From the NCBI RefSeq assembly GCF_027307225.1, contig NZ_DAHUXJ010000097.1, forward strand, positions 1 to 64,000: a stretch of 64,000 nt of DNA. Reading direction: 5' to 3'. Shown here piece by piece: positions 1 through 64,000 of the stretch. Made by a program: the position numbers and the translations under genes. Under the pieces are notes generated by a model that made no database searches, had not been told where the DNA came from, and worked only from the letters and a program-made list of their open reading frames with translations. Within the stretch, counting starts at the first letter, position 1. Each line of letters opens with the position of its first letter. The stretch is from Bradyrhizobium sp. (GTDB taxonomy: Bacteria; Pseudomonadota; Alphaproteobacteria; Rhizobiales; Xanthobacteraceae).

Positions 1-32
1 AATGGACCAACGCCATGGGGCAATTTGCCATC

Positions 33-93
33 CAGTTCGGTGACCGATTTCCTCGGTCAGCGAACTGACTATCGAGGGTCAGTTCGCTGACCG
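33..93. repeat. Three alternating copies of a 14-16 nt inverted repeat (CAGTTCGSTGACCGA) upstream of the GST ORF
   Basis: CAGTTCGGTGACCGA (33-47), TCGGTCAGCGAACTG (53-67, reverse complement with 1 mismatch), CAGTTCGCTGACCG (80-93). CGGTCAGCGAACTGAC (54-69) and GTCAGTTCGCTGACCG (78-93) are perfect 16-bp inverted repeats. Confidence 0.85.
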
Positions 94-152
94 CAACCAC
101 CATCACGGGGGCCTCTTACACAAAACTTCTGACATTCCCCGAAGAGAAAGGC

Positions 153-728
153 GTGCCCTACACGCTCAACGCCCTGGAATTCGGCGCCGGGACCCACAAG
201 CAGCCGCAATATCTGAAGGCCCTGCACCCGTTCGGCCGCATCCCGGCGATGGAGCACGGCGACTTCCGCCTCTACGAGGCTGCGGCGATTATGCGCTACA
301 TCGACCGCGCGTTCCCCGGCCCGGCGCTGACGCCCGCCGACCCGAAGGCCGCGGCCCGCATGGACCAGGTGATGAACATCGTCGACTGGTACGTGATGCC
401 CTCGATCAGCTCCAAGATCGGCTTCAACCGCGTCGTGAAACCCATCTTCGGTCTGCCGGTGGACGAGGCCGCGGTGGCCGAGGCCGTACCAGCGGCGAGG
501 ACCTGCGTCGCTGCGCTGGAGGACATCCTGGCCGACAAGCCCTACTTCGCCGGCGAGGCAGTAAGCCTCGCCGACCTGATGGCGGTGGCTCACCTCGACC
601 TCCTGCCGATGTCGCCGGAGGGCGCCGACATCCTGGCCGGCTCGCCGCTGCTGGGCTGGCTGGCGCGGATGGCGGAGCGCCCCGGCGTCCAGAAGACCAC
701 CATGCAGAAGATGATGAACCGCCGCTGA
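153..728 (+). CDS. Glutathione S-transferase family protein (start codon uncertain, N-terminus probably longer)
   Basis: GST-like sequence (HPFGRIPAMEHGDFRLYEAAAIMRYID; C-terminal FAGEAVSLADL). The frame is open upstream to ~69 but has no ATG/GTG/TTG before 153. Confidence 0.8.
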   Translation: MPYTLNALEFGAGTHKQPQYLKALHPFGRIPAMEHGDFRLYEAAAIMRYIDRAFPGPALTPADPKAAARMDQVMNIVDWYVMPSISSKIGFNRVVKPIFGLPVDEAAVAEAVPAARTCVAALEDILADKPYFAGEAVSLADLMAVAHLDLLPMSPEGADILAGSPLLGWLARMAERPGVQKTTMQKMMNRR

Positions 729-801
729 CGTTGGCTCGATGATCAGGCCATAGTCCTGATGATCGACCCGATTGGCCGCCAGTAACGCTGCGCACGACCC
801 C

Positions 802-2133
802 TCACGCACCCTGCTCCAGATGGGCCGGCGAAGCCTCCGCTGCTCCCTCCAGCACCGACCGGTTCGGGTCGAGCCAGAACGCCCAGACGCCTGCCCCAAT
901 GACGAGCAGCACGGCAGCAACGATGAAAGGCGCCTGCCAGTTGCCGTATTGAACAAGGAAACCGAACACCAGCGGCGACAGTGCGCCGCCGAAATTGCCG
1001 GCCATGTTCATCATGCCCGAGACCGTGCCCGAGTATTTGCCGCCGGCATCCATCGGTACCGCCCAGGACGGACCGATCGTGCATTCCAGGAAGAACATCG
1101 AAGCGGTCAGGCAATAGATCGCGGTGGTGGCGTTCGCGGTCAGCGCGGCGGGCACGATGAAGCTGCAGCATCCGAGCAGGCCCACGATCGCGACCGAGCG
1201 GCGCGCCAATTTCGTGTTGCCCGTCTTCTTCAACAGCCAGTCCGTCGCCAGGCCACCGACGGTGTCGCCGATCACGCCGGCAAACAGCGGCATCGATGCG
1301 AACAGGCCGACCTTGACCAGCGTGAAGTGCCGAAATTCGAACAGATAAGACGGCAGCCAGCTCAGGAATATCCACAAGCAATACACGTAGGTGAAATAGG
1401 CGCACATGATCGCCCACATGTTCGGCGAGCGCAGCAGCGTGCTCCAGGGAACGGACGCGGCCTTGCGCTCGATGAAGGCCGGCTTGATCGCGCCGGTACC
1501 GTCGACGCCGCGAATGTGCTTCAGCTCCTCCTGGTTCACGAGCGGATGCTCTTCCGGCAGATTGCGGTAGGAAAGATACCACCAGATCGACCAGACGAAC
1601 CCGAAGACGCCGCAGACATAGAAAACCGATCGCCACCCCCAGATGCTCATGATGAAGACCACCAGCGGCGGGGCGATCGCGGCGCCAAGACGGCTCGCGC
1701 TATGCGTCAATCCCTGCACAAAGCCACGCTCTTCGCGGGGGTACCAAAGCTGCATGGAGCGCGTAGCCCCTGGAAAAGCGCCGGCCTCTCCGATTCCGAA
1801 CAGGAAACGCAACACGATGAACGACATTGCACCGGTTGCCGCCGCGGTTGCGGCCGTCATCACCGACCAGTACGCAACGATGGTTCCGATCACAGGCCTT
1901 GCGCCGAAGCGATCGCTGAGCCAACCGCCGGGCACCTGGAACAGCGCATAGGCCCAGACGAAGGCGCTGAAGATCGCACCCATGGTGATCTTGTCGAAAC
2001 CATACTCCTTGCTGATGATCGGAGCCGCCGCCGAGATATTGACCCGATCCAGATAGGTGATGAGGTACATCAGGCAGATCAGGGCAAGGATGTACCATCG
2101 TCCCTTGCTGCGGCGCGGCTGCTGGCCTTCCAT
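802..2133 (-). CDS. MFS transporter
   Basis: 443 aa with repeated hydrophobic segments; MFS motifs such as YLDRVNISAAAP and GGWLSDRFGARPVIG. Confidence 0.92.
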   Translation of the reverse strand: MEGQQPRRSKGRWYILALICLMYLITYLDRVNISAAAPIISKEYGFDKITMGAIFSAFVWAYALFQVPGGWLSDRFGARPVIGTIVAYWSVMTAATAAATGAMSFIVLRFLFGIGEAGAFPGATRSMQLWYPREERGFVQGLTHSASRLGAAIAPPLVVFIMSIWGWRSVFYVCGVFGFVWSIWWYLSYRNLPEEHPLVNQEELKHIRGVDGTGAIKPAFIERKAASVPWSTLLRSPNMWAIMCAYFTYVYCLWIFLSWLPSYLFEFRHFTLVKVGLFASMPLFAGVIGDTVGGLATDWLLKKTGNTKLARRSVAIVGLLGCCSFIVPAALTANATTAIYCLTASMFFLECTIGPSWAVPMDAGGKYSGTVSGMMNMAGNFGGALSPLVFGFLVQYGNWQAPFIVAAVLLVIGAGVWAFWLDPNRSVLEGAAEASPAHLEQGA

Positions 2134-2249
2134 CTCAAAACTCTCCCTGTGTTCTTCTCTTCGTGTTCTTAGATCGGCAGCGGCAGGACATGCAATTTGC
2201 GCCTGACGATACGGGGACGGTCATCGGACCCGCATTCGCGCGGCCCGAC

Positions 2250-2306
2250 GCCAACCTTCGCAAGACTGGCCACTGGAAAGGCGCGCGAACGTTAGAATCG
2301 GACCAC
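2250..2306. repeat. Decayed copy of the CTAG double-hairpin element (outer-arm remnant)
   Basis: gcgaacgttagaatcggaccac matches the outer arm of the intact copies at 9887-9962 and 19238-19314; degraded partner arm ccaaccttcgca. Confidence 0.6.
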
Positions 2307-2324
2307 GAGCTCCGACCATCCGAC

Positions 2325-3533
2325 TTAAGGCTTGACCATCTTCAGGTGCGTGGGCGCATTCGACTTGTCGGCATCTTCCAGCGACTTCATCGCGGCATCG
2401 ACGCCGCCCGAGCGGTGCGGCACGCCAGCCGCCGACAAACCCATCTCCACGCCCGACAGCGCGCCAAGAAGCGTCAGTTCGTTGCATTCGCCGAGATGGC
2501 CGATGCGGAACACCTTGCCGGCGACCTTCGAAAGTCCGGAGCCGAGCGAGATGTTGTACTTCTCCAGCGCGATCTTGCGGAACTCGTCGGCGTTGTGACC
2601 CGGCGGCATCAGCACGGCGGTCAGGACCGGCGAATATTCGGCGGGTTCCTGACACAGCACTTCAAGACCCCAATGCGTCACGGCTGCGCGCGTGGCCGCC
2701 GCCAGGCGCTTGTGACGCGCGAACACGTTGTCGAGGCCTTCTTCAAGCATCATCGTAATGGCTTCGCGCAAGCCGTAAAGCAGGTTGGTCGCCGGTGTAT
2801 AGGGGAAGAAGCCGTTGGCGTTGGGCTTGAGCATCTCCTCCCAATCCCAATAGGAGCGCGGCATCCTGTTGGTTTTCGAGGCGGCGCGCGCCTTCTGCGA
2901 GACCGCGTTGAAGCCGAGCCCCGGCGGCAGCATGAAGCCTTTCTGCGAGCAGGCGACGGTGACGTCGACCTTCCACTCGTCATGCTTGAAATCGGCTGAG
3001 CCGAGCGAGGAAATCGTATCGACCAGAAGCAGCGCCGGATGCTTGGCGCGGTCCATGCTGCTGCGGATCTCGCCGACCCGGCTGGTCACGCCCGTTGACG
3101 TCTCGTTATGGACGACCATCACCGCCTTGATGGCGTGCGACGTGTCGGCTTTCAGCTTCTCCTCGATCTCGGACGGGCTCGCGCCATGACGCCAGTCGCC
3201 CGGCATGAAGTCGACGTCGATGCCCCAGCGCGCCGCCATCTGCCGCCACAGCGTGGCGAAATGGCCGGTCTCGACCATCAGCACCTTGTCGCCGGGTGAC
3301 AGCGTGTTGACGATCGCCGCTTCCCAGGCGCCGGTGCCGGACGACGGGAACACGATCACCGGGCCCTTGGTCTGGAAAATCTTCTGGCAGCCCTCAAAGA
3401 CGGCCTTTCCAAGCTCGGCGAACTCGGCGCTGCGGTGGTCGATCACCGGCATGTCCATGGCGCGAAGCACGCGATCCGGAACGGGACTCGGGCCCGGAAT
3501 GTTCAGGAAATGGCGTCCCTGGTGCTTGGTCAT
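2325..3533 (-). CDS. Class-V PLP aminotransferase (alanine/serine--glyoxylate aminotransferase family)
   Basis: NIPGPSPVPDRVLRAM, SSGTGAWEAAI, LLVDTISSLGSADF, SQKGFMLPPGLGF; start set at MTKHQGRH. Confidence 0.9.
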   Translation of the reverse strand: MTKHQGRHFLNIPGPSPVPDRVLRAMDMPVIDHRSAEFAELGKAVFEGCQKIFQTKGPVIVFPSSGTGAWEAAIVNTLSPGDKVLMVETGHFATLWRQMAARWGIDVDFMPGDWRHGASPSEIEEKLKADTSHAIKAVMVVHNETSTGVTSRVGEIRSSMDRAKHPALLLVDTISSLGSADFKHDEWKVDVTVACSQKGFMLPPGLGFNAVSQKARAASKTNRMPRSYWDWEEMLKPNANGFFPYTPATNLLYGLREAITMMLEEGLDNVFARHKRLAAATRAAVTHWGLEVLCQEPAEYSPVLTAVLMPPGHNADEFRKIALEKYNISLGSGLSKVAGKVFRIGHLGECNELTLLGALSGVEMGLSAAGVPHRSGGVDAAMKSLEDADKSNAPTHLKMVKP

Positions 3534-3646
3534 GGCATTCTCCAGCGTGAGTCCCTCCATATTGCATTCAATTTCTCTCCCCGCAACCAATAAATTGTGT
3601 GCGATTTTTGTCGACGGGAGGCCCTTCTGTCCCGTATGTTCCGCGC

Positions 3647-4378
3647 ATGAAACCCATGATCCCAGATGAAACGTCCTCGCTTCCCCTCGAGAAGGACCGC
3701 GTGCGCGAAGAAACGTCCCTGCACGACGAGATCCTCAGCAAGCTGCGCGACCACATCGTCGAGGGCAACATCCCCGACGGCGGCCGCATCCCCGAGCGGC
3801 AACTCTGTGCAATGCTCGGCATCTCGCGCACGCCGCTCCGCGAAGCTCTCAAGGTGCTCGCGGCCGAAGGCCTGGTCGAACTCTTGCCCAACCGCGGCGC
3901 GCGGGTACGCGCCTTGAGCGAGCAGGATCTCGGCGAATTGTTCGACGTCATGGGCGGGCTCGAAGGCCTTGCCGGAAGGCTGGCCTGCGAGAACATTACG
4001 GACGAGGAGATCGCTGAAATCGAGCGGCTGCACTATGAAATGTACGGCTTCTACCTGCACCGCGACATGCACGGCTATTTCCGCGTCAATCAGTTGATCC
4101 ATCAGAAGATCGTCGAGGCTTCGCGCAACGACACGCTGAAGGCGGCCTACGCCAATTTCGCCGGGCGCATCCGCCGCGTCCGCTATTCCGCCAACTTCGC
4201 CCGCAAGCGCGAGCGCTGGGGCGAAGCGATGCGCGAGCACGAAACCATCCTGGAGGCGCTGCGCCGCCGCGCCGGCAACGAACTCTCCGATATCCTGTTC
4301 AAGCACCTGCGCAACAAGCGCACCGCGGCGGTCGAGCACCTCAAGACGGGCGGCATGGTAGCCTCTGAGACAGCCTGA
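3647..4378 (+). CDS. GntR family transcriptional regulator (FCD-type)
   Basis: wHTH LRDHIVEGNIPDGGRIPERQLCAMLGISRTPLREALKVLAAEGLV plus a helical C-terminal domain. Confidence 0.92.
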   Translation: MKPMIPDETSSLPLEKDRVREETSLHDEILSKLRDHIVEGNIPDGGRIPERQLCAMLGISRTPLREALKVLAAEGLVELLPNRGARVRALSEQDLGELFDVMGGLEGLAGRLACENITDEEIAEIERLHYEMYGFYLHRDMHGYFRVNQLIHQKIVEASRNDTLKAAYANFAGRIRRVRYSANFARKRERWGEAMREHETILEALRRRAGNELSDILFKHLRNKRTAAVEHLKTGGMVASETA

Positions 4379-4476
4379 TACCGTCAAGCGCGGGCCGGAG
4401 AGCAATATTTTGCATTCAAACCAAAGAAGCAGATTCCTTGAATCGTATCCCGCCGTCTCGACCCTTGCCTCTTCTT

Positions 4477-4613
4477 ATCCCTCCCCCTTGCGGGGAGGGT
4501 CGACGCGAGTGAAACGAGCGTCGGGGTGGGGTCCGAGGAAATGCCCCCACCCGGCTCATCGTTCGCTTGCGCTCACGATGATCCACCCTCCCCACTGCGG
4601 GGGAGGGATCAAG
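4477..4613. repeat. Palindromic intergenic repeat (CCCTCCCCCTTGCGGGGAGGG type)
   Basis: Similar to 16927-17062; complementary ends ccctcccccttgcggggaggg / ccctccccactgcgggggaggg. Confidence 0.8.
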
Positions 4614-4642
4614 AGCCGACTTGATTGGGTAGCGAGCGTAGA

Positions 4643-7600
4643 ATGACCGACAGGGACGGAAGGCTTCGGGACCAACTGTCGCGCGAGATCACGGGCGACG
4701 TTCTCTTCGATTCCTTCAGCCGCGGCCGTTACGCGACCGACGCCTCGTTCTACCAGATCATTCCGGCCGGCGTGGTCGTCCCCCGCACCATCGACGAGGC
4801 GCTGCGGGCGCTCGCCATCGCCCGCGATGCCGGGCGGAAAGTCACCCCGCGCGGCGGCGGCACCTCGCAATGCGGCCAGACCATCAATGACGGCATCGTC
4901 ATCGATCTCTCCAAACATCTCAACCGCATCATCTCGCTCGATGTCGAGAACAAGACCTGCGTGGTGCAGCCCGGCATCGTGCTTGATGACCTCAACCGGC
5001 AACTGAAAAAACACGGGCTTTGGTTTCCGGTCGACGTCTCGACCGCCTCGCGCGCCACCATCGGCGGCATGGCCGGCAACAATTCCTGCGGCGGCCGAAG
5101 CCTGCGCTACGGCACCATGCGCGACAATACGCTGTCACTCGATGCAGCCTTGGCCAACGGCACGCTGATGCATTTCGGCGAGGTCTCGCGCGATCTTGGC
5201 CAGCTGAACTCGAACGACAAGGCGTCCGCGCTGTTTCGCGACATGCTCGCACTCGGCGAACGCGAGGCTGCGGAAGTCGCCGACAAGTTTCCGAAAGTGC
5301 AGCGCCGCGTCGGCGGCTACAATCTCGATGCGCTCGTGCCGCGCAACGCCGCCAATAACATGGCGCATCTTCTGGTCGGCTCGGAGGGCACGCTTGCTTT
5401 CACCACGCAGGTCGAACTGAAGCTGTGGCCGGTCATCAAGAACAAGGTGCTCGGGGTCTGCCATTTCGGCAGCTTCTATGAGGCGATGGACGCAGCCCAA
5501 CATCTGGTGAAGCTCAGGCCGATCGCGGTCGAACTCGTCGACCGCACCATGATCGCGCTCGGCCGCGACATCGCCATGTTCCGGCCCGTGATCGAAGCCA
5601 CCGTGAAGGGCGATCCAGATGCACTGCTGATCGTCGAATTCGCCGAAGAGGACCAGGCCGACAATCTGCAAAAGCTGAGACAGCTTTCACAGCTGATCGG
5701 CGATCTCGGATTCAATTGGAGCAACCCGCAGCGCAAATGGGGCGGCGTGGTCGATGTCGTCGAGCCGGCGGTGCAGACCGCGATTGCGGATTTCCGCACC
5801 TCCGGCCTCAACGTCATGATGTCGATGAAGCAGGAGGGCAAGCCGGTCTCGTTCGTCGAGGACTGCGCGGTGCCGCTGCCGCATCTTGCCGACTACACCG
5901 ACCGGCTCAATAAAGTGTTCGCCAGGCACGGCACCCGCGGCACCATGTATGCGCATGCCAGCGAAGGCTGCCTGCATGTGCGCCCTGTGCTGAACCTCAA
6001 GCTCGAGAAAGACGTCAAGGCGATGCGCGCCATCGCCGAGGAGACCTTCGCGATGGTCCGCGAATACAAGGGCTCGCATTCCGGCGAACATGGCGACGGC
6101 CTGGTGCGCTCCGAATTCCACGAGACCATGTTCGGGCCGCGCATCATCGCCGACTTCCGCGAGGTGAAGGAGCGCTTCGACCCCGGCCATGTGCTCAATC
6201 CCGGCAAGATCGTCGATCCGTCCAAAATGGACGACCGCTCGCTGTTTCGCTACACGCCGAGCTACCGCGTCCATGAATTCAGGACCGCGCTCGATTGGTC
6301 TGCTTATCCCGGCGCGGGCGGCGGCTTCCAGGGCGCGGTCGAGATGTGCAACAGCAACGGTGCCTGCCGCAAGCTCGAAGGCGGTGTGATGTGCCCGTCC
6401 TATCGCGCCACGCGCAACGAGAACGACGTCACGCGCGGCCGCGCCAACACGCTGCGGCTCGCCATCTCCGGCCAGCTCGGGCCCGATGCGCTCTCGTCCG
6501 ATGCGATGATGGACACGATGAAACTTTGCGTGTCCTGCAAGGCCTGCCGCCACGAATGCCCGACCGGCGTCGACATGGCGAAGATGAAGATCGAAGTGCT
6601 GGCGGCGCGGCGCGAAAAGCGTGGCCTCTCCTTGCGCGATCGCCTTGTCGGCTTTCTCCCGCACTACGCTCTGCTGTTTTCGCGTTTTGCTCCGCTCGCC
6701 AACCTGCGCAACCACAGCAAGATCCTGCGTACGCTGCTCGAGCGCGTCGCGGGCATCAGCGCCAAACGGTCACTACCTTCCTTCAGGCGCGATGTGTTCG
6801 ATCCGGAAAGCGCGGTATTCGGTCCGGTGGACGGGCGCGAGGTCGTGTTGTTCGCCGACACCTTCAACCGCATTTATGAGCGCGAAAATCTCGATGCCGC
6901 GTTGAAGGTGCTGGTCGCCGGCGGCTACCGCGTGTATGTTCCGAAACCCGCCGATGGTGCGCGCCCGCTCTGTTGCGGCCGCACGTTCCTCTCGGCCGGC
7001 CTCGTCGATCACGCCCGCGCCGAGCTCGACCGCCTGGTTGCGACCTATTCACCGTTTGCCGCGCGCGGCGTGCCGATCGTGGGCCTCGAACCGAGTTGTC
7101 TTCTCACGTTGCGCGACGAACTGCTGTCGCTGCGCTCGGACGAGGCCGCAAAGACCGTCAGCTCGCACGCTTTGATGTTCGAGGAGTTTCTGGTGCGCGA
7201 GGCCGCCGCCGGGCGGCTGTCCCTGCCGCTGAAGCCGATCGCGGAAAAGGCCATCGTCCACGGGCACTGTCACCAGAAATCCTTCGGCGCATTCAAGCCG
7301 GTCGAACGGGCGCTGCGGCTGATCCCGGACCTGAAGGTCGAAACCATCGAGTCAAGTTGTTGCGGCATGGCCGGCGCGTTCGGCTATGGCACTGAAACCT
7401 ATGACACCTCGATCGAGATGGCGGAACTCTCGCTATTGCCTGCGGTGCGCCGCGCCGAGGCCGATACGCTGGTGATCGCCGATGGAACCTCGTGCCGGCA
7501 CCAGATCAAGGACGGCACAGAACGGTCAGCGCTTCACGTCGCGCGTGCGCTCGCGATGAGCCTTGATGAGGCGCTGCTAGCTCCAAACCCTCATGGTGAG

Positions 7601-7666
7601 GAGCGCGTCGTCGCCCGAGCAGGCCAAGCGATAGCGAGGCCGTTAGCGAACGGCGGCATAAAATGA
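4643..7666 (+). CDS. FAD-linked oxidase fused to Fe-S/GlpC-like domain (D-2-hydroxyacid dehydrogenase type)
   Basis: FAD-binding PCMH motifs (TPRGGGTSQCGQTI), C-terminal FAD-oxidase region, Fe-S ligands CVSCKACRHECPTGVDM, and CCG-like motifs (CCGRTFL, SSCCGMAGAFG). Confidence 0.9.
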   Translation: MTDRDGRLRDQLSREITGDVLFDSFSRGRYATDASFYQIIPAGVVVPRTIDEALRALAIARDAGRKVTPRGGGTSQCGQTINDGIVIDLSKHLNRIISLDVENKTCVVQPGIVLDDLNRQLKKHGLWFPVDVSTASRATIGGMAGNNSCGGRSLRYGTMRDNTLSLDAALANGTLMHFGEVSRDLGQLNSNDKASALFRDMLALGEREAAEVADKFPKVQRRVGGYNLDALVPRNAANNMAHLLVGSEGTLAFTTQVELKLWPVIKNKVLGVCHFGSFYEAMDAAQHLVKLRPIAVELVDRTMIALGRDIAMFRPVIEATVKGDPDALLIVEFAEEDQADNLQKLRQLSQLIGDLGFNWSNPQRKWGGVVDVVEPAVQTAIADFRTSGLNVMMSMKQEGKPVSFVEDCAVPLPHLADYTDRLNKVFARHGTRGTMYAHASEGCLHVRPVLNLKLEKDVKAMRAIAEETFAMVREYKGSHSGEHGDGLVRSEFHETMFGPRIIADFREVKERFDPGHVLNPGKIVDPSKMDDRSLFRYTPSYRVHEFRTALDWSAYPGAGGGFQGAVEMCNSNGACRKLEGGVMCPSYRATRNENDVTRGRANTLRLAISGQLGPDALSSDAMMDTMKLCVSCKACRHECPTGVDMAKMKIEVLAARREKRGLSLRDRLVGFLPHYALLFSRFAPLANLRNHSKILRTLLERVAGISAKRSLPSFRRDVFDPESAVFGPVDGREVVLFADTFNRIYERENLDAALKVLVAGGYRVYVPKPADGARPLCCGRTFLSAGLVDHARAELDRLVATYSPFAARGVPIVGLEPSCLLTLRDELLSLRSDEAAKTVSSHALMFEEFLVREAAAGRLSLPLKPIAEKAIVHGHCHQKSFGAFKPVERALRLIPDLKVETIESSCCGMAGAFGYGTETYDTSIEMAELSLLPAVRRAEADTLVIADGTSCRHQIKDGTERSALHVARALAMSLDEALLAPNPHGEERVVARAGQAIARPLANGGIK

Positions 7667-7771
7667 TGCGCGTCGCCGGACGATACTTCGTATCGCCGGG
7701 AGAACCATGAGGCCCCGATATCGGTCTCATCCTTCGAGACGCCGCTCTCGCGGCTCCTCAGGATGAGGAGG
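7588..7771. repeat. CCTCATGGTGAGGAG-type intergenic palindromic repeat
   Basis: ccctcatggtgaggag ... gagaaccatgagg ... atccttcgagacgccgctctcgcggctcctcaggatgagg; related copies at 27367-27466 and 62989-63090. Confidence 0.8.
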
Positions 7772-7828
7772 AAAACTTCGGCTGTAGAAAATCTGATCTG
7801 ACCATCCAACCCGCAAGGAAATGTCTCA

Positions 7829-8257
7829 ATGTCCGAACTCACGCTCGATGTTGCCCGCAAGATCCTCGATGCCGCGCTCGCCAAGGCAGTCGAAAAAAAG
7901 CTGAAGCCGCTCGTCATCACCATTCTCGATGCACGCGGCGCGGTGAAGGTCACCGCGGCACAGGATGGCACCAGCCTGCTGCGGGCCGAGATCGCCCACG
8001 GCAAGGCCTACGGCGCACTCGCGATGGGCATGGGTTCGCGGGCGCTATTTCAGCGCGCACAGGAGCAGGCCTATTTCGTCAGCTCCGTGAACGTGCTTGC
8101 ACAAGGACATTTGGTCCCGGTGCCCGGCGGCGTTCTCATTCAGAACGGCGCGACGCTGCTAGGTGCGGTCGGCGTCTCCGGCGACACGTCAGACAATGAC
8201 GAGATCTGCGCCATCGCCGGCATCGAGGCGGCGGGATTGAAGGCCAATCCGGGGTAG
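7829..8257 (+). CDS. GlcG/HbpS family heme-binding-like protein
   Basis: 142 aa; RKILDAALAKAVEKKLKPLVITILDARGAVKVTAAQDGTSLLRAEIAHGKAYGAL ... PVPGGVLIQ typical of GlcG/DUF336. Confidence 0.88.
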   Translation: MSELTLDVARKILDAALAKAVEKKLKPLVITILDARGAVKVTAAQDGTSLLRAEIAHGKAYGALAMGMGSRALFQRAQEQAYFVSSVNVLAQGHLVPVPGGVLIQNGATLLGAVGVSGDTSDNDEICAIAGIEAAGLKANPG

Positions 8258-8508
8258 CATTTGGGCCACGATACCTCGACAAGGCGAGTGCGAAGTCTTA
8301 CCCTTCCGGCTCTCGAAAGTGGGCAGGCTTGTTGATTCATGAGATCGCGATGGCTCCGATGGATGATCTGGATCATGCTCGGAAGCGCAACCACCACCCC
8401 GGTGAACGGCGGCGGCTACTATGGCGCGTGTCTGTAACGCGGAGCCGAGTTCCACGTTCGCCTCCCCCGCCCCTTCCATCGCTGCAGCACAAAGCGTATC
8501 CTCACGCC

Positions 8509-8736
8509 ATGACCAAGCTTCTCGATCAAGCCCTTGAAGTTGCGCGCGGCCTCCCATCGGAGGCCCAAGACGACATCGCTCGTATCGTGCTGCAACTTGC
8601 GGGCAGCGACGAAGCGCCCGTTGCACTCTCGACTGATGAACGCAATTCGATCGCAGTGTCAAAGGCAGCGGCCGAACGCGGGGAGTTCGCGACGGACGAA
8701 CAGGTTCGGGCGACCTGGGCTAAACACGGACTGTGA
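8509..8736 (+). CDS. Putative antitoxin (Phd/RelB-like, partner of ParE-type toxin)
   Basis: Small protein ending ...AERGEFATDEQVRATWAKHGL; overlaps the downstream toxin start by 4 nt. Confidence 0.75.
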   Translation: MTKLLDQALEVARGLPSEAQDDIARIVLQLAGSDEAPVALSTDERNSIAVSKAAAERGEFATDEQVRATWAKHGL

Positions 8737-9026
8737 AACTCCGTTACACCCTTCCGGCGCTCGCCGAGCTCAATTCGATCCTTGACTACATCGCTGCGCG
8801 TTCGCCGCAAGGAGCGAGACGTATTCAGGGACGCATACAGAGAATAGCCGACCTTCTATTGGTACACCCGGAGATCGGCATCCGGACGGATGATCCAGTT
8901 ATCCGCCGTTTAAGCACACCACCCTACCCTTATCTGATCTTCTACGAAATCACTTCTTCCGAGATCATCATACACTCAGTCCGCCATGCCGCACGCGATC
9001 CGTCCGAGCGGCCAGGACCTGCTTAA
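8733..9026 (+). CDS. RelE/ParE family toxin
   Basis: 97 aa; KLRYTLPALAELNSILDYIAARSPQGARRI ... RRLSTPPYPYLIFYEITSSEIIIHSVRHAARDP. Confidence 0.88.
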   Translation: MKLRYTLPALAELNSILDYIAARSPQGARRIQGRIQRIADLLLVHPEIGIRTDDPVIRRLSTPPYPYLIFYEITSSEIIIHSVRHAARDPSERPGPA

Positions 9027-9088
9027 GCTCGGGATAGGTGAAAGCGAGACGATACCCGTCTGGCGAAACTTCGGTTCCGGTCGATAGG

Positions 9089-9238
9089 TCATTGGTTGGG
9101 ACGAAGCTCTGCCTTTTCCGCTTCAAGGTGGGCGATCAAGGCCTTGATACCGTCGCGGGTCTTCTGGTCGGTCAACCGACTTGCCAGCCAACGAAGATGC
9201 CGGATTTCCTCATCGATTTCATCGCACCGTTTGTCCAT
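9089..9238 (-). CDS. Small hypothetical helical protein
   Basis: MDKRCDEIDEEIRHLRWLASRLTDQKTRDGIKALIAHLEAEKAELRPNQ, coding-like composition. Confidence 0.6.
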   Translation of the reverse strand: MDKRCDEIDEEIRHLRWLASRLTDQKTRDGIKALIAHLEAEKAELRPNQ

Positions 9239-9294
9239 GAAATGCAATCCGCGCAAATCAGCGGAGTTCCGTGGGCGATGGGTCGGCCTGAAAT

Positions 9295-9456
9295 CTATTC
9301 GTCCCAGACGCGTTCGCCGCATCTGTCGCATTTGAAAAGGCGGATCGTCCTTCCCAGCTTGGGATCGAGAAATTGGTGGGCAAGTTGCAGGGCGGCGGCG
9401 CACGCTGGACAGTTAAGAAACCGGTTCCGCGTCTGTGTCTCGTGATCCTCGGTCAT
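9295..9456 (-). CDS. Small zinc-ribbon-like protein (53 aa, below the ORF-track cutoff)
   Basis: MTEDHETQTRNRFLNCPACAAALQLAHQFLDPKLGRTIRLFKCDRCGERVWDE; two CxxC motifs. Confidence 0.6.
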   Translation of the reverse strand: MTEDHETQTRNRFLNCPACAAALQLAHQFLDPKLGRTIRLFKCDRCGERVWDE

Positions 9457-9533
9457 CCCCGACACTACTGCCCCGGCGCCAGGTTACAAAGTGAACATTA
9501 GTCTCCGCAGATTGCAATTACGCCACTGCAAGG

Positions 9534-9561
9534 CAAAAAGGGCCGCCCGGAAGGGCGGCCC
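9534..9561 (-). terminator. Rho-independent terminator of the CsbD-like gene
   Basis: Minus strand reads GGGCCGCCCTTCCGGGCGGCCC followed by TTTTT, 18 nt past the CsbD stop. Confidence 0.88.
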
Positions 9562-9578
9562 AGTCAAAGATCGTGACG

Positions 9579-9770
9579 TCATTTTTTCAGCGCGTCAGCC
9601 GCGTCACGGGCGGCATCCTTGACGTCACCGGCAGCTTTGTGGGCGGCGCCCTTGGCCTTGTCCACCTTGCCTTCGTTTTGGAGTTCCTTGTCACCGCTGA
9701 CTTTACCCGCGCCTTCCTTGATGGCGCCCTTGGCGTGGTCGGCAATTCCCTTCACATGCTCGCGATCCAT
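9579..9770 (-). CDS. CsbD family protein
   Basis: MDREHVKGIADHAKGAIKEGAGKVSGDKELQNEGKVDKAKGAAHKAAGDVKDAARDAADALKK. Confidence 0.92.
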   Translation of the reverse strand: MDREHVKGIADHAKGAIKEGAGKVSGDKELQNEGKVDKAKGAAHKAAGDVKDAARDAADALKK

Positions 9771-9794
9771 TCGTTCTCTCCTTTATGTCTCACG

Positions 9795-9962
9795 CTAGTG
9801 GAGTGGATTTGACATTCGCTACCCACCTAGCCGCAAAATCGGAAAGCGAATGTCAAATCCTAAACTCCACTAGAGACTTATATTTGCTAGTGGTCCTTTG
9901 ATTCTAACATTCGCAAAAGTGCCCGCCGAGAAGGGATGCGAATGTTAGAATCGGACCACTAG
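9795..9962. repeat. CTAG double-hairpin element copy 1 (hairpins 9795-9873 and 9887-9962)
   Basis: CTAGTGGAGTGGATTTGACATTCGCT...AGCGAATGTCAAATCC[TAA]ACTCCACTAG, linker agacttatatttg, CTAGTGGTCC[TTT]GATTCTAACATTCGCA...TGCGAATGTTAGAATCGGACCACTAG. Confidence 0.95.
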
Positions 9963-10251
9963 GAGAACATGCGAAGCCCGTGATCGTTTCGAAAGAACAC
10001 GAGTTTGATACGGAACCACCCGGTTCCCGTGTGGTGCCACACTTCGGCCAGGGACCGACTGTCCGTTATGGCCAGCACCGGAAGCAGCCGAACTCTCATT
10101 CGATCACTTCGTCGAGACGGGGTAGGATCTGTGGCGGCACTGCTAGCAGCAGCTTGTCTTTCCTTTTGCATCTTCACGGGGTCAACCATCGCACCCTCGC
10201 AGATCAGCAGCATGGTGACGAAGATTTGCCACCACGCTGCTGTTGTCTGCA

Positions 10252-10623
10252 TCAGGGCAGCACGTTGGTGAAGCCTCCGCCGACGCCGACACCGCCGTTG
10301 TTGGAGAAGGCGCCGCTCAAGGCCGCGCCCCCACCCGGACCAGCCACTGCACCGGACTGACCGACCGACTGGCCGATGGAAGTGCCGATGCCCGCACTGA
10401 GGCTTCCCACAGGCGTCGCAACGGCAACACCGCTCCCCACCGAGGTATTGATGCCATTGGCCGCCGAGGCCGCGGCTGCGTTGCCCAACGTTCCAGCGCC
10501 GGTGATCGTGGTCACATTACCAAGATTGAAACCACCACCAATGGCGAGCGTCGAGCCGGCATCAGCCGGCACAATGCTTCCCACCAGGGCGATAAACCCA
10601 ACACTCATCATTAGCTTCTTCAT
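10252..10623 (-). CDS. Glycine-rich exported protein
   Basis: N-terminal signal peptide MKKLMMSVGFIALVGSIVPADA followed by Gly/Ala/Ser/Val-rich sequence. Confidence 0.7.
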   Translation of the reverse strand: MKKLMMSVGFIALVGSIVPADAGSTLAIGGGFNLGNVTTITGAGTLGNAAAASAANGINTSVGSGVAVATPVGSLSAGIGTSIGQSVGQSGAVAGPGGGAALSGAFSNNGGVGVGGGFTNVLP

Positions 10624-10634
10624 TGCGACTCCTC

Positions 10635-11366
10635 CTATTCGGTTTCCGCCACGGCGTGCGCCGGGGCGGGTGGTGCTGCCGCGTGAATGACTTCACCCTT
10701 CGCCACCGATTTCTTCTTCGGTGCCGAGTGGTGAACGGTGTGAGCCCAGACGCGGCAGCGTTGCCGGGTCACATCGTAGTCGTTGCAAAGACGGGTCTTG
10801 CCTGCCGGCCCTTCCACCAGCCAGATGTCGCTGACCGTGTGGGGCTGCTCTCCGGTGGCCTGGTCGTAGCCGCTCAACACCGGCGCGGACTGCGGCAGGT
10901 ATATCCGGCATACCTCCGGCATCGATCGGTAGATCTCGCCGTTGAGACAAAGCCGCGCCACCGCGGCCTTCTTCAGGCCCATGCTCCACAGCGACCGCGC
11001 ATCGAGCCGCGCCGCACAGCCGGGATCAGGGATCGTGGTGCCGAAGGTTAATCCGGTCCCGAGGAACGCGCCGCCGCCGGAAACCGACCCGAGGCACGTT
11101 TCGAGCCCGGCCGCGGCCAGGCCCGGTGCAAAAACGCTCGGCACGTTCTTGACCGTCTGATTGGCCGGCACGTTGCTGTTGCTGGTGATCGTCGCCGAAG
11201 GATTGCCACCGACGCCGACCCCGACCCCGCCTTGCCCGGAGATCGCCTGCGACGTCGATGTTGATGTGCCAACGCCGACGCCCGTCCCTGCCGCCGTCGA
11301 TGATTGAGCCCATGCAGGACCGCTCGCCGCCATCGCAACGATGGCAGCCGACAAAAGCCGCTTCAT
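10635..11366 (-). CDS. Exported hypothetical protein with Gly/Ser/Thr-rich N-terminal region
   Basis: Signal peptide MKRLLSAAIVAMAASGPAWA; cysteine-containing C-terminal half. Confidence 0.72.
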   Translation of the reverse strand: MKRLLSAAIVAMAASGPAWAQSSTAAGTGVGVGTSTSTSQAISGQGGVGVGVGGNPSATITSNSNVPANQTVKNVPSVFAPGLAAAGLETCLGSVSGGGAFLGTGLTFGTTIPDPGCAARLDARSLWSMGLKKAAVARLCLNGEIYRSMPEVCRIYLPQSAPVLSGYDQATGEQPHTVSDIWLVEGPAGKTRLCNDYDVTRQRCRVWAHTVHHSAPKKKSVAKGEVIHAAAPPAPAHAVAETE

Positions 11367-11497
11367 GATGAATCTCCGCCGCGCTGGGATGAACTTCCAA
11401 CCGTCCGCCGACGGAAACGCGAGGAGAAAAAGCCGGTTCTGCTTGCTCAGGCGACGCTAGCCGCGTCGGTGGGCTCTCCGATTGATTTCAATTTATC

Positions 11498-11674
11498 TTA
11501 AATTTTTGCTATTTTCATCCGCAGCCTTGTTTCGTGGTTAACAGGCGCGACGCCATCTTCGAGCTCGCCGTCAGCTTCGAATGCAAGATCATCCAGCTCT
11601 TCGTGCGTGAACTTCTTCCCCCGAAGCGCAACTGAAACGCGTGCGCGCCTTTGCCCATCCTGCACAACGATCAT
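11498..11674 (-). CDS. Small hypothetical protein overlapping the end of the SDR gene
   Basis: MIVVQDGQRRARVSVALRGKKFTHEELDDLAFEADGELEDGVAPVNHETRLRMKIAKI; 4-nt overlap with the upstream stop. Confidence 0.4.
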   Translation of the reverse strand: MIVVQDGQRRARVSVALRGKKFTHEELDDLAFEADGELEDGVAPVNHETRLRMKIAKI

Positions 11675-12411
11675 AAAATCAACCCGCCATCGACGACGAT
11701 GGTCTGGCCGATGATGTAGGACGACAACGGCGAAGCGAGGAACAGTGCCGCGCCCGCCATGTCCTGCGGCGTGCCGAGCCGCCGCAGCGGAATCTGCGAC
11801 AGCGCACCCTCGAGCCGCTTCGGATTGTCCGTCGTGACTTTGGTCATCTTGGTATCGACCAGCCCCGGCGCGATGCCGTTGACGCGGATGCCGTCCTCGG
11901 CCCAGGCCTCGCCGAGCGTCCGCGTCAGCCCGACGGCGCCGGTCTTCGAGGCGTTGTAGGCGGGATTGCCCATCGTGGAATGATAGGCCGCGGTCGAACT
12001 GACGATGATCAGCGCACCCTTGGCGGCGCGCAGCTGCGGATGGAATTTGGTGGCGCACGCCATCAGGCTCATCAGGTTGACCTCGAGCACGGCGCGAAAG
12101 CCGTCCATCGCGAATTCACCGCGGCGGTAGATCACCGCACCCTGCGCCAGCACCAGTACGTCGAGCTTCGCGAGCGGTGGATTGAATTTCTCGATGGCGC
12201 CTGCGTCGCTGACATTGAGCTGGAAATAATCGAGGCCATCGAGGCGCGAGCCTTCGTCCGCCGAATACTCGGAAGCCTTGGCCCGCGTGCCGCAGACGGC
12301 AACGCGTGCGCCCTTGGCGCGAAACGCCTGCGCGATGCCGTTACCGATGCCGGAGGAGCCGCCGACCACCAGCACTTGCCTGCCTGAAAAATCGAGCTCG
12401 TTCATTTCCAT
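11671..12411 (-). CDS. SDR family oxidoreductase
   Basis: VVGGSSGIGNGIA; YNASKTGAVGLTR; VNGIAPGLVDTKM. Confidence 0.92.
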   Translation of the reverse strand: MEMNELDFSGRQVLVVGGSSGIGNGIAQAFRAKGARVAVCGTRAKASEYSADEGSRLDGLDYFQLNVSDAGAIEKFNPPLAKLDVLVLAQGAVIYRRGEFAMDGFRAVLEVNLMSLMACATKFHPQLRAAKGALIIVSSTAAYHSTMGNPAYNASKTGAVGLTRTLGEAWAEDGIRVNGIAPGLVDTKMTKVTTDNPKRLEGALSQIPLRRLGTPQDMAGAALFLASPLSSYIIGQTIVVDGGLIL

Positions 12412-12533
12412 CCCTTTCCCACTTCGTTTGACCCGTCCTGGAGCATGATCCGGAAAGGCGGATGCCCATTTTCCGGAAACCTCATGCTCGAATCCAGATC
12501 GGGACGGGATTTAACCCGATCGCCGCGAAATGC

Positions 12534-12559
12534 TACGAACTTCGGAACCGAGACGCTAG
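12534..12559. repeat. Outer-arm remnant of the CTAG double-hairpin element
   Basis: tacgaacttcggaaccgagacgctag, compare outer arm tacgaacttcggaatcggagcactag at 34838-34863. Confidence 0.7.
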
Positions 12560-12573
12560 AATGGGCGCAGGCC

Positions 12574-13386
12574 ATGTCAATTGGCGACATCATCAGGGAA
12601 ACGTCCATGCCGGAATTCAGGGAGCTCAGCCGTTCGGTGAAGGGATTGACCGTGCTCGTCACGGGCGCGGCAAGCGGCATGGGCCGCGCCACCGCGCGTG
12701 TGTTCGCTGCCGAAGGCGCCAATGTCGCGGTAACGGATGTCAGCACCGACGGCGTCACATCCGTCGCCGGCGAGATCACGATGAGCGGCGGAACGGCAAA
12801 GGCCTGGATGCTCGACGTCAGCGATCCCAGGGCGATCGAGCGCGCGATCCCGCAAGTGGCCACGCATTTCGGCGGCCTCGACATCATCGTCAACAATGCC
12901 GGCATCTCCGTGCGCGTTGCGATCGACGATCCCACCTATGATGAAGCGTGGGCGAAGGCGATTGCGGTGATGCTAACGGCGCATCCGCGCATCATCCGCG
13001 CGGCGCTGCCTTACCTGCGGAAATCCAGATGCCCGCGCATCGTCAACATCGCTTCCACCGAGGCGCTGGGCGCCACTGCGCTGCATAGCCCCTACGCCGC
13101 GGCCAAGGGCGGCGTGGCGAGCCTGACGCGCTCGCTCGCCGTCGAACTCGGCCGCGAGGGCATCACGGTGAACTGCATCTGCCCGGGGCCAATTCGCACC
13201 GCCATCACCGAGCGGATTCCAGAGGAGCACAAGACCCTCTACGCCAAACGCCGCACCGCACTCGGCCGCTACGGCGATCCCGAGGAAGTCGCGCACATGA
13301 CCTTGAGCCTGTGCCTGCCCGCCGCCTCGTTCCTGACCGGCGCGGTCATCCCGGTCGACGGCGGGCTGATGGCGCGCAACGCGTGA
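12574..13386 (+). CDS. SDR family oxidoreductase
   Basis: VTGAASGMGRATARVFAAEGANVAVTD; YAAAKGGVASLTRSLAVELG; VNCICPGPI. Confidence 0.9.
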   Translation: MSIGDIIRETSMPEFRELSRSVKGLTVLVTGAASGMGRATARVFAAEGANVAVTDVSTDGVTSVAGEITMSGGTAKAWMLDVSDPRAIERAIPQVATHFGGLDIIVNNAGISVRVAIDDPTYDEAWAKAIAVMLTAHPRIIRAALPYLRKSRCPRIVNIASTEALGATALHSPYAAAKGGVASLTRSLAVELGREGITVNCICPGPIRTAITERIPEEHKTLYAKRRTALGRYGDPEEVAHMTLSLCLPAASFLTGAVIPVDGGLMARNA

Positions 13387-13482
13387 TTGCAGGCTCCATT
13401 CGCGGGTAGGCAAGCAGCATTGCACGCGGCGAGACCGATCGAGAGCAGTCAGGTCACCCACTCAAGGTCGGCCCGCCTACCC

Positions 13483-14694
13483 TCAATCGAAGCTGACGAT
13501 CTCGACCCAGTTGGCATCCTTCCCCGCCGGGTACTTTCCGATCAATGTGAGACCGCCATTCGCTTCGTCGATCCTGTAAGCGGAAATCGTATCTGACTTT
13601 TCTCCGGAAACGACGAGAAATTTTCCTTTCGGGTCGATCGCAAAGCCGCGCGGCTGTTTCTCGGTGACCGTACTGCCAAGATAGGCGAGCTTGCCGGTCG
13701 CGCTGTCGACGCTGAAGGTCGCAAGCGTACTGCCGGTGCGTTCCGCCACGTAGAGAAATTTGCCGTTCGGTGCCAGATGCAGGTCCGACGCCCAAATGTC
13801 GTTGTCGGTGTTGCGCGGCGGTGGGCCGCCGGGTACGGCTGGGCCGCGCGGCGCGCCGGGAACGAGCTTTGTGTCAGGCGGCAGGCCGGATATCGAACTC
13901 ACTTCCGTCAATAGACCCGTCTTGCTGTCGAGCGCGAACGTCGCAACCGTGCCGGTGAGCTCGGCAAGCAGGTAGACAAACCTGTTGTCGTTCGACGTCA
14001 CGAAGTGACGCGGGCCTTGTCCCGGCTTCATCAGGACGACCGCCGGCGTGTTCGAAGCAAGTCGTCCCTTCTCTGCGTCGAATGTGAACTGGAATACCTC
14101 ATCGCTGCCGAGCGTCGGCACGAAGACAAATTTGTTGCTGCCGTCGATGCGGATCGAGTGGGCGTTACGGCCAACCGGTATCACCTGGAGCGGCTTGGGC
14201 GAGACGCTGCCGTCCGGCTTCACGGCATTGAGGCTGATCAGGTTCGCGCTGTACGACGCGCCGAACAAATAACGCCCCGTCCTGTCGAGCGAAATGTATG
14301 GAAAGCTTTCGGCCAGCGGCGACGTCGAGAGCGGCTTCAGCGAACCCGTGTTGCGGTCAATCGAATAGACGTACACCGTATATGGCTTCGAACGCGCCGC
14401 CGCGTAGAGAAAGCGCTTGTCCGGGCTCACCGCCATCGGCATGACGACCTTCGCTGCCTTGGCGTGCTCTCCCACCTTCAAGGAGCCATCCGCCTGTACG
14501 CTATAGACCCCGATGTCGCCATCCTCGGCATTCGATACGTAGACGAATGTTCCCGCCTGTGCCGGCACGTGGCCGATCAGTGCCGCCAATCCGGCAATTG
14601 CGATCCCACTGGTCAGTTTCGCGATCGTTTTCAACGTCAACCTCCCTTTATGTCCCCTGGCGATACGCTCTGAGCGGCATTGATTGCCGTGCAT
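13483..14694 (-). CDS. Lactonase-type seven-bladed beta-propeller protein, exported (start uncertain)
   Basis: VYVSNAEDGDIGVYSVQADGSL, HSIRIDGSNKFVFVPTLGSDEVFQF, GNAHS-like and RGFAIDPKGKFLVVSGEKSDTISAYRID repeats. Confidence 0.88.
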   Translation of the reverse strand: MHGNQCRSERIARGHKGRLTLKTIAKLTSGIAIAGLAALIGHVPAQAGTFVYVSNAEDGDIGVYSVQADGSLKVGEHAKAAKVVMPMAVSPDKRFLYAAARSKPYTVYVYSIDRNTGSLKPLSTSPLAESFPYISLDRTGRYLFGASYSANLISLNAVKPDGSVSPKPLQVIPVGRNAHSIRIDGSNKFVFVPTLGSDEVFQFTFDAEKGRLASNTPAVVLMKPGQGPRHFVTSNDNRFVYLLAELTGTVATFALDSKTGLLTEVSSISGLPPDTKLVPGAPRGPAVPGGPPPRNTDNDIWASDLHLAPNGKFLYVAERTGSTLATFSVDSATGKLAYLGSTVTEKQPRGFAIDPKGKFLVVSGEKSDTISAYRIDEANGGLTLIGKYPAGKDANWVEIVSFD

Positions 14695-14817
14695 GCGCTA
14701 GAAGCAACGGGATGACACGCGTTGCTTCATATTCCCGTCAAGCCTTGCAATCGTATCGTAGCGGTTCGGATCAGGGAAGGTCTCGCCGTTGTCGGTCTTG
14801 GGTCAAAACAGCAAGAG

Positions 14818-14900
14818 CGTAGGATGGGTGGAGCGAAGCGATACCCATCGGTTATTGTTCGGATGCGATGGGTTTCGCAAACTGCTCAACCCATCCTACG
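14818..14900. repeat. Imperfect palindromic intergenic repeat (CGTAGGATGGGT...ACCCATCCTACG)
   Basis: cgtaggatgggt and acccatcctacg ends are inverted complements. Confidence 0.75.
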
Positions 14901-14963
14901 AACTGCAACAATCGACCTGACAATCCGTTGTAGGAAACGTTCCTCGCATTCTCGGAGGTCGCC

Positions 14964-15323
14964 GTGATCGAAGTGATCAGTGCCATTACGCTTGCCACGC
15001 ACGATATGCCGCGCGCCGTGCGATTCTACGTTTCCCTCGGATTCGAAATCGCGTATGGCGGCGAAACCGCCTCCTTCACCAGCTTTCGCGCCGGAGCGGG
15101 TTATCTCAATCTGATCGCCCAGCCCGCGGAGAAGCAATGGTCATGGTGGGGCCGCACCATTTTCCATGTCAGCGATGTCGATGCGCTTTATGAAGCCGCT
15201 CTCGCCGCCGGGCACCGGCCATCGACGCAGCCTCGCGATGCCGAATGGGGCGAGCGCTATTTTCATTTGACCGATCCGGACGGCCACGAACTCAGCTTTG
15301 CAAAGCTGCTGGCCGAACGATGA
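14964..15323 (+). CDS. VOC superfamily (glyoxalase/bleomycin resistance-like) protein
   Basis: ITLATHDMPRAVRFYVSLGFEIAYGG ... YFHLTDPDGHELSFAKLL. Confidence 0.92.
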   Translation: MIEVISAITLATHDMPRAVRFYVSLGFEIAYGGETASFTSFRAGAGYLNLIAQPAEKQWSWWGRTIFHVSDVDALYEAALAAGHRPSTQPRDAEWGERYFHLTDPDGHELSFAKLLAER

Positions 15324-15354
15324 TTTTCCCTTGACACCTTTTTCAGCACGCCAA

Positions 15355-15960
15355 GTGATTTGCCCGTCGTGCCAAAGTGCCGCAGGCATCTTCGCTTGCG
15401 ACGACGGGCAAATCAGTGGTTCCTCTTCGCGCGTCCCGCACCCGATCAGAGGGGCGCTTCGCGATCGTCACGAACGTGGGGTGCGGGATGCGATGGACGC
15501 GGACTGGAGCAACCGACGAATGCGCCAGAGCGCGGACGGAGAAGTTGTGGCGTCCTGATGCCTCGACGCTGGCATCAACTCGTGACAATGCTTCGCATTG
15601 CATGGGGATGGTGGCAAGAAGGCCCGATCACCAGGGAGACCACAAAGGAAACCGTTAAAACCGTCGCGCAGGGAATGCCGGATTGTTCGGCCAACCTGTG
15701 GTGACTAACTCGTGTGCATTTTACTTTTGCGCACGAGGCCGCGGGTGCGTCGCGCGCCCGGCATTCCCTGCGCCCTCCTGTCGAGGGCATCTGGCAAGAC
15801 TCGGACGCGGTTTGCGTGGCGGGAACGCCCCATTGCGTCTTCATGACGGCGGCATGTCGGCCATGATAGGACAAGGCAAGGTGAAGGGTGAAGCGATCCC
15901 CGACATGAAGGCGCTCTCGACCTGGGTCGGCGGCCGTGAAGTTTTTCACGCGCCGGGATA
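15355..15960. repeat. Putative non-coding reiterated region typical of Bradyrhizobium-like genomes
   Basis: Starts with inverted repeat tgatttgcccgtcgt...acgacgggcaaatca; then tcccgcacccgatcagaggggcgcttcgcgatcgtcacgaacgtggggtgcgggatgcg. No convincing CDS. Recognised from memory as a recurrent segment; not verified. Confidence 0.5.
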
Positions 15961-16076
15961 TGAGTAGAAATGCCCGTCACCGCTGTCATTGCGAGCAACA
16001 GCCAACGGGTCGCGCGAATGCGCGCCCGATGACAGGCTCCGCAATCCAGTGTCACAAAAGACGAGGTGCTATGGGA

Positions 16077-16859
16077 TCACTTCCCCGGCCACACCGGCTT
16101 GCGCTTCTCGGCAAACGCCTTCAGGCCTTCCTTGGCGTCCTCGGTCATCGCGGTGATCGCGATCTGGCCTTCGGTGTAGGCGATCGCCTCGTCGAACGAC
16201 ATCGAGGCGATGGCGCGCATGGCGTATTTGCCGCGCCGGATCGCGGTCGGCGACTTGTCGGTGATGCGGCCGATCAGCCATTCGACCTTGGCGTCGAGTT
16301 CGCCCTGCGGCACGACGTGATTCAACAATCCCGCAGCCTGTGCGGCCCTGGCGTCGAACGGCTCGCCGGTGATCGCCCATTCGTTGATCACCCGCCGCGG
16401 CGCGATCGACTGCAACAGGCTCAAAACCTGCATCGGGAATACTCCGACCTTCACCTCCGGCAGGCCGAAGATCGCGTGGTCGGACGCGATCGCCATGTCG
16501 GTCATGCACAACAGCCCCATGCCGCCGGCCATGCAGACGCCGTTGACCCGCGCGATCGCAGGTTTGGTCGCGCCCTGCGACAGCCGCAAGAGATCGGCGA
16601 AGTCGACATTGGGCTTGGAAAAATCCTGCGAAAAGGCACCGCCGGTATTCTGCAAGTCCGCGCCCGCGCAGAACGCTTTCTCGCCTGCTCCCGTCAGCAC
16701 GATCACGCGCACGTCGGCGTCGTCATGCGCCATGCGATAGCCGCGCGAGATGCCGGCGATGACGTCGGCATTGACGGCGTTGCGCTTCTCCGGCCGGTTG
16801 ATCGTGATCCACAGTGCGCTGCCGCGCTTCTCGGTGAGGACGCTGGTAGTTTCGGTCAT
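16077..16859 (-). CDS. Enoyl-CoA hydratase/isomerase family protein
   Basis: WITINRPEKRNAVNADV, VIVLTGAGEKAFCAGADL, ARVNGVCMAGGMGLLCMTDMAIA. Confidence 0.92.
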   Translation of the reverse strand: MTETTSVLTEKRGSALWITINRPEKRNAVNADVIAGISRGYRMAHDDADVRVIVLTGAGEKAFCAGADLQNTGGAFSQDFSKPNVDFADLLRLSQGATKPAIARVNGVCMAGGMGLLCMTDMAIASDHAIFGLPEVKVGVFPMQVLSLLQSIAPRRVINEWAITGEPFDARAAQAAGLLNHVVPQGELDAKVEWLIGRITDKSPTAIRRGKYAMRAIASMSFDEAIAYTEGQIAITAMTEDAKEGLKAFAEKRKPVWPGK

Positions 16860-16926
16860 GGGTTCATCCGCTCTTATAATGGGGCTAATATTAGAGCATA
16901 GGCGAATGGAGGAGCTAAAGACTCTG

Positions 16927-17062
16927 CATCCCTCCCCCTTGCGGGGAGGGTCGACGCGAGCATCGCGAGCGTCGGGGTGGGGGGTCATGAAGATAGACCC
17001 CCACCCTGGCCTACGCTTCGCTTCGCTCCGGCCGTCCCTCCCCGCAAGGGGGAGGGATTAAT
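16927..17062. repeat. Palindromic intergenic repeat (CCCTCCCCCTTGCGGGGAGGG type)
   Basis: tccctcccccttgcggggagggtcgacgcgag...ccgtccctccccgcaagggggaggga; matches 4477-4613. Confidence 0.85.
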
Positions 17063-17096
17063 TAAGAGCGTGCTTCAACCAATGAAGAAACAAAGA

Positions 17097-19235
17097 TCAA
17101 GGCGTCGGAATCGCGTCCGTGTCCGCCTTCCTGATCCAGACCTTGTTGTCATGGAAGGCCGCGCCGCCAACTGGAGCCACCGCTTCGGCGCCGGTCAGCA
17201 TGTTGATGCCGCGGCCCCCGAGATGCGCCTTGTTCGGATGGACGGATTCAGCGATCAGCACGCCGCGCCGCACGCCATCGAAATATCGCACGGTCAGCGT
17301 GGTCTGCCCGCGCGGATTCCCGAGCGTGACGGCGTCGCCATCCGCAATCCCCAGCTTTGCCGCGTCGTCGGGATGGATCATCACGCTGGGCGCGCCCTCG
17401 CGCGCCTGCGACGACGGCGTCTCGTTGAAGGTCGTGTTGAGGAAGCTGCGCGAGGGGCTCGTCGCCAGGCGGAACGGATGCGCCTCATCCGCCTCCTCGA
17501 TCGCCGCCCAGTGATCGGGCAGCGACGGCATCTCGTCCCACGCGCCCATCATGCCGGCATTGCTGACCGGCACGTTCGCCCAATCCGCCCTGAAATGGAA
17601 TTTGCCGTCCTTGTGCGCGAACCCGTCGAGATAATGCGAGGTGCGGAAATCCGGCTGCAGGTCGCGCCACAGGTCGGCCTCCAGCTCGGCGATGCCGCCA
17701 TGGCCGCTCTTGCGCAAAGTGGCATCGATCAGTTCGCGCGGCGACATCTCAAAACCCGGGTGGGAAATGTTCAGCCGCCTGGCGAGCCCCTGCAGTACTT
17801 GATGATTGGAACGGCATTCGCCGGGCGGCTCGATCAGCTTGGCGCCGACCGAAATGTGCTGATGGCCGCCGCCGTAATAGAGATCGTCGTGTTCCATGAA
17901 CATCGTCGCCGGCAGCACGATATCGGCCATCTGCGCCGTCTCGGTCATGAACTGCTCGTGCACCGCGACGAACAGGTCGTTGCGCGCGAAGCCGCGACGC
18001 ACCAGCGCCTGCTCCGGCGCCACCGTCATCGGATTGGTGTTCTGGATCAGTATCGCCTTGACCGGTGGGCCGTTGTGGAGCGCCACGGGATCGCCGGTGA
18101 GGATGCGCCCGATCTTGGACTGGTCGAGCCGGCGCGTGCTGGCGTCGATCGCGTCATGGCCTTCGATGACGGACTCGTCGAATTTCCAGAGCGCGGCATT
18201 GTTGAAGAAGGCGCCGCCGCCCTCGTATTGCCAGGCGCCCGTCACCGCGGGAATGCAGGCCGCCGCATGCATCTGGGCCGCGCCGTTGCGGCTGCGGGTG
18301 AAGCCATAGCCGAGACGGAAAAAGCTGCGCTTGGTCTGGCCGACCATGCGCGCAAAGGATTCAATCTCGTCGACCGGTACGCCGCAGATGGCCGACGCCC
18401 ATTCCGGCGTGCGGCTTTTCAGGTGCGCTTCGAGTTCGTTCGGGCAGTCGGTGTAGCGGTCCATGTAGTCGCGGTCGGCATAGCTCTCGCGGAACAGCAC
18501 ATGCATGACGCCGCAGGCGAACGCGCCGTCGGTGCCGGGCTTGAGCAGGATCTTGATGTCGGCCTGCCTCATCGTCTCGTTGTTGTAGACGTCGACGGCC
18601 GCGATCTTCGCGCCGCGTTCTTTCCGCGCGCGCATCGCATGGGTCATCACGTTGACCTGGGTGTTCACGGGGTTGGTGCCCCAGATCACCACGAGATCGG
18701 AGACGCCCATCTCGCGCGGATCGACGCCGGCGATCCGGCCGGTGCCGACGGCATAGCCGACGCGCGCAACGGTGGCGCAGATCGTCCCATAAAAGCGCGA
18801 GTATTTCTTCACATGCGCGAGGCGGTTGATGCCATCGCGCATCACCACCCCCATGGTGCCGGCATAATAATAAGGCCAAACCGACTCCGCGCCGAACTCG
18901 CGCTCGGCGGCGTCGAAGCGGGCGGCGATCTCGTCCAGCGCATCGTCCCAGGAAATCCGCCCGAACGTGCCCGATCCCTTCGCACCCATGCGAAACATCG
19001 GATGGGTCACCCGATCCGGATGATGGATGCGTTCGGCATAGCGCGCGACCTTGGCGCAGACCACGCCGGCCGTGTAGGTCTGGACCTTGGAACCTCTGAC
19101 ACGGCCGATCGACGAACCGTCGATCACCTCGACATCGAGCGCGCAGGCCGACGGGCAGTCATGCGGACAGGTCGAATGCCGGATGGCAACCTTGGCGCGC
19201 GCGGCTTCGGCCTCGATCTTGGCGTGCTGGTTCAT
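17097..19235 (-). CDS. Molybdopterin-dependent oxidoreductase (DMSO reductase superfamily)
   Basis: 4Fe-4S ligand region CPHDCPSACALDVEV...GVVCAKVARYAERIHHPDRV; SWDDALDEIA; VVIWGTNPVNTQVN; C-terminal molydopterin dinucleotide-binding-like domain. Confidence 0.92.
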   Translation of the reverse strand: MNQHAKIEAEAARAKVAIRHSTCPHDCPSACALDVEVIDGSSIGRVRGSKVQTYTAGVVCAKVARYAERIHHPDRVTHPMFRMGAKGSGTFGRISWDDALDEIAARFDAAEREFGAESVWPYYYAGTMGVVMRDGINRLAHVKKYSRFYGTICATVARVGYAVGTGRIAGVDPREMGVSDLVVIWGTNPVNTQVNVMTHAMRARKERGAKIAAVDVYNNETMRQADIKILLKPGTDGAFACGVMHVLFRESYADRDYMDRYTDCPNELEAHLKSRTPEWASAICGVPVDEIESFARMVGQTKRSFFRLGYGFTRSRNGAAQMHAAACIPAVTGAWQYEGGGAFFNNAALWKFDESVIEGHDAIDASTRRLDQSKIGRILTGDPVALHNGPPVKAILIQNTNPMTVAPEQALVRRGFARNDLFVAVHEQFMTETAQMADIVLPATMFMEHDDLYYGGGHQHISVGAKLIEPPGECRSNHQVLQGLARRLNISHPGFEMSPRELIDATLRKSGHGGIAELEADLWRDLQPDFRTSHYLDGFAHKDGKFHFRADWANVPVSNAGMMGAWDEMPSLPDHWAAIEEADEAHPFRLATSPSRSFLNTTFNETPSSQAREGAPSVMIHPDDAAKLGIADGDAVTLGNPRGQTTLTVRYFDGVRRGVLIAESVHPNKAHLGGRGINMLTGAEAVAPVGGAAFHDNKVWIRKADTDAIPTP

Positions 19236-19237
19236 AC

Positions 19238-19406
19238 CTAGTGGTCCGATTCTAACATTCGCACCCCGCCTCGGTGGCCACTTTTGCGAATGTTAGAATC
19301 AAAAGGACCACTAGCAAATATAGGTTTTCAGTGGAGTTTTGGATTTGGCATTCGCTAGATGAACTCGCAGCCAGACGGGTAGCGAATGCCAAATCCACTC
19401 CACTGA
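19238..19406. repeat. CTAG double-hairpin element copy 2 (inverted order relative to copy 1; hairpins 19238-19314 and 19328-19406)
   Basis: CTAGTGGTCCGATTCTAACATTCGCA...TGCGAATGTTAGAATC[AAAA]GGACCACTAG, linker, TCAGTGGAGT[TTT]GGATTTGGCATTCGCT...AGCGAATGCCAAATCCACTCCACTGA. Confidence 0.95.
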
Positions 19407-19485
19407 TATGATTAGCACCGAATAGCGGAGTCGCCAGCGCATTTCCTGCGCAGAAGGCGGAAAAGCCATGCAGATCGGCGAGGCT

Positions 19486-20241
19486 TCACCCGCCGAAATA
19501 GGCGCCGCCGTTGGCGTGGATCGCCTGGCCATTGATGTAGCGCGCGGCCGGACTGCACAGGAAACGCACGACGGCCGCGACATCTTCCGGCTTGCCGCGC
19601 TCGCCGGTGATCGTCCGGTGAATCAAATGGTGGGCCGGTTCCGGCGTGTTCTTCGGCCGCGGCGTGCCGATAATACCGGGCACGACGCAGTTGACGGTAA
19701 TCCCGTCCGGCGCCAGGTCATGGGCGAGCGCACGGGTGAAACCGACGATGCCGGCCTTTGCCGTCACCACATGGGCGCGATCGCTGGCGCCGGTATGCGC
19801 GCTCAGACCTCCGATGTTGACGATGGTCCCTGCCCCACTGTTCCTGAGGTGCGGCAGGCACGCCTTCACACAGTGGAAGGTGCCGTCGAGAACAACGTTC
19901 ATCACCTCGCGCCAATCGGCATAGGTCATCTCGGAGAATGGCTTTTCCCGCCGAAGCGCCGCATTGTTGACGAGGATGTCGATGCGGCCGAATTCCTTGA
20001 CCGTCATATCGACCATCGCCTGCACCGCGGCGGGATCGGCGATATCACCGACATGGACCAGCGCCCTCGCGCCGACCGTTTCGATTTCGCGCGCGACCGC
20101 CTTCGCCTCATCGCGGTTGCTGCGCGCATTGACGACGACGGACGCGCCGTCATCGGCCAGCGCCAGCGCAATGGCGCGGCCAATGTTGCGTCCCGAACCC
20201 GTCACGATCGCGACCTTGCCGGTGAGTTCGTTGCGTTCCAT
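19486..20241 (-). CDS. SDR family oxidoreductase (3-oxoacyl-ACP reductase-like)
   Basis: KVAIVTGSGRNIGRAIALALADDGASVVVNARS; GLSAHTGASDRAHVVTAKAGIVGFTRALAHDLAPDGITVN. Confidence 0.92.
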   Translation of the reverse strand: MERNELTGKVAIVTGSGRNIGRAIALALADDGASVVVNARSNRDEAKAVAREIETVGARALVHVGDIADPAAVQAMVDMTVKEFGRIDILVNNAALRREKPFSEMTYADWREVMNVVLDGTFHCVKACLPHLRNSGAGTIVNIGGLSAHTGASDRAHVVTAKAGIVGFTRALAHDLAPDGITVNCVVPGIIGTPRPKNTPEPAHHLIHRTITGERGKPEDVAAVVRFLCSPAARYINGQAIHANGGAYFGG

Positions 20242-20258
20242 GTCGCGCCCCTCCACGC

Positions 20259-20343
20259 GTCATGGCCGGGCTTGTCCCGGCCATCCACGTCTTCAAAACC
20301 AGAAAGAAAGACGTGGATGCCCGGCATGATGCCGGGCATGACG
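20259..20343. repeat. Palindromic intergenic repeat (CGTCATGGCCGGGCTTGTCCCGGCCATCCACGTCTT type)
   Basis: catccacgtctt / aagacgtggatg inverted arms flanked by catggccgggcttgtcccggcc / cccggcatgatgccgggcatg. Confidence 0.85.
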
Positions 20344-20347
20344 AAAA

Positions 20348-21721
20348 CTAAGCTCTCAGCGTCGCCAATTCGATCTTCCCGCCGTAAAGCGTCGCCAGCG
20401 ATTTCAGCGCCGCCTCGCCCTGCGCCTTGCTCCAGCCGCCGTGTTGAACGTTCAGCGTAAATTTGTCCGCAACGTCCTGCCGCGTCAGCGGCTCCTGCGC
20501 GCCACCGCGCAGATAAGGCTGCCGCTCCTCGATCACGCTGCCGTCTTTCATCGTCGCCTTGATGTGGCCGGTATAGTTGTTCGGATAGGGATTGTCCGGG
20601 TCGATCACGAATTTCACTTTGGCCGCGAGCGCGAGCACGCGTTCGTCGCGGATCGCAGTTTCGGTGAATGCGCCAAGCCCGACGCCGCCACGCACGAAAC
20701 CGGTGGCGAGCAGATAAGGCACGGCGAACTTCGCGGCGTAGCCGTTGCGCGGACGCTGCTTGTCGGCCAACGGCTCCCACAGCCGATGCACCGTGCCTTC
20801 CGCGACCTCGCACAAGATCGCTTCGACATCCTCGCACCTGATGCCACGCGCGGCGAGCCGCCTGGCGCAATCGATATAGGGCTGCGCCATCGTCCCGCAG
20901 GGATACGGCTTGAACGCCAGCGTATCGGTAACCCAGCGCGCACCAAAGTCGCCGATGAGCACGTCGTAGTCGCCGCTCGTGGTATGGGCAAAACCGTGAA
21001 ACAGCCCGTGCACGCCTTCGAACACGGTACGAGGGCCGACGAAGCCCTGTTTCGCAAGCAATGCCGCGCGAATGCCCGACTGCGCCGCCCAGCCGGCATG
21101 CATCCGCTTGGTCCAGGCGCCCTCGGCCAGATATTCGATGATGCCGCCTGCCATGCTGCCCGCAATGCCGAGCGCGTCGACGATCTGCTTCGCGCCAAGC
21201 CCCAGCGCTGCGCCGACGCCGGCGGCCGCCCCCATCGCACCGAAAATCGCGGTCGGGTGAAAGCCGGCCTTGTGCACGGCCTTCGGTACCACGAGGCTGA
21301 GACGACAGAGCACCTCGGTGCCGACCGCAATGCCGGTCAGCGCGCTTTTGCCATCCGGATGATGGCGTTCGCAGGCCGCGAGCACGGCCGGCACGATCAC
21401 CGCACCCGCATGCACCGGACCGCCTTCAAACGTATCGTCGAAATCCTCGCCATGCGCGGCCGTGCCGTTGACGAACGCCGCGCCAGAGGCCGTCAGCGTG
21501 CGGGCATGGCCGATCACGGTGCAGGGACCGTCGTCGTCGGAGCCGGCAAGCGCGGCCTTGACGTAATCTTCGTTGCGCGCGGTGACGCAAAGACCGACGA
21601 CATCGACCAGCAAGTCTTCGCATTTGCGCGCGGTCGTTTCCGGCAACAGGCCGGGCTTCAGCGACGCGATCCTCCCGGCAAGTGTTTCGGCGACTGAGAC
21701 TTTCGGCAGCTCGGCGGTCAT
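20348..21721 (-). CDS. MmgE/PrpD family protein
   Basis: 457 aa; FVNGTAAHGEDFDDTF, KAGFHPTAIFGAMGAAAGVGAALGL, KPYPCGTMAQPYIDCARRL. Confidence 0.9.
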   Translation of the reverse strand: MTAELPKVSVAETLAGRIASLKPGLLPETTARKCEDLLVDVVGLCVTARNEDYVKAALAGSDDDGPCTVIGHARTLTASGAAFVNGTAAHGEDFDDTFEGGPVHAGAVIVPAVLAACERHHPDGKSALTGIAVGTEVLCRLSLVVPKAVHKAGFHPTAIFGAMGAAAGVGAALGLGAKQIVDALGIAGSMAGGIIEYLAEGAWTKRMHAGWAAQSGIRAALLAKQGFVGPRTVFEGVHGLFHGFAHTTSGDYDVLIGDFGARWVTDTLAFKPYPCGTMAQPYIDCARRLAARGIRCEDVEAILCEVAEGTVHRLWEPLADKQRPRNGYAAKFAVPYLLATGFVRGGVGLGAFTETAIRDERVLALAAKVKFVIDPDNPYPNNYTGHIKATMKDGSVIEERQPYLRGGAQEPLTRQDVADKFTLNVQHGGWSKAQGEAALKSLATLYGGKIELATLRA

Positions 21722-21739
21722 GAAAGCGGCTCCGAAAGA

Positions 21740-22807
21740 TCAGACGCGGAAGATGCGGGTATAACGTTGCTTGATGCTGGCACTCTGCTGTTCGACGGCC
21801 GCGGGATCATCCTTCAGGATCTTGATGTCCTTCAAGGGAATCCAGTTCGGCTTTTCCCTGGCCTGCGGATGCAGCGAGCGCAAGCCGCCGACATCGATGA
21901 TGAGCTGCTGCGCCTCGCGCGTGAAACAGAACGACTGGAACAGTCTTGCGGCATTGGGATTCGGCGCGGCCTTGAAGATGCCGTTGGGGCCGACGATGAC
22001 AGGCGTTCCTTCGGTCGCATAGACCGGCTCGACCGGATGCCCGGCATCCCTGAACTGCAGAATGCTATACTCGTTGCCGTCGGCCATCACCGCGCGCTCG
22101 CCGAGATCGAGCTTCTTCGGCGGATCGGCAGCGGATTGCACCTGCATGACATTCTGCTTGGCGAGCCTCTCAAAAAACGTCCAGCCGAGATCGCGCTGCA
22201 GCGCGTACGTCGCGGTCATGATGGTGCCGCTGTAGCCGGGATGGCCCTTGACGATCTTGCCCTTCCATTTCGGATCGAGCAGATCGGCAAAACTTTTCGG
22301 CGCCTCTTCCGCCTTCACCAGCCTGGTGTTGTAGGCGATGATGGAAAGGAAGACGCGCCAACTCGCAAACTGGCCATCTGGATCCTTCTGCTCGGCGGGA
22401 TAGAATTTCGCGACGTCTTCGGGCACGTAGGCATCGAGAAGACCATCGCGCTTCCAGACGATGAAATGCGAGGCGTCCGACGAATTCACCACGTCTGGCG
22501 CGTGGATGTTAGAGGATACTTCCTGGCCGATACGCTGAAACACGCGCTCGGCGCCTGTGCGCTCGACTCGCACGGAGATGCCGGAATATTTCGCCTCGAA
22601 CGCCTTCGCTAGCTTCTCCGCAACCGGCAGATCGACCGACGTGTAATAGACGACCTGGCCTTCCTTCTTCGCCGCTTCGATCAGGGCCGGCGTCACCGGC
22701 TCGGACGGCGGCGCCGCTGCCAACACGCGGGTGGAGAATGCGGTTCCCGCCGCCAGACCGCCGGCAACCTTGAGTGCCTCCCGTCGGGAAATTCCTATCT
22801 TTTTCAT
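21740..22807 (-). CDS. Extracellular solute-binding protein (Fe3+/2-aminoethylphosphonate-like), Tat-type signal
   Basis: MKKIGISRREALKVAGGLAAGTAFSTRVLA; LIEAAKKEGQVVYYTSVDLPVAEKLAKAFEAKYSGISVRVERTG. Confidence 0.88.
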   Translation of the reverse strand: MKKIGISRREALKVAGGLAAGTAFSTRVLAAAPPSEPVTPALIEAAKKEGQVVYYTSVDLPVAEKLAKAFEAKYSGISVRVERTGAERVFQRIGQEVSSNIHAPDVVNSSDASHFIVWKRDGLLDAYVPEDVAKFYPAEQKDPDGQFASWRVFLSIIAYNTRLVKAEEAPKSFADLLDPKWKGKIVKGHPGYSGTIMTATYALQRDLGWTFFERLAKQNVMQVQSAADPPKKLDLGERAVMADGNEYSILQFRDAGHPVEPVYATEGTPVIVGPNGIFKAAPNPNAARLFQSFCFTREAQQLIIDVGGLRSLHPQAREKPNWIPLKDIKILKDDPAAVEQQSASIKQRYTRIFRV

Positions 22808-22979
22808 TGCTTCCCCGATTTCTTCTATCGGCCGGCAGTGCGTCGGCTGAACCTGCGGCATTTTATTCCGTCGGTGAAGTCCAAGTCCATCGCTGCATCG
22901 CTGGACTTGACCCGGCATTCGCGCCAAAACACGAAACGAAGGCGCCCACCGGACAAGCAAGGGGCGCGAGGGAGCGGCA

Positions 22980-23996
22980 GTGAAGGCTTTGAGGTCCACT
23001 GATCGGCGGACGACCGCGCGCAGAAGCGCCGCACGCATCGCGGCGCTGGCGGCTGCTTTCCTTGCGGCGCTGGCATTTGCTCCGATCGGTGCGAACGCGC
23101 AGGATTATCCGACCCACGCGGTGCGGATCATCGTCCCCTTCGGCGCCGGGGGACCGGCCGACGTGACGGCGCGCGTGCTCGGCGACGCGCTCCAGCAAGA
23201 ATTCAAACAACCTTTCGTGATCGAGAACCGTTCCGGCGCCGGCGGAGTAATCGGCACGCAGGAAGTCGTGAAGTCGGCGGGCGACGGCTACACGCTGCTG
23301 TTGATGTCGAACACCCAGACCGCCAATGAATCGCTGATGCCGACGCGCAAATACGAGCTGATGCGCGATCTGGTCCCCATTGCGCCGATCAATATTGCCG
23401 ACCTCGTGATCGTCGTGCACCCCTCCGTGCCCGCGACCACGCTGAAGGAATTCATCGCGCTGGCGAAGTCGCAGCCGGGCAAACTGAACTACTCGTCCTC
23501 CGGCACGGGCACGCCCTATCACATGGCCGGCGAGTTGCTCAAATCCATGACCGGCATCAATGTCGTCCATGTGCCCTATCGCAACAGCGGCGAAGCGCGG
23601 AGTGGCGTCATCAGCGGACAGGTGCAGATGATGATCGATTCCGTGACGACCATGGCGCCGAATGTCATCGCGGGCCAGGTGCGCGCACTCGCCACCACCG
23701 GCAAGACCCGATCGGCGGCGCTGCCGAACGTGCCGACCGCGGAAGAAGCAGGTGTGAGCGGCTATGAGGCAACCATCTGGCTCGGCTTGATGGCCCCCAA
23801 AGGCACGCCTAAGGCCATCGTCGACAAGCTCAACGCTGCCGTGAACGAAATCATCAAGCGGCCGCAGGTCGTCAAGGTTTGGGCCGATCAGGGCGCGATT
23901 CCGATGTCGATGACACCGGAAGCGTTCGACAAATTCCTGCGCGGCGATATTGTAAAATGGGCCGAGGTCGCCAGAACTTTTACCGGCCGCAACTAA
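22980..23996 (+). CDS. Tripartite tricarboxylate transporter substrate-binding protein (Bug family)
   Basis: DYPTHAVRIIVPFGAGGPADVTARVLGDALQQEFKQPFVIENRSGAGGVIGTQEVVKSAGDGYTLL. Confidence 0.95.
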   Translation: MKALRSTDRRTTARRSAARIAALAAAFLAALAFAPIGANAQDYPTHAVRIIVPFGAGGPADVTARVLGDALQQEFKQPFVIENRSGAGGVIGTQEVVKSAGDGYTLLLMSNTQTANESLMPTRKYELMRDLVPIAPINIADLVIVVHPSVPATTLKEFIALAKSQPGKLNYSSSGTGTPYHMAGELLKSMTGINVVHVPYRNSGEARSGVISGQVQMMIDSVTTMAPNVIAGQVRALATTGKTRSAALPNVPTAEEAGVSGYEATIWLGLMAPKGTPKAIVDKLNAAVNEIIKRPQVVKVWADQGAIPMSMTPEAFDKFLRGDIVKWAEVARTFTGRN

Positions 23997-24039
23997 TAAA
24001 ACCAGAACTAATAAAAAAGAACAGGATCTTCCGCTCTCA

Positions 24040-24510
24040 ATGCCTACACTTCGCTTTCGCCTCAATGGCGTCGAGACCGAGATCGATGCCGATCCCGACA
24101 CTCCCTTGCTCACCGCCTTGCGCGGCCCGCTCGGCCTGACCGGCTCTCATTTCGGTTGCGGCTCCGGCGAATGCGGCGCCTGCATGGTGCTTGTCGACGA
24201 TCATGCGCTGATGTCCTGCGACACGCCGCTGTGGTCGGTCGCAGGCAAGACGATCACCACGGTCGAAGGACTCGGCACCGAGCAGCAGCCGCACGCATTG
24301 CAGCGCGCTTTCATCGCCGGGCAGGCAATGCAATGCGGCTATTGCCTCTCAGGCATCATGATGAGCGCGGCGGCGCTGTTGAAGCGCAACACCGATCCGA
24401 CCAGCGCGGAGGTCAAGGCCGCGCTCGACCGCAACCTTTGCCGCTGCGGTTCGCATAATCGCATGGTGCGGGCCGTGTTGCGCGCGGCAGCCGAGATGCG
24501 TGCATCATGA
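24040..24510 (+). CDS. (2Fe-2S)-binding protein, small subunit of a xanthine dehydrogenase-family hydroxylase
   Basis: GCGSGECGACMVLVDDHALMSC ... QCGYCLSGIMMSAAALL ... LDRNLCRCGSHNRMVRAV. Confidence 0.94.
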   Translation: MPTLRFRLNGVETEIDADPDTPLLTALRGPLGLTGSHFGCGSGECGACMVLVDDHALMSCDTPLWSVAGKTITTVEGLGTEQQPHALQRAFIAGQAMQCGYCLSGIMMSAAALLKRNTDPTSAEVKAALDRNLCRCGSHNRMVRAVLRAAAEMRAS

Positions 24511-26639
24511 CGACCAAACCCGCAGCGCCATCCTTGCCGCCAAGCCTTGCGGCCAATCCCAAACTGTCGTCGTGGATCAACTTTGCCGCCGACGGAAAGG
24601 TGATCGTCTCGTCCGGCAAGGTCGAGATCGGCCAGGGCATCGTCACGGCACTGGCGCAAATCGCCGCCGACGAGCTCGATGTCGATATCGCGCGCGTGCA
24701 GATGGTGCGCACCTCGACCCCGGCCAGCCCCAATGAGGGCGTGACGTCCGGCAGCCTTTCGGTGCAACACTCCGGGCGCGCCATACGCTTTGCCTGCGCG
24801 GAAATACGCCAGATTTTCCTGGATGCGGCCGCCGAGCGGCTCGGCGTCGCGCCGGACGTGCTGACGATCACCGACGGTACCATGGCCGGCCCCGGCAACG
24901 TCTCGACCAGTTACTGGGAACTGGCCAGCGAGATTTCGCTCGACCGCGACGCGACGGGGGGCGCGCAACCGAAATCATCCGCGCAGCGCACGCTCGCAGG
25001 CCACTCGCTGCCGCGGTTCGATATTCCCGACAAGGTGTTCGGCCGCCCGCGCTTCATTCACGACTCGCTCCCGCCTGGCACGCTGCATGGCCGAGTGGTG
25101 CGCGCCGAGCTTCCGCAGGCGACGTTGGTGGAGTTGAACGAAGAGCGTGCGCGCAAGGCCGAAGGGCTCATCACAATTGTACGCGACGGCAATTTTCTAG
25201 GCATCGTCTGTGAAACCGAAGCGGCGGCCGAGGCCGCCGTGACCGCGCTGCGCAAGGGCGCTAAATGGTCGTCGCGCGAACCATTGCCGGATGAGGACGA
25301 TCTCGCCGACTGGCTGAAACGGCAACCGGCCACATCGGCCGTGATCGCCAGCAAAGAGGCCGCCACGCCCGTCGCGGTAACGCGCACGATCAAGCGGCAA
25401 TATCACCGGCCCTACATTGCCCATGGCTCGATCGCGCCATCCTGCGCCATGGCGCAATGGGATGAGAATTGCCTGCGCGTCTGGACCCACAGCCAGGGCG
25501 TCTACAATCTCCGCTCCGACCTGGCGCTGGTGTTCAGGCTGCCGCGCGAAAACATCCTTGTCGAACACATGGAAGGCGCCGGTTGCTACGGCCATAACGG
25601 CGCCGACGACGTCGCGCTGGACGCCGCTCTGCTGGCGAAGGCCACGCCCGGGCGGACCGTGCGCGTGCAGTGGTCGCGCGCCGATGAAATGTCGCATGCG
25701 CCGTTTGGCGCGGCGATGGCGATCGAGATCGAAGCTGGTCTGGATGCCAACGGCGAGATCGCCAGTTGGCGTCATACGATCTGGGGCAATGGCCACACCG
25801 CGCGTCCCGGTCGCGCCGACCAGCCCACGCTGCTGGCGGCCAGCGAACTCGCCACGCCGTTTCCGCGCGCCATCTCGGTCGACCCGCCCAGCGCAGGCGG
25901 CGGCGGTTCCGACCGCAACTCGATTCCGCTTTATGATTTTCCGGCCTGGCATATCGAAGCGCACCGGTTGACCGTGATGCCAGTCCGCACCTCGGCGCTG
26001 CGAACGCTGGGCGCGCAGGGCAACACCTTTGCGATCGAGTCCGTGCTCGACGAACTCGCCTTTGAGCGCGGCGAAGACCCGGTCGCGTTTCGCCTGCGTC
26101 ATTTGTCCGATCCGAGATCGCGCGATGTGGTCGAGGCGGCAGCGCGCCGCGCCGGCTGGAAACCGCCAAAGCAGGACGATGTGGGCTACGGTATCGGCTT
26201 CTCGCGTTACAAAACCACCGGCGCCTACTGCGCGGCGGTTGCCGAAGTCGAAGTCGGCGAAGATATCCGCGTACGGAAGCTGACGCTCGCCGTCGATGTC
26301 GGCGAGGCCATCAATCCGGACGGCGTTGTCAACCAGATCGAGGGCGGCGCCATCCAGGCGACGAGCTGGGTGCTGAAGGAGCGCGTGCGCTTCGACAAGA
26401 CGCGCATCACCAGCAATTCCTGGACCGAATATCCGATCCTGCGTTTTTCCGAAGTGCCCGACGTCGAGGTCGAAGTGATCTCGCGCCCCGAGATCGATCC
26501 GGTCGGCGCCGGCGAAGCCGCGCACGGTCCGGTGACCGCCGCGATTGCCAATGCCGTGTTCGATGCGCTCGGCGTGCGGCTGCGAAGCCTGCCGATCACG
26601 CGCGAGCGCCTGATCGCGGCGATGGAGCTTTCGTCGTGA
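24507..26639 (+). CDS. Xanthine dehydrogenase-family molybdopterin-binding subunit (IorB-like)
   Basis: 710 aa; GKVEIGQGIVTALAQIAADELDVD, VEHMEGAGCYGHNGADDVALDAALLAK, VGEAINPDGVVNQIEGGAIQATSW; 4-nt overlap with small subunit. Confidence 0.94.
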   Translation: MTTKPAAPSLPPSLAANPKLSSWINFAADGKVIVSSGKVEIGQGIVTALAQIAADELDVDIARVQMVRTSTPASPNEGVTSGSLSVQHSGRAIRFACAEIRQIFLDAAAERLGVAPDVLTITDGTMAGPGNVSTSYWELASEISLDRDATGGAQPKSSAQRTLAGHSLPRFDIPDKVFGRPRFIHDSLPPGTLHGRVVRAELPQATLVELNEERARKAEGLITIVRDGNFLGIVCETEAAAEAAVTALRKGAKWSSREPLPDEDDLADWLKRQPATSAVIASKEAATPVAVTRTIKRQYHRPYIAHGSIAPSCAMAQWDENCLRVWTHSQGVYNLRSDLALVFRLPRENILVEHMEGAGCYGHNGADDVALDAALLAKATPGRTVRVQWSRADEMSHAPFGAAMAIEIEAGLDANGEIASWRHTIWGNGHTARPGRADQPTLLAASELATPFPRAISVDPPSAGGGGSDRNSIPLYDFPAWHIEAHRLTVMPVRTSALRTLGAQGNTFAIESVLDELAFERGEDPVAFRLRHLSDPRSRDVVEAAARRAGWKPPKQDDVGYGIGFSRYKTTGAYCAAVAEVEVGEDIRVRKLTLAVDVGEAINPDGVVNQIEGGAIQATSWVLKERVRFDKTRITSNSWTEYPILRFSEVPDVEVEVISRPEIDPVGAGEAAHGPVTAAIANAVFDALGVRLRSLPITRERLIAAMELSS

Positions 26640-27343
26640 GTGACATCAAGATCCTGAGCGGCGGCGCGGCGCAAGGCCTCGTCGGCAGCCTCGCGCCAAA
26701 GTTCAAGGCGCAGACCGGCCTCCACATATCCGGCGATTTTGGCGCTGTCGGCGCGATGGCCGATAAATTGCGCGAGGGCACGCCCGCCGACATCCTCATT
26801 CTCACCTCTGCCCTGATCGCGGCGCTCGTGAACGAGAAGCTGGCCGACGGCGCATCGGTAAAAGATGTCGGCAAGGTCGAAACCGCACTCGCGGTGCGCG
26901 AGTCCGATCCGCTGGTCTCGGCCGGCGATGCCGCAAGCCTGCGAGCCGTCTTTCTAGCGGCGGATGCGATCTTCGTACCCGACACGAAACATTCCACCGC
27001 CGGCATTCATGTCGCAAAAGTGTTGGCCCAACTCGGCATCGCCGGCGAGGTCGCAAGCCGACAGAGAATCTACCCGAATGGCGCGACCGCGATGTGGCAG
27101 ATGACCGAAAGCAACGCGAAACGCCCGATTGGTTGCACGCAGGCCACCGAGATCATCGCGACCAAGGGCATAAAGCTCTCCGGCGCCCTGCCGAAAGGGT
27201 GCGATCTCGCGACGGTCTATACGGCGGCCATTACCAAGAAGGCGGCTCAAGCGCGCGAGGCGCGAATTTTGATCGACCTTCTCACGGCCGCGGATCACGC
27301 GACGCTGCGCGCGCAAGCCGGCTTTCTCGATCCGGCAACATAA
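26636..27343 (+). CDS. ModA-like substrate-binding domain protein
   Basis: IKILSGGAAQGLVGSLAPKFKAQTGLHISGDFGAVGAMADKLREGTPADILILTSALIAAL; starts within the stop of the Mo-subunit gene. Confidence 0.85.
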   Translation: MSDIKILSGGAAQGLVGSLAPKFKAQTGLHISGDFGAVGAMADKLREGTPADILILTSALIAALVNEKLADGASVKDVGKVETALAVRESDPLVSAGDAASLRAVFLAADAIFVPDTKHSTAGIHVAKVLAQLGIAGEVASRQRIYPNGATAMWQMTESNAKRPIGCTQATEIIATKGIKLSGALPKGCDLATVYTAAITKKAAQAREARILIDLLTAADHATLRAQAGFLDPAT

Positions 27344-27366
27344 GCCTAGCCCCAGTTCCCTATTTC

Positions 27367-27466
27367 CTCGTCCTGAGGAGCCGCGAAAACGGCGTCTCGA
27401 AGGATGAGGCCGATATCGGGGCCTCATGGTTCGAGACGGCGCTAACGCGCCTCCTCACCATGAGGG
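27367..27466. repeat. CCTCATGGTGAGGAG-type intergenic palindromic doublet
   Basis: cctcgtcctgaggagccgcgaaaacggcgtctcgaaggatgagg, then cctcatggttcgagacggcgctaacgcgcctcctcaccatgagg. Confidence 0.9.
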
Positions 27467-27477
27467 TTTTGCTTGCC

Positions 27478-27618
27478 TTAAGATTTTTGCAGGCGCTGAG
27501 GATTTTCCAGCCGCGCGTAGTCACCGTCCTTCACGATCAGCACGAATCCAAGCTTTTCATAGAAGGCGATGGAAGTGGCGAGGTCGCTCGCGGGCAGCGT
27601 CACTTGACTGAGTTTCAT
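27478..27618 (-). pseudogene. Truncated VOC/glyoxalase-family gene (46-aa N-terminal fragment)
   Basis: Minus-strand MKLSQVTLPASDLATSIAFYEKLGFVLIVKDGDYARLENPQRLQKS*; matches the N-terminal VOC pattern (compare VOC at 14964) but ends next to the palindromic repeat. Confidence 0.75.
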
Positions 27619-27628
27619 GTCGCTACGC

Positions 27629-28420
27629 TTACACGGTCGATTTCCTCGACGCCAGTTCGCGGTATCGTTCCCGGCTTTTCACGAGATGCCCGCGCATGGC
27701 CTCGCGCGCCTTCTTCGGCGAACGGGCGCCGATCGCCTGAAAGATCGCCTCGTGCTCGCGTCCGATGCGCGCGAGATATTGCTGCAGGCCTTCGCCCGTC
27801 CCCTCGAACGAGCGGATGCTTTGCCGCGGAATGATCAGGCGGCCGAGGAAATCCAGAAACTCGACAAAGCGGCTGTTTTGCGTGGCAGCCGCGATCGCCT
27901 GGTGGAAGGCGAAGTCCTCCTTGATCGCACGCTCGCCGCCTGAAATGGCGCGGCTGAAGACGCGATGGGCTTCCCCGATCGCCTTGATCTGCGTCGCCGT
28001 GGCGCGCTCGCTTGCAATCGCGGCGGCTTCCGATTCCACCGCCATGCGCAATTCCAGAATGTCGAGCACGCTATCGAGCGATCCAAGACCCTCGGGATCA
28101 ATCGCGTAGGGCTGCCGGCCGGAGTCGCGATCCACAAAGGCGCCCGCCCCTTGCCGCGTGATGACAAGGCCACGCGCCCGCAGCGCCGCCACTGCCTCGC
28201 GCACGACGGTGCGGCTGACGCCCATGCCCTTCATCATTTCCTGTTCCGAAGGCAATTTGGCGCCGGCCGGCAATTTGCCCGACATGATCTGCTCGGCCAG
28301 GCGGTCGACCACCTCGGAACTCAGGCTCTTCGGCGCGTCGAGGGGGCGAAGCAGCCGCGCGCGCTGACGCTGCGTGGCGTCGTTCGGAGGCGAGCTTGAC
28401 GAAGCTTGTCGGGTCATCAT
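27629..28420 (-). CDS. FadR/GntR family transcriptional regulator
   Basis: LAEQIMSGKLPAGAKLPSEQEMMKGMGVSRTVVREAVAALRARGLVITRQGAGAFV plus FCD domain. Confidence 0.93.
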   Translation of the reverse strand: MMTRQASSSSPPNDATQRQRARLLRPLDAPKSLSSEVVDRLAEQIMSGKLPAGAKLPSEQEMMKGMGVSRTVVREAVAALRARGLVITRQGAGAFVDRDSGRQPYAIDPEGLGSLDSVLDILELRMAVESEAAAIASERATATQIKAIGEAHRVFSRAISGGERAIKEDFAFHQAIAAATQNSRFVEFLDFLGRLIIPRQSIRSFEGTGEGLQQYLARIGREHEAIFQAIGARSPKKAREAMRGHLVKSRERYRELASRKSTV

Positions 28421-28558
28421 ACAAGTCTAGCACAGCCCCGGCGAGCCGGCAAATCCGGTAGACTTTGTTTTGGATTTGTCCGGCCGTGGGCGGCTTGCTT
28501 GCAACGATAAAAACACGTCAGGAAATGGCCGCGCATTCGAACAGGTGGGAGGACAGCA

Positions 28559-29560
28559 ATGCAGCGTCGCGATTTCATGAAGCTTGGCGCGGGTCTCGGC
28601 GCCGCGGGTTTGGCCGGCGGCCTGCCGTTCGGCGCGGCTGCGCAAACCAAGGCGGTCTTCAAGGCTTCCGACGTTCAGCCTCCGGGCTATCCGACCGTCG
28701 CGGCCACCGAAAATCTCGGCAAGAAGCTTTCCGCGGCGACGCAAGGCCGGCTTGCGATCCAGATGTATCCGTCGATGCAGCTCGGCGGCGAAAAGGAAAC
28801 CATCGAGCAGACCCAGATCGGCGCGATCCAGATGTCGCGCGTCAGTGTCGGCACGATGGGGCCGATCGTCGACGCCATCAACGTCATCAACATGCCGTTC
28901 CTGTTCAAGAACACCGCGCACGCTGAAAAGATGATGGACGGCGAGATCGGCCAGGAACTGCTCGACAAGATCACCGCGAGCCCGAACGCCAATCTCGTCG
29001 CGCTGTGCTGGATGGATGCCGGCGCGCGCAGTCTCTACAACACCAAACATCCGATCAAGTCGATCGAAGACATCAAGGGATTGAAATTCCGCGTCATCGG
29101 CAATCCGATCTTCATCGACATGATGAACGCGCTCGGCGGCAACGGCGTCGCGATGGGCTACGACCAGGTGTTCAGCGCGCTTCAGACCGGCGTGATCGAC
29201 GGCGCGGAAAACAACATGCCGAGCTACGTCTTCTCCAACCACTATACCGCGGCCAAATACGTCACGCTGACCGAGCACCTCGTGATTCCCGAAGTGCTCG
29301 TGTTCTCCAAGCGCATCTGGAGCACGCTGTCGGCCGACGATCAGAACCTGATCAAGAAATTCGCCCGCGAAGCGCAGCTCGAGGAACGCGGATTCTGGAA
29401 TCAGTACGAGCAGAAGGCGCTGGACAAGGCCAAGGCCGCCGGCAGCCAGATCATCGAGGTCGCCGACAAGACGCCGTTCCAGAACGCGGTCAAGCCGGTC
29501 TGGGACAAGTACGGCCCGAAATATCAGGACATGATCAAGCGCATTCAGGCCATTGCGTGA
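28559..29560 (+). CDS. TRAP transporter substrate-binding protein (DctP family), Tat-type signal
   Basis: MQRRDFMKLGAGLGAAGLAGG; MYPSMQLGGEKETIEQTQIGAIQMSRVSVGTMGPIV; GLKFRVIGNPIFIDMMNALGG. Confidence 0.95.
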   Translation: MQRRDFMKLGAGLGAAGLAGGLPFGAAAQTKAVFKASDVQPPGYPTVAATENLGKKLSAATQGRLAIQMYPSMQLGGEKETIEQTQIGAIQMSRVSVGTMGPIVDAINVINMPFLFKNTAHAEKMMDGEIGQELLDKITASPNANLVALCWMDAGARSLYNTKHPIKSIEDIKGLKFRVIGNPIFIDMMNALGGNGVAMGYDQVFSALQTGVIDGAENNMPSYVFSNHYTAAKYVTLTEHLVIPEVLVFSKRIWSTLSADDQNLIKKFAREAQLEERGFWNQYEQKALDKAKAAGSQIIEVADKTPFQNAVKPVWDKYGPKYQDMIKRIQAIA

Positions 29561-29641
29561 TGGCGTGGCGCCGTCGTGTGCGGTCAGTCCAGGATTCCGT
29601 CATTGCAAAGAGCGTAAGCGACGAAGCAATCGAGCCGTTTT

Positions 29642-29724
29642 GTCATTCCGGGATGGTCCGAAGGACCAGACCCGGAATCTCGAGATTCCGGTTTCGCTCG
29701 TTTTACTCGCGCTCCGGAATGACG
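29642..29724. repeat. GTCATTCCGGGATGG...CCGGAATGAC palindromic intergenic repeat
   Basis: gtcattccgggatggtccgaaggaccagacccggaatctcgagattccgg...ctccggaatgac; copies at 52015-52095 and 56921-57002. Confidence 0.9.
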
Positions 29725-29828
29725 ACGTGCAAGGAATCCTGAATCGCTTCGCTTTCTGTTCGCTCGCGATGACGAACCCAACGATCCGTGCATTTTGCTC
29801 GACCAGTCAAACGGGGGAACGTAACGCC

Positions 29829-30353
29829 ATGGCAGCCACATTCCGCCGCGCGATGGACCTGCTCTATTTGCTGTGCGTCATCGTCGGCTGCCTCGCGCTT
29901 GTGCTGATCTCGGCGATCATTCCCTGGGCGGTATTCACCCGCTATGTGCTCAACAGCGCGGCTTCCTGGCCGGAGCCAATGGCAGTTCTCCTGACCATCG
30001 TGCTGACCTTCATCGGTGCTGCCGCGGCCTATAGGCTTAACCTGCACATGAACGTCGGCTATTTCGCCAACCAGGCTCCGCCGCCATTCCGCAAACTGCT
30101 CGAACTCCTGGTTCAACTGCTGATGGCGCTGATTGCGCTGTTCATGGTCGTATGGGGCGAGCGGCTCGTCGAAGTGACCTGGTACAACACGATTGCCGAA
30201 TTCCCCTTCCTGTCGGTCGGCGTCACTTACCTGCCAATTCCGATCGGCGGCGCTTGCCTGCTTCTGTTTATCATCGAGCGGGTATGGCTCGGCGCCCCCG
30301 CCGACCACGATCAGACCACGCCCGCCCACGGCGAAGCCGCGTCGGTCGAGTGA
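29829..30353 (+). CDS. TRAP transporter small permease (DctQ family)
   Basis: MAATFRRAMDLLYLLCVIVGCLALVLISAIIPWAVFTRYVLNSAASWPEPMAVLLTIVLTFIGAAAAYR. Confidence 0.92.
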   Translation: MAATFRRAMDLLYLLCVIVGCLALVLISAIIPWAVFTRYVLNSAASWPEPMAVLLTIVLTFIGAAAAYRLNLHMNVGYFANQAPPPFRKLLELLVQLLMALIALFMVVWGERLVEVTWYNTIAEFPFLSVGVTYLPIPIGGACLLLFIIERVWLGAPADHDQTTPAHGEAASVE

Positions 30354-30371
30354 AGCTCAGGGAATCGGGCC

Positions 30372-31661
30372 ATGGATATCCTCGTTCTTCTCGGCACCAT
30401 GATCTTCTGCTTCCTCATCGGCATGCCGATCGCCTATTCGCTGGCCTTCGCCGCGATCGCCGGCGCCTGGTCGATCGGCATTCCCCTTGAAGCGGTGATG
30501 CTGAAGATTTCCGACGGCGTCAGCAAGGTAGCGATGCTGACGATTCCATTCTTCGTGCTGGCGGGCGCGATCATGGCCGAAGGCGGCATGGCGCGGCGGC
30601 TGGTCGCGTTCGCCGACGTGCTGGTAGGCTTCACGCGCGTCCGTGGCGGGCTTTCCGTCGTCAACGTGCTCGCCACGACGTTTCTCAGCGGCATTTCCGG
30701 CTCGGCCGTCGCCGACACCTCGGCGATCGGCTCGGTGATGATTCCGCAAATGGAGAAGACCGGATTTCCGCGCGTCTTCGCCACCAACCTGACGATCACC
30801 TCCTCCGTTCAGGCACTGCTCGTTCCGCCGAGCCACAATGCGGTGCTGTACTCGCTCGCAACCGGCGGGACCATTTCGATCAGCGCGCTGTTCATGGCCG
30901 GCGTCTTTCCCGGTCTTCTGCTCGGCTTCTCGCTGATCGTTCTTTGCCTGGTGTTCGCCTATCGCGACAAGCACCCGCGCGGCCAGACCGTGCCGATGAA
31001 GGATGCGATCAGGATCACCATCGATGCGGCTTGGGGTCTGATCACGCTCGTGATCATTCTCGGCGGCATCCTCGGCGGCGTCTTCACCGCGATCGAAGCC
31101 GGCGCTGTCGCCTGCATCTGGGCTTTCTTCGTCACCATGTTCATCTACCGCGACTACAAGTGGCACGACCTTCCCGTGCTCCTGCACCGGACGCTACGCA
31201 CGGTCGCGATGGTGCTGACGCTGATCGCCTGCGCTTCCAGCGTCGGCTATGTGATGGCGCTGACGCAGATGCCGGCCAAGATGACGGCGTTCTTCCTGTC
31301 GATCTCCAGCAACAAGTACGTGATCCTGATGCTGATCAACGTGCTGTTGTTGATCCTCGGCACGCTGGTCGATATGGCGCCGTCGATCCTGATCGCGACC
31401 CCCATCCTGTTGCCGGTCATGCAGAACTTCGGCGTCGATCCCGTTCACTTCGGGATGATCATGATGCTCAACCTCGGCATTGGTCTTTGTCATCCACCGG
31501 TCGGCTCGATTCTGTTTGTCGGCTGCGCCGTCGGCAAAGTCACGATCGAGCAGGTAATGAGGAAGATCTGGCCGTTCTACCTCGTGATGTTCCTGGTGCT
31601 GATGGCTGTCACCTACATTCCCGAAGTCTCGCTGTGGCTGCCGCGGCACGTGATGCACTGA
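30372..31661 (+). CDS. TRAP transporter large permease (DctM family)
   Basis: IPFFVLAGAIMAEGGMARRLVAFADVLVG ... TFLSGISGSAVADTSAIGSVMIPQMEKTGFPRVFATNLTITSS. Confidence 0.95.
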   Translation: MDILVLLGTMIFCFLIGMPIAYSLAFAAIAGAWSIGIPLEAVMLKISDGVSKVAMLTIPFFVLAGAIMAEGGMARRLVAFADVLVGFTRVRGGLSVVNVLATTFLSGISGSAVADTSAIGSVMIPQMEKTGFPRVFATNLTITSSVQALLVPPSHNAVLYSLATGGTISISALFMAGVFPGLLLGFSLIVLCLVFAYRDKHPRGQTVPMKDAIRITIDAAWGLITLVIILGGILGGVFTAIEAGAVACIWAFFVTMFIYRDYKWHDLPVLLHRTLRTVAMVLTLIACASSVGYVMALTQMPAKMTAFFLSISSNKYVILMLINVLLLILGTLVDMAPSILIATPILLPVMQNFGVDPVHFGMIMMLNLGIGLCHPPVGSILFVGCAVGKVTIEQVMRKIWPFYLVMFLVLMAVTYIPEVSLWLPRHVMH

Positions 31662-31814
31662 ATGTTTTCTATCGCCTGAGTTTCGCGCGGCGGCATGGTT
31701 TAGGCTTTCCTAATCCGGTCTTTCAATTGCATTTTTGCGAACGGCCGGAGCCTTAAAGCTTCGGGCTCATAGCTGTCCCCCGGTGGCTAAAAATAAGAAC
31801 GGCGGGGGCCAAAA

Positions 31815-32060
31815 ATGACCATCGAAATTCTCATTTATCCGGCATTGGTATTCCTGGCGGCGACGATGATCGCCAAGCTGATCGAGCGCCGGCGCGACGT
31901 GCTGTACGGTCCCTATATTCAGGGCCGCAAGACCGATCTCGCCCGGTTGCGCGAGCAGTTCGGCGCTATCATTGCGGCGATCGGCATAAAACGAGAATAC
32001 GGCCGCGTGGCGGCGACGTTCACGTCCGTCAGCATCTTCGCTTCGGCGATCATCGGCTGA
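31815..32060 (+). CDS. Small hypothetical membrane-associated protein
   Basis: 81 aa with N-terminal hydrophobic segment; coding-like composition; 9 nt upstream of the next ORF. Confidence 0.5.
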   Translation: MTIEILIYPALVFLAATMIAKLIERRRDVLYGPYIQGRKTDLARLREQFGAIIAAIGIKREYGRVAATFTSVSIFASAIIG

Positions 32061-32069
32061 GGAACGGCC

Positions 32070-32276
32070 ATGAGCCTGCTCGATCATCCCAGTGAAGCGC
32101 AGTCCGGAATGAAGATCGTCTGCGAGGTCTGCGGCAACCTGTCGATCAAGCCGATCGACCCGGCGAATGCCGGCGACGCTGCTCCCGTCCATTGCCGGCG
32201 CTGCAACGCCGTACGCGGGACGGTCGCCGACCTGCGCGCGCTGGCGCGGCAGTCGACCGACGACTTCGAGTTCTAA
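32070..32276 (+). CDS. Small hypothetical protein with zinc-ribbon-like CxxC pair
   Basis: MKIVCEVCGNLSIKP...PVHCRRCNAVRGTVADL. Confidence 0.6.
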   Translation: MSLLDHPSEAQSGMKIVCEVCGNLSIKPIDPANAGDAAPVHCRRCNAVRGTVADLRALARQSTDDFEF

Positions 32277-32305
32277 GATTCAACCTTAGCCACGATTGAA
32301 GTTCT

Positions 32306-32438
32306 CCCTTGGGAGAGGGTTGGGGTGAGGGGTTACGGTCTTTCCGTATTCCCTACCCCCTCACCCGCGCCGGAGCCTGTCATCGGGCGCGCATTCGCGC
32401 GACCCGTTGGGCGCGACCTCTCCCCACGGGAGAGCTGA
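32306..32438. repeat. Palindromic intergenic repeat (ttgggagagggttggggtgagg ... acctctccccacgggagag)
   Basis: Complementary ends around a core cggagcctgtcatcgggcgcgcattcgcgcgacccgttggg also seen at 15998-16045. Confidence 0.7.
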
Positions 32439-32451
32439 AAAAAATCTGTTC

Positions 32452-32700
32452 CTAGAGAAGGCGGAAGCTGAAGCTGGCGAGGCTGTCGACCGGCGGCTCG
32501 GCCGGGCGCGGCCGGAAAATCAGCCGTTCGGTCCTCACCCTCAGGTGATCCCGCAATTCGATTCCACTCTGCCGGATCCGGTTGCGGATCTCGCGGCGGT
32601 CGAAGGCAGTGAGCGTCGGGACTGCAAGTTGGCACCAGGCCTCCCGCTGCTCGGCCATCAGCACATCGATCTCGCGGCTCAGGACATCAAGCTCAATCAT
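32452..32700 (-). CDS. Small hypothetical protein
   Basis: 82 aa; MIELDVLSREIDVLMAEQREAWCQLAVPTLTAFDRREIRNRIRQSGIELRDHL. Confidence 0.55.
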   Translation of the reverse strand: MIELDVLSREIDVLMAEQREAWCQLAVPTLTAFDRREIRNRIRQSGIELRDHLRVRTERLIFRPRPAEPPVDSLASFSFRLL

Positions 32701-32785
32701 GGTGTTTCACCCGTCTTGAGAAGAGGCCCGTTCAGTCTCCCTTAAAAATGGTTAACGAAACCCTTACGCCCGTCCGGATTGAACC

Positions 32786-34459
32786 TTATTGGCGAGGCTC
32801 GACGCGCGTGACCTTCCACAGCGTGCAAGGAACCTCATCCGGCCCCGTCGGGGTGAACTCCGCGAGTTTCTCGGCGGTGACCTGATGAGTGGTTCGGAGG
32901 TTGAGAAACCACGCCCGCTGCTCGAGGACCAGGAACCGCGGGTAGACCCTCAGGATGTCGTCGGTGGTTACGACCCGCGGCTCCGGTTTCCACGTTTGAA
33001 GTCTTTGCATCAAGTTGAAGTCCGCTGCGTTACCGCGCGACCGGTTCGGGTATTTCAGAACGACGTCCCAATCCAGCGGAAAACGATAGGCTTCACCGTG
33101 CGCGGCGTAGGTCGAGCGCGGCAGGAACAGGTGCGTTGAATCGACGATAACAGGCAGCTTGCCGTCGACGAAACTGTCCTCGAAGAACCCGCCGTCTGCG
33201 CCGACGCAGACATTCTTTCCCTGAACGGAGTTCTGCGCGTGAAACATGACATTGTGCACGATCAAGGGCGCCAGCATCGCGCAGACCGCCGCGATCGCCA
33301 TCCGATATTGCAACCGATGACGGATCAGCCATTCGCCGGACGCCACGTGCAACGCATAGGCCGTGAAAAGCTGCGGCGTAAAATAGCGAATAACGAACAA
33401 CGGAAACAACGTCCGCGAAATCAGCCAGCCCGCCAACGTGAATCCGGTTACGCCGGCCAGTACCAGCACCACGAAGCGTAGCGGCTGCCCTGCCGGATCG
33501 ATCATCACGGTACGAAGCCGCGCGTTATCCTGTTTGAGTGCCAGCACGGCCGCCGAGCTCAGGCAGGTGGCCTCGAAGATCGAGATCCACATCATGATGG
33601 CCGACCCGAAAACCGTGTCGATCAGCTCAGGCAGCCCCGGCGGCACGATCCAGCCGTAGGGCTTTGCGACCTGAAGCTGCTCCAGCAGAAAGGGACTCCA
33701 GGCAACCACGGCCAACACGGCGGGAACAACGGCGATCACAATCGGCAGCAGCAAAGTCCTGTCGCCGCGCGGCCGGCTCAACCATCCCGCGAACGCAATG
33801 ATGCCGACGTAGGCACTTCCGAGGGTATGCGACATCGCCAGCGCGACGTTGGCGAGCGCCAGCCATGCGACATCCGATCGACGGCGCCGCTCGATCAACC
33901 GTTGCTGAAACAGCGCCGCCAGGGCTGCGCACAAAAAGTAGAGGGCGTAGTGGCGGAGCACGGACGCGTCATAAATGAATCCGTTGCTGAGCGTCACGAA
34001 CAGCAGCGCGCCGATCCACGCAGCCGCGGGCGAAACGACCCGGCGCGCAAGTTGACCAAGCACCGCGACGCCGAACGCGGCCGCGAGAAGATTCGCAAGC
34101 TTCAGCGCAGCTACCGATGACACCAGCTTCGGCAGGGAATGGGCGATCAGCCATGCCACCGTCATATAGAGCGGCGGATTGCCGTCGAGCCCGAGCGCAA
34201 TGCCTTTCCACAATTTCGGCAGGCTCGCCGCGCTCAAGAGGCTTGTGGTGAACAGCTCATCGGACCGCAGCTGTTCATTCAAGGAATGATAACCGAGGAC
34301 GGCGAGCGCGCAAGCAACCAGCAGCGTGGTCAACATCCACTCGGCGCGCGAAAACGCCGATACGCGCGATCGCACCGGAGCGGCGTCGACCGACCGATCT
34401 CGCCCGCAGCTGGCGCTCGCCGCACCGGCATCCCTGGTCAACATGCCTTCGATGTTCAA
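32786..34459 (-). CDS. Polytopic membrane protein, putative ArnT/PMT-like glycosyltransferase
   Basis: 557 aa with about 10 hydrophobic segments; LRSDELFTTSLLSAA, GLDGNPPLYMTVAWL near the N-terminus. Confidence 0.75.
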   Translation of the reverse strand: MNIEGMLTRDAGAASASCGRDRSVDAAPVRSRVSAFSRAEWMLTTLLVACALAVLGYHSLNEQLRSDELFTTSLLSAASLPKLWKGIALGLDGNPPLYMTVAWLIAHSLPKLVSSVAALKLANLLAAAFGVAVLGQLARRVVSPAAAWIGALLFVTLSNGFIYDASVLRHYALYFLCAALAALFQQRLIERRRRSDVAWLALANVALAMSHTLGSAYVGIIAFAGWLSRPRGDRTLLLPIVIAVVPAVLAVVAWSPFLLEQLQVAKPYGWIVPPGLPELIDTVFGSAIMMWISIFEATCLSSAAVLALKQDNARLRTVMIDPAGQPLRFVVLVLAGVTGFTLAGWLISRTLFPLFVIRYFTPQLFTAYALHVASGEWLIRHRLQYRMAIAAVCAMLAPLIVHNVMFHAQNSVQGKNVCVGADGGFFEDSFVDGKLPVIVDSTHLFLPRSTYAAHGEAYRFPLDWDVVLKYPNRSRGNAADFNLMQRLQTWKPEPRVVTTDDILRVYPRFLVLEQRAWFLNLRTTHQVTAEKLAEFTPTGPDEVPCTLWKVTRVEPRQ

Positions 34460-34696
34460 GAGAAAGCCCCTGCTCGTCCGTGGGCAAGTCTACCGCCAAT
34501 CGGCTAAATTCCGGGTTGCTGCCGGCGGGCAAGCGCAGCCCTTGGTTAGCGATTTCCTACCGCTCAGCGACGGTCTTGCGCGTGGCCGTGCGCCTCGTTT
34601 TGACCGCCTTGCGGCCTTTTGCTACGGAATCTCGCAAATCAAGAATAATCGGGGAGCGCGCGCCATGGTCGGCCGCCGGACACCGGCATGGCAACG

Positions 34697-34863
34697 CTAG
34701 TGCGGTGAATTTGAAGTTCCTATCAGTTTCGCGGTGACCTCGTCATAGGAACTTCAAATTCTAAACCGCACTAGAATCATATAATTGGCTAGTGCTCTTT
34801 TGATTCCGAAGTTCGTAAACGTGGAGCCGCAATATGATACGAACTTCGGAATCGGAGCACTAG
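34697..34863. repeat. CTAG double-hairpin element copy 3 (hairpins 34697-34774 and 34789-34863)
   Basis: CTAGTGCGGTGAATTTGAAGTTCCTAT...ATAGGAACTTCAAATTC[TAA]ACCGCACTAG, linker aatcatataattgg, CTAGTGCTC[TTT]TGATTCCGAAGTTCGTA...TACGAACTTCGGAATCGGAGCACTAG. Confidence 0.95.
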
Positions 34864-34885
34864 TGGTCCGATTCTAACATTCGTA
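34860..34885. repeat. Extra outer half-arm abutting copy 3
   Basis: ctagtggtccgattctaacattcgta shares its CTAG with the end of copy 3 and has no partner arm. Confidence 0.85.
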
Positions 34886-34913
34886 TTGTGTCGCGGAGAG
34901 ATCGGGGGCCAGC

Positions 34914-35912
34914 ATGGGGGACGTTCCACAAGTGAAGCCGGGCGCGATCACACGTCGTTCCCTGCTCAGTACAGCGGCGGCGATCGCCGCCACGCCTGCA
35001 CTCGCCGAGGAATGCCGGATCGGGCCGCCGCCGCACGAGAAAGGCGCAAAAGTCTGGATGGACATGGATCAGGTCGAACTGGACGCGGCCTACGATCAGT
35101 CCTTCTATGCACCCACGATCGGCCAATTCCGCAAGCGCTTCGCCTCGATCAGCGAGACGACGCGAAAGCGGCTCGGCGCGCCCAGGCGATTTTCCTATGG
35201 GCCGACCCCGGTCGAAGGCCTCGACGTCTTTCCGGCGCGCACGCCGAACGCTCCGATCTTCGTGTTCATTCACGGCGGACGCTGGCTGCGCGGCACCGCG
35301 AAGGGTTACGCATACCCTGCCGACCTCTTCGTCAACGCCGGCGTCAATTATGTCGTGCTGGATTTCATCCATGTCGACGAGGCCAACGGCGATATCAGGG
35401 TGATGGCCGACCAGGTCCGACGCGGCATCGCCTGGCTCTACAAGAACGCAGCCGCTTTCGGCGGCGACATCAAGCGCTTTTATGTTGGCGGCCATTCCTC
35501 CGGCGGCCATCTCGCCGGCGTCGCTGTCACGACCGACTGGCAGAAGGATTTCGGCTTGCCTGCCGACATGATCAGTGGCGGCCTTCTGATGAGCGGCCTC
35601 TACGATCTCAAGGCCGTGCGGCTTTCCGCGCGCGGAAAATACGTCAAGTTCGACGACGGCATGGAGCAGTCGATGAGTTCGATCCGCCACATCGATCTCT
35701 TGCGCGCGCCGATCACCGTCACCTACGGGACCTTCGAGACGCCCGAATTCCAGCGCCAGTCGCGTGACTTTGCCGCCGCCGTCAAGGCCGCCGGAAAACC
35801 GGTCGAGCTAGTCGAAGCGCCGGACTTCAACCACTTCGAAATGTGCGAAAGCCTCGGCAATCCCTACGGCCCGAATGGCCTCGCGGCGCTCAAGCTGATG
35901 AAGCTTGCCTGA
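34914..35912 (+). CDS. Alpha/beta hydrolase (esterase/kynurenine-formamidase-like), twin-arginine-like signal
   Basis: ITRRSLLSTAAAIAATPALA; IFVFIHGGRWLRGTAKGYAYPADLFVNAG; YVGGHSSGGHLAGVA. Confidence 0.88.
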   Translation: MGDVPQVKPGAITRRSLLSTAAAIAATPALAEECRIGPPPHEKGAKVWMDMDQVELDAAYDQSFYAPTIGQFRKRFASISETTRKRLGAPRRFSYGPTPVEGLDVFPARTPNAPIFVFIHGGRWLRGTAKGYAYPADLFVNAGVNYVVLDFIHVDEANGDIRVMADQVRRGIAWLYKNAAAFGGDIKRFYVGGHSSGGHLAGVAVTTDWQKDFGLPADMISGGLLMSGLYDLKAVRLSARGKYVKFDDGMEQSMSSIRHIDLLRAPITVTYGTFETPEFQRQSRDFAAAVKAAGKPVELVEAPDFNHFEMCESLGNPYGPNGLAALKLMKLA

Positions 35913-37032
35913 ATGCTGCATCGGGTGTCCGGCGAAATGCCTCGCGAATGAAGCGCTGAGCCGGCGCCTCGAAATAGCGGAACGTGAAATAAGAGAGTAG
36001 CAGCGTCGTCAGGAGATAGACGGCGAACAACGCGCCGCTGTAGACCGGAACTGGGCGGCCCGAAAGCGCAAAGCACAGCACGATCGCAATTTGAAGCGGG
36101 AAGTGCAACAGGTAGCTTGAATAGGTCAAGTTGCCTGCCGAGACGATCACGGCCTGCATCGGACGCGGCAGATTGATCTTGCGCGACAGGCAAAACAGCA
36201 GGATCGGCGTAAAGCCGACGAACAGCGGAAGATCGAAACGGTCGAGCTGATCGCGCAAGACATAGATCACGAGCGGCATGACGACAACCGCAGCCAGCCA
36301 GCCGCAGGCTTCGATCGCCGTCCTCAAGCGCGAGGTATCGGCCGCGCGCCGCACCGCCGCCGCAAGCCCGCCGGCATAGAACAGCGCAAGGCAATTGGTG
36401 ACCTTGACGAACAGTTCGCCGACGCTCAGATGGGCGGCGGCGAGACACGCCGCAACGATAACGACGTTCAACAGCCACAGCCGCGTCGCGCGCAGCATCA
36501 GGAAGAACAGGAGGTAGACCAGCACTTCGACCGAGACCGACCAGATCGGACCGTCGAAACTTTCGCCCTTCGTGATTCCCCATTCGCTCGCCATGAAGAG
36601 CTGGGTGAGAAAATGCTGGAGGTCATTGGCCTGGTAGACGAAGAACGAGCCGCGCAGGTCGAAATAAGCAGTTTGCAACAGTGCGACCGACAGCAGGGTC
36701 ACCAGATGCAGCGGATAGAGCCGCGAGAAGCGCAGCGTGAAGAACTTCCAGCCGCCGACCGCGCGCTCGGCGATCGGGTCGCGGTATTTCCAGAAGAAGA
36801 TGAAGCCGCTGATGCACCAGAACACCCAGACGCCGAAAGCGCCGGAGTCGTGTAACCACCGGAAGGTCCCGTAAAGCGGCAGACGCTCCGGTTCAAGTCC
36901 CACCGGCTGGTCGGCGACGAAGGCAAAATGTCGATAGTGAAAGACGAGAATGGCGAACGCCGTGAGAAAGCGCAGGGCTTCCAGCCCGAGCAGCTTGTTC
37001 GTTTCCTCGGGAGGCGTCACGGCTTGCTGCAT
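35890..37032 (-). CDS. Acyltransferase 3 family protein (OafA/YrhL-like membrane domain)
   Basis: KLLGLEALRFLTAFAILVFHYRHF; GVWVFWCISGFIFFWKYRD; RFSRLYPLHLVTLL; GPIWSVSVEVLVYLLFFLML. Confidence 0.93.
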   Translation of the reverse strand: MQQAVTPPEETNKLLGLEALRFLTAFAILVFHYRHFAFVADQPVGLEPERLPLYGTFRWLHDSGAFGVWVFWCISGFIFFWKYRDPIAERAVGGWKFFTLRFSRLYPLHLVTLLSVALLQTAYFDLRGSFFVYQANDLQHFLTQLFMASEWGITKGESFDGPIWSVSVEVLVYLLFFLMLRATRLWLLNVVIVAACLAAAHLSVGELFVKVTNCLALFYAGGLAAAVRRAADTSRLRTAIEACGWLAAVVVMPLVIYVLRDQLDRFDLPLFVGFTPILLFCLSRKINLPRPMQAVIVSAGNLTYSSYLLHFPLQIAIVLCFALSGRPVPVYSGALFAVYLLTTLLLSYFTFRYFEAPAQRFIREAFRRTPDAAFRQASSA

Positions 37033-37694
37033 GCGCCAGACACACCCTTCAGCACGGCCGCATCCCACACGGCATAACCTGCGGCATCGAGGTGGACGCC
37101 GTCGATCGTATGCGGGGCCGGCATGGGCGGCAGCGCGGCGAAAGCCGCGCCGCCCTTGTTCGCCAAAGCCGGAAGCATCGCGTTGAATGCATCGATGCGC
37201 TTCATGGTCTCGGCCTGGTAGTCCGGCGGCATGCGCCCGCGCACCTCGATTGAGGGAATGCCGAGTACGGCAAGATGATCGGTCGCATCCTTGAGCTGCG
37301 CGAGGAGCGATCCGTAATTCGCTTCGAACTCCTTTTGCTCGCGTCCCTGCAGCGCATCGTTGGTGCCGAGCGCAATCATGATGGCCGCGGCGCGGCGGCC
37401 ATTGAGCGTCTCGCGTAGCCATGTCCCGAGATCGCTTGCCGTGGAAGCGCCGTCCAGCCCCGCATTGACGATGGCGTGATCGCATAGTGTCCGAGGCAGC
37501 GTCGATGCTTCCGTGATGCTGTCACCGAGCACGATGATGGGCTGTTCGACCCGGCTCAAGGTGTAGTGCAGTATGATCTGGCGGGTATGCCGGTGTGCAT
37601 CGACATGCACCGGTTTCCTGAAATACGACCAGCCGGCCAAACCCGCCCCGATCGCAAGGCTGACCAGTGCGGCGGATTTGGCATTCGCTTTCAT
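37017..37694 (-). CDS. SGNH/GDSL hydrolase family protein
   Basis: IIVLGDSITEAST; MIALGTNDALQG; TIDGVHLDAAGYAVWD; 16-nt overlap with the acyltransferase gene. Confidence 0.92.
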   Translation of the reverse strand: MKANAKSAALVSLAIGAGLAGWSYFRKPVHVDAHRHTRQIILHYTLSRVEQPIIVLGDSITEASTLPRTLCDHAIVNAGLDGASTASDLGTWLRETLNGRRAAAIMIALGTNDALQGREQKEFEANYGSLLAQLKDATDHLAVLGIPSIEVRGRMPPDYQAETMKRIDAFNAMLPALANKGGAAFAALPPMPAPHTIDGVHLDAAGYAVWDAAVLKGVSGACSKP

Positions 37695-37766
37695 GTCGCC
37701 ACCGCAACCAGGCTGCTGATCCGATTCCGCCCGAGGAACCGACAAGGGAATTAATAAGGAAATCGG

Positions 37767-37862
37767 CTAGTGTGACGGTTCAGAAGTTCGCATCATTTGT
37801 GCCGCGGGTTCGTCGAAACGTGGCTCCGAAAAATGATACGAACTTCGGAATCGGGACACTAG
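37767..37862. repeat. Single CTAG-bounded hairpin related to the double-hairpin family (copy 4)
   Basis: CTAGTGTGACGGTTCAGAAGTTCGCATCATTT ... AAATGATACGAACTTCGGAATCGGGACACTAG; neither arm carries the TTT insertion. Confidence 0.9.
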
Positions 37863-38012
37863 GCGTCGGAAATAGAAATAGCTGACGGAATCTTAAAATA
37901 TCATTCGCCGCACGGAGCGGATTCTGCCCCGATCCGGCTCCTTGCGGGCAAGGCTTGACAGCCCCTGCCTTTAACCCCTCACAATGCATCAAACAGAAGA
38001 TGAGGGAGCGCC

Positions 38013-38789
38013 ATGGCGCGAAAACTGATCGATATTTCCGTGCCGCTGCAAAACGACGTTCCGGCCGATCCGCCGGGCATCAATCCGCGCATCGAATATC
38101 ACGATCACCAGCAGAGCCTGCCGCGCATGCTCGGCTTTTTCCCGGGTCTCAAGGCGCAGGATCTGCCGGACGGCCAGGGTTGGGCGATGGAGACGGTGCA
38201 GCTCTCGACCCATAACGGCACCCATCTCGATGCGCCCTACCACTACCATCCGACCATGAACCGCGGCGAGCGCGCCTGGACCATCGAGGAAGTGCCGCTC
38301 GAATGGTGTTTCCAGCCCGCGGTCAAACTCGACTTCCGGCATTTCGCCGACGGCTATGTCGTCACCGCTGATGATGTCGAGGCCGAACTCAAGCGCATCG
38401 GCCATACGCTGTCGCCGCTCGAGATCGTCGTGGTCAACACCAGCGCCGGCGCCAAATACGGCCAGGCAGACTTCGTCAATTCCGGCTGCGGCATGGGCTA
38501 TGAGGCGACGATGTACCTGCTCGAGCGCGGCGTGCGCCTGACCGGCATCGACGGCTGGAGCTGGGACGCGCCGTTCGTGTTCACCGCGAAGAAATACGCC
38601 GAGACGAAGGATGCAAGCCTGATCTGGGAAGGCCACAAGGCCGGGCGTCACATCGGCTATTGCCACATCGAGAAGCTGCACAATCTGGAGCTTCTTCCCT
38701 CGACCGGCTTCATGGTGTGCTGTTTTCCGGTGAAGATCGAACGCGCTTCCGCGGGCTGGACGCGCGCGGTTGCAATCATGGATACCTGA
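38013..38789 (+). CDS. Cyclase family protein (metal-dependent, kynurenine formamidase superfamily)
   Basis: LIDISVPLQNDVPADPPG; THNGTHLDAPYHYHPTMNRG; GIDGWSWDAPF. Confidence 0.9.
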   Translation: MARKLIDISVPLQNDVPADPPGINPRIEYHDHQQSLPRMLGFFPGLKAQDLPDGQGWAMETVQLSTHNGTHLDAPYHYHPTMNRGERAWTIEEVPLEWCFQPAVKLDFRHFADGYVVTADDVEAELKRIGHTLSPLEIVVVNTSAGAKYGQADFVNSGCGMGYEATMYLLERGVRLTGIDGWSWDAPFVFTAKKYAETKDASLIWEGHKAGRHIGYCHIEKLHNLELLPSTGFMVCCFPVKIERASAGWTRAVAIMDT

Positions 38790-39264
38790 AGAAACGCCAC
38801 CGGTGATTAAGATGCGGAGAGAATGATCTATTGCGCTCGCCGATGCGATTGGCAGAGCGTCGTTTCAGTCGGTTCCCGACCGAAAGAAGATGGCAGCACG
38901 CCTGGTGAGAAGCCATGCGCAAGTCCTATCATTGATTCGGGAAAGGACCTGACGCGCTCCTTCGCGCTTTATCCTTTCGTCTCATCGGCCGATGCCATCC
39001 TGCCAATCACGGCCGGAACGAGCGACCTTGTAATCCATTGAATCCGAAGAGAAAAAGCACCTTCAGAAAATATTCCCTGGAGGCAGCGGCTCGGGGCGTT
39101 AACGCTGGCGCGAAAGCAAACCGGCTGCGACGATTTTGGTCTTTCCAAGAGGCGAGCCGGGTCGTACCACGGCAACGGTTTGAGCGTTTCGCTTGCTGGG
39201 GACGCAGGCGAGGCTACAATAACGTCAAAGGCCGCCAAGGCCGAGATCAAGGGAGAGAAATATC

Positions 39265-40497
39265 ATGACGACAACATTCCGTTCGCTGCTCGGCGCGACG
39301 GCCCTCGGCCTGGTGCTGGCCTCGAGCCAGGCACTCGCCGCCGACCCGATCAAGATCGGCGTCATCGCCGAAGCACAGGCGATCGCCGGCGCCTCGATCC
39401 CGCAGGCCGCTCAGCTCGCAGCCGACGAGATCAACGCCAAGGGCGGCGTCGACGGCCGCAAGATCGAAATCATCACCTATGACAACCACTCTTCGTCCGC
39501 CGATTCCGTTCGCGCCTTCCAGCGCGCGGTCAACGAAGACAAGGTCAACATCGTCATCGCGAGCTACATCAGCGAAGTGGTGCTGGCGCTGGAGCCCTGG
39601 GCCGCGCGCCTGAAGACGCCCTTCATCACGCCGGGCGCGGCCTCCAACGAGATCAGCAAGGCCGTCCACGCCGACTACGAGAAGAACAAGTACACCTTCC
39701 ACGGCTACCTGACCTCGGCTGCGCTGGCGCAGTCGGTGTGCGACGCCGCCAAGGATCTGCTCGTCGACCAGAAGCACATGAAGACCGCCGTCATCATGAG
39801 CGAGGACGCCGCCTGGACCAAGCCGCTCGACATCGGCTACGAGGATTGCCTGCCCAAGATCGGGCTGAAGGTGCTCGACCACATCCGCTTCTCGCCAGAC
39901 ACCACCGACTTCACGCCGATCTTCAACAAGATCGAGGGCTCCAAGCCCGACGTGATCATCACCGGCATCTCGCATGTCGGCGTGCAGCCGACCGTGCAGT
40001 GGAAGAACCAGCAAGTGCCGATCCCGATGTTCGGCATCTCCTCGCAGGCCACCAACTCGACCTTCAGCAAGGACACCAACGATGCCTCCGAAGGGGTGAT
40101 CTATCAGGGCGTGTCGGGGACGGGCGTGGCGGTGACCCCCAAGAGCATTCCGTTCACCGAGGCTTTCAAGGCGAAGTTCGGCAACTTCCCGTCCTATTGC
40201 GGCTACACCGCCTATGACGAAGTTTATTACATCGCCGACGCCGTGAAGCGCGCCGGCTCGACCGACGCCGACAAGCTGGTCGCGGCGCTGGAAAAGACCG
40301 ACTGGGTCGGCACCATCGGCCGCACGCAGTTCTATGGCAAGGACGACCCCTTCACGCACTCGATCAAGTACGGCAAGGGGCTCATCACCGGGTTGATGCT
40401 GCAATGGCAGGATAGCCAGCAGGTCGCCGTCTGGCCATCGGACGTCGCCAAGGCCAAACTGAAGTTCCCGAGCTTCATCAAGGTCACGACGAACTGA
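39265..40497 (+). CDS. Branched-chain amino acid-type ABC transporter substrate-binding protein
   Basis: DPIKIGVIAEAQAIAGASIPQAAQLAADEINAKGGVDGRKIEIITYDNHSSSADSVRAFQRAV. Confidence 0.94.
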   Translation: MTTTFRSLLGATALGLVLASSQALAADPIKIGVIAEAQAIAGASIPQAAQLAADEINAKGGVDGRKIEIITYDNHSSSADSVRAFQRAVNEDKVNIVIASYISEVVLALEPWAARLKTPFITPGAASNEISKAVHADYEKNKYTFHGYLTSAALAQSVCDAAKDLLVDQKHMKTAVIMSEDAAWTKPLDIGYEDCLPKIGLKVLDHIRFSPDTTDFTPIFNKIEGSKPDVIITGISHVGVQPTVQWKNQQVPIPMFGISSQATNSTFSKDTNDASEGVIYQGVSGTGVAVTPKSIPFTEAFKAKFGNFPSYCGYTAYDEVYYIADAVKRAGSTDADKLVAALEKTDWVGTIGRTQFYGKDDPFTHSIKYGKGLITGLMLQWQDSQQVAVWPSDVAKAKLKFPSFIKVTTN

Positions 40498-40510
40498 ACT
40501 TGCGGAAGGT

Positions 40511-40542
40511 GCTCCCGGGGATTCTTTCCCCGGGAGCATTTT
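40511..40542 (+). terminator. Rho-independent terminator/attenuator after the substrate-binding protein gene
   Basis: GCTCCCGGGGATTCTTTCCCCGGGAGC followed by ATTTTC, 14 nt past the stop. Confidence 0.8.
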
Positions 40543-40591
40543 CATGGCGTAAAGTTGTCTTGAAGGGATAGGCAGCGGGGGCTGCCGCGGG

Positions 40592-40757
40592 CAGTGCCGT
40601 CTATTTGAAGTTCCTGCATTACTCGCCGCGGGTCCAACCAGGAACTTCAAATAGAAGACGGCGCTGAAAACATCAGAGATTTGCGAGTGCCCTTTGCTTT
40701 CCGAAGTTCGTGCAGAGGGTGCAGCGGGGATTACGAACTTCGGAAAACGGGCACTCG
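40592..40757. repeat. CTAG-type double-hairpin element copy 5 (hairpins 40592-40665 and 40684-40757)
   Basis: CAGTGCCGTCTATTTGAAGTTCCTG...CAGGAACTTCAAATA[GAA]GACGGCGCT; CGAGTGCCC[TTT]GCTTTCCGAAGTTCGT...ACGAACTTCGGAAAACGGGCACTCG; the CTAG ends of the second hairpin have changed to CGAG/CTCG with pairing kept. Confidence 0.92.
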
Positions 40758-40762
40758 TATCA

Positions 40763-41638
40763 ATGCTTGCGTTACAAATTCTGATCGACGGTTTTGCCAT
40801 CAGCGCGCTTTATGCGCTGGGTGCGACCGGATTTACCCTCATCTTCGGCGTCTCCGGCGTGCTGAACCTGTCGCACGGCGCCATCATGGTGCTGGCGGCG
40901 GTGGCCGCTTGGGCGGCAGCAAGCGTGCTTCACCTCGGCAGTTATTCCGGCGCGTTGCTCGGCGTGGCGGTCGCCGTGGTGGCCTCCTTCGCCACCTATT
41001 TTGCGGTGGTGCAGCCGATCCAGAAGTCACGCCGCATCGCCACGGAGGAGAAGGAAATCTTCATCCTCACCAGCACGCTGCTTTGGGGCATCATGATCCA
41101 GGAACTGATCGCCTACTTCTTCACCAACAATGCCAAGACCGTGCTGCCGATCGTCGAAGGGGTCGTCAATATCTTTGGCGAACGGACGACGAAAAACGAA
41201 ATATTCACCGCCGTTGTCTGTTGCGTTTCGATCGGCCTGCTTTGGCTGCTCGTGAACCGCACCCGTACCGGCAAGGCCGTGCTGGCGGCGTCGATGAACC
41301 CGCGCGGCGTCACCCTGCTCGGGCTGGAGCTCGGCAGCATCTATCTCGTGGTCTGGGGGATCTACGGCATCCTGGCGGGCATCGCCGGCGTGCTGCTCGG
41401 CATGTTCCTGGGGGTAAGCTCCTACAGCGTCGGACCGCTGACGGCGAGCGCGTTCTCGATCGTCGTGCTGGGCGGTCTCGGCAGCGTCTCCGGATCGCTG
41501 ATCGCAGCCTTCGTTGTCGGCTACCTCGAAACCATCACGGCCTATCTGATCTCGCCGGCCTACCGGACCATTCCGGCGCTGCTGCTGCTTGTCGCCGTGA
41601 TGTATGTGCGGCCGCAAGGCCTGCTCGGGAGGCGCTAG
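40763..41638 (+). CDS. Branched-chain amino acid-type ABC transporter permease (LivH family)
   Basis: LQILIDGFAISALYALGATGFTLIFGVSGVLNLSHGAIMVLAAVAAW. Confidence 0.94.
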   Translation: MLALQILIDGFAISALYALGATGFTLIFGVSGVLNLSHGAIMVLAAVAAWAAASVLHLGSYSGALLGVAVAVVASFATYFAVVQPIQKSRRIATEEKEIFILTSTLLWGIMIQELIAYFFTNNAKTVLPIVEGVVNIFGERTTKNEIFTAVVCCVSIGLLWLLVNRTRTGKAVLAASMNPRGVTLLGLELGSIYLVVWGIYGILAGIAGVLLGMFLGVSSYSVGPLTASAFSIVVLGGLGSVSGSLIAAFVVGYLETITAYLISPAYRTIPALLLLVAVMYVRPQGLLGRR

Positions 41639-41657
41639 GTGGGCGCTGCGACAGAGG

Positions 41658-41682
41658 ACGAACTTCGGAAGGTGGGCACTAG
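41658..41682. repeat. Outer-arm remnant of the double-hairpin element in the livH-livM gap
   Basis: acgaacttcggaaggtgggcactag. Confidence 0.75.
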
Positions 41683-41685
41683 CTG

Positions 41686-42612
41686 ATGGCAAGCTTCTTT
41701 AAATCGCGGCTCTTCTTCATTTCGATCGCGATCGTGATCGTTGCAGCGACCCTGCCGCTTTATATGTCCGGCTACGTGCTGGGCCTGCTCACGGTCGCCT
41801 TTTACTTCGGCGTGTTCGCGATGTCCTGGGATCTCTTGTTCGGCTTTGCCGGCGAGGTCAATTTCGGCCCGACCTTCCTGATCGGCGTCGGCGCCTATAC
41901 CGCCGGCATTCTGAACGCCCAGACCGGCTGGTCGGTCTATCCCTGCATTGTGCTCGGCGCGCTTGCTGCCGTGATTGCCGGGCTCGTTCTGGCGTTGCCG
42001 GCCTTGCGCGTGCGCGGACCTTACTTCGGCCTGACCACGCTGGTCGCGGTTCTGATCCTGCAGAACTTCATCGTCGTGTTCGCCGATCTCACCGGCGGCG
42101 AAATCGGCCTGACCATTCCCGACGTCATCACGATCAACGCCGGCGCGAATTACTGGATCGCGCTCGGCTTCATGACGATCAGCGCGCTCATCCTCTACGG
42201 CCTGGCGCAATCGCCGATCGGCCTCGTGCTGCAGGCGAGTGGCCAGGACCCGGTTCAGGCCGGGGCGCTCGGCTTCAACATCGTCAAGCACAAGCTCGCG
42301 GCCTTCATCGTCTCGGCCTTCTTCTCCGGCCTCTCCGGCGCGCTCTTGGTGTTCTACATGGGCACCGCCTCGGTCGGCACCGTTGTCGATATCGCGGTCG
42401 GCGTGAACGTGATCGTTGCCGCCGTGCTGGGCGGACGCCGCACCGTGCTGGGCGCAGCGCTCGGCGCGATTTTCCTGATCGTCGCCGGCGAATTCTTGAG
42501 GCCGACCGGCGAGCTTGCGACCTTCATCGTTTCGGCGGTCGCGCTTCTGGTCGTGCTGTTCTTTCCCGGCGGCTTCCTGGGCGCAGCCCTTTCGCATGAG
42601 GGGCGCTCATAA
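41686..42612 (+). CDS. Branched-chain amino acid-type ABC transporter permease (LivM family)
   Basis: MSWDLLFGFAGEVNFGPTFLIGVGAYTAGIL; LPALRVRGPYFGLTTLVAVLIL. Confidence 0.94.
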   Translation: MASFFKSRLFFISIAIVIVAATLPLYMSGYVLGLLTVAFYFGVFAMSWDLLFGFAGEVNFGPTFLIGVGAYTAGILNAQTGWSVYPCIVLGALAAVIAGLVLALPALRVRGPYFGLTTLVAVLILQNFIVVFADLTGGEIGLTIPDVITINAGANYWIALGFMTISALILYGLAQSPIGLVLQASGQDPVQAGALGFNIVKHKLAAFIVSAFFSGLSGALLVFYMGTASVGTVVDIAVGVNVIVAAVLGGRRTVLGAALGAIFLIVAGEFLRPTGELATFIVSAVALLVVLFFPGGFLGAALSHEGRS

Positions 42613-44096
42613 TGGACGCAACGACCACCAACAACGCGCCGGTGCTGGAAGTCCGCGGCCTTACCAAGCGCTTCGGCGGCTTGACCGCGGTCAAGAACCT
42701 CGATCTCGACGTTCATGCCGGCGAGATCTTCGGCCTGATCGGCCCGAACGGGTCCGGCAAGTCGACCGCGATGAAGTCGATCATGGGGATCGAGCGCCCG
42801 ACCGCGGGCAAGGTCGTCTTCCAGGGCGAGGATGTCGCAGGCCTGCCGGCGCACAAGATCGCGCGCAAGGGCTTCGGCATGGTGTTTCAGCATTCGCGGC
42901 CGCTGAACCGGCAGACGGTGCTGGAAAACATCATGGTGGCGCTGTTGCCGGACAGCCTGTTGATGCTGTTTCCGGACAAGGCGCTGACCGAGCGCGCCAA
43001 GTGGATCGCCAATCGCGTCGGCCTCGGCGCGGTGATGGACCGCCGTCCGCCCACCCTGCCCTTCGCCGATTTGCGGCGCCTTGAACTCGCCAAAGCCATC
43101 GCGCGCGATCCCAAGGTGGTGCTGGTCGACGAACCCTTTGCCGGGCTGACGCTCGCCGAGGTCGGCACCTTCTCCGAACTCATCAAGAGCTTCCGCGACG
43201 AAGGCCGCGCGGTGCTGCTCGTCGATCACAACGTCAAGAGCGTGGCGGCCCTGGTCGACCGGGTGCTCGCGATGTATCTCGGCGAGGAAATCGTCACCGG
43301 CCGCGCCGACGAGGTCATGCGCAACGAGACGGTTCGGCGTGTCTATCTCGGCGGCGCGATCGAGACGGCGGCGCGCCCCGAAAACTCCTTCAAGGACAAG
43401 GTCCCGCTGCTCCAGGTCGAAAATGTCAGCGTGTTCTACGGCAAGGCCCAGGCGCTGGAGAACGTGTCGATCCACGTCCATCATGGCGAATTCGTCTCGG
43501 TGGTGGGATTGAACGGCGCCGGCAAGACCACGCTGTTCAACACGATCTCCGGCTTTTTGCCCTATAACGGCGAGGTCATCCGCGACGGCGAAAAGCTGCG
43601 CGGCACGAGCCCGGCAAAGATCGCGCGCAGCGGCATCGTGCAATGTCCGGAATCGCGTGAGCTGTTTGGCGAGATGACGGTGCGGGAAAATCTCGATCTC
43701 GGCGGCCAGCACCTCACCGACGCGGACAGGGCCAAGCAACTCGCCTGGCTGTTCGAGCTGTTCCCGATCCTCAAACAGCGTCAGGGCCAGCTGGCACAGA
43801 CGCTTTCGGGCGGCGAGCAGCAGATGCTCGCGATCGGACGCGCGCTGATGATGCAGCCCAAGATCCTGATCCTCGACGAGCCGACGCTGGGTCTTGCGCC
43901 GGTCATCCTGGAGACGCTGTCAAAGGCGCTCGAGCGGTTGCGCCAGACCACTGACATCACCGTGCTGCTGGGCGAACAGAACGTGACGTTCGCGCTTCCG
44001 CATGCCGATCGCGTCTATGTGCTTGAGCACGCGCGGATCGTCTGGGAAGGCGATCCGGGCCGCTTCGCCGCAGAGGCTGGCGAGGGTTATCTTTAA
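42612..44096 (+). CDS. ABC transporter ATP-binding protein, fused LivG-LivF (two nucleotide-binding domains)
   Basis: Two Walker A motifs (GPNGSGKSTAMKSI; GLNGAGKTTLFNTI) and two Walker B regions (VVLVDEPFAGLT; ILILDEPTLGLAP). Confidence 0.95.
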   Translation: MDATTTNNAPVLEVRGLTKRFGGLTAVKNLDLDVHAGEIFGLIGPNGSGKSTAMKSIMGIERPTAGKVVFQGEDVAGLPAHKIARKGFGMVFQHSRPLNRQTVLENIMVALLPDSLLMLFPDKALTERAKWIANRVGLGAVMDRRPPTLPFADLRRLELAKAIARDPKVVLVDEPFAGLTLAEVGTFSELIKSFRDEGRAVLLVDHNVKSVAALVDRVLAMYLGEEIVTGRADEVMRNETVRRVYLGGAIETAARPENSFKDKVPLLQVENVSVFYGKAQALENVSIHVHHGEFVSVVGLNGAGKTTLFNTISGFLPYNGEVIRDGEKLRGTSPAKIARSGIVQCPESRELFGEMTVRENLDLGGQHLTDADRAKQLAWLFELFPILKQRQGQLAQTLSGGEQQMLAIGRALMMQPKILILDEPTLGLAPVILETLSKALERLRQTTDITVLLGEQNVTFALPHADRVYVLEHARIVWEGDPGRFAAEAGEGYL

Positions 44097-44118
44097 ATCC
44101 AGCAGCGGCTGGCTGCTT

Positions 44119-44373
44119 TCAATACGCGCGAACCGTCTGCACGGGCTCTGCCATGTTCGGCTGCGCGGTCTGCGTCGGCATGTCGGCTGCGCTGCCATCG
44201 CCGATGAATTCCGCCTGGACGGCTTGCGAAATCCAGACCGGCACCTTCGGATCAAGGGTCGCGAGTGCAACGAGTACTAGCGGTACGGCGGCGACCAGGA
44301 TGACAAATCCAACGCCGCTTTTCGGTTCGATGCGGTAGGTGCTTTTACGTGATCTGTCGTGCGGAGCGTGCAT
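44119..44373 (-). CDS. Small membrane-anchored hypothetical protein
   Basis: MHAPHDRSRKSTYRIEPKSGVGFVILVAAVPLVLVALATLDPKVPVWISQ; single TM segment. Confidence 0.55.
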   Translation of the reverse strand: MHAPHDRSRKSTYRIEPKSGVGFVILVAAVPLVLVALATLDPKVPVWISQAVQAEFIGDGSAADMPTQTAQPNMAEPVQTVRAY

Positions 44374-44473
44374 GGGTTTCTCCAGTCGCTGAAGATGTCC
44401 CCCACGCAAACTCTAGCCCGTCGCCGATCAAACCCGTGTGACCTGCTTCACATCCGCGCACTGCTAGCGTGAT

Positions 44474-45235
44474 TCAATCGTCGTCCACGCCCGATCCCGC
44501 AATTTCCTGCAGCGATGCGACGTCGAGCACGACAATGGCGCCGTGCTCAAGACGAACCCAGTTTCGCAAGGCCCAGGCGCGCAGCTGCTTGTTGATGCTC
44601 TCGCGCGACATGCCGACCATCTCGCTGATTTCCTGCTGGGTTACCGCGATGGTGCGGCTATCCTTCGCGGCCTTGTGCCGATCGGTGAGACGGATCAGCG
44701 CGCTGGCGAGCCGCCCCGGCAGATCCTGCAAGATCACCTCTTCCACCTGGTCGGACGTCCAACGCAGCCGCGCGCACAACAGCTCGATGAATTTCATCGC
44801 GAGCGCGGGCTGGCTCTTCACGAACGGCAAGAATTCGCGGCGATCGATGACGACGATCTCGCAATTGCTGTTGGCGATGGCGTCCGCCGTTCGCGCCTGG
44901 CCATCGAGAACGGCAACCTCGCCGAATATCTCGCCGGGACCGATCAGGTTGAGGATCGCGCTGCGCCCGTCGGGCGATGAAATGCTGATCTTCACCGTTC
45001 CCGAAATAACCGCGATCAGGCTATTGCCGGGGTCGCCCCTGGAGAAGATCGTCGCCCCGCGCTTGAGCATCGCGGGCTTGGCATAGCGGCCGAGCTGCTC
45101 GAACGCCTCCACATCGAGGTCGCAGAAAATCGGGTGCTTGCGCAGCACCGAAAGCTTGCCCGTCACCGGCCGGGGTTCGATGGTCTTGTCCTGGGACACG
45201 CCTACTAGAGCTCCGATTCCGAAGTTCGCAAGCAA
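44474..45235 (-). CDS. Crp/Fnr family transcriptional regulator (start uncertain, probably downstream of the palindrome)
   Basis: cNMP-binding fold LRKHPIFCDLDVEAFEQLGRYAKPAMLKRGATIFSRGDPGNSLIAVISGTVKIS; HTH VTQQEISEMVGMSRESINKQLRAW. Confidence 0.92.
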   Translation of the reverse strand: MLANFGIGALVGVSQDKTIEPRPVTGKLSVLRKHPIFCDLDVEAFEQLGRYAKPAMLKRGATIFSRGDPGNSLIAVISGTVKISISSPDGRSAILNLIGPGEIFGEVAVLDGQARTADAIANSNCEIVVIDRREFLPFVKSQPALAMKFIELLCARLRWTSDQVEEVILQDLPGRLASALIRLTDRHKAAKDSRTIAVTQQEISEMVGMSRESINKQLRAWALRNWVRLEHGAIVVLDVASLQEIAGSGVDDD

Positions 45236-45371
45236 TCAGTGGCACCTCTGATGCGAACTTCGGAATCAAAGGAGCTCTAGCAACCTATTGTTTCTAGTGC
45301 GGCTTTGAATTTGAAGTTCCTATGATGAGCTTGCCGCAACGCTGATAGGAACTTCAAATTCGCCGCACTGG
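45205..45371. repeat. CTAG double-hairpin element copy 6 (hairpins 45205-45280 and 45294-45371)
   Basis: CTAGAGCTCCGATTCCGAAGTTCGCA...TGCGAACTTCGGAATC[AAA]GGAGCTCTAG, linker caacctattgttt, CTAGTGCGGC[TTT]GAATTTGAAGTTCCTAT...ATAGGAACTTCAAATTCGCCGCACTGG. Confidence 0.95.
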
Positions 45372-45574
45372 TTCTCCGGACACGAAAGCCGGCGTAAAAA
45401 CCCGCCAGACGGCCAATCCAATCGTCGGGCCGAGGCCAAGGTTGGGCAGCCGGGTCCCCACCCAAAAATTACCGTCCCGAGCGCGATTTCCGGGAATTTT
45501 CTCAGTACTGCCGCAAAGCTCGTCTGGGAACAAGCCCCGTTGTCAAGCTAACTGCAGCCGGGCACCCTGTCTCC

Positions 45575-46483
45575 ATGAGCGCAGCCGTCACAGTTAAGAG
45601 ATCGATAACGCAGGCGCCGCCACCGGAGGCGATGACGTGCGAGACCGCTTTTCGGACTGCGGCGACCCAATATCTCGGTCAGCTGACAGCGCAGCATAAG
45701 GGTACGTCTGCGGGCGAGGCTGCGTCCCTACACGCCATGCGTGTTTCCTTGACCCGGTTGCGGACCACCATTGCCTTGTTTTCGCCCATGGTGGAGGGCG
45801 ACGAGGAGATGCGGCTTGCCGCGGAATTGAAATGGCTGAATGCGCATCTCGGCATGGTTCGCGACCTCGACGTCGCGCTCGAACGGCTTGCAAAAATCAA
45901 GCAGCCAACGGACGCGACCGAGCGGGCCTGGCGAGATGAACGGGCCACCTGCCTGCGCCATTTGAGCCGTACCCTCGGCTCGTCGCGCTATCGTCGGCTG
46001 ACCGTGGATCTCGCCGCCTGGATCGCGCACGGCGACTGGTCGCGCAAACGATCGAAGCAGGCGGTTGAACGGCGCGCGCGGCCTGCGGAGCCATACTGCT
46101 CGGAAAAACTGCTGAGGTGGCGAAAAAAGCTTCTAAGGAAAAGCCGCAAGCTTGAGGACGTCGGCGCCCGCAAGCGCCATCGCCTGCGGCTCGCCAACAA
46201 GCGGCTGAACTACGCCATCGAGGCTGCGGCCAAACTGATCCCGGCCAGCGAGACGCCGACACAACAGGCGACGCTGAAGCTCCTGCGCAAGGTTCACAAA
46301 TCGCTTGGGCAACTCAACGACGATGAACGGCGCCGCTCGCTCCTACGTGCGCTTGGCGACGACGAGGCGGGTGCAGCCGATCTCCTGCTCGACGCCAGGC
46401 AAAAGAAGCGGCTGCTGCGCAAAGCGGTCAAGGCTTACGACGAACTGGCGGAGCTTGAGCCGCCGAAGATTTCAAACACGTGA
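45575..46483 (+). CDS. CHAD domain-containing protein
   Basis: LHAMRVSLTRLRTTIALFSP; HRLRLANKRLNYAIEAAAKL; LHAMR/HRLR basic-histidine helical pattern. Confidence 0.88.
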   Translation: MSAAVTVKRSITQAPPPEAMTCETAFRTAATQYLGQLTAQHKGTSAGEAASLHAMRVSLTRLRTTIALFSPMVEGDEEMRLAAELKWLNAHLGMVRDLDVALERLAKIKQPTDATERAWRDERATCLRHLSRTLGSSRYRRLTVDLAAWIAHGDWSRKRSKQAVERRARPAEPYCSEKLLRWRKKLLRKSRKLEDVGARKRHRLRLANKRLNYAIEAAAKLIPASETPTQQATLKLLRKVHKSLGQLNDDERRRSLLRALGDDEAGAADLLLDARQKKRLLRKAVKAYDELAELEPPKISNT

Positions 46484-46528
46484 CGCGGTCCTTCTCACCT
46501 CTTCCCGTTCACGGGAAGAGAAGAAACA

Positions 46529-46972
46529 TCAGCGCGGCACGACCGCCGTTGCTTCGATCTCGACCCTGGCCTCTTTCTCGACCAGGCGCACGACCTGCAC
46601 CAGCGCCATCGCCGGGTAATGCGCGCCGAAGATCTCGCGATAGATCTGCCCGAGCGCCCTCAGGCTCGACAAATATTCGTCCATGTCGACGACGTACCAC
46701 GTCAGGCGCACCAAGTGCTCCGGCCTCGCCTCACCTTCCGCGAGAATGGCGGCGATATTGCGCAAGGTTTGCCGCACCTGCGCCAGGAAATCGGAAGGCA
46801 GATGGCCGTGGACGTCCCAGCCGATGACGCCGCCGGTCACCACCAGCCTGCCCTCGGCGGTCATGCCGTTGGCGTAGCCTTTTGGCATCGGCCAGCCGCT
46901 CGGTTGCAGCGTTCGCACCCCCGTCTCGTCGTCGGAGCGGGCGGCGGAGGCCGGGCCTTTCGAAGGGTTCAC
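46529..46972 (-). CDS. RidA/YjgF family protein
   Basis: PMPKGYANGMTAEGRLVVTGGVIGWD; VRQTLRNIAAILAEGEARPEHLVRLTWYVVDMDEY; MALVQVVRLVEKEARVEIEATAVV. Confidence 0.92.
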   Translation of the reverse strand: MNPSKGPASAARSDDETGVRTLQPSGWPMPKGYANGMTAEGRLVVTGGVIGWDVHGHLPSDFLAQVRQTLRNIAAILAEGEARPEHLVRLTWYVVDMDEYLSSLRALGQIYREIFGAHYPAMALVQVVRLVEKEARVEIEATAVVPR

Positions 46973-46988
46973 CGATATTTCTCCTTAC

Positions 46989-48677
46989 CTATTCGGCCGC
47001 AACGCCCGGCGACGTGCCTTTACCTAGCGCCATCTGCCGCAGCGCAAAGCGCTGGAGCTTGCCGGTCTGGGTCTTGGGCAATTGCGCGACATATTCGATC
47101 GCGCGCGGATACTTATAGGGCGCGATGGCCTGCTTGACGTATTCCTGCAACTCGGACGTCAGCGCATCGCCGGCGACCGCTTTTGCCGCCAGCACCACAT
47201 AGGCCTTGACGATCATGCCACGCGCCTCGTCGGGCGCCCCGACCACGCCGCATTCGGCGACACTCGCGTGGCTGAGCAGCGCCGCCTCGACCTCGGGACC
47301 GGCGATGTTGTAGCCGGAGGAAATGATCATGTCGTCTGATCGCGCGACGAACGAGAAGCGGCCCTTTTCATCGCGGGTGAAGGAATCGCCGGTCATGTTC
47401 CAGCCATCGCGCACATAATTGGTCTGGCGAGCGTCGGCGAGATAGCGGCAGCCCGTCGGGCCGCGCACCGCGAGCTTGCCGATCGCGCCTGCCGGCAGCT
47501 CATTCATGTTGTCGTCGACGATCTTGGCTTCATAGCCCGCGACCGGCATTCCGGTCGAACCGGCGGCAGCGCTGCCGGTGCGGTTAGAGATGAAGATATG
47601 CAGCAGTTCCGTGCTGCCGATGCCATCGAGAATGGTCTTGCCGGTTTTTTTCGTCCAGCTCTCGAACACCGGCGCCGGCAAGGTTTCACCGGCCGAGACC
47701 GCAAGCCGCAGCGACGACAGGTCCGCGCCCTGGTCCATCGCGCTCATCATCGCACGATAGGCGGTCGGCGAGGTGAAACAGATCGTGGCTTTGTAGGTCT
47801 CGATAATCTTGACCATCTCGGGAGGGGAAGCGTTTTCGAGCAGCGTCGCGGTCGCGCCGAACCGCAGCGGGAAGATCGCCAGTCCTCCGAGCCCGAAGGT
47901 GAAGGCGAGCGGCGGCGAGCCGACGAACACGTCGTCCGGCGTGACGCCCAGCACTTCCTTCGCGTAACCGTCCGCGATCATCAGGAGATCGCGATGAAAG
48001 TGCATCGTCGCCTTCGGTTCGCCTGTCGTGCCCGACGTAAAGCCGAGCAGCGCCACGTCGTCGCGGCCGGTTTTGACGGCCGCGAAACGCACCGGCTTGC
48101 TCAAGGCGACGCGATCGAGCTCGGCGTCATGGTTCGACGTGCCGTCGAAATTGACGACCTGCCTGAGGAAGCGGCTGGTCTTGGCGCACGCGACCAGTTC
48201 ATCGGCAATGCGACTGTCGGTCAGCGCCAGCGAAATCTCGGCCTTGTCGACAATCTTGCTCAACTCGACCGCGCGAAGCAGCGGCATGGTATTGACGACT
48301 ACCGCGCCTGCTTTGGTCGCCGCCAGCCAGGCGGCCACCAGCGCCGGATTGTTGCCGGAGCGGATCAGCACGCGATTGCCGGGCTTGACGCCGTAATTCT
48401 CCACCAGCGCATGCGCGAGGCGGTTCGACCAATCGGAGAGTTCCTTGTAGGTGCGCTGGCGGCCGTTGCCGATCAGCGCGGTGTGATCGCCAAAACCCTT
48501 CTCGACCATGCGATCGGTCAATTCGACCGCAGCGTTTAGATAGTCCGGATATTGAAACTCCGGCCGATCGAGCAGGAGATCCGGCCATAGTTCGAGCGGC
48601 GGCAGATTCCGCCGGGCAAAATCGTCGACGTGACCCGTGGGGCCAAGCGATGGGGAAATTCGACCTGACATTTCCAT
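46989..48677 (-). CDS. AMP-dependent acyl-CoA synthetase, benzoate/2-aminobenzoate-CoA ligase-like
   Basis: LLGFTSGTTGEPKATMHFHRDLL; GIGSTELLHIFISNR; YLADARQTNYVRDGWNMTGDSFTRDEKGRFSFVARSDDMIISSGYNI; KTQTGKLQRFALR. Confidence 0.92.
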   Translation of the reverse strand: MEMSGRISPSLGPTGHVDDFARRNLPPLELWPDLLLDRPEFQYPDYLNAAVELTDRMVEKGFGDHTALIGNGRQRTYKELSDWSNRLAHALVENYGVKPGNRVLIRSGNNPALVAAWLAATKAGAVVVNTMPLLRAVELSKIVDKAEISLALTDSRIADELVACAKTSRFLRQVVNFDGTSNHDAELDRVALSKPVRFAAVKTGRDDVALLGFTSGTTGEPKATMHFHRDLLMIADGYAKEVLGVTPDDVFVGSPPLAFTFGLGGLAIFPLRFGATATLLENASPPEMVKIIETYKATICFTSPTAYRAMMSAMDQGADLSSLRLAVSAGETLPAPVFESWTKKTGKTILDGIGSTELLHIFISNRTGSAAAGSTGMPVAGYEAKIVDDNMNELPAGAIGKLAVRGPTGCRYLADARQTNYVRDGWNMTGDSFTRDEKGRFSFVARSDDMIISSGYNIAGPEVEAALLSHASVAECGVVGAPDEARGMIVKAYVVLAAKAVAGDALTSELQEYVKQAIAPYKYPRAIEYVAQLPKTQTGKLQRFALRQMALGKGTSPGVAAE

Positions 48678-48710
48678 CGTCTCCCGGTTTCGGAGTGACG
48701 GGTTCAAAAC

Positions 48711-48726
48711 ATTTTATACTTAAAAC
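48711..48726. promoter_or_regulatory. Putative operator upstream of the CoA ligase gene
   Basis: ATTTTATACTTAAAAC, 34 nt upstream of the proposed start (48677). Confidence 0.5.
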
Positions 48727-48765
48727 AATTCGATGCAATAGGCCGGCTTTAGTCTTTTGGCGGAT

Positions 48766-49590
48766 TTAGCGCCCCGCCAATTGCTTTAGCCGAAGAGTCA
48801 TCGCCGAGGCCGGGTCGGCGAGCGGGGCAATCGCGGTGAAATGGTTGGCCGCGGGCAGACTGCCGTAACTGGTGGCGATGCCGGCTTCGTTCCAGGCCTC
48901 GGCGATCGCTTTGCTCTGGCGGTGATATTCCGCGCTCTCCGCCTCGCCCACCACCGCGTCCAGGCTGCCGTGCGATGGCGGTTGCCAGAACAACGGACTT
49001 GAGGCACGGGCCGAGGCGGCGTCGAGACGCAACGCCTTGTTGATGGAGGTCGCAACCAATGGCTCGAGCTCGAACAGGCCGGAGATCGCATAGGCCGCGC
49101 GCACGAGCTGCGGCGGCAGAGAATCTTCGTAGGCCTTCCAGTCGGTGGCGAGCATGCAGGCCGCGAGATGTCCGCCGGCGGAGTGCCCGCTGACGACAAG
49201 CGTTTCCGAGATCTTCGCCAGTTCGAGCATCGCCTCGCGCATCTGCATGATGATGTCGGCCACCGAAACCTGGGGGCAAAGATCGTAGGTCGGAATGGCA
49301 ACGCCGATGCCGTGGGCGTTGAGGCCGCGCGCCATATGGCTGAACCACGACCCATCCAGCGCCTGCCAATAGCCGCCATGAATGAAAACGGCGAGCGGCG
49401 CTTTGTCTTCGCCTTTGTCCCCACCGAAGACGTCGATCACATGACGCGGTTCAGGCCCGTATGCAATCCGGCGTGGGGCGTTCTGTTCGCGATAGGCCGC
49501 TGCATCCCTCGCCCACCCGGCCATCAGTTCCGGGTTTTCCGGGACGCGGGCCCGGTTGTTGTATTCGGCCTCGTAGTCTATTCCGTTCAC
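48766..49590 (-). CDS. Alpha/beta hydrolase
   Basis: APLAVFIHGGYWQALDGSWFSHMARGLNAHG; LVVSGHSAGGHLAACML. Confidence 0.9.
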   Translation of the reverse strand: MNGIDYEAEYNNRARVPENPELMAGWARDAAAYREQNAPRRIAYGPEPRHVIDVFGGDKGEDKAPLAVFIHGGYWQALDGSWFSHMARGLNAHGIGVAIPTYDLCPQVSVADIIMQMREAMLELAKISETLVVSGHSAGGHLAACMLATDWKAYEDSLPPQLVRAAYAISGLFELEPLVATSINKALRLDAASARASSPLFWQPPSHGSLDAVVGEAESAEYHRQSKAIAEAWNEAGIATSYGSLPAANHFTAIAPLADPASAMTLRLKQLAGR

Positions 49591-49593
49591 GCT

Positions 49594-50085
49594 TCACGTC
49601 CTGCCCAGCGCGGCCTTCTGCGCTGACGCCTTGGTCTTGGCGAGCAGCCGCATCAATTCGCGCACGTCTTTCGGCGACAGATCGGAGAAGATATCGGCGA
49701 TCCAGTTCTCGTGCTCGGCCGCCATCTTGCGGAATTCGGCGCGGCCGGCCTTGGTCAGGCGGATCACCTGGACGCGCCGGTCGCTCTCGGATGTCCGCCG
49801 GTCGAGATGGCCGGATTCAACCAGCCGCTCGACGAGGCCGGTGACGTTGCCGTTGCTGACCATCATGCGCTTGGAGACGTCCGAAAGCGTCATCCCCTCC
49901 GGCACCTTGTCGAGCTGGGCCATCAGGTCGAACCGCGGCAGCGTCACGTCGAAGCGCTCGCGCAAGCGGCCTCTTACCTCGCCCTCGATCAGGGTGGTGC
50001 AGGTCAAAAGCCGCAGCCACAGCCGCAGCTCGTCGCCGTGATCGCCGGGAAGCTCGACGGCCTTGGTCTCGGAATCGAGGATCAT
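49594..50085 (-). CDS. MarR family transcriptional regulator
   Basis: TLPRFDLMAQLDKVPEGMTLSDVSKRMMVSNGNVTGLVERLVESGHLDRRTSESDRRVQVIRLTKAGR. Confidence 0.95.
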   Translation of the reverse strand: MILDSETKAVELPGDHGDELRLWLRLLTCTTLIEGEVRGRLRERFDVTLPRFDLMAQLDKVPEGMTLSDVSKRMMVSNGNVTGLVERLVESGHLDRRTSESDRRVQVIRLTKAGRAEFRKMAAEHENWIADIFSDLSPKDVRELMRLLAKTKASAQKAALGRT

Positions 50086-50103
50086 GCTGCAACCATGCTT
50101 ACC

Positions 50104-50119
50104 TTTTTGAGCTTCACGT
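50104..50119. promoter_or_regulatory. Weak match to the shared 16-bp motif, upstream of marR
   Basis: TTTTTGAGCTTCACGT, 11/16 identical to the 50185-50200 site. Confidence 0.35.
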
Positions 50120-50184
50120 AATTGAAGCGCCGCATCAAGTCAAAACGCGAACCGGCCCCACGCAGTTCGACAGTTTTCCAGATT

Positions 50185-50200
50185 TCTTTAAGTTTCAAAT
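50185..50200. promoter_or_regulatory. Putative operator of the aryl-CoA cluster (marR / ABC SBP intergenic)
   Basis: TCTTTAAGTTTCAAAT; reverse complement ATTTGAAACTTAAAGA matches motifs at 48711, 55848 and 57834. Confidence 0.55.
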
Positions 50201-50203
50201 AAT

Positions 50204-50219
50204 TGGCGCGGCCTTTGCA
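50204..50219 (+). promoter_or_regulatory. Candidate sigma-54 (-24/-12) promoter
   Basis: TGGCGCGGCCTTTGCA: one mismatch to TGGCACG-N4-TTGCW with correct GG/GC spacing. Confidence 0.45.
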
Positions 50220-50338
50220 TGTTAACGTTATGGTTGGGCCATAACTCGCCTAAGGACGCGGTTGCCGCCGCGGCCATCATCGGCATAAGCTGCCCGAAAT
50301 AATAGTCCGATATGCGGGCGATCAAGGGGAGAAGGGTC

Positions 50339-51514
50339 ATGCGTCACCTATTGAAATGGGCCGCGCTTGCGGCCGCGGCCGGGATTTTCATTCAGCCGGC
50401 GACAGCCCAGGAGAAACTGAAAGTCGGCCTGATCGCGACCCTGTCGGGTCCGGCCGCCGCACTGGGCGCGCAGGTCCGCGACGGCTTCAACCTCGCGGTG
50501 AAGGATCTCGGCGGCAAGATGGGCGGCCGCGACGTCGAGGTGATCGTCGCCGACGACGAACTGAAACCCGACGTCGCTGTCTCCAAGGTGAAAGGCCTGC
50601 TCGAGCGCGACAAGGTCGATTTTGTCGTCGGCCCGATCTTCTCCAATATCCTGCTGGCGATTCATCGGCCGGTCGTCGACAACAAGACGTTCCTGATCAG
50701 CCCCAATGCCGGTACGTCGAGCTATGCCGGCAAGGCTTGCAGCCCGTTCTTCTATGTCACGTCCTACCAGAACGACCAGGTGCACGCGGTGCTCGGCAAG
50801 GTCGCGCAGGACCGCGGCTACAAGCGCGTCTATATACTGGAGCCGAACTACCAGGCCGGCAAGGATTCGGCCGCCGGGTTCAAGCTCGAGTACAAGGGCC
50901 AGATCACCGAGGAAAGCTACGTGCCGCTCGGCACGCTCGACTTCCAGGTCGAACTGTCCAAGATCGCTGCGCAGAAACCTGATGCCGTCTTCACTTTCAT
51001 GCCCGGCGGCATGGGCGTGAGCCTGGTGAAGCAGTACAAGCAGGCGGGACTTGCCGACAAGATTCCGGTGCTGTCGGCCTTCACCGTCGATGAATCGACG
51101 CTGCCGGCGCAGCAGGATGCGGCCGTAGGCATGTTCGGCGGCGCGGACTGGGCGCCGGACCTCGACAATCCGCAGAGCAAGAAATTCGTGGCGGGTTACG
51201 AGGCTGCCTATAAGAGCGTGCCCGGCACGTACGCCATGCAGGGCTATGACACCGCGCTTCTGATCGACAGCGCCGTGAAGGCGCTCAAGGGCGATCTTTC
51301 CAACAAGGAAGCGGTCGCGGCCGCCCTGAAGAAGGCCGATTTCAAGTCTCTGCGCGGCAACTTCAAGTTCAACATCACCGGCTATCCGATTCAGGACTTC
51401 TATTTGACCAAGGTCGCCAAGCGGCCGGACGGCAAGTTCGAGACCGAGATCGTGCAGAAAGTCTTCGCCAATGACGCCGACCGCTACGCCAAGGAATGCG
51501 TGCCGGGCAAGTAA
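50339..51514 (+). CDS. ABC transporter substrate-binding protein (Liv/aromatic-compound type)
   Basis: KLKVGLIATLSGPAAALGAQVRDGFNLAVKDLGGKMGGRDVEVIVADDELKPDVAVSKVKGLLERD. Confidence 0.95.
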   Translation: MRHLLKWAALAAAAGIFIQPATAQEKLKVGLIATLSGPAAALGAQVRDGFNLAVKDLGGKMGGRDVEVIVADDELKPDVAVSKVKGLLERDKVDFVVGPIFSNILLAIHRPVVDNKTFLISPNAGTSSYAGKACSPFFYVTSYQNDQVHAVLGKVAQDRGYKRVYILEPNYQAGKDSAAGFKLEYKGQITEESYVPLGTLDFQVELSKIAAQKPDAVFTFMPGGMGVSLVKQYKQAGLADKIPVLSAFTVDESTLPAQQDAAVGMFGGADWAPDLDNPQSKKFVAGYEAAYKSVPGTYAMQGYDTALLIDSAVKALKGDLSNKEAVAAALKKADFKSLRGNFKFNITGYPIQDFYLTKVAKRPDGKFETEIVQKVFANDADRYAKECVPGK

Positions 51515-51546
51515 GACGTGGGTAGAGGAAGGGGAGTGAAGTGAGT

Positions 51547-52002
51547 ATGACGAGCGAGATCACCGGCATCACCCGCGCCAATGAAGGCATCCAGGGCATT
51601 TCCTGGAACATTCTCGGCCAGACCTATGTGCCGAAGAATCGCAGCGACCACAGCTTCTCGTGGCATGCGACGTTCCCACCCGGCACCTTCGTGCCACCGC
51701 ATATTCATCCCGACCAGGATGAATATCTCTACATCCTCGAAGGCAAGCTCGACTTCATGCTCGGCGGCTCGGACGCGCAGGCGACGCCCGGCGACCTCGT
51801 CCGGCTCGGGATGGGCATTCCGCACGGCATCTTCAACAAATCCGATCAGGTGGTGAAGGTGCTGTTCTGGGTCTCGCCGACGCAGAAGCTCTACGAACTG
51901 TTCTGGGGCATTCACAACATGAAGGAGCAAACGCCCGACGCGGTCGTGGCGCTCGCCGCCGAGCACAACATCCACTTCCTGCCCCCGCCTCCGGGAGCGT
52001 GA
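51547..52002 (+). CDS. Cupin domain-containing protein
   Basis: SWHATFPPGTFVPPHIHPDQDEYLYILEGKLDFMLGGSDAQATPGDLVRLGMGIPHGIFN. Confidence 0.92.
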   Translation: MTSEITGITRANEGIQGISWNILGQTYVPKNRSDHSFSWHATFPPGTFVPPHIHPDQDEYLYILEGKLDFMLGGSDAQATPGDLVRLGMGIPHGIFNKSDQVVKVLFWVSPTQKLYELFWGIHNMKEQTPDAVVALAAEHNIHFLPPPPGA

Positions 52003-52014
52003 TTGTCAAAAGCC

Positions 52015-52095
52015 GTCATTCCGGGATGGTGCGTCAGCACCAGACCCGGAATCTCGAGATTCCGGGCTCGCTGCTTTGCAGCGCCCCGGAATGAC
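52015..52095. repeat. GTCATTCCGGGATGG...CCGGAATGAC palindromic intergenic repeat
   Basis: gtcattccgggatggtgcgtcagcaccagacccggaatctcgagattccggg...ccccggaatgac. Confidence 0.9.
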
Positions 52096-52118
52096 AACGT
52101 GAGAATGGCGTGAAAGGA

Positions 52119-53369
52119 CTACCCCCTCACCGCCGCCAGTCCTGGCACGGCGGCGAAGCCCGCCTTGGTGGCATAGCCGCGCACGATCGCTTCGCGCTGG
52201 GCGTAGCTCAGCACCTTGTCGATATCGGTGAACCCATCCGGCGCGAGCTGCTCGACCGCATCGATCACGCCCTCCGGTCCGCCGCGGCGGTTGGAACGCA
52301 CGATCTCGGCCGTCATCGGCAGGCGCTTCTGTTCGTAGGCGACCAGCGCCTGACGCGGATGTTCGGAACGCACGAGCAAGTCTGCAAGGCAGCGCGCATC
52401 CAGAATGGCCTGCGACGCGCCGTTTGAGCCGACCGGGTACATCGGATGCGCGGCGTCGCCGAGCAGCGTGACGCGGCCATCAGACCAATACGGCAACGGA
52501 TCGCGGTCGCAGGTCGGATATTCATAAAATTCCGGCGTCGCCGAAATGAGGCTCGCGACGTCGACATACGGCATCGAGAAGCGCGCCACATGCGGCATCA
52601 GCTCTTCGCGCTTGCCGGGACGCGACCAGTCCTCGCGGCGCGGCGGCGGCGAAGAGCCGTCGCCGATCTTGACCAGCACGGCCCAGTTGGTCAGGCGGTT
52701 CGACGGGCTCGAGCCTTCCGCGATCGGATAGACCACGACCTTGGCATTGAGGCCGCCGGCGACGATCATCGAGCGGCCGGTCAGGAACATCGGCCAGTCG
52801 CGCGCGCCGCGCCAGAGCATCAGGCCGTTCCAGCACGGCGGGCCTTCGTTGGGAAACAGCGTCTCGCGCACGCGTGAATGAATGCCATCGGCGCCGATCA
52901 GGATGTCGCCGCGCACGGTCTTGATATGATGACCCGAGCGGTCGAAGAAATGCGCCGTGACGCCGCCCTCGTCCTGGGTGAACGCACCGAGGCGATGGCC
53001 GGTGTGAATGAATTCCTTGCCGAGCCGCTCCTCTACTGCGTGATGGATCACGCTTTGCAAGCGCCCGCGATGGATCGAGAATTGCGGAACGTCATGGCCG
53101 GCGTCGATGCCGCGCGTGTCGCGCCAGACTTCCTGGCCATGGCGATTGAGGTAATAGAGCACATCGGTGCGGATCGAGGCGTCGTCGAGTTTTTGCAACA
53201 GGCCGAGTTGGGCGAGTTCGCGGATCGCATGCGGCAGCGTGTTGATGCCGACGCCGAGTTCACGGATAGTGTCCGTCTGTTCGAACACCTCGCAGCCGAT
53301 GCCGCGGACGCGCAACATCAACGCCGTGGTCAGACCACCGATGCCGCCGCCGACGATAATCGCCTTCAT
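52119..53369 (-). CDS. FAD-dependent monooxygenase (PHBH-like)
   Basis: MKAIIVGGGIGGLTTALMLRVRGIGCEVFEQ; GDILIGADGIHSRVRETLFP; VTLLGDAAHPMYPVGSNGASQAILDARCLADLL. Confidence 0.94.
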   Translation of the reverse strand: MKAIIVGGGIGGLTTALMLRVRGIGCEVFEQTDTIRELGVGINTLPHAIRELAQLGLLQKLDDASIRTDVLYYLNRHGQEVWRDTRGIDAGHDVPQFSIHRGRLQSVIHHAVEERLGKEFIHTGHRLGAFTQDEGGVTAHFFDRSGHHIKTVRGDILIGADGIHSRVRETLFPNEGPPCWNGLMLWRGARDWPMFLTGRSMIVAGGLNAKVVVYPIAEGSSPSNRLTNWAVLVKIGDGSSPPPRREDWSRPGKREELMPHVARFSMPYVDVASLISATPEFYEYPTCDRDPLPYWSDGRVTLLGDAAHPMYPVGSNGASQAILDARCLADLLVRSEHPRQALVAYEQKRLPMTAEIVRSNRRGGPEGVIDAVEQLAPDGFTDIDKVLSYAQREAIVRGYATKAGFAAVPGLAAVRG

Positions 53370-53459
53370 CGCCTTAACTCCACTCACACACGCTCAAGTT
53401 GCCCGCTACCCGGTTCACCCCTTCCCTCAAGGGATGGGCGATCCAGCGTGCCACCCGGC

Positions 53460-55811
53460 CTATTCGGCCGCAAGCGGCTTTGCGGCCTCCGCCTTCAGCT
53501 CGGCCCGGGTCTTCGGCTTAGCCTTAATTTTAAGGTCTTCGAAGTCTTGCCGGTCCCTTACACTATTGCGGAAAATCTGCTCCTTGCCGGGCAGATATTG
53601 CGGCGGGCAGAAGATATCGCCGGCCCCGTACCAGGCGGCGGCCTTCATCGTAAACCCGGGGTCGACCAGATGCGGGCGGCCGAGCGCCACCAGGTCGGCC
53701 CGGCCGGCCGCCAGGATGGTATTAACCTGGTCTGCCGTGGTGATGTTGCCAACGCACATGGTCGCGACGCGGGCCTCGTTACGGACCTGGTCGGAAAACG
53801 GCGTCTGGAACATGCGGCCATAGACCGGCTGCGCGTCGCGCACGGTCTGGCCGGTCGAGACGTCGACGAGATCGACGCCTCCTTCCGCAAAGGCGCGCGC
53901 GATCGCAACGGCGTCATCACCGGTGATGCCGCCCTCCGCCCAGTCGGTTGCGGAAATGCGCACCGACATCGGCTTGTGCGACGGCCAGGCCGAGCGCAGC
54001 GCCTCGAAGATTTCGAGCGGATAGCGCAGGCGATTTTCCAGCGAGCCGCCGTATTGGTCGGTACGCTGGTTGGTCAGCGGCGAGATGAAGCTCGCGAGCA
54101 GATAACCGTGAGCACAATGCAGCTCCAGCATGTCGAAGCCGCAGCGTTCGCCGCGTTCTGCCGCGGCGACAAACTCGGACTTCACCCGATCCATCGCGGC
54201 GCGGTCCATCTCTTGCGGCACCTGACTGTCGGGGAAGTAAGGAATCGCCGACGCGGAGACGACGTCCCAGCCGCCCTCCTCCAGCGGACGGTCGATGCCA
54301 TCCCACATCAATTTGGTCGCGCCCTTGCGTCCGGCGTGCCCGAGCTGAAGACAGATTTTTGCGGCGGAGTTGGCGTGGACGAAATCGACAATGCGTCGCC
54401 ACGCATTCTCCTGCTCGTCGTTCCACAGGCCGGCGCAGCCCGGCGTGATCCGCGCATCGCGCCCCACGCACGTCATCTCGGTGAAGATGAGACCGGCGCC
54501 GCCGAGCGCCCGCGAGCCATAGTGCACGAGATGAAAATCGCCCGGCACACCCTCTTTCGCCGAATACATGCACATCGGCGAGACCACCGCGCGATTGGCA
54601 ATCTGCATTTCGCGCAATCGAAGCGGCTGGAACATCGGCGCCAACGGCTTCTCGACGTCGACGTCGAAGCCTTGATGGCGCACGTGGCGCGCAAAGGCCT
54701 TGTCAACCTCGCCGACAAAATCAGGCGCGCGCAAGGTGAGATTGTCATAAGTGATGGCTTTGGCGCGCGTCATCACGCCGAAGGCAAATTGCACGGGATC
54801 GAAATCCCAGAAGCGGTCGACATGCTCGAACCAGACGAGCGAGACGTCGGCGGCATGTTGGGTCTTCTCGACTTCCTCGCGCCGGCCCTGCTCGTAGGTC
54901 GCGAGTGCTGATTGCACGGTCGGCGCGCCCTGCATGGCGTCGGCGAGCGCAATCGCGTCTTCCATCGCAAGCTTGGTGCCGGAGCCGATCGAGAAATGCG
55001 CGGTCGCCTTGGCGTCGCCCAGTAGCACCATGTTGTCCTTGACCCAGCGCTGGCTGCGGATCATCGGGAAATTCCGCCACATCGAGCGGTTTGTGAGCAG
55101 CGGATGGCCTTGCAAAAACCAGCCGAAGATCTCCGCCATGCGGTCGGCGGATTGCTTCTCGTCGAGGCCCGTCAGGCCCGCGCGCTTGAAGGTCTCGGGA
55201 TCGGTCTCGAAGATCCAGGTCGAGCGTCCGGTTTCATATTGGTAGGCATGGGCGATGAACGGGCCCCACTCCGTCTCCTGGAAGATGAAGGTGAAGGCAT
55301 CGAGCGGGCGTGTGGAGCCCATCCAGGCGAACACGTTGGAGCGCATATCCACTTCAGGCTCGAAATGAGCGGCGTGCTTGTCGCGGAAGCGGCTGTTGCT
55401 GCCATCGGCGATCACCACGAGATCGGCATCGGCGAAACGCGATTCGTCGTCGATTTCGGTCTCGAAGACCAGCTTGACGCCAAGCTCGCGCGCACGCTCC
55501 TGCAGGATCAGCAGCAACTGGCGGCGCGAGCAGCCGCAAAAGCCGTTGCCGCCGACGCGGTGCACGGTGCCGCGGAAATGCACGGCAATGTCGTCCCAGT
55601 AGGCGAATTCCTGCGTGATACGGCGATAGCTCGGCGGATCGTACTTCTCGAAATTGTCCAGCGTCGCGTCGGAGAACACCACGCCGAAGCCGAAGGTGTC
55701 GTCGGCGCGGTTGCGCTCATAGACCGTGATGTCGGCCTGCGGGCGCTGCTTCCTGAGCAGGATCGCCGAATAGAGACCCGCTGGTCCACCGCCGATGATC
55801 GCGACCTTCAT
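53460..55811 (-). CDS. Bifunctional aryl-CoA monooxygenase (2-aminobenzoyl-CoA monooxygenase/reductase or salicylyl-CoA 5-hydroxylase type): FAD hydroxylase fused to Old Yellow Enzyme domain
   Basis: N-terminal [42 protein letters not shown]...[27 protein letters not shown]-terminal OYE domain ([63 protein letters not shown]). Confidence 0.94.
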
Positions 55812-55847
55812 GGGAACCTCATCCCGATCTTTTGAATGCCGGAAATT

Positions 55848-55863
55848 ATTTTAAACCTAAAGC
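55848..55863. promoter_or_regulatory. Putative operator upstream of the aryl-CoA monooxygenase gene
   Basis: ATTTTAAACCTAAAGC, 37 nt upstream of the start (55811). Confidence 0.5.
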
Positions 55864-55918
55864 ATCTCCTCGGCAAGCGGCTTTCGGCCGGCTTCAATAT
55901 TGACCTGCTACTCGCTGG

Positions 55919-56021
55919 TTGTCATCGCCCGGCTTGACCGGGCGATCCAGTACGCCGCGGCGGTAGCGCTCATCGAAAGGTCTCTGGAATACTAGATGCC
56001 CCGCTTTCGCGGGGCATGACG
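55919..56021. repeat. Palindromic intergenic repeat (tgtcatcgcccggcttgaccgggcgatccagta...ctagatgccccgctttcgcggggcatgac)
   Basis: Local hairpins cgcccggcttgaccgggcg and gccccgctttcgcggggc with complementary ends. Confidence 0.75.
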
Positions 56022-56069
56022 GCGCTCCGAGCGCATACAGCGTCAGCAAATCGATGGATGCTTCCCGCC

Positions 56070-56906
56070 TCAATTCCCCTTGAACACGGGCTTCTGCTTG
56101 GCGGCAAAGGCCTCGAAGGCGCGGGTGAAGTCTTCCGTCGTCATGCACAGCGCCTGCGCGATGGCCTCGGCCTCGATCGCCTCTTCCACCGACATCGCCC
56201 ACTCCATCGCCAGCATCCGCTTGGTCATGGTGTTGGCAAATGTCGGCCCTGCCGCGATGTCCTTTGCCACCGCATGCGCCTGCAGCAGCACCTCGGATGG
56301 CGCGACAATACGGCTGAAGAAGCCCCAGCGCTCGCCCTCCTCCGCACTCATGAAGCGGCCGGTGTAGAGCAACTCCGAGGCGCGCGCCTGGCCGATGATG
56401 CGCGGCAGGATCGCGCACGCGCCCATGTCGCAGCCGGCAAGCCCGACCTTGTTGAACAGGAACGCGACCTTCGCGCCGGTGGCGGCTAACCGCATGTCGG
56501 ACGCCATCGCAATGATCGCACCTGCACCGGCGCAGATGCCTTCGACGGCGGAGACGATCGGCTGCGGACAGGCGCGCATCGCCTTCACGAGATCGCCGGT
56601 CATGCGGGTAAAGGCGGTCAGCCCCTTGGTGTCCATTTTGACGAGCGGCCCGATGATCTCGAACACGTCACCGCCGGAAGAAAAGTTGCCGCCGGCGCCG
56701 GAGACGACCACGGCCTTCACTTCGTCATCGAAACCACATGCGCGGAAGAAGTCCGTCAGTTCGCGGTAGCTTTCAAAGGTCAGCGGATTTTTGCGCTCGG
56801 GACGGTTGAGCGTCACGCTGGCGACGTTTCCTTCGACCTTCAGCAGAAAATGCCGCGGCTGATATTGCGCGAGCGGCGTTGTGACGGGATTGGCTGGCTG
56901 GCTCAT
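56070..56906 (-). CDS. Enoyl-CoA hydratase family protein
   Basis: [67 protein letters not shown]. Confidence 0.93.
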
Positions 56907-56920
56907 CCTTACTTCCTTTC

Positions 56921-57002
56921 GTCGTTCCGGGATGGTGCGAAGCACCAGACCCGGAATCTCGAGATTCCGGATTCGATGCTGTCGCATCGCTCCGGAATGA
57001 CA
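56921..57002. repeat. GTC(A/G)TTCCGGGATGG...CCGGAATGAC palindromic intergenic repeat
   Basis: gtcgttccgggatggtgcgaagcaccagacccggaatctcgagattccgg...ctccggaatgac. Confidence 0.9.
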
Positions 57003-57024
57003 TCAAAATTTGGTTGCCGACGCA

Positions 57025-57786
57025 TCAAATCTCCCCGCCGGCGACCGCAATCGCCTGGCCTGTGACAGCCGCGGCGCCCTCGCCACACAGCCACAATACG
57101 CTGTCGGCGACTTCCTGCGGCGATACGAGGCGGCCTTGCGGATTGTGTTTGGTCAATTCCGCGACGGCTTGCGCGCGGTCGCGGCCGGTCTTTTTCATGA
57201 TGGTATCGATCGAGCCTGCGACCAGATCGGTGTCCGTGAAGCCTGGACAAACCGCATTGACGGTGATGCGCGTCGGTGCCAGTTCGAGCGCCAGCGAACG
57301 CACAAGTCCGATCGCCGCGTGCTTGGCAGCCGCATAGGCGCTGACGTAGGCGTAGCCTTTCAGGCCCGCGGTCGAGGCGATCACGACAATGCGGCCAAAG
57401 GGCCGCGAGCGCATCGACGGCAGCACGGCCTGGATGCTGTTCACCACGCCCATGAAATTGACGTCCATCATGCGCTTGAACAGCGCTGCATCCGATTTGG
57501 CGAAGGGTGCGGACTCCGCCGCGCCGGCATTGGCAATCAGGATATCGATCGGCTGTCGCGCGGCCGCTTGCGCGATCGCCGCAGCAACGGCGGCCTGGTC
57601 GGTGACATCGGCGGCGGCGGAAAAGCGGGCGTTACCTTGCGCAACCAGCCCTTCAAGGGCCGCACTCTGACGGCCAAGCGCGGTGACGACAGCGCCTGTC
57701 TTGCTCAGCGTCGAAGCGATTTCGCGGCCAATGCCACGCGCTGCGCCGGTTACGACCGCATGTGGGGAATGCGGCAGTCCTGCCAT
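57025..57786 (-). CDS. SDR family oxidoreductase (3-hydroxyacyl-CoA dehydrogenase-like)
   Basis: AVVTGAARGIGREIASTLSKTGAVVTALGRQ; ASTAGLKGYAYVSAYAAAKHAAIGLVRSLALELA. Confidence 0.93.
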   Translation of the reverse strand: MAGLPHSPHAVVTGAARGIGREIASTLSKTGAVVTALGRQSAALEGLVAQGNARFSAAADVTDQAAVAAAIAQAAARQPIDILIANAGAAESAPFAKSDAALFKRMMDVNFMGVVNSIQAVLPSMRSRPFGRIVVIASTAGLKGYAYVSAYAAAKHAAIGLVRSLALELAPTRITVNAVCPGFTDTDLVAGSIDTIMKKTGRDRAQAVAELTKHNPQGRLVSPQEVADSVLWLCGEGAAAVTGQAIAVAGGEI

Positions 57787-57833
57787 ACGCCACCTCCCCG
57801 AATGATTTCAAAGGACGACGAAGGTTCGGATAT

Positions 57834-57849
57834 ATTTTATACTTCAAGC
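57834..57849. promoter_or_regulatory. Putative operator upstream of the SDR/enoyl-CoA hydratase genes
   Basis: ATTTTATACTTCAAGC, 48 nt upstream of the SDR start (57786). Confidence 0.5.
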
Positions 57850-57904
57850 TTTGGCAAACGAATCCGGCGGGGCGACGCCGTAAAATCCGGTGGCGAGATC
57901 TGGA

Positions 57905-58795
57905 TTATTTGGCCGGGCGTGCGCCGATCGCAACGGGCACTACCGGCACGCCTTGCGCCGGGGCCGGCGCGCGCACGGTGGCAGCCGCAACGTTCGGCGT
58001 GGAGGCGCGCCACTGTTCCGAGCCCAGTTTGCCTGCAACCACGAGCAGCACCGCGGCTAGCACCAGACGCAAGGCCGTTTCGGGAACGCGAACCGCGCAA
58101 TAGCTGCCGATGAGGATGCCGGGCAGCGAACCGATCAGGAGCACACCCAACAGCTGCCAATCGGTCGAACCCATGATCCAGTGGCCGATTCCTGCCACCA
58201 GCGTGAGCGGCACGGCGTGCGCAATATCGGAACCGACGATACGCGCCATCGGCAGTTGCGGATAAAGCAGGAGCAACGCGGTAACCCCGATTGCGCCGGC
58301 GCCGACGGATGAAATCGAGACCAGAACGCCGAGCACCACGCCGAGCAGCACCGTGGCACGCGCGATCGTCGCATCATCGTAATGTTTCATGCGCGCGCGC
58401 AGTTTGTCGATCATGAGCTTGCGGAAGACCAGCGACAGCGCGGTCAGCAACAAGGCGACAGAAAGCACCGAGTTGATCAGGCTGCGCAAGGCCCCGGTCG
58501 GCAGGTCAAGCCAGGCGAGAAACGCGAGCGTCACAATACTGGCGGGGATGCTGCCGGCGGCGAGCCGCAGTACCGCTCGCCAGTGAATGCTCCGCGCCCA
58601 GTTATGCACGAAGCTGCCGCCGGTCTTGGTGGCCGCGGCATACAACAGATCGGTGCCAACAGCAGTTGCCGGATGGATGCCGAACAGCAAGATCAAAAGG
58701 GGCGTCATCAGCGATCCGCCGCCGACGCCGGTCATACCGACGAGCACGCCAACGCCGAAGCCCGAAGCCACATAGACAGGATCGATCACGGGCAT
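57905..58795 (-). CDS. Sulfite exporter TauE/SafE family protein
   Basis: VYVASGFGVGVLVGMTGVGGGSLMTPLLILLFGIHPATAVGTDLLYAAATKTGG. Confidence 0.93.
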   Translation of the reverse strand: MPVIDPVYVASGFGVGVLVGMTGVGGGSLMTPLLILLFGIHPATAVGTDLLYAAATKTGGSFVHNWARSIHWRAVLRLAAGSIPASIVTLAFLAWLDLPTGALRSLINSVLSVALLLTALSLVFRKLMIDKLRARMKHYDDATIARATVLLGVVLGVLVSISSVGAGAIGVTALLLLYPQLPMARIVGSDIAHAVPLTLVAGIGHWIMGSTDWQLLGVLLIGSLPGILIGSYCAVRVPETALRLVLAAVLLVVAGKLGSEQWRASTPNVAAATVRAPAPAQGVPVVPVAIGARPAK

Positions 58796-59085
58796 CCCGC
58801 ACGTCTCGGCAGGGGCATTCGATCGCGCCCTTGCAACCCGGCAGCCATGGTGAAATCCCTCCACTGTCCCAACGAACAGAACGCCCTAAGATGCCCTTAG
58901 GATCCACCCATCAGGTAGGATTATATTTCCCCATGCGGCAATAGCATCCACGAAAAAAGCACAATCCTTCTATCCGCGACTAGCTACAGGTGATTCTGGC
59001 CTACGGAAGGATGCGCGACGAACCATCCCATTACTACCGTTCTGGCATGCCAATGGGCGGTCGAGGGGCGTGAATCGGGTCGACT

Positions 59086-61506
59086 TCAGGCGGCGTCGCG
59101 GCGCGGGCGGAAAATCACCGGCTGCTTGTCGAGCTCGGCCGCTGTCACCGGGCGGCCCAGCAGATAGCCTTGCGCAAAATTGACGCCGAGCGTCTTCAGC
59201 CCTTCGAGCTGCTCGACAGTCTCCACGCCTTCCGCCGTCACCGACATGTCGAGGCCGCGCGCCAGCGTGACGACCGAGGAGATGATAGCCGAACTCTTGT
59301 AATGCGCCGACAGGTTGCCCATGAAGGACTTGTCGATCTTGATCTTGTTGAACGGGAAGGTGGTCAGGCAGCTCAGCGAGGAATAGCCGGTGCCGAAATC
59401 GTCGAGCGCGAGCGAGACGCCGGTCGCGCTCAGCCGCTCCATGAAAGCGAGGTTTTCGGCCGCGCGCTCCAGCAGCACGGATTCGGTGATCTCGATTTCC
59501 AGCCGTTCCGGTGGCAATCCCGACTTCTTCAGCGCGGAGACGATCACGTCGAACAACTCCGCCTGTTTGAACTGCACCGGCGACAGATTGACCGAAACCC
59601 TGGTGTCCGCAGGCCAGAGCGTCGCGTCGTCGCAGGCCTGACGAATGATCCATTCGCCGAGCGCCACGATAAGCCCGGTTTCTTCGGCGAGCGGAATGAA
59701 CTGATCCGGCGGGATCAGGCCCCGCTCGGGATGACGCCAGCGGATCAACGCCTCGGCGCCGCGCCTGCGTCCGCTCTCGACGTCAAAGTACGCCTGGTAA
59801 TGAATCTCGAAATGGCAGCGCGCGATCGCATCCCGCAGATCGCCCTCAAGCGTGTTGCGCGCTTCGAGTTCGGCGGACATCGCCTCGTCGTAGACGGTGA
59901 AGCAGTTGCGGCCGGCGGATTTGGATCGGTACAGCGCCAGGTCCGCCTTTTTCAAGAGCTGTTCGCGATCCTCGCCATGCTCGGGCGCGAGCGCGATGCC
60001 GATGCTGGTGCCGATCTCGACCTGATGCCCGGGAAGATCGAACGGTTCGGCGATCAATTTCGAAATCCGGCTCGCCAGATCGATCGAATTGACGCGCTGA
60101 TCGTGATGAGCCGCCTGGATGATCGCGAATTCATCGCCGCCAAGCCGCGCCAGCACGTCGTCGCTTCGCAATGCCGATCGCAGCCGAACGGCTACCTGGC
60201 GCAGCAACGCGTCGCCCGCGGCGTGGCCAAGCGAGTCGTTGACATTCTTGAAACGATCGAGGTCGAGCATCAGGACCGAGAACACGCCGTGCAGATGCTG
60301 TTTCTGATCCGCGCCGGCCTGCTTCAGCTGCTCGAGAAAAAATGCCCGGTTCGGCAAGGCGGTCAGAATATCGGTCTGCGCGAGTTCGAGCACGCGGCGG
60401 TTTGCCAGCGCCAGCTCGCGCGAGTTGCGGCTGGCCATGCCGAGGTAGACGCAGAGGAAAATGGTGACGGCCCAGCCCGCGGCGAGCACGATGACAGCAC
60501 GGTCGTGGCGCGCCGTCAGATGCCCGCCGGCAGGCATGCCTTTGACCTGCCAGTTCGCATCTCCAATGCGAAGCGTGCCGGACCAGTGCGGTTCCTTCAT
60601 GAGCGCCTGTATCACTTGCGGCGCCGAGGAGATGGACGAATAGTCGGGCTGGGCCTGCTCCATGCCGCCAGGCGACGGCGGAAATGCAGTGAGGATGACG
60701 GCTGCGGATTCCGCCCTCGCGGTCCGGACCGATGTCAGCAGCGAGCCAAGATCGAACATGCCGATCACGAAGCCGGTCAGGTTGCGTCGGCGGTCGGCCA
60801 CGGTGGCGCGCGAAGTTCCCTTCACGTAGACCGGCACAACCGCGAGAACGCCGTGGTCGCCGCCATTGTCGTGCTTGAACAGCCGGGTGGGCACGACGGC
60901 GACCGCATCGGTGTCGCGCGCGCGTTCGAGCGTGGCCCAGCGGATCGGATCGGTGGCGTAGTCCATGCCGTAGACCGAAGACGTCTTCGGCTCGGTGGAG
61001 AACAGGATCGGGTAGTAGAAATCATTGTCCGGCGCGACGGAGACGGCCCCGCCCGACAGTGATTTGAAATGATAGGCCGGAATGCCATCACTGACGGCGG
61101 ACGCTTCGAATTCGGCGCGCTCCTTGCGATATACTTTCGGCAGCCAACTGACGCGAAGCACGCCCGGGTGATGTTCGAACAGCCGGCTGCCGAAAACCTC
61201 GAATTCGCTGCGCGTTACTTCCTCATTGGCGGATTCGAACAGCGTGCGCAGCGTGACCAGGCGGCCGACATATTCGTTGACGCCGTTCTGCATCTCGATG
61301 AGCTGGGTCGCGGCGACGCCCTCGAATTCGGTCCAGTTGGCGCGGCGCTCCCAGCGGGCGATGGCAAAGGCTGCAACGGTCGTGAGCAACAGGCCGATGC
61401 CTGCCGCAACCCAGGCAGGCCGGTTCGGTCCGGATCGCTGCGCGAACGCTTTCCTCCGACCGACCATGTTTTCCCTGCGATTCTCGCCGGGATCCCGACC
61501 GCTCAT
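59086..61506 (-). CDS. CHASE - GGDEF - EAL domain cyclic-di-GMP signalling protein
   Basis: Periplasmic CHASE-like region between two TMs; LARLGGDEFAII; GAEALIRWRHPERGLIPPDQFIPLAEETGLI; LDDFGTGYSSLSCL; AEGVETVEQLE. Confidence 0.94.
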   Translation of the reverse strand: MSGRDPGENRRENMVGRRKAFAQRSGPNRPAWVAAGIGLLLTTVAAFAIARWERRANWTEFEGVAATQLIEMQNGVNEYVGRLVTLRTLFESANEEVTRSEFEVFGSRLFEHHPGVLRVSWLPKVYRKERAEFEASAVSDGIPAYHFKSLSGGAVSVAPDNDFYYPILFSTEPKTSSVYGMDYATDPIRWATLERARDTDAVAVVPTRLFKHDNGGDHGVLAVVPVYVKGTSRATVADRRRNLTGFVIGMFDLGSLLTSVRTARAESAAVILTAFPPSPGGMEQAQPDYSSISSAPQVIQALMKEPHWSGTLRIGDANWQVKGMPAGGHLTARHDRAVIVLAAGWAVTIFLCVYLGMASRNSRELALANRRVLELAQTDILTALPNRAFFLEQLKQAGADQKQHLHGVFSVLMLDLDRFKNVNDSLGHAAGDALLRQVAVRLRSALRSDDVLARLGGDEFAIIQAAHHDQRVNSIDLASRISKLIAEPFDLPGHQVEIGTSIGIALAPEHGEDREQLLKKADLALYRSKSAGRNCFTVYDEAMSAELEARNTLEGDLRDAIARCHFEIHYQAYFDVESGRRRGAEALIRWRHPERGLIPPDQFIPLAEETGLIVALGEWIIRQACDDATLWPADTRVSVNLSPVQFKQAELFDVIVSALKKSGLPPERLEIEITESVLLERAAENLAFMERLSATGVSLALDDFGTGYSSLSCLTTFPFNKIKIDKSFMGNLSAHYKSSAIISSVVTLARGLDMSVTAEGVETVEQLEGLKTLGVNFAQGYLLGRPVTAAELDKQPVIFRPRRDAA

Positions 61507-61801
61507 CTTCGCCCTGCCAGAACGGGTGTCGCCACCAACAACTCTCTTATGACGCGAAGGTTGGTTAAAAAGCCTGTACTATCAGTGGGGATAGCACCGG
61601 GTTTGGGATACCGTAGTTAACGATGTCTGGGGTCGGCCTTGTCGGTCGGGCCGCTAGGGTTCCGGCGGAACAGAGGAACCGCCGTAGCTGCGCAAAAGCC
61701 GTGAAAAGACAGAGACCTGGAACCGCCGCGCCGCGCCGAAATTAGCGACCTCTTCACCGCAAGGCGGTAGCATTCGACTCGATCATTTAAAAGTAATCAT
61801 C

Positions 61802-62959
61802 ATGCATTCCATGCAACCCAGGATTTTGTGCGGCCCGATGCTTCTGTTGCTGGCGGGGCCAGCTCAGGCCGGCGAGGTCGGCGTCATGCCGGACCGGATC
61901 GTGTTTGGCCAGGCGGCCGCGCTGTCCGGCCCTTCCTCGGCGCTGGGGCAGAAGATGCGCCAGGGCATTCTGGCAGCCTTTGCCGAGGTCAACGCCAAGG
62001 GCGGCGTCCACGGCCGCTCGCTCCAACTGGTCAGCCGCGATGACGGCTACGACCCCGATCGCTCAGTCCAGCAGACGGTCAAGCTGCTTCACGAGGACAA
62101 GGTCTTCGCCCTGATCGGCGCCGTCGGCACGCCGACATCGGTGGTGACCGAGCCGATCGCAAAGGACGAAAACGTCCCCTTCATCGGTCCCTTCACCGGC
62201 GCGGGCTTCTTGCGGGAAAAAGATCTCGATAACGTCGTCAACATTCGCGCCAGCTACAGCGCCGAGGCCGAAGCCTGGGTGAAGCACCTAACCGAAGATC
62301 GGCACATCAAACGCATCGCAATCTTCTACCAGGACGATTCATACGGCCGCGATGGTCTCGCCGGCGTCAAGCAGGCGCTGGCCAAGCGCGGGATGGAGCT
62401 TGCGGCCGAAGCCACCTATGAGCGCAACACAACCGCGGTCGGCATGGCCATGCGCGTCCTCAAGCGCGCCGAGCCGGAAGCGGTGGTGATGGTCGGCACC
62501 TACGCGCCTTGCGCCGAATTCATCAAGCTCGCGCGGCAAAGCGGCTTCAACCCGGTCTTTGCCAATATCTCCTTCGTCGGCGCCGATGCGCTGGCCGAGA
62601 AGCTTGGCGCCGACGGCGCCGGCGTGATCGTCTCGCAGGTCGTCCCGTTCCCTTGGGATGCCTCCGTGAAAGTCGTCGCCGACTATCAGATTGCGGAAAA
62701 AGCGATCGATCCGGACCTGCCGCCGGATTTCGTCTCGCTGGAGGGCTACATCTGCGGCCGGCTCGCCGCAGCCGCCCTCGATATGGCCGGTCCCAACCCG
62801 ACGCGCGCGGGAATCCTGCGGGTCATCAACGAGGTCGGACAGTTCGACATCAGCGGCGACCATCTCACCGTCGGACAGAAGATGCGAGATGCGCCCGGGC
62901 GGGTCTTCCTTACGGTGATCCAGCCCGACGGCACGTTCAAGCCCGTCGACAAGCTGTAA
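61802..62959 (+). CDS. ABC transporter substrate-binding protein (Liv-type periplasmic binding fold)
   Basis: DRIVFGQAAALSGPSSALGQKMRQGILAAFAEVNAKGGVHGRSLQLVSRDDGYDPDRSVQQTVKLL. Confidence 0.92.
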   Translation: MHSMQPRILCGPMLLLLAGPAQAGEVGVMPDRIVFGQAAALSGPSSALGQKMRQGILAAFAEVNAKGGVHGRSLQLVSRDDGYDPDRSVQQTVKLLHEDKVFALIGAVGTPTSVVTEPIAKDENVPFIGPFTGAGFLREKDLDNVVNIRASYSAEAEAWVKHLTEDRHIKRIAIFYQDDSYGRDGLAGVKQALAKRGMELAAEATYERNTTAVGMAMRVLKRAEPEAVVMVGTYAPCAEFIKLARQSGFNPVFANISFVGADALAEKLGADGAGVIVSQVVPFPWDASVKVVADYQIAEKAIDPDLPPDFVSLEGYICGRLAAAALDMAGPNPTRAGILRVINEVGQFDISGDHLTVGQKMRDAPGRVFLTVIQPDGTFKPVDKL

Positions 62960-62988
62960 GGCTCAAGCAGCCAGAACTCGCCAGTGGT

Positions 62989-63090
62989 GGCCTCATCCCT
63001 TCGAGACGCGGCAAGAGCCGCTCCTCAGGATGAGGATGACTAATCCTCATGGTGAGGAGGCGCGCTCGCGCCGTCTCGAACCATGAGGCC
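62989..63090. repeat. CCTCATGGTGAGGAG-type intergenic palindromic doublet
   Basis: cctcatcccttcgagacgcggcaagagccgctcctcaggatgagg and cctcatggtgaggaggcgcgctcgcgccgtctcgaaccatgagg. Confidence 0.9.
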
Positions 63091-63099
63091 ACAAACAGC

Positions 63100-64000
63100 T
63101 CAGATTCGTTTCAACGCGGTCAGGATGACCTGCGGCGTCAGCGGAATCTCGGTAATGACAGCGCCGAACGGCTTGAGCGAATCGTTCACGGCATTGGCAA
63201 CGGCCGCGGCCGCACCGGCCGTCCCCGCTTCGCCCGCGCCCTTGGCACCGAGTTCGCTCTCGGACGTTGGCGATACCACATGGCCGATGTCGATGTCGGG
63301 CATCTCGCCCGACATCGGCACCAGATAGTCCGCCATGTTGGCGTTGGTGAGTTGACCGCGCTCGTCATAGATGCATTTTTCGAACAGCGCCGCGCCGAGC
63401 CCCTGCACCACACCGCCGCGGATTTGTTCGTCGACGAGCTGCGGATTGATGACGACGCCGCAATCTTCCACCACCCAGTGCTTCAGGAGTTTGACAAAGC
63501 CGGTGTCGATATCGACCTCGAGCCACGAAGCCTGCACTCCGTTGGTGAACGCGAAAGGGTACTGACGCGGCACAAAATGGCGCGTCGCCATCAGTTCCGG
63601 CTGAATCCCGGGCGGCAGCGTATCGGGACGGAAATAGACGATGCGCGCGAGTTCGTGCAATTCGATGCGGGGCGTGCCGTCGCCGGCATTCACCACCGCG
63701 TTGTTGGCGATATCGAGTTCGGCCGGCGTCGATTGCAGGATGGCGGCTGCGACGTCGAGGATGTTCTTGCGCAGGATCTTGGCGGCCTGAAGCGCTGCCT
63801 CGCCGCCGATGCCGGCGCCGCGCGAAGCCCAGGTGCCGCCGCCATAGGGTGTCTGGTCGGTATCGCCAAGGATGACGCGCACCTTCTCCATCGAAACGCC
63901 AAGCACACTGCCGACGATCTGCGCCGTCAGGGACTCCGAGCCCTGTCCCTGCTCGGTGATGCTGGTCTGGCAGACCACCGCACCTTGCGCGTCGAGCCGC
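63100..64000 (-). CDS. Xanthine dehydrogenase-family (CoxL-like) molybdopterin-binding subunit, C-terminal part (runs off window)
   Basis: QGQGSESLTAQIVGSVLGVSMEKVRVILGDTDQTPYGGGTWASRGAGIGGEAALQAA; VVEDCGVVINPQLVDEQIRGGVVQGLGAALFEKCIYDERGQL. Confidence 0.93.
   Translation of the reverse strand, partial: RLDAQGAVVCQTSITEQGQGSESLTAQIVGSVLGVSMEKVRVILGDTDQTPYGGGTWASRGAGIGGEAALQAAKILRKNILDVAAAILQSTPAELDIANNAVVNAGDGTPRIELHELARIVYFRPDTLPPGIQPELMATRHFVPRQYPFAFTNGVQASWLEVDIDTGFVKLLKHWVVEDCGVVINPQLVDEQIRGGVVQGLGAALFEKCIYDERGQLTNANMADYLVPMSGEMPDIDIGHVVSPTSESELGAKGAGEAGTAGAAAAVANAVNDSLKPFGAVITEIPLTPQVILTALKRI

Follow-up and report, generated by a model that had tools for sequence, protein, structure and literature searches.

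Paired palindromic elements with IS630-type ends in Bradyrhizobium and other Alphaproteobacteria

Introduction

Tenzen and Ohtsubo are said to have found, in 1991, that IS630 prefers CTAG as a target. For ISY100, a member of the Tc1/mariner/IS630 group, the transposase contacts a 24-bp end with its two helix-turn-helix motifs, insertion takes place at TA, and the 24-bp ends are likely sufficient (PMC2170065). Among small elements, the Correia/NEMIS repeats of Neisseria are multicopy intergenic MITEs with inverted-repeat ends, one of which has been reported to contain an IHF site, and the Chunjie MITE of Geobacter is a recently active, mostly intergenic element with inverted and direct repeats (PMC10969869). 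GTAG/CGTC dimers and REP/REPIN sequences have already been described in Bradyrhizobium and Rhodopseudomonas (PMC3733652), and the Br-REP1 and Br-REP2 palindromes of B. japonicum USDA 110 have the consensus sequences CCGGAATCTCGAGATTCCGG and CGAGATTCCGGGTTCGG... (PMC5082802).

Here we analyse a family of double hairpins, hereafter doublets, found in a 64,000-nucleotide stretch of Bradyrhizobium DNA (the window) that belongs, as contig 141, to a 5.6-Mb draft genome of 160 contigs. Like IS630/Tc1-mariner elements, the doublets show TA duplication, CTAG preference and 21-25 bp ends with the sequence and spacing of one clade; unlike them, they have no transposase gene, carry four ends instead of two, and are built of palindromes with 3 extra nucleotides in the inner arms and a conserved linker. 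Correia/NEMIS elements, compared by description, have one end pair where the doublets have two adjacent hairpins, and occupy another host class. Chunjie, likewise compared by description, measures 235 bp, and the review describes no double-palindrome blueprint for it (PMC10969869). The REP/REPIN sequences of the same bacteria are also paired palindromes with conserved spacers, but differ from the doublets in their 20-40 bp units, their GTAG/CGTC tags and their link to RAYT genes (PMC3733652). Br-REP1 and Br-REP2 are repeated palindromes of Bradyrhizobium intergenic regions as well, with neither the sequence nor the layout of the doublets (PMC5082802).

Results

Five doublets in the window

A sequence-only reading of the window had proposed five doublets, and folding and alignment recovered all of them in place, each as two hairpins of 74-79 nt around a linker of 13-17 nt, in agreement with the proposed layout. 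Doublet 1 (9795-9962, + strand) belongs to subfamily A and consists of hairpin 1 (9795-9873), a linker (9874-9886) and hairpin 2 (9887-9962), with its target duplication visible as TA at 9796-9797 and at 9960-9961. Doublet 2, also of subfamily A, is inverted (19238-19406, - strand; hairpin 2 at 19238-19314, linker at about 19315-19327, hairpin 1 at 19328-19406) and its right-hand TA has decayed to TG. The site is empty in related genomes, which are too diverged to fix the exact boundary; relatives within the genus have genomes of mostly 7-10 Mb, with about 80% identity at the compared locus. Doublet 3 (34697-34863, + strand; hairpin 1 at 34697-34774, linker at 34775-34788, hairpin 2 at 34789-34863) represents the young subfamily B and has landed on the CTAG terminus of an older remnant (34860-34897, - strand), a half hairpin formed by the outer hairpin-2 arm of subfamily A. 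In doublet 4 (40592-40757, + strand), of the GTGCC subfamily, the CTAG ends have decayed; its parts are hairpin 1 (40592-40666), a linker (about 40667-40683) and hairpin 2 (40684-40757). Doublet 5 is again inverted (45205-45371, - strand; hairpin 2 at 45205-45280, linker at 45281-45293, hairpin 1 at 45294-45371), and its linker, GAAACAATAGGTTGC, is IHF-like with 1 mismatch. Both orientations thus occur, as had been noted, with doublets 2 and 5 (starting at 19238 and 45205) as the inverted copies; the earlier numbering, which included a "copy 6", does not hold.

Fragments of the family are also present, all on the + strand: a deletion derivative that has lost the middle and joins the outer arm of hairpin 1 to that of hairpin 2 (37777-37862), and three partial hairpins 2 found as profile matches at 2252-2306 (E = 1e-5), 12518-12559 (E = 3e-4) and 41637-41682 (E = 8e-4). 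Two other palindrome pairs in the window, at 14818-14900 and 15356-15415, are ordinary REP-type pairs of the GTAGGATGGGT and TTTGCCCGTCG types, separate from the doublets; elsewhere in the genome, the RAYT genes L066 and L067 are accompanied by matching repeats, which are of GTAG or CGTC type.

Copy number and distribution

Doublets are about 162-169 bp long, without coding capacity for a transposase. The 1.485 Mb of host contigs covered by the search contain 140 paired doublets, plus another 53 hairpins that are single or partial; extrapolation from this sample, some contigs of which were picked for containing matches, gives about 500 doublets for the whole genome. Subfamily B, the type of doublet 3, counts about 40 copies with 96-99% identity and has therefore spread recently. 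Counting the host genome each time, the family is present in 38 of 61 genomes of the genus, in 28 of 199 genomes of an order sample and in 12 of 190 of a class sample. Members occur across Alphaproteobacteria, the named records being Bradyrhizobium genomes, Pseudolabrys, Rhodoplanes piscinae, Rhizobium sp. Q54 and Xanthobacteraceae MAGs. The matches in one class-level relative (G444) are consistently shorter doublets, of about 117-132 bp, possibly a shorter-hairpin variant.

Inner-arm insert and hairpin layout

All 10 hairpins of the window do carry the extra bases that had been seen in the arm facing the linker, and across host copies and those of other genera the insert proved nearly universal. 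In 85 full-length host copies, about 150 of 170 hairpins carry an inner-arm insert of 2-6 nt, mostly 3; the same holds for 111 of the 112 hairpins in 56 doublets taken from other genera and from MAGs. Overall, an insert of 2-5 bases is found in about 90-99% of hairpins and almost never in the outer arm. Its site is identical in both hairpins and its bases are T-rich, mostly TTT or TTA. Hairpin 1 of L419 is an exception that has no inner insert. A solitary 73-bp hairpin on host contig C66 (C66:87127-87199), with perfect CTAGTGCTCCGATTCCGAAGTTCG arms, also has none, and is possibly a monomer with two working ends.

The divergence of the loops, pointed out from the window alone, extends to the family, yet they keep a constant length of 21-22 nt; over the class, loops and linkers alike vary little in length. 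The loops have a central GCSGC in about half of cases, against about 6% expected. Per-site change in subfamily A is 0.011-0.014 for outer arms, 0.021-0.034 for inner arms, 0.11-0.16 for loops and 0.12 for the linker. As judged by these rates, the inner arms are constrained almost like the outer ones, and they likely belong to the working element.

Boundaries and target duplication

Hairpins had been described as bounded by CTAG. Aligned copies end as TA|GTG...CAC|TA, in which TA is the duplicated target, so that CTAG stands as the preferred target but not as the end of the element, which runs from G to C. The outer C is present in 62 of 77 copies and the outer G in 72 of 77, a preference and not a fixed feature, and TA is found at both sides in 53 of 77.

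A TA duplication had been proposed by analogy with IS630, and a duplication of exactly 2 bp was found at two sites. At C65:64971-65136, a subfamily B doublet is nested within the loop of a subfamily A hairpin, and removing the doublet and exactly 2 bp gives a gapless alignment to dozens of uninterrupted relatives. The other site lies between two genes that we take, by eye from the translation, to be fliQ and fliR. This gap is filled in five species and empty in about 60. Filled sites read TGCG-TC-[element]-TC-GNCC-ATG and empty ones have six bases between TGCG and ATG, a comparison from which the duplication is exactly 2 bp; in four of the five species the copy is flanked on both sides by TC, not TA. 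The five junctions (L288, L123, L124, L292 and L300) have the doublet a few bp ahead of the fliR start codon. The CTAG ends of older copies are often targets of new insertions. Mobility of the doublets is well supported.

Of 170 doublet boundaries sampled in the host, 40, about three times a rough expectation, have a long open frame that stops exactly at TAG. The boundary TAG consists of the duplicated TA and the first G of the element, and insertion at a TAG stop preserves the stop.

Ends of one IS630 clade

Two IS630 elements of the same genus, L151 and L153, have CTAG-flanked ends of sequence GTGTCCTGAAYCARAAGTTCG, and the best doublet arm (L120) is identical to ends of this type at 19 of 21 positions. 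Relatives of their transposase occur in 119 of 196 genomes. Three further IS630 groups, picked solely by transposase homology, also have ends resembling doublet arms; the doublet ends read GTGGTCCGATTCTAACATTCG in subfamily A and GTGCTCCGATTCCGAAGTTCG, and one group end, GTGGTCCAAATCTGACACTTC, resembles the former. With a weight matrix built from outer arms of the host genome and applied to IS630 ends, the four matching groups of the clade score at p of about 1e-4 or less and other IS630 groups at p of 0.03-0.2. Ends in the clade are spaced like the outer arms and have no equivalent of the inner insert. On this comparison of ends, the outer arms agree in sequence and in spacing with the terminal inverted repeats found in one IS630 clade, in line with the IS630 link guessed from the window. 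The inner arms are two more copies of the arm, inverted so that they face the linker. The IS630 elements of the clade have no palindromes themselves, so the persistence of the hairpins goes beyond end recognition alone.

Doublets and three copies of group 1 IS630 coexist in one genome of the same genus (G015). In the draft host genome of 160 contigs, no cognate transposase turned up in spite of the young copies: the genome holds just two DDE_3 genes, each of which has other ends and falls among the IS630 groups that score as random with the weight matrix. None of the IS630 elements found has exactly the GTGC ends seen in young subfamily B. One host IS630, L061 on contig C4, has an end starting with CTAGTGG and was considered as a partner, but its end GTGGTTCATCACAGTGATTTTGACG scores near random; it forms a separate IS630 group with L142, whose ends are CTA-GTAGCTCGTCACAGTGATTTTGACG. 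The frame upstream of the L061 transposase is presumably a LexA-like DNA-binding protein, recognised by eye. An IS200 gene adjoining one doublet (L063) was judged a chance neighbour. One group 1 IS630 (L239, in G081) lies within much longer perfect inverted repeats, which suggests that it inserted into, or was captured by, another inverted-repeat structure.

Central linker

Host linkers resemble AGAATCAtannnTTGCT. The IHF consensus WATCAANNNNTTR is matched with at most 1 mismatch by 29 of 68 distinct host linkers, against 1.0 expected, and these matches lie on a single strand at a single position; the linkers are related by descent, and the shuffles therefore overstate their independence. In other species, 17 of 67 linkers match at the same threshold (about 1.1 expected). 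Many subfamilies have 1-2 mismatches, and several have A-to-T at position 6 of the consensus. The linker is a candidate IHF-type bend site.

Discussion

We consider it probable, at roughly 85%, that the doublets are non-autonomous IS630-family MITEs moved in trans by IS630 (Tc1/mariner-type) transposases, with putative roles for the inner arms and the linker. The 2-bp duplication, the IS630 ends and the many copies all agree with the nonautonomous, MITE-like mobile palindrome of the sequence-only reading, which had also named REPINs and a structured RNA as options. The REPIN option has in its favour the many intergenic copies, the inverted pairs with mirrored asymmetric bulges and the RAYT-like genes of the host, and would make each doublet an inverted REP pair propagated in single-stranded form through a RAYT (Y1) transposase. 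Those RAYT genes are, however, accompanied by other repeats (GTAGGATGGGT on the flanks of L066, TTTGCCCGTCG beside L067) with no doublets at either, and the doublets differ from REPINs in duplicating 2 bp of target, in having IS630-type ends and hairpins of 75 bp instead of 20-40 bp, and in lacking a GTAG or CGTC tag, all of which makes this origin extremely improbable. A structured RNA or transcription module, such as a terminator or RNase III site kept for the host with mobility secondary, would account for the near-perfect stems and the strong covariation, which is not due to chance: in 32 divergent doublets there are 242 double-change cells against 75 in shuffles, paired cells reach 98.4% against 82%, and only about a dozen arm changes are one-sided. 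Stem mismatches are nonetheless 44 G-T and 40 A-C, so that neither strand is favoured, and matched double changes without a G-U excess indicate that the palindrome acts as DNA. A comparison with Rfam gave no match at the gathering score. We reject a terminator role from gene context: the two orientations relative to genes are about equally frequent (39 vs 34), and there is no excess of convergent gene pairs (11 of 118). Some copies do lie between operon genes, as at fliQ-fliR, yet that gap is filled in five species and empty in about 60. At orthologous sites across species, stems differ by 0.023 and loops by 0.136, about six times more, with flanks at about 1-16%, although the comparison exaggerates the difference, both copies having been found by model score; in the fliQ-fliR set, defined by its flanks and first noticed by model score, stems appear by eye nearly unchanged and loops diverged. 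The low stem divergence hints at constraint at the level of the host, or reflects biased sampling; perhaps the host has co-opted some old copies, or perhaps palindromes are resistant to change. An RNA module as the primary function is still very improbable.

Two other explanations are compatible with the IS630 MITE reading and concern parts of it. Matched arm changes could stem from template-switch correction of palindromes during replication instead of selection on binding sites, and the two could act jointly. In 37 subfamily A copies there are five compensated doubles and zero uncompensated ones, above the prediction of independence, whereas all 10 changes seen in the young subfamily B are single. 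Moreover, such correction by itself keeps symmetry and does not lower the substitution rate, while the arms change several times less than the loops; we regard it as an unlikely sole source of the matched changes. As to origin, two ordinary 75-bp MITEs may have inserted side by side and now be amplified as a pair. Each hairpin resembles a minimal MITE (end, 22 nt, end), and the solitary hairpin on C66 lacks the inner insert. Against this, linker sequence and length, inner insert and the identities of hairpin 1 and hairpin 2 are constant over the class, so that the pair is an old unit and not a recent accident, and a side-by-side origin appears doubtful.

Under the IS630 MITE reading, doublets would be mobilised in trans by transposases of one clade, with the outer arms as working ends. 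A transposase with two DNA-recognition domains may bind all four arms, and the inner arms, with their 3 extra nucleotides, would probably be bound and not cut. If the enzyme works like ISY100, the insert would offset tip block and binding block from each other by about one third of a turn; only in the outer arms would the terminal GTG block then be correctly spaced from the inner block for cutting, and the doublet would move as a unit. A bend in the linker, with IHF as a candidate bender, could bring the two palindromes together, and the fixed loop and linker lengths would fit a protein-DNA assembly. More tentatively, and as a possibility we would not favour, the doublets may form a class-wide MITE superfamily built for a four-site synapse, in which two cuttable outer and two uncuttable inner sites with the +3 mark are arranged with fixed spacing on either side of an IHF-type bend. 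The transposon Sleeping Beauty has ends of the IR/DR type, and such a synapse would, if true, be a bacterial analogue with an inverted layout. The MITE would then carry assembly information missing from its autonomous relatives and could outcompete them for the transposase.

The class of IS630-derived MITEs is already known. For the doublets, we found no published name in the open literature searched, nor a double-palindrome, four-end blueprint with a +3 mark and a conserved linker (ISfinder and subscription papers lay outside this scope). It is unusual for a MITE to be palindromic and four-ended and to tell inner from outer ends by a spacing mark; this design recurs over Alphaproteobacteria with up to hundreds of copies per genome and offers a natural experiment on end choice by IS630/Tc1-type transposases. 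Doublets are also usable as strain-typing markers in Bradyrhizobium and relatives, and their recognition explains hundreds of intergenic palindromes that could otherwise be misread as terminators or small RNAs.
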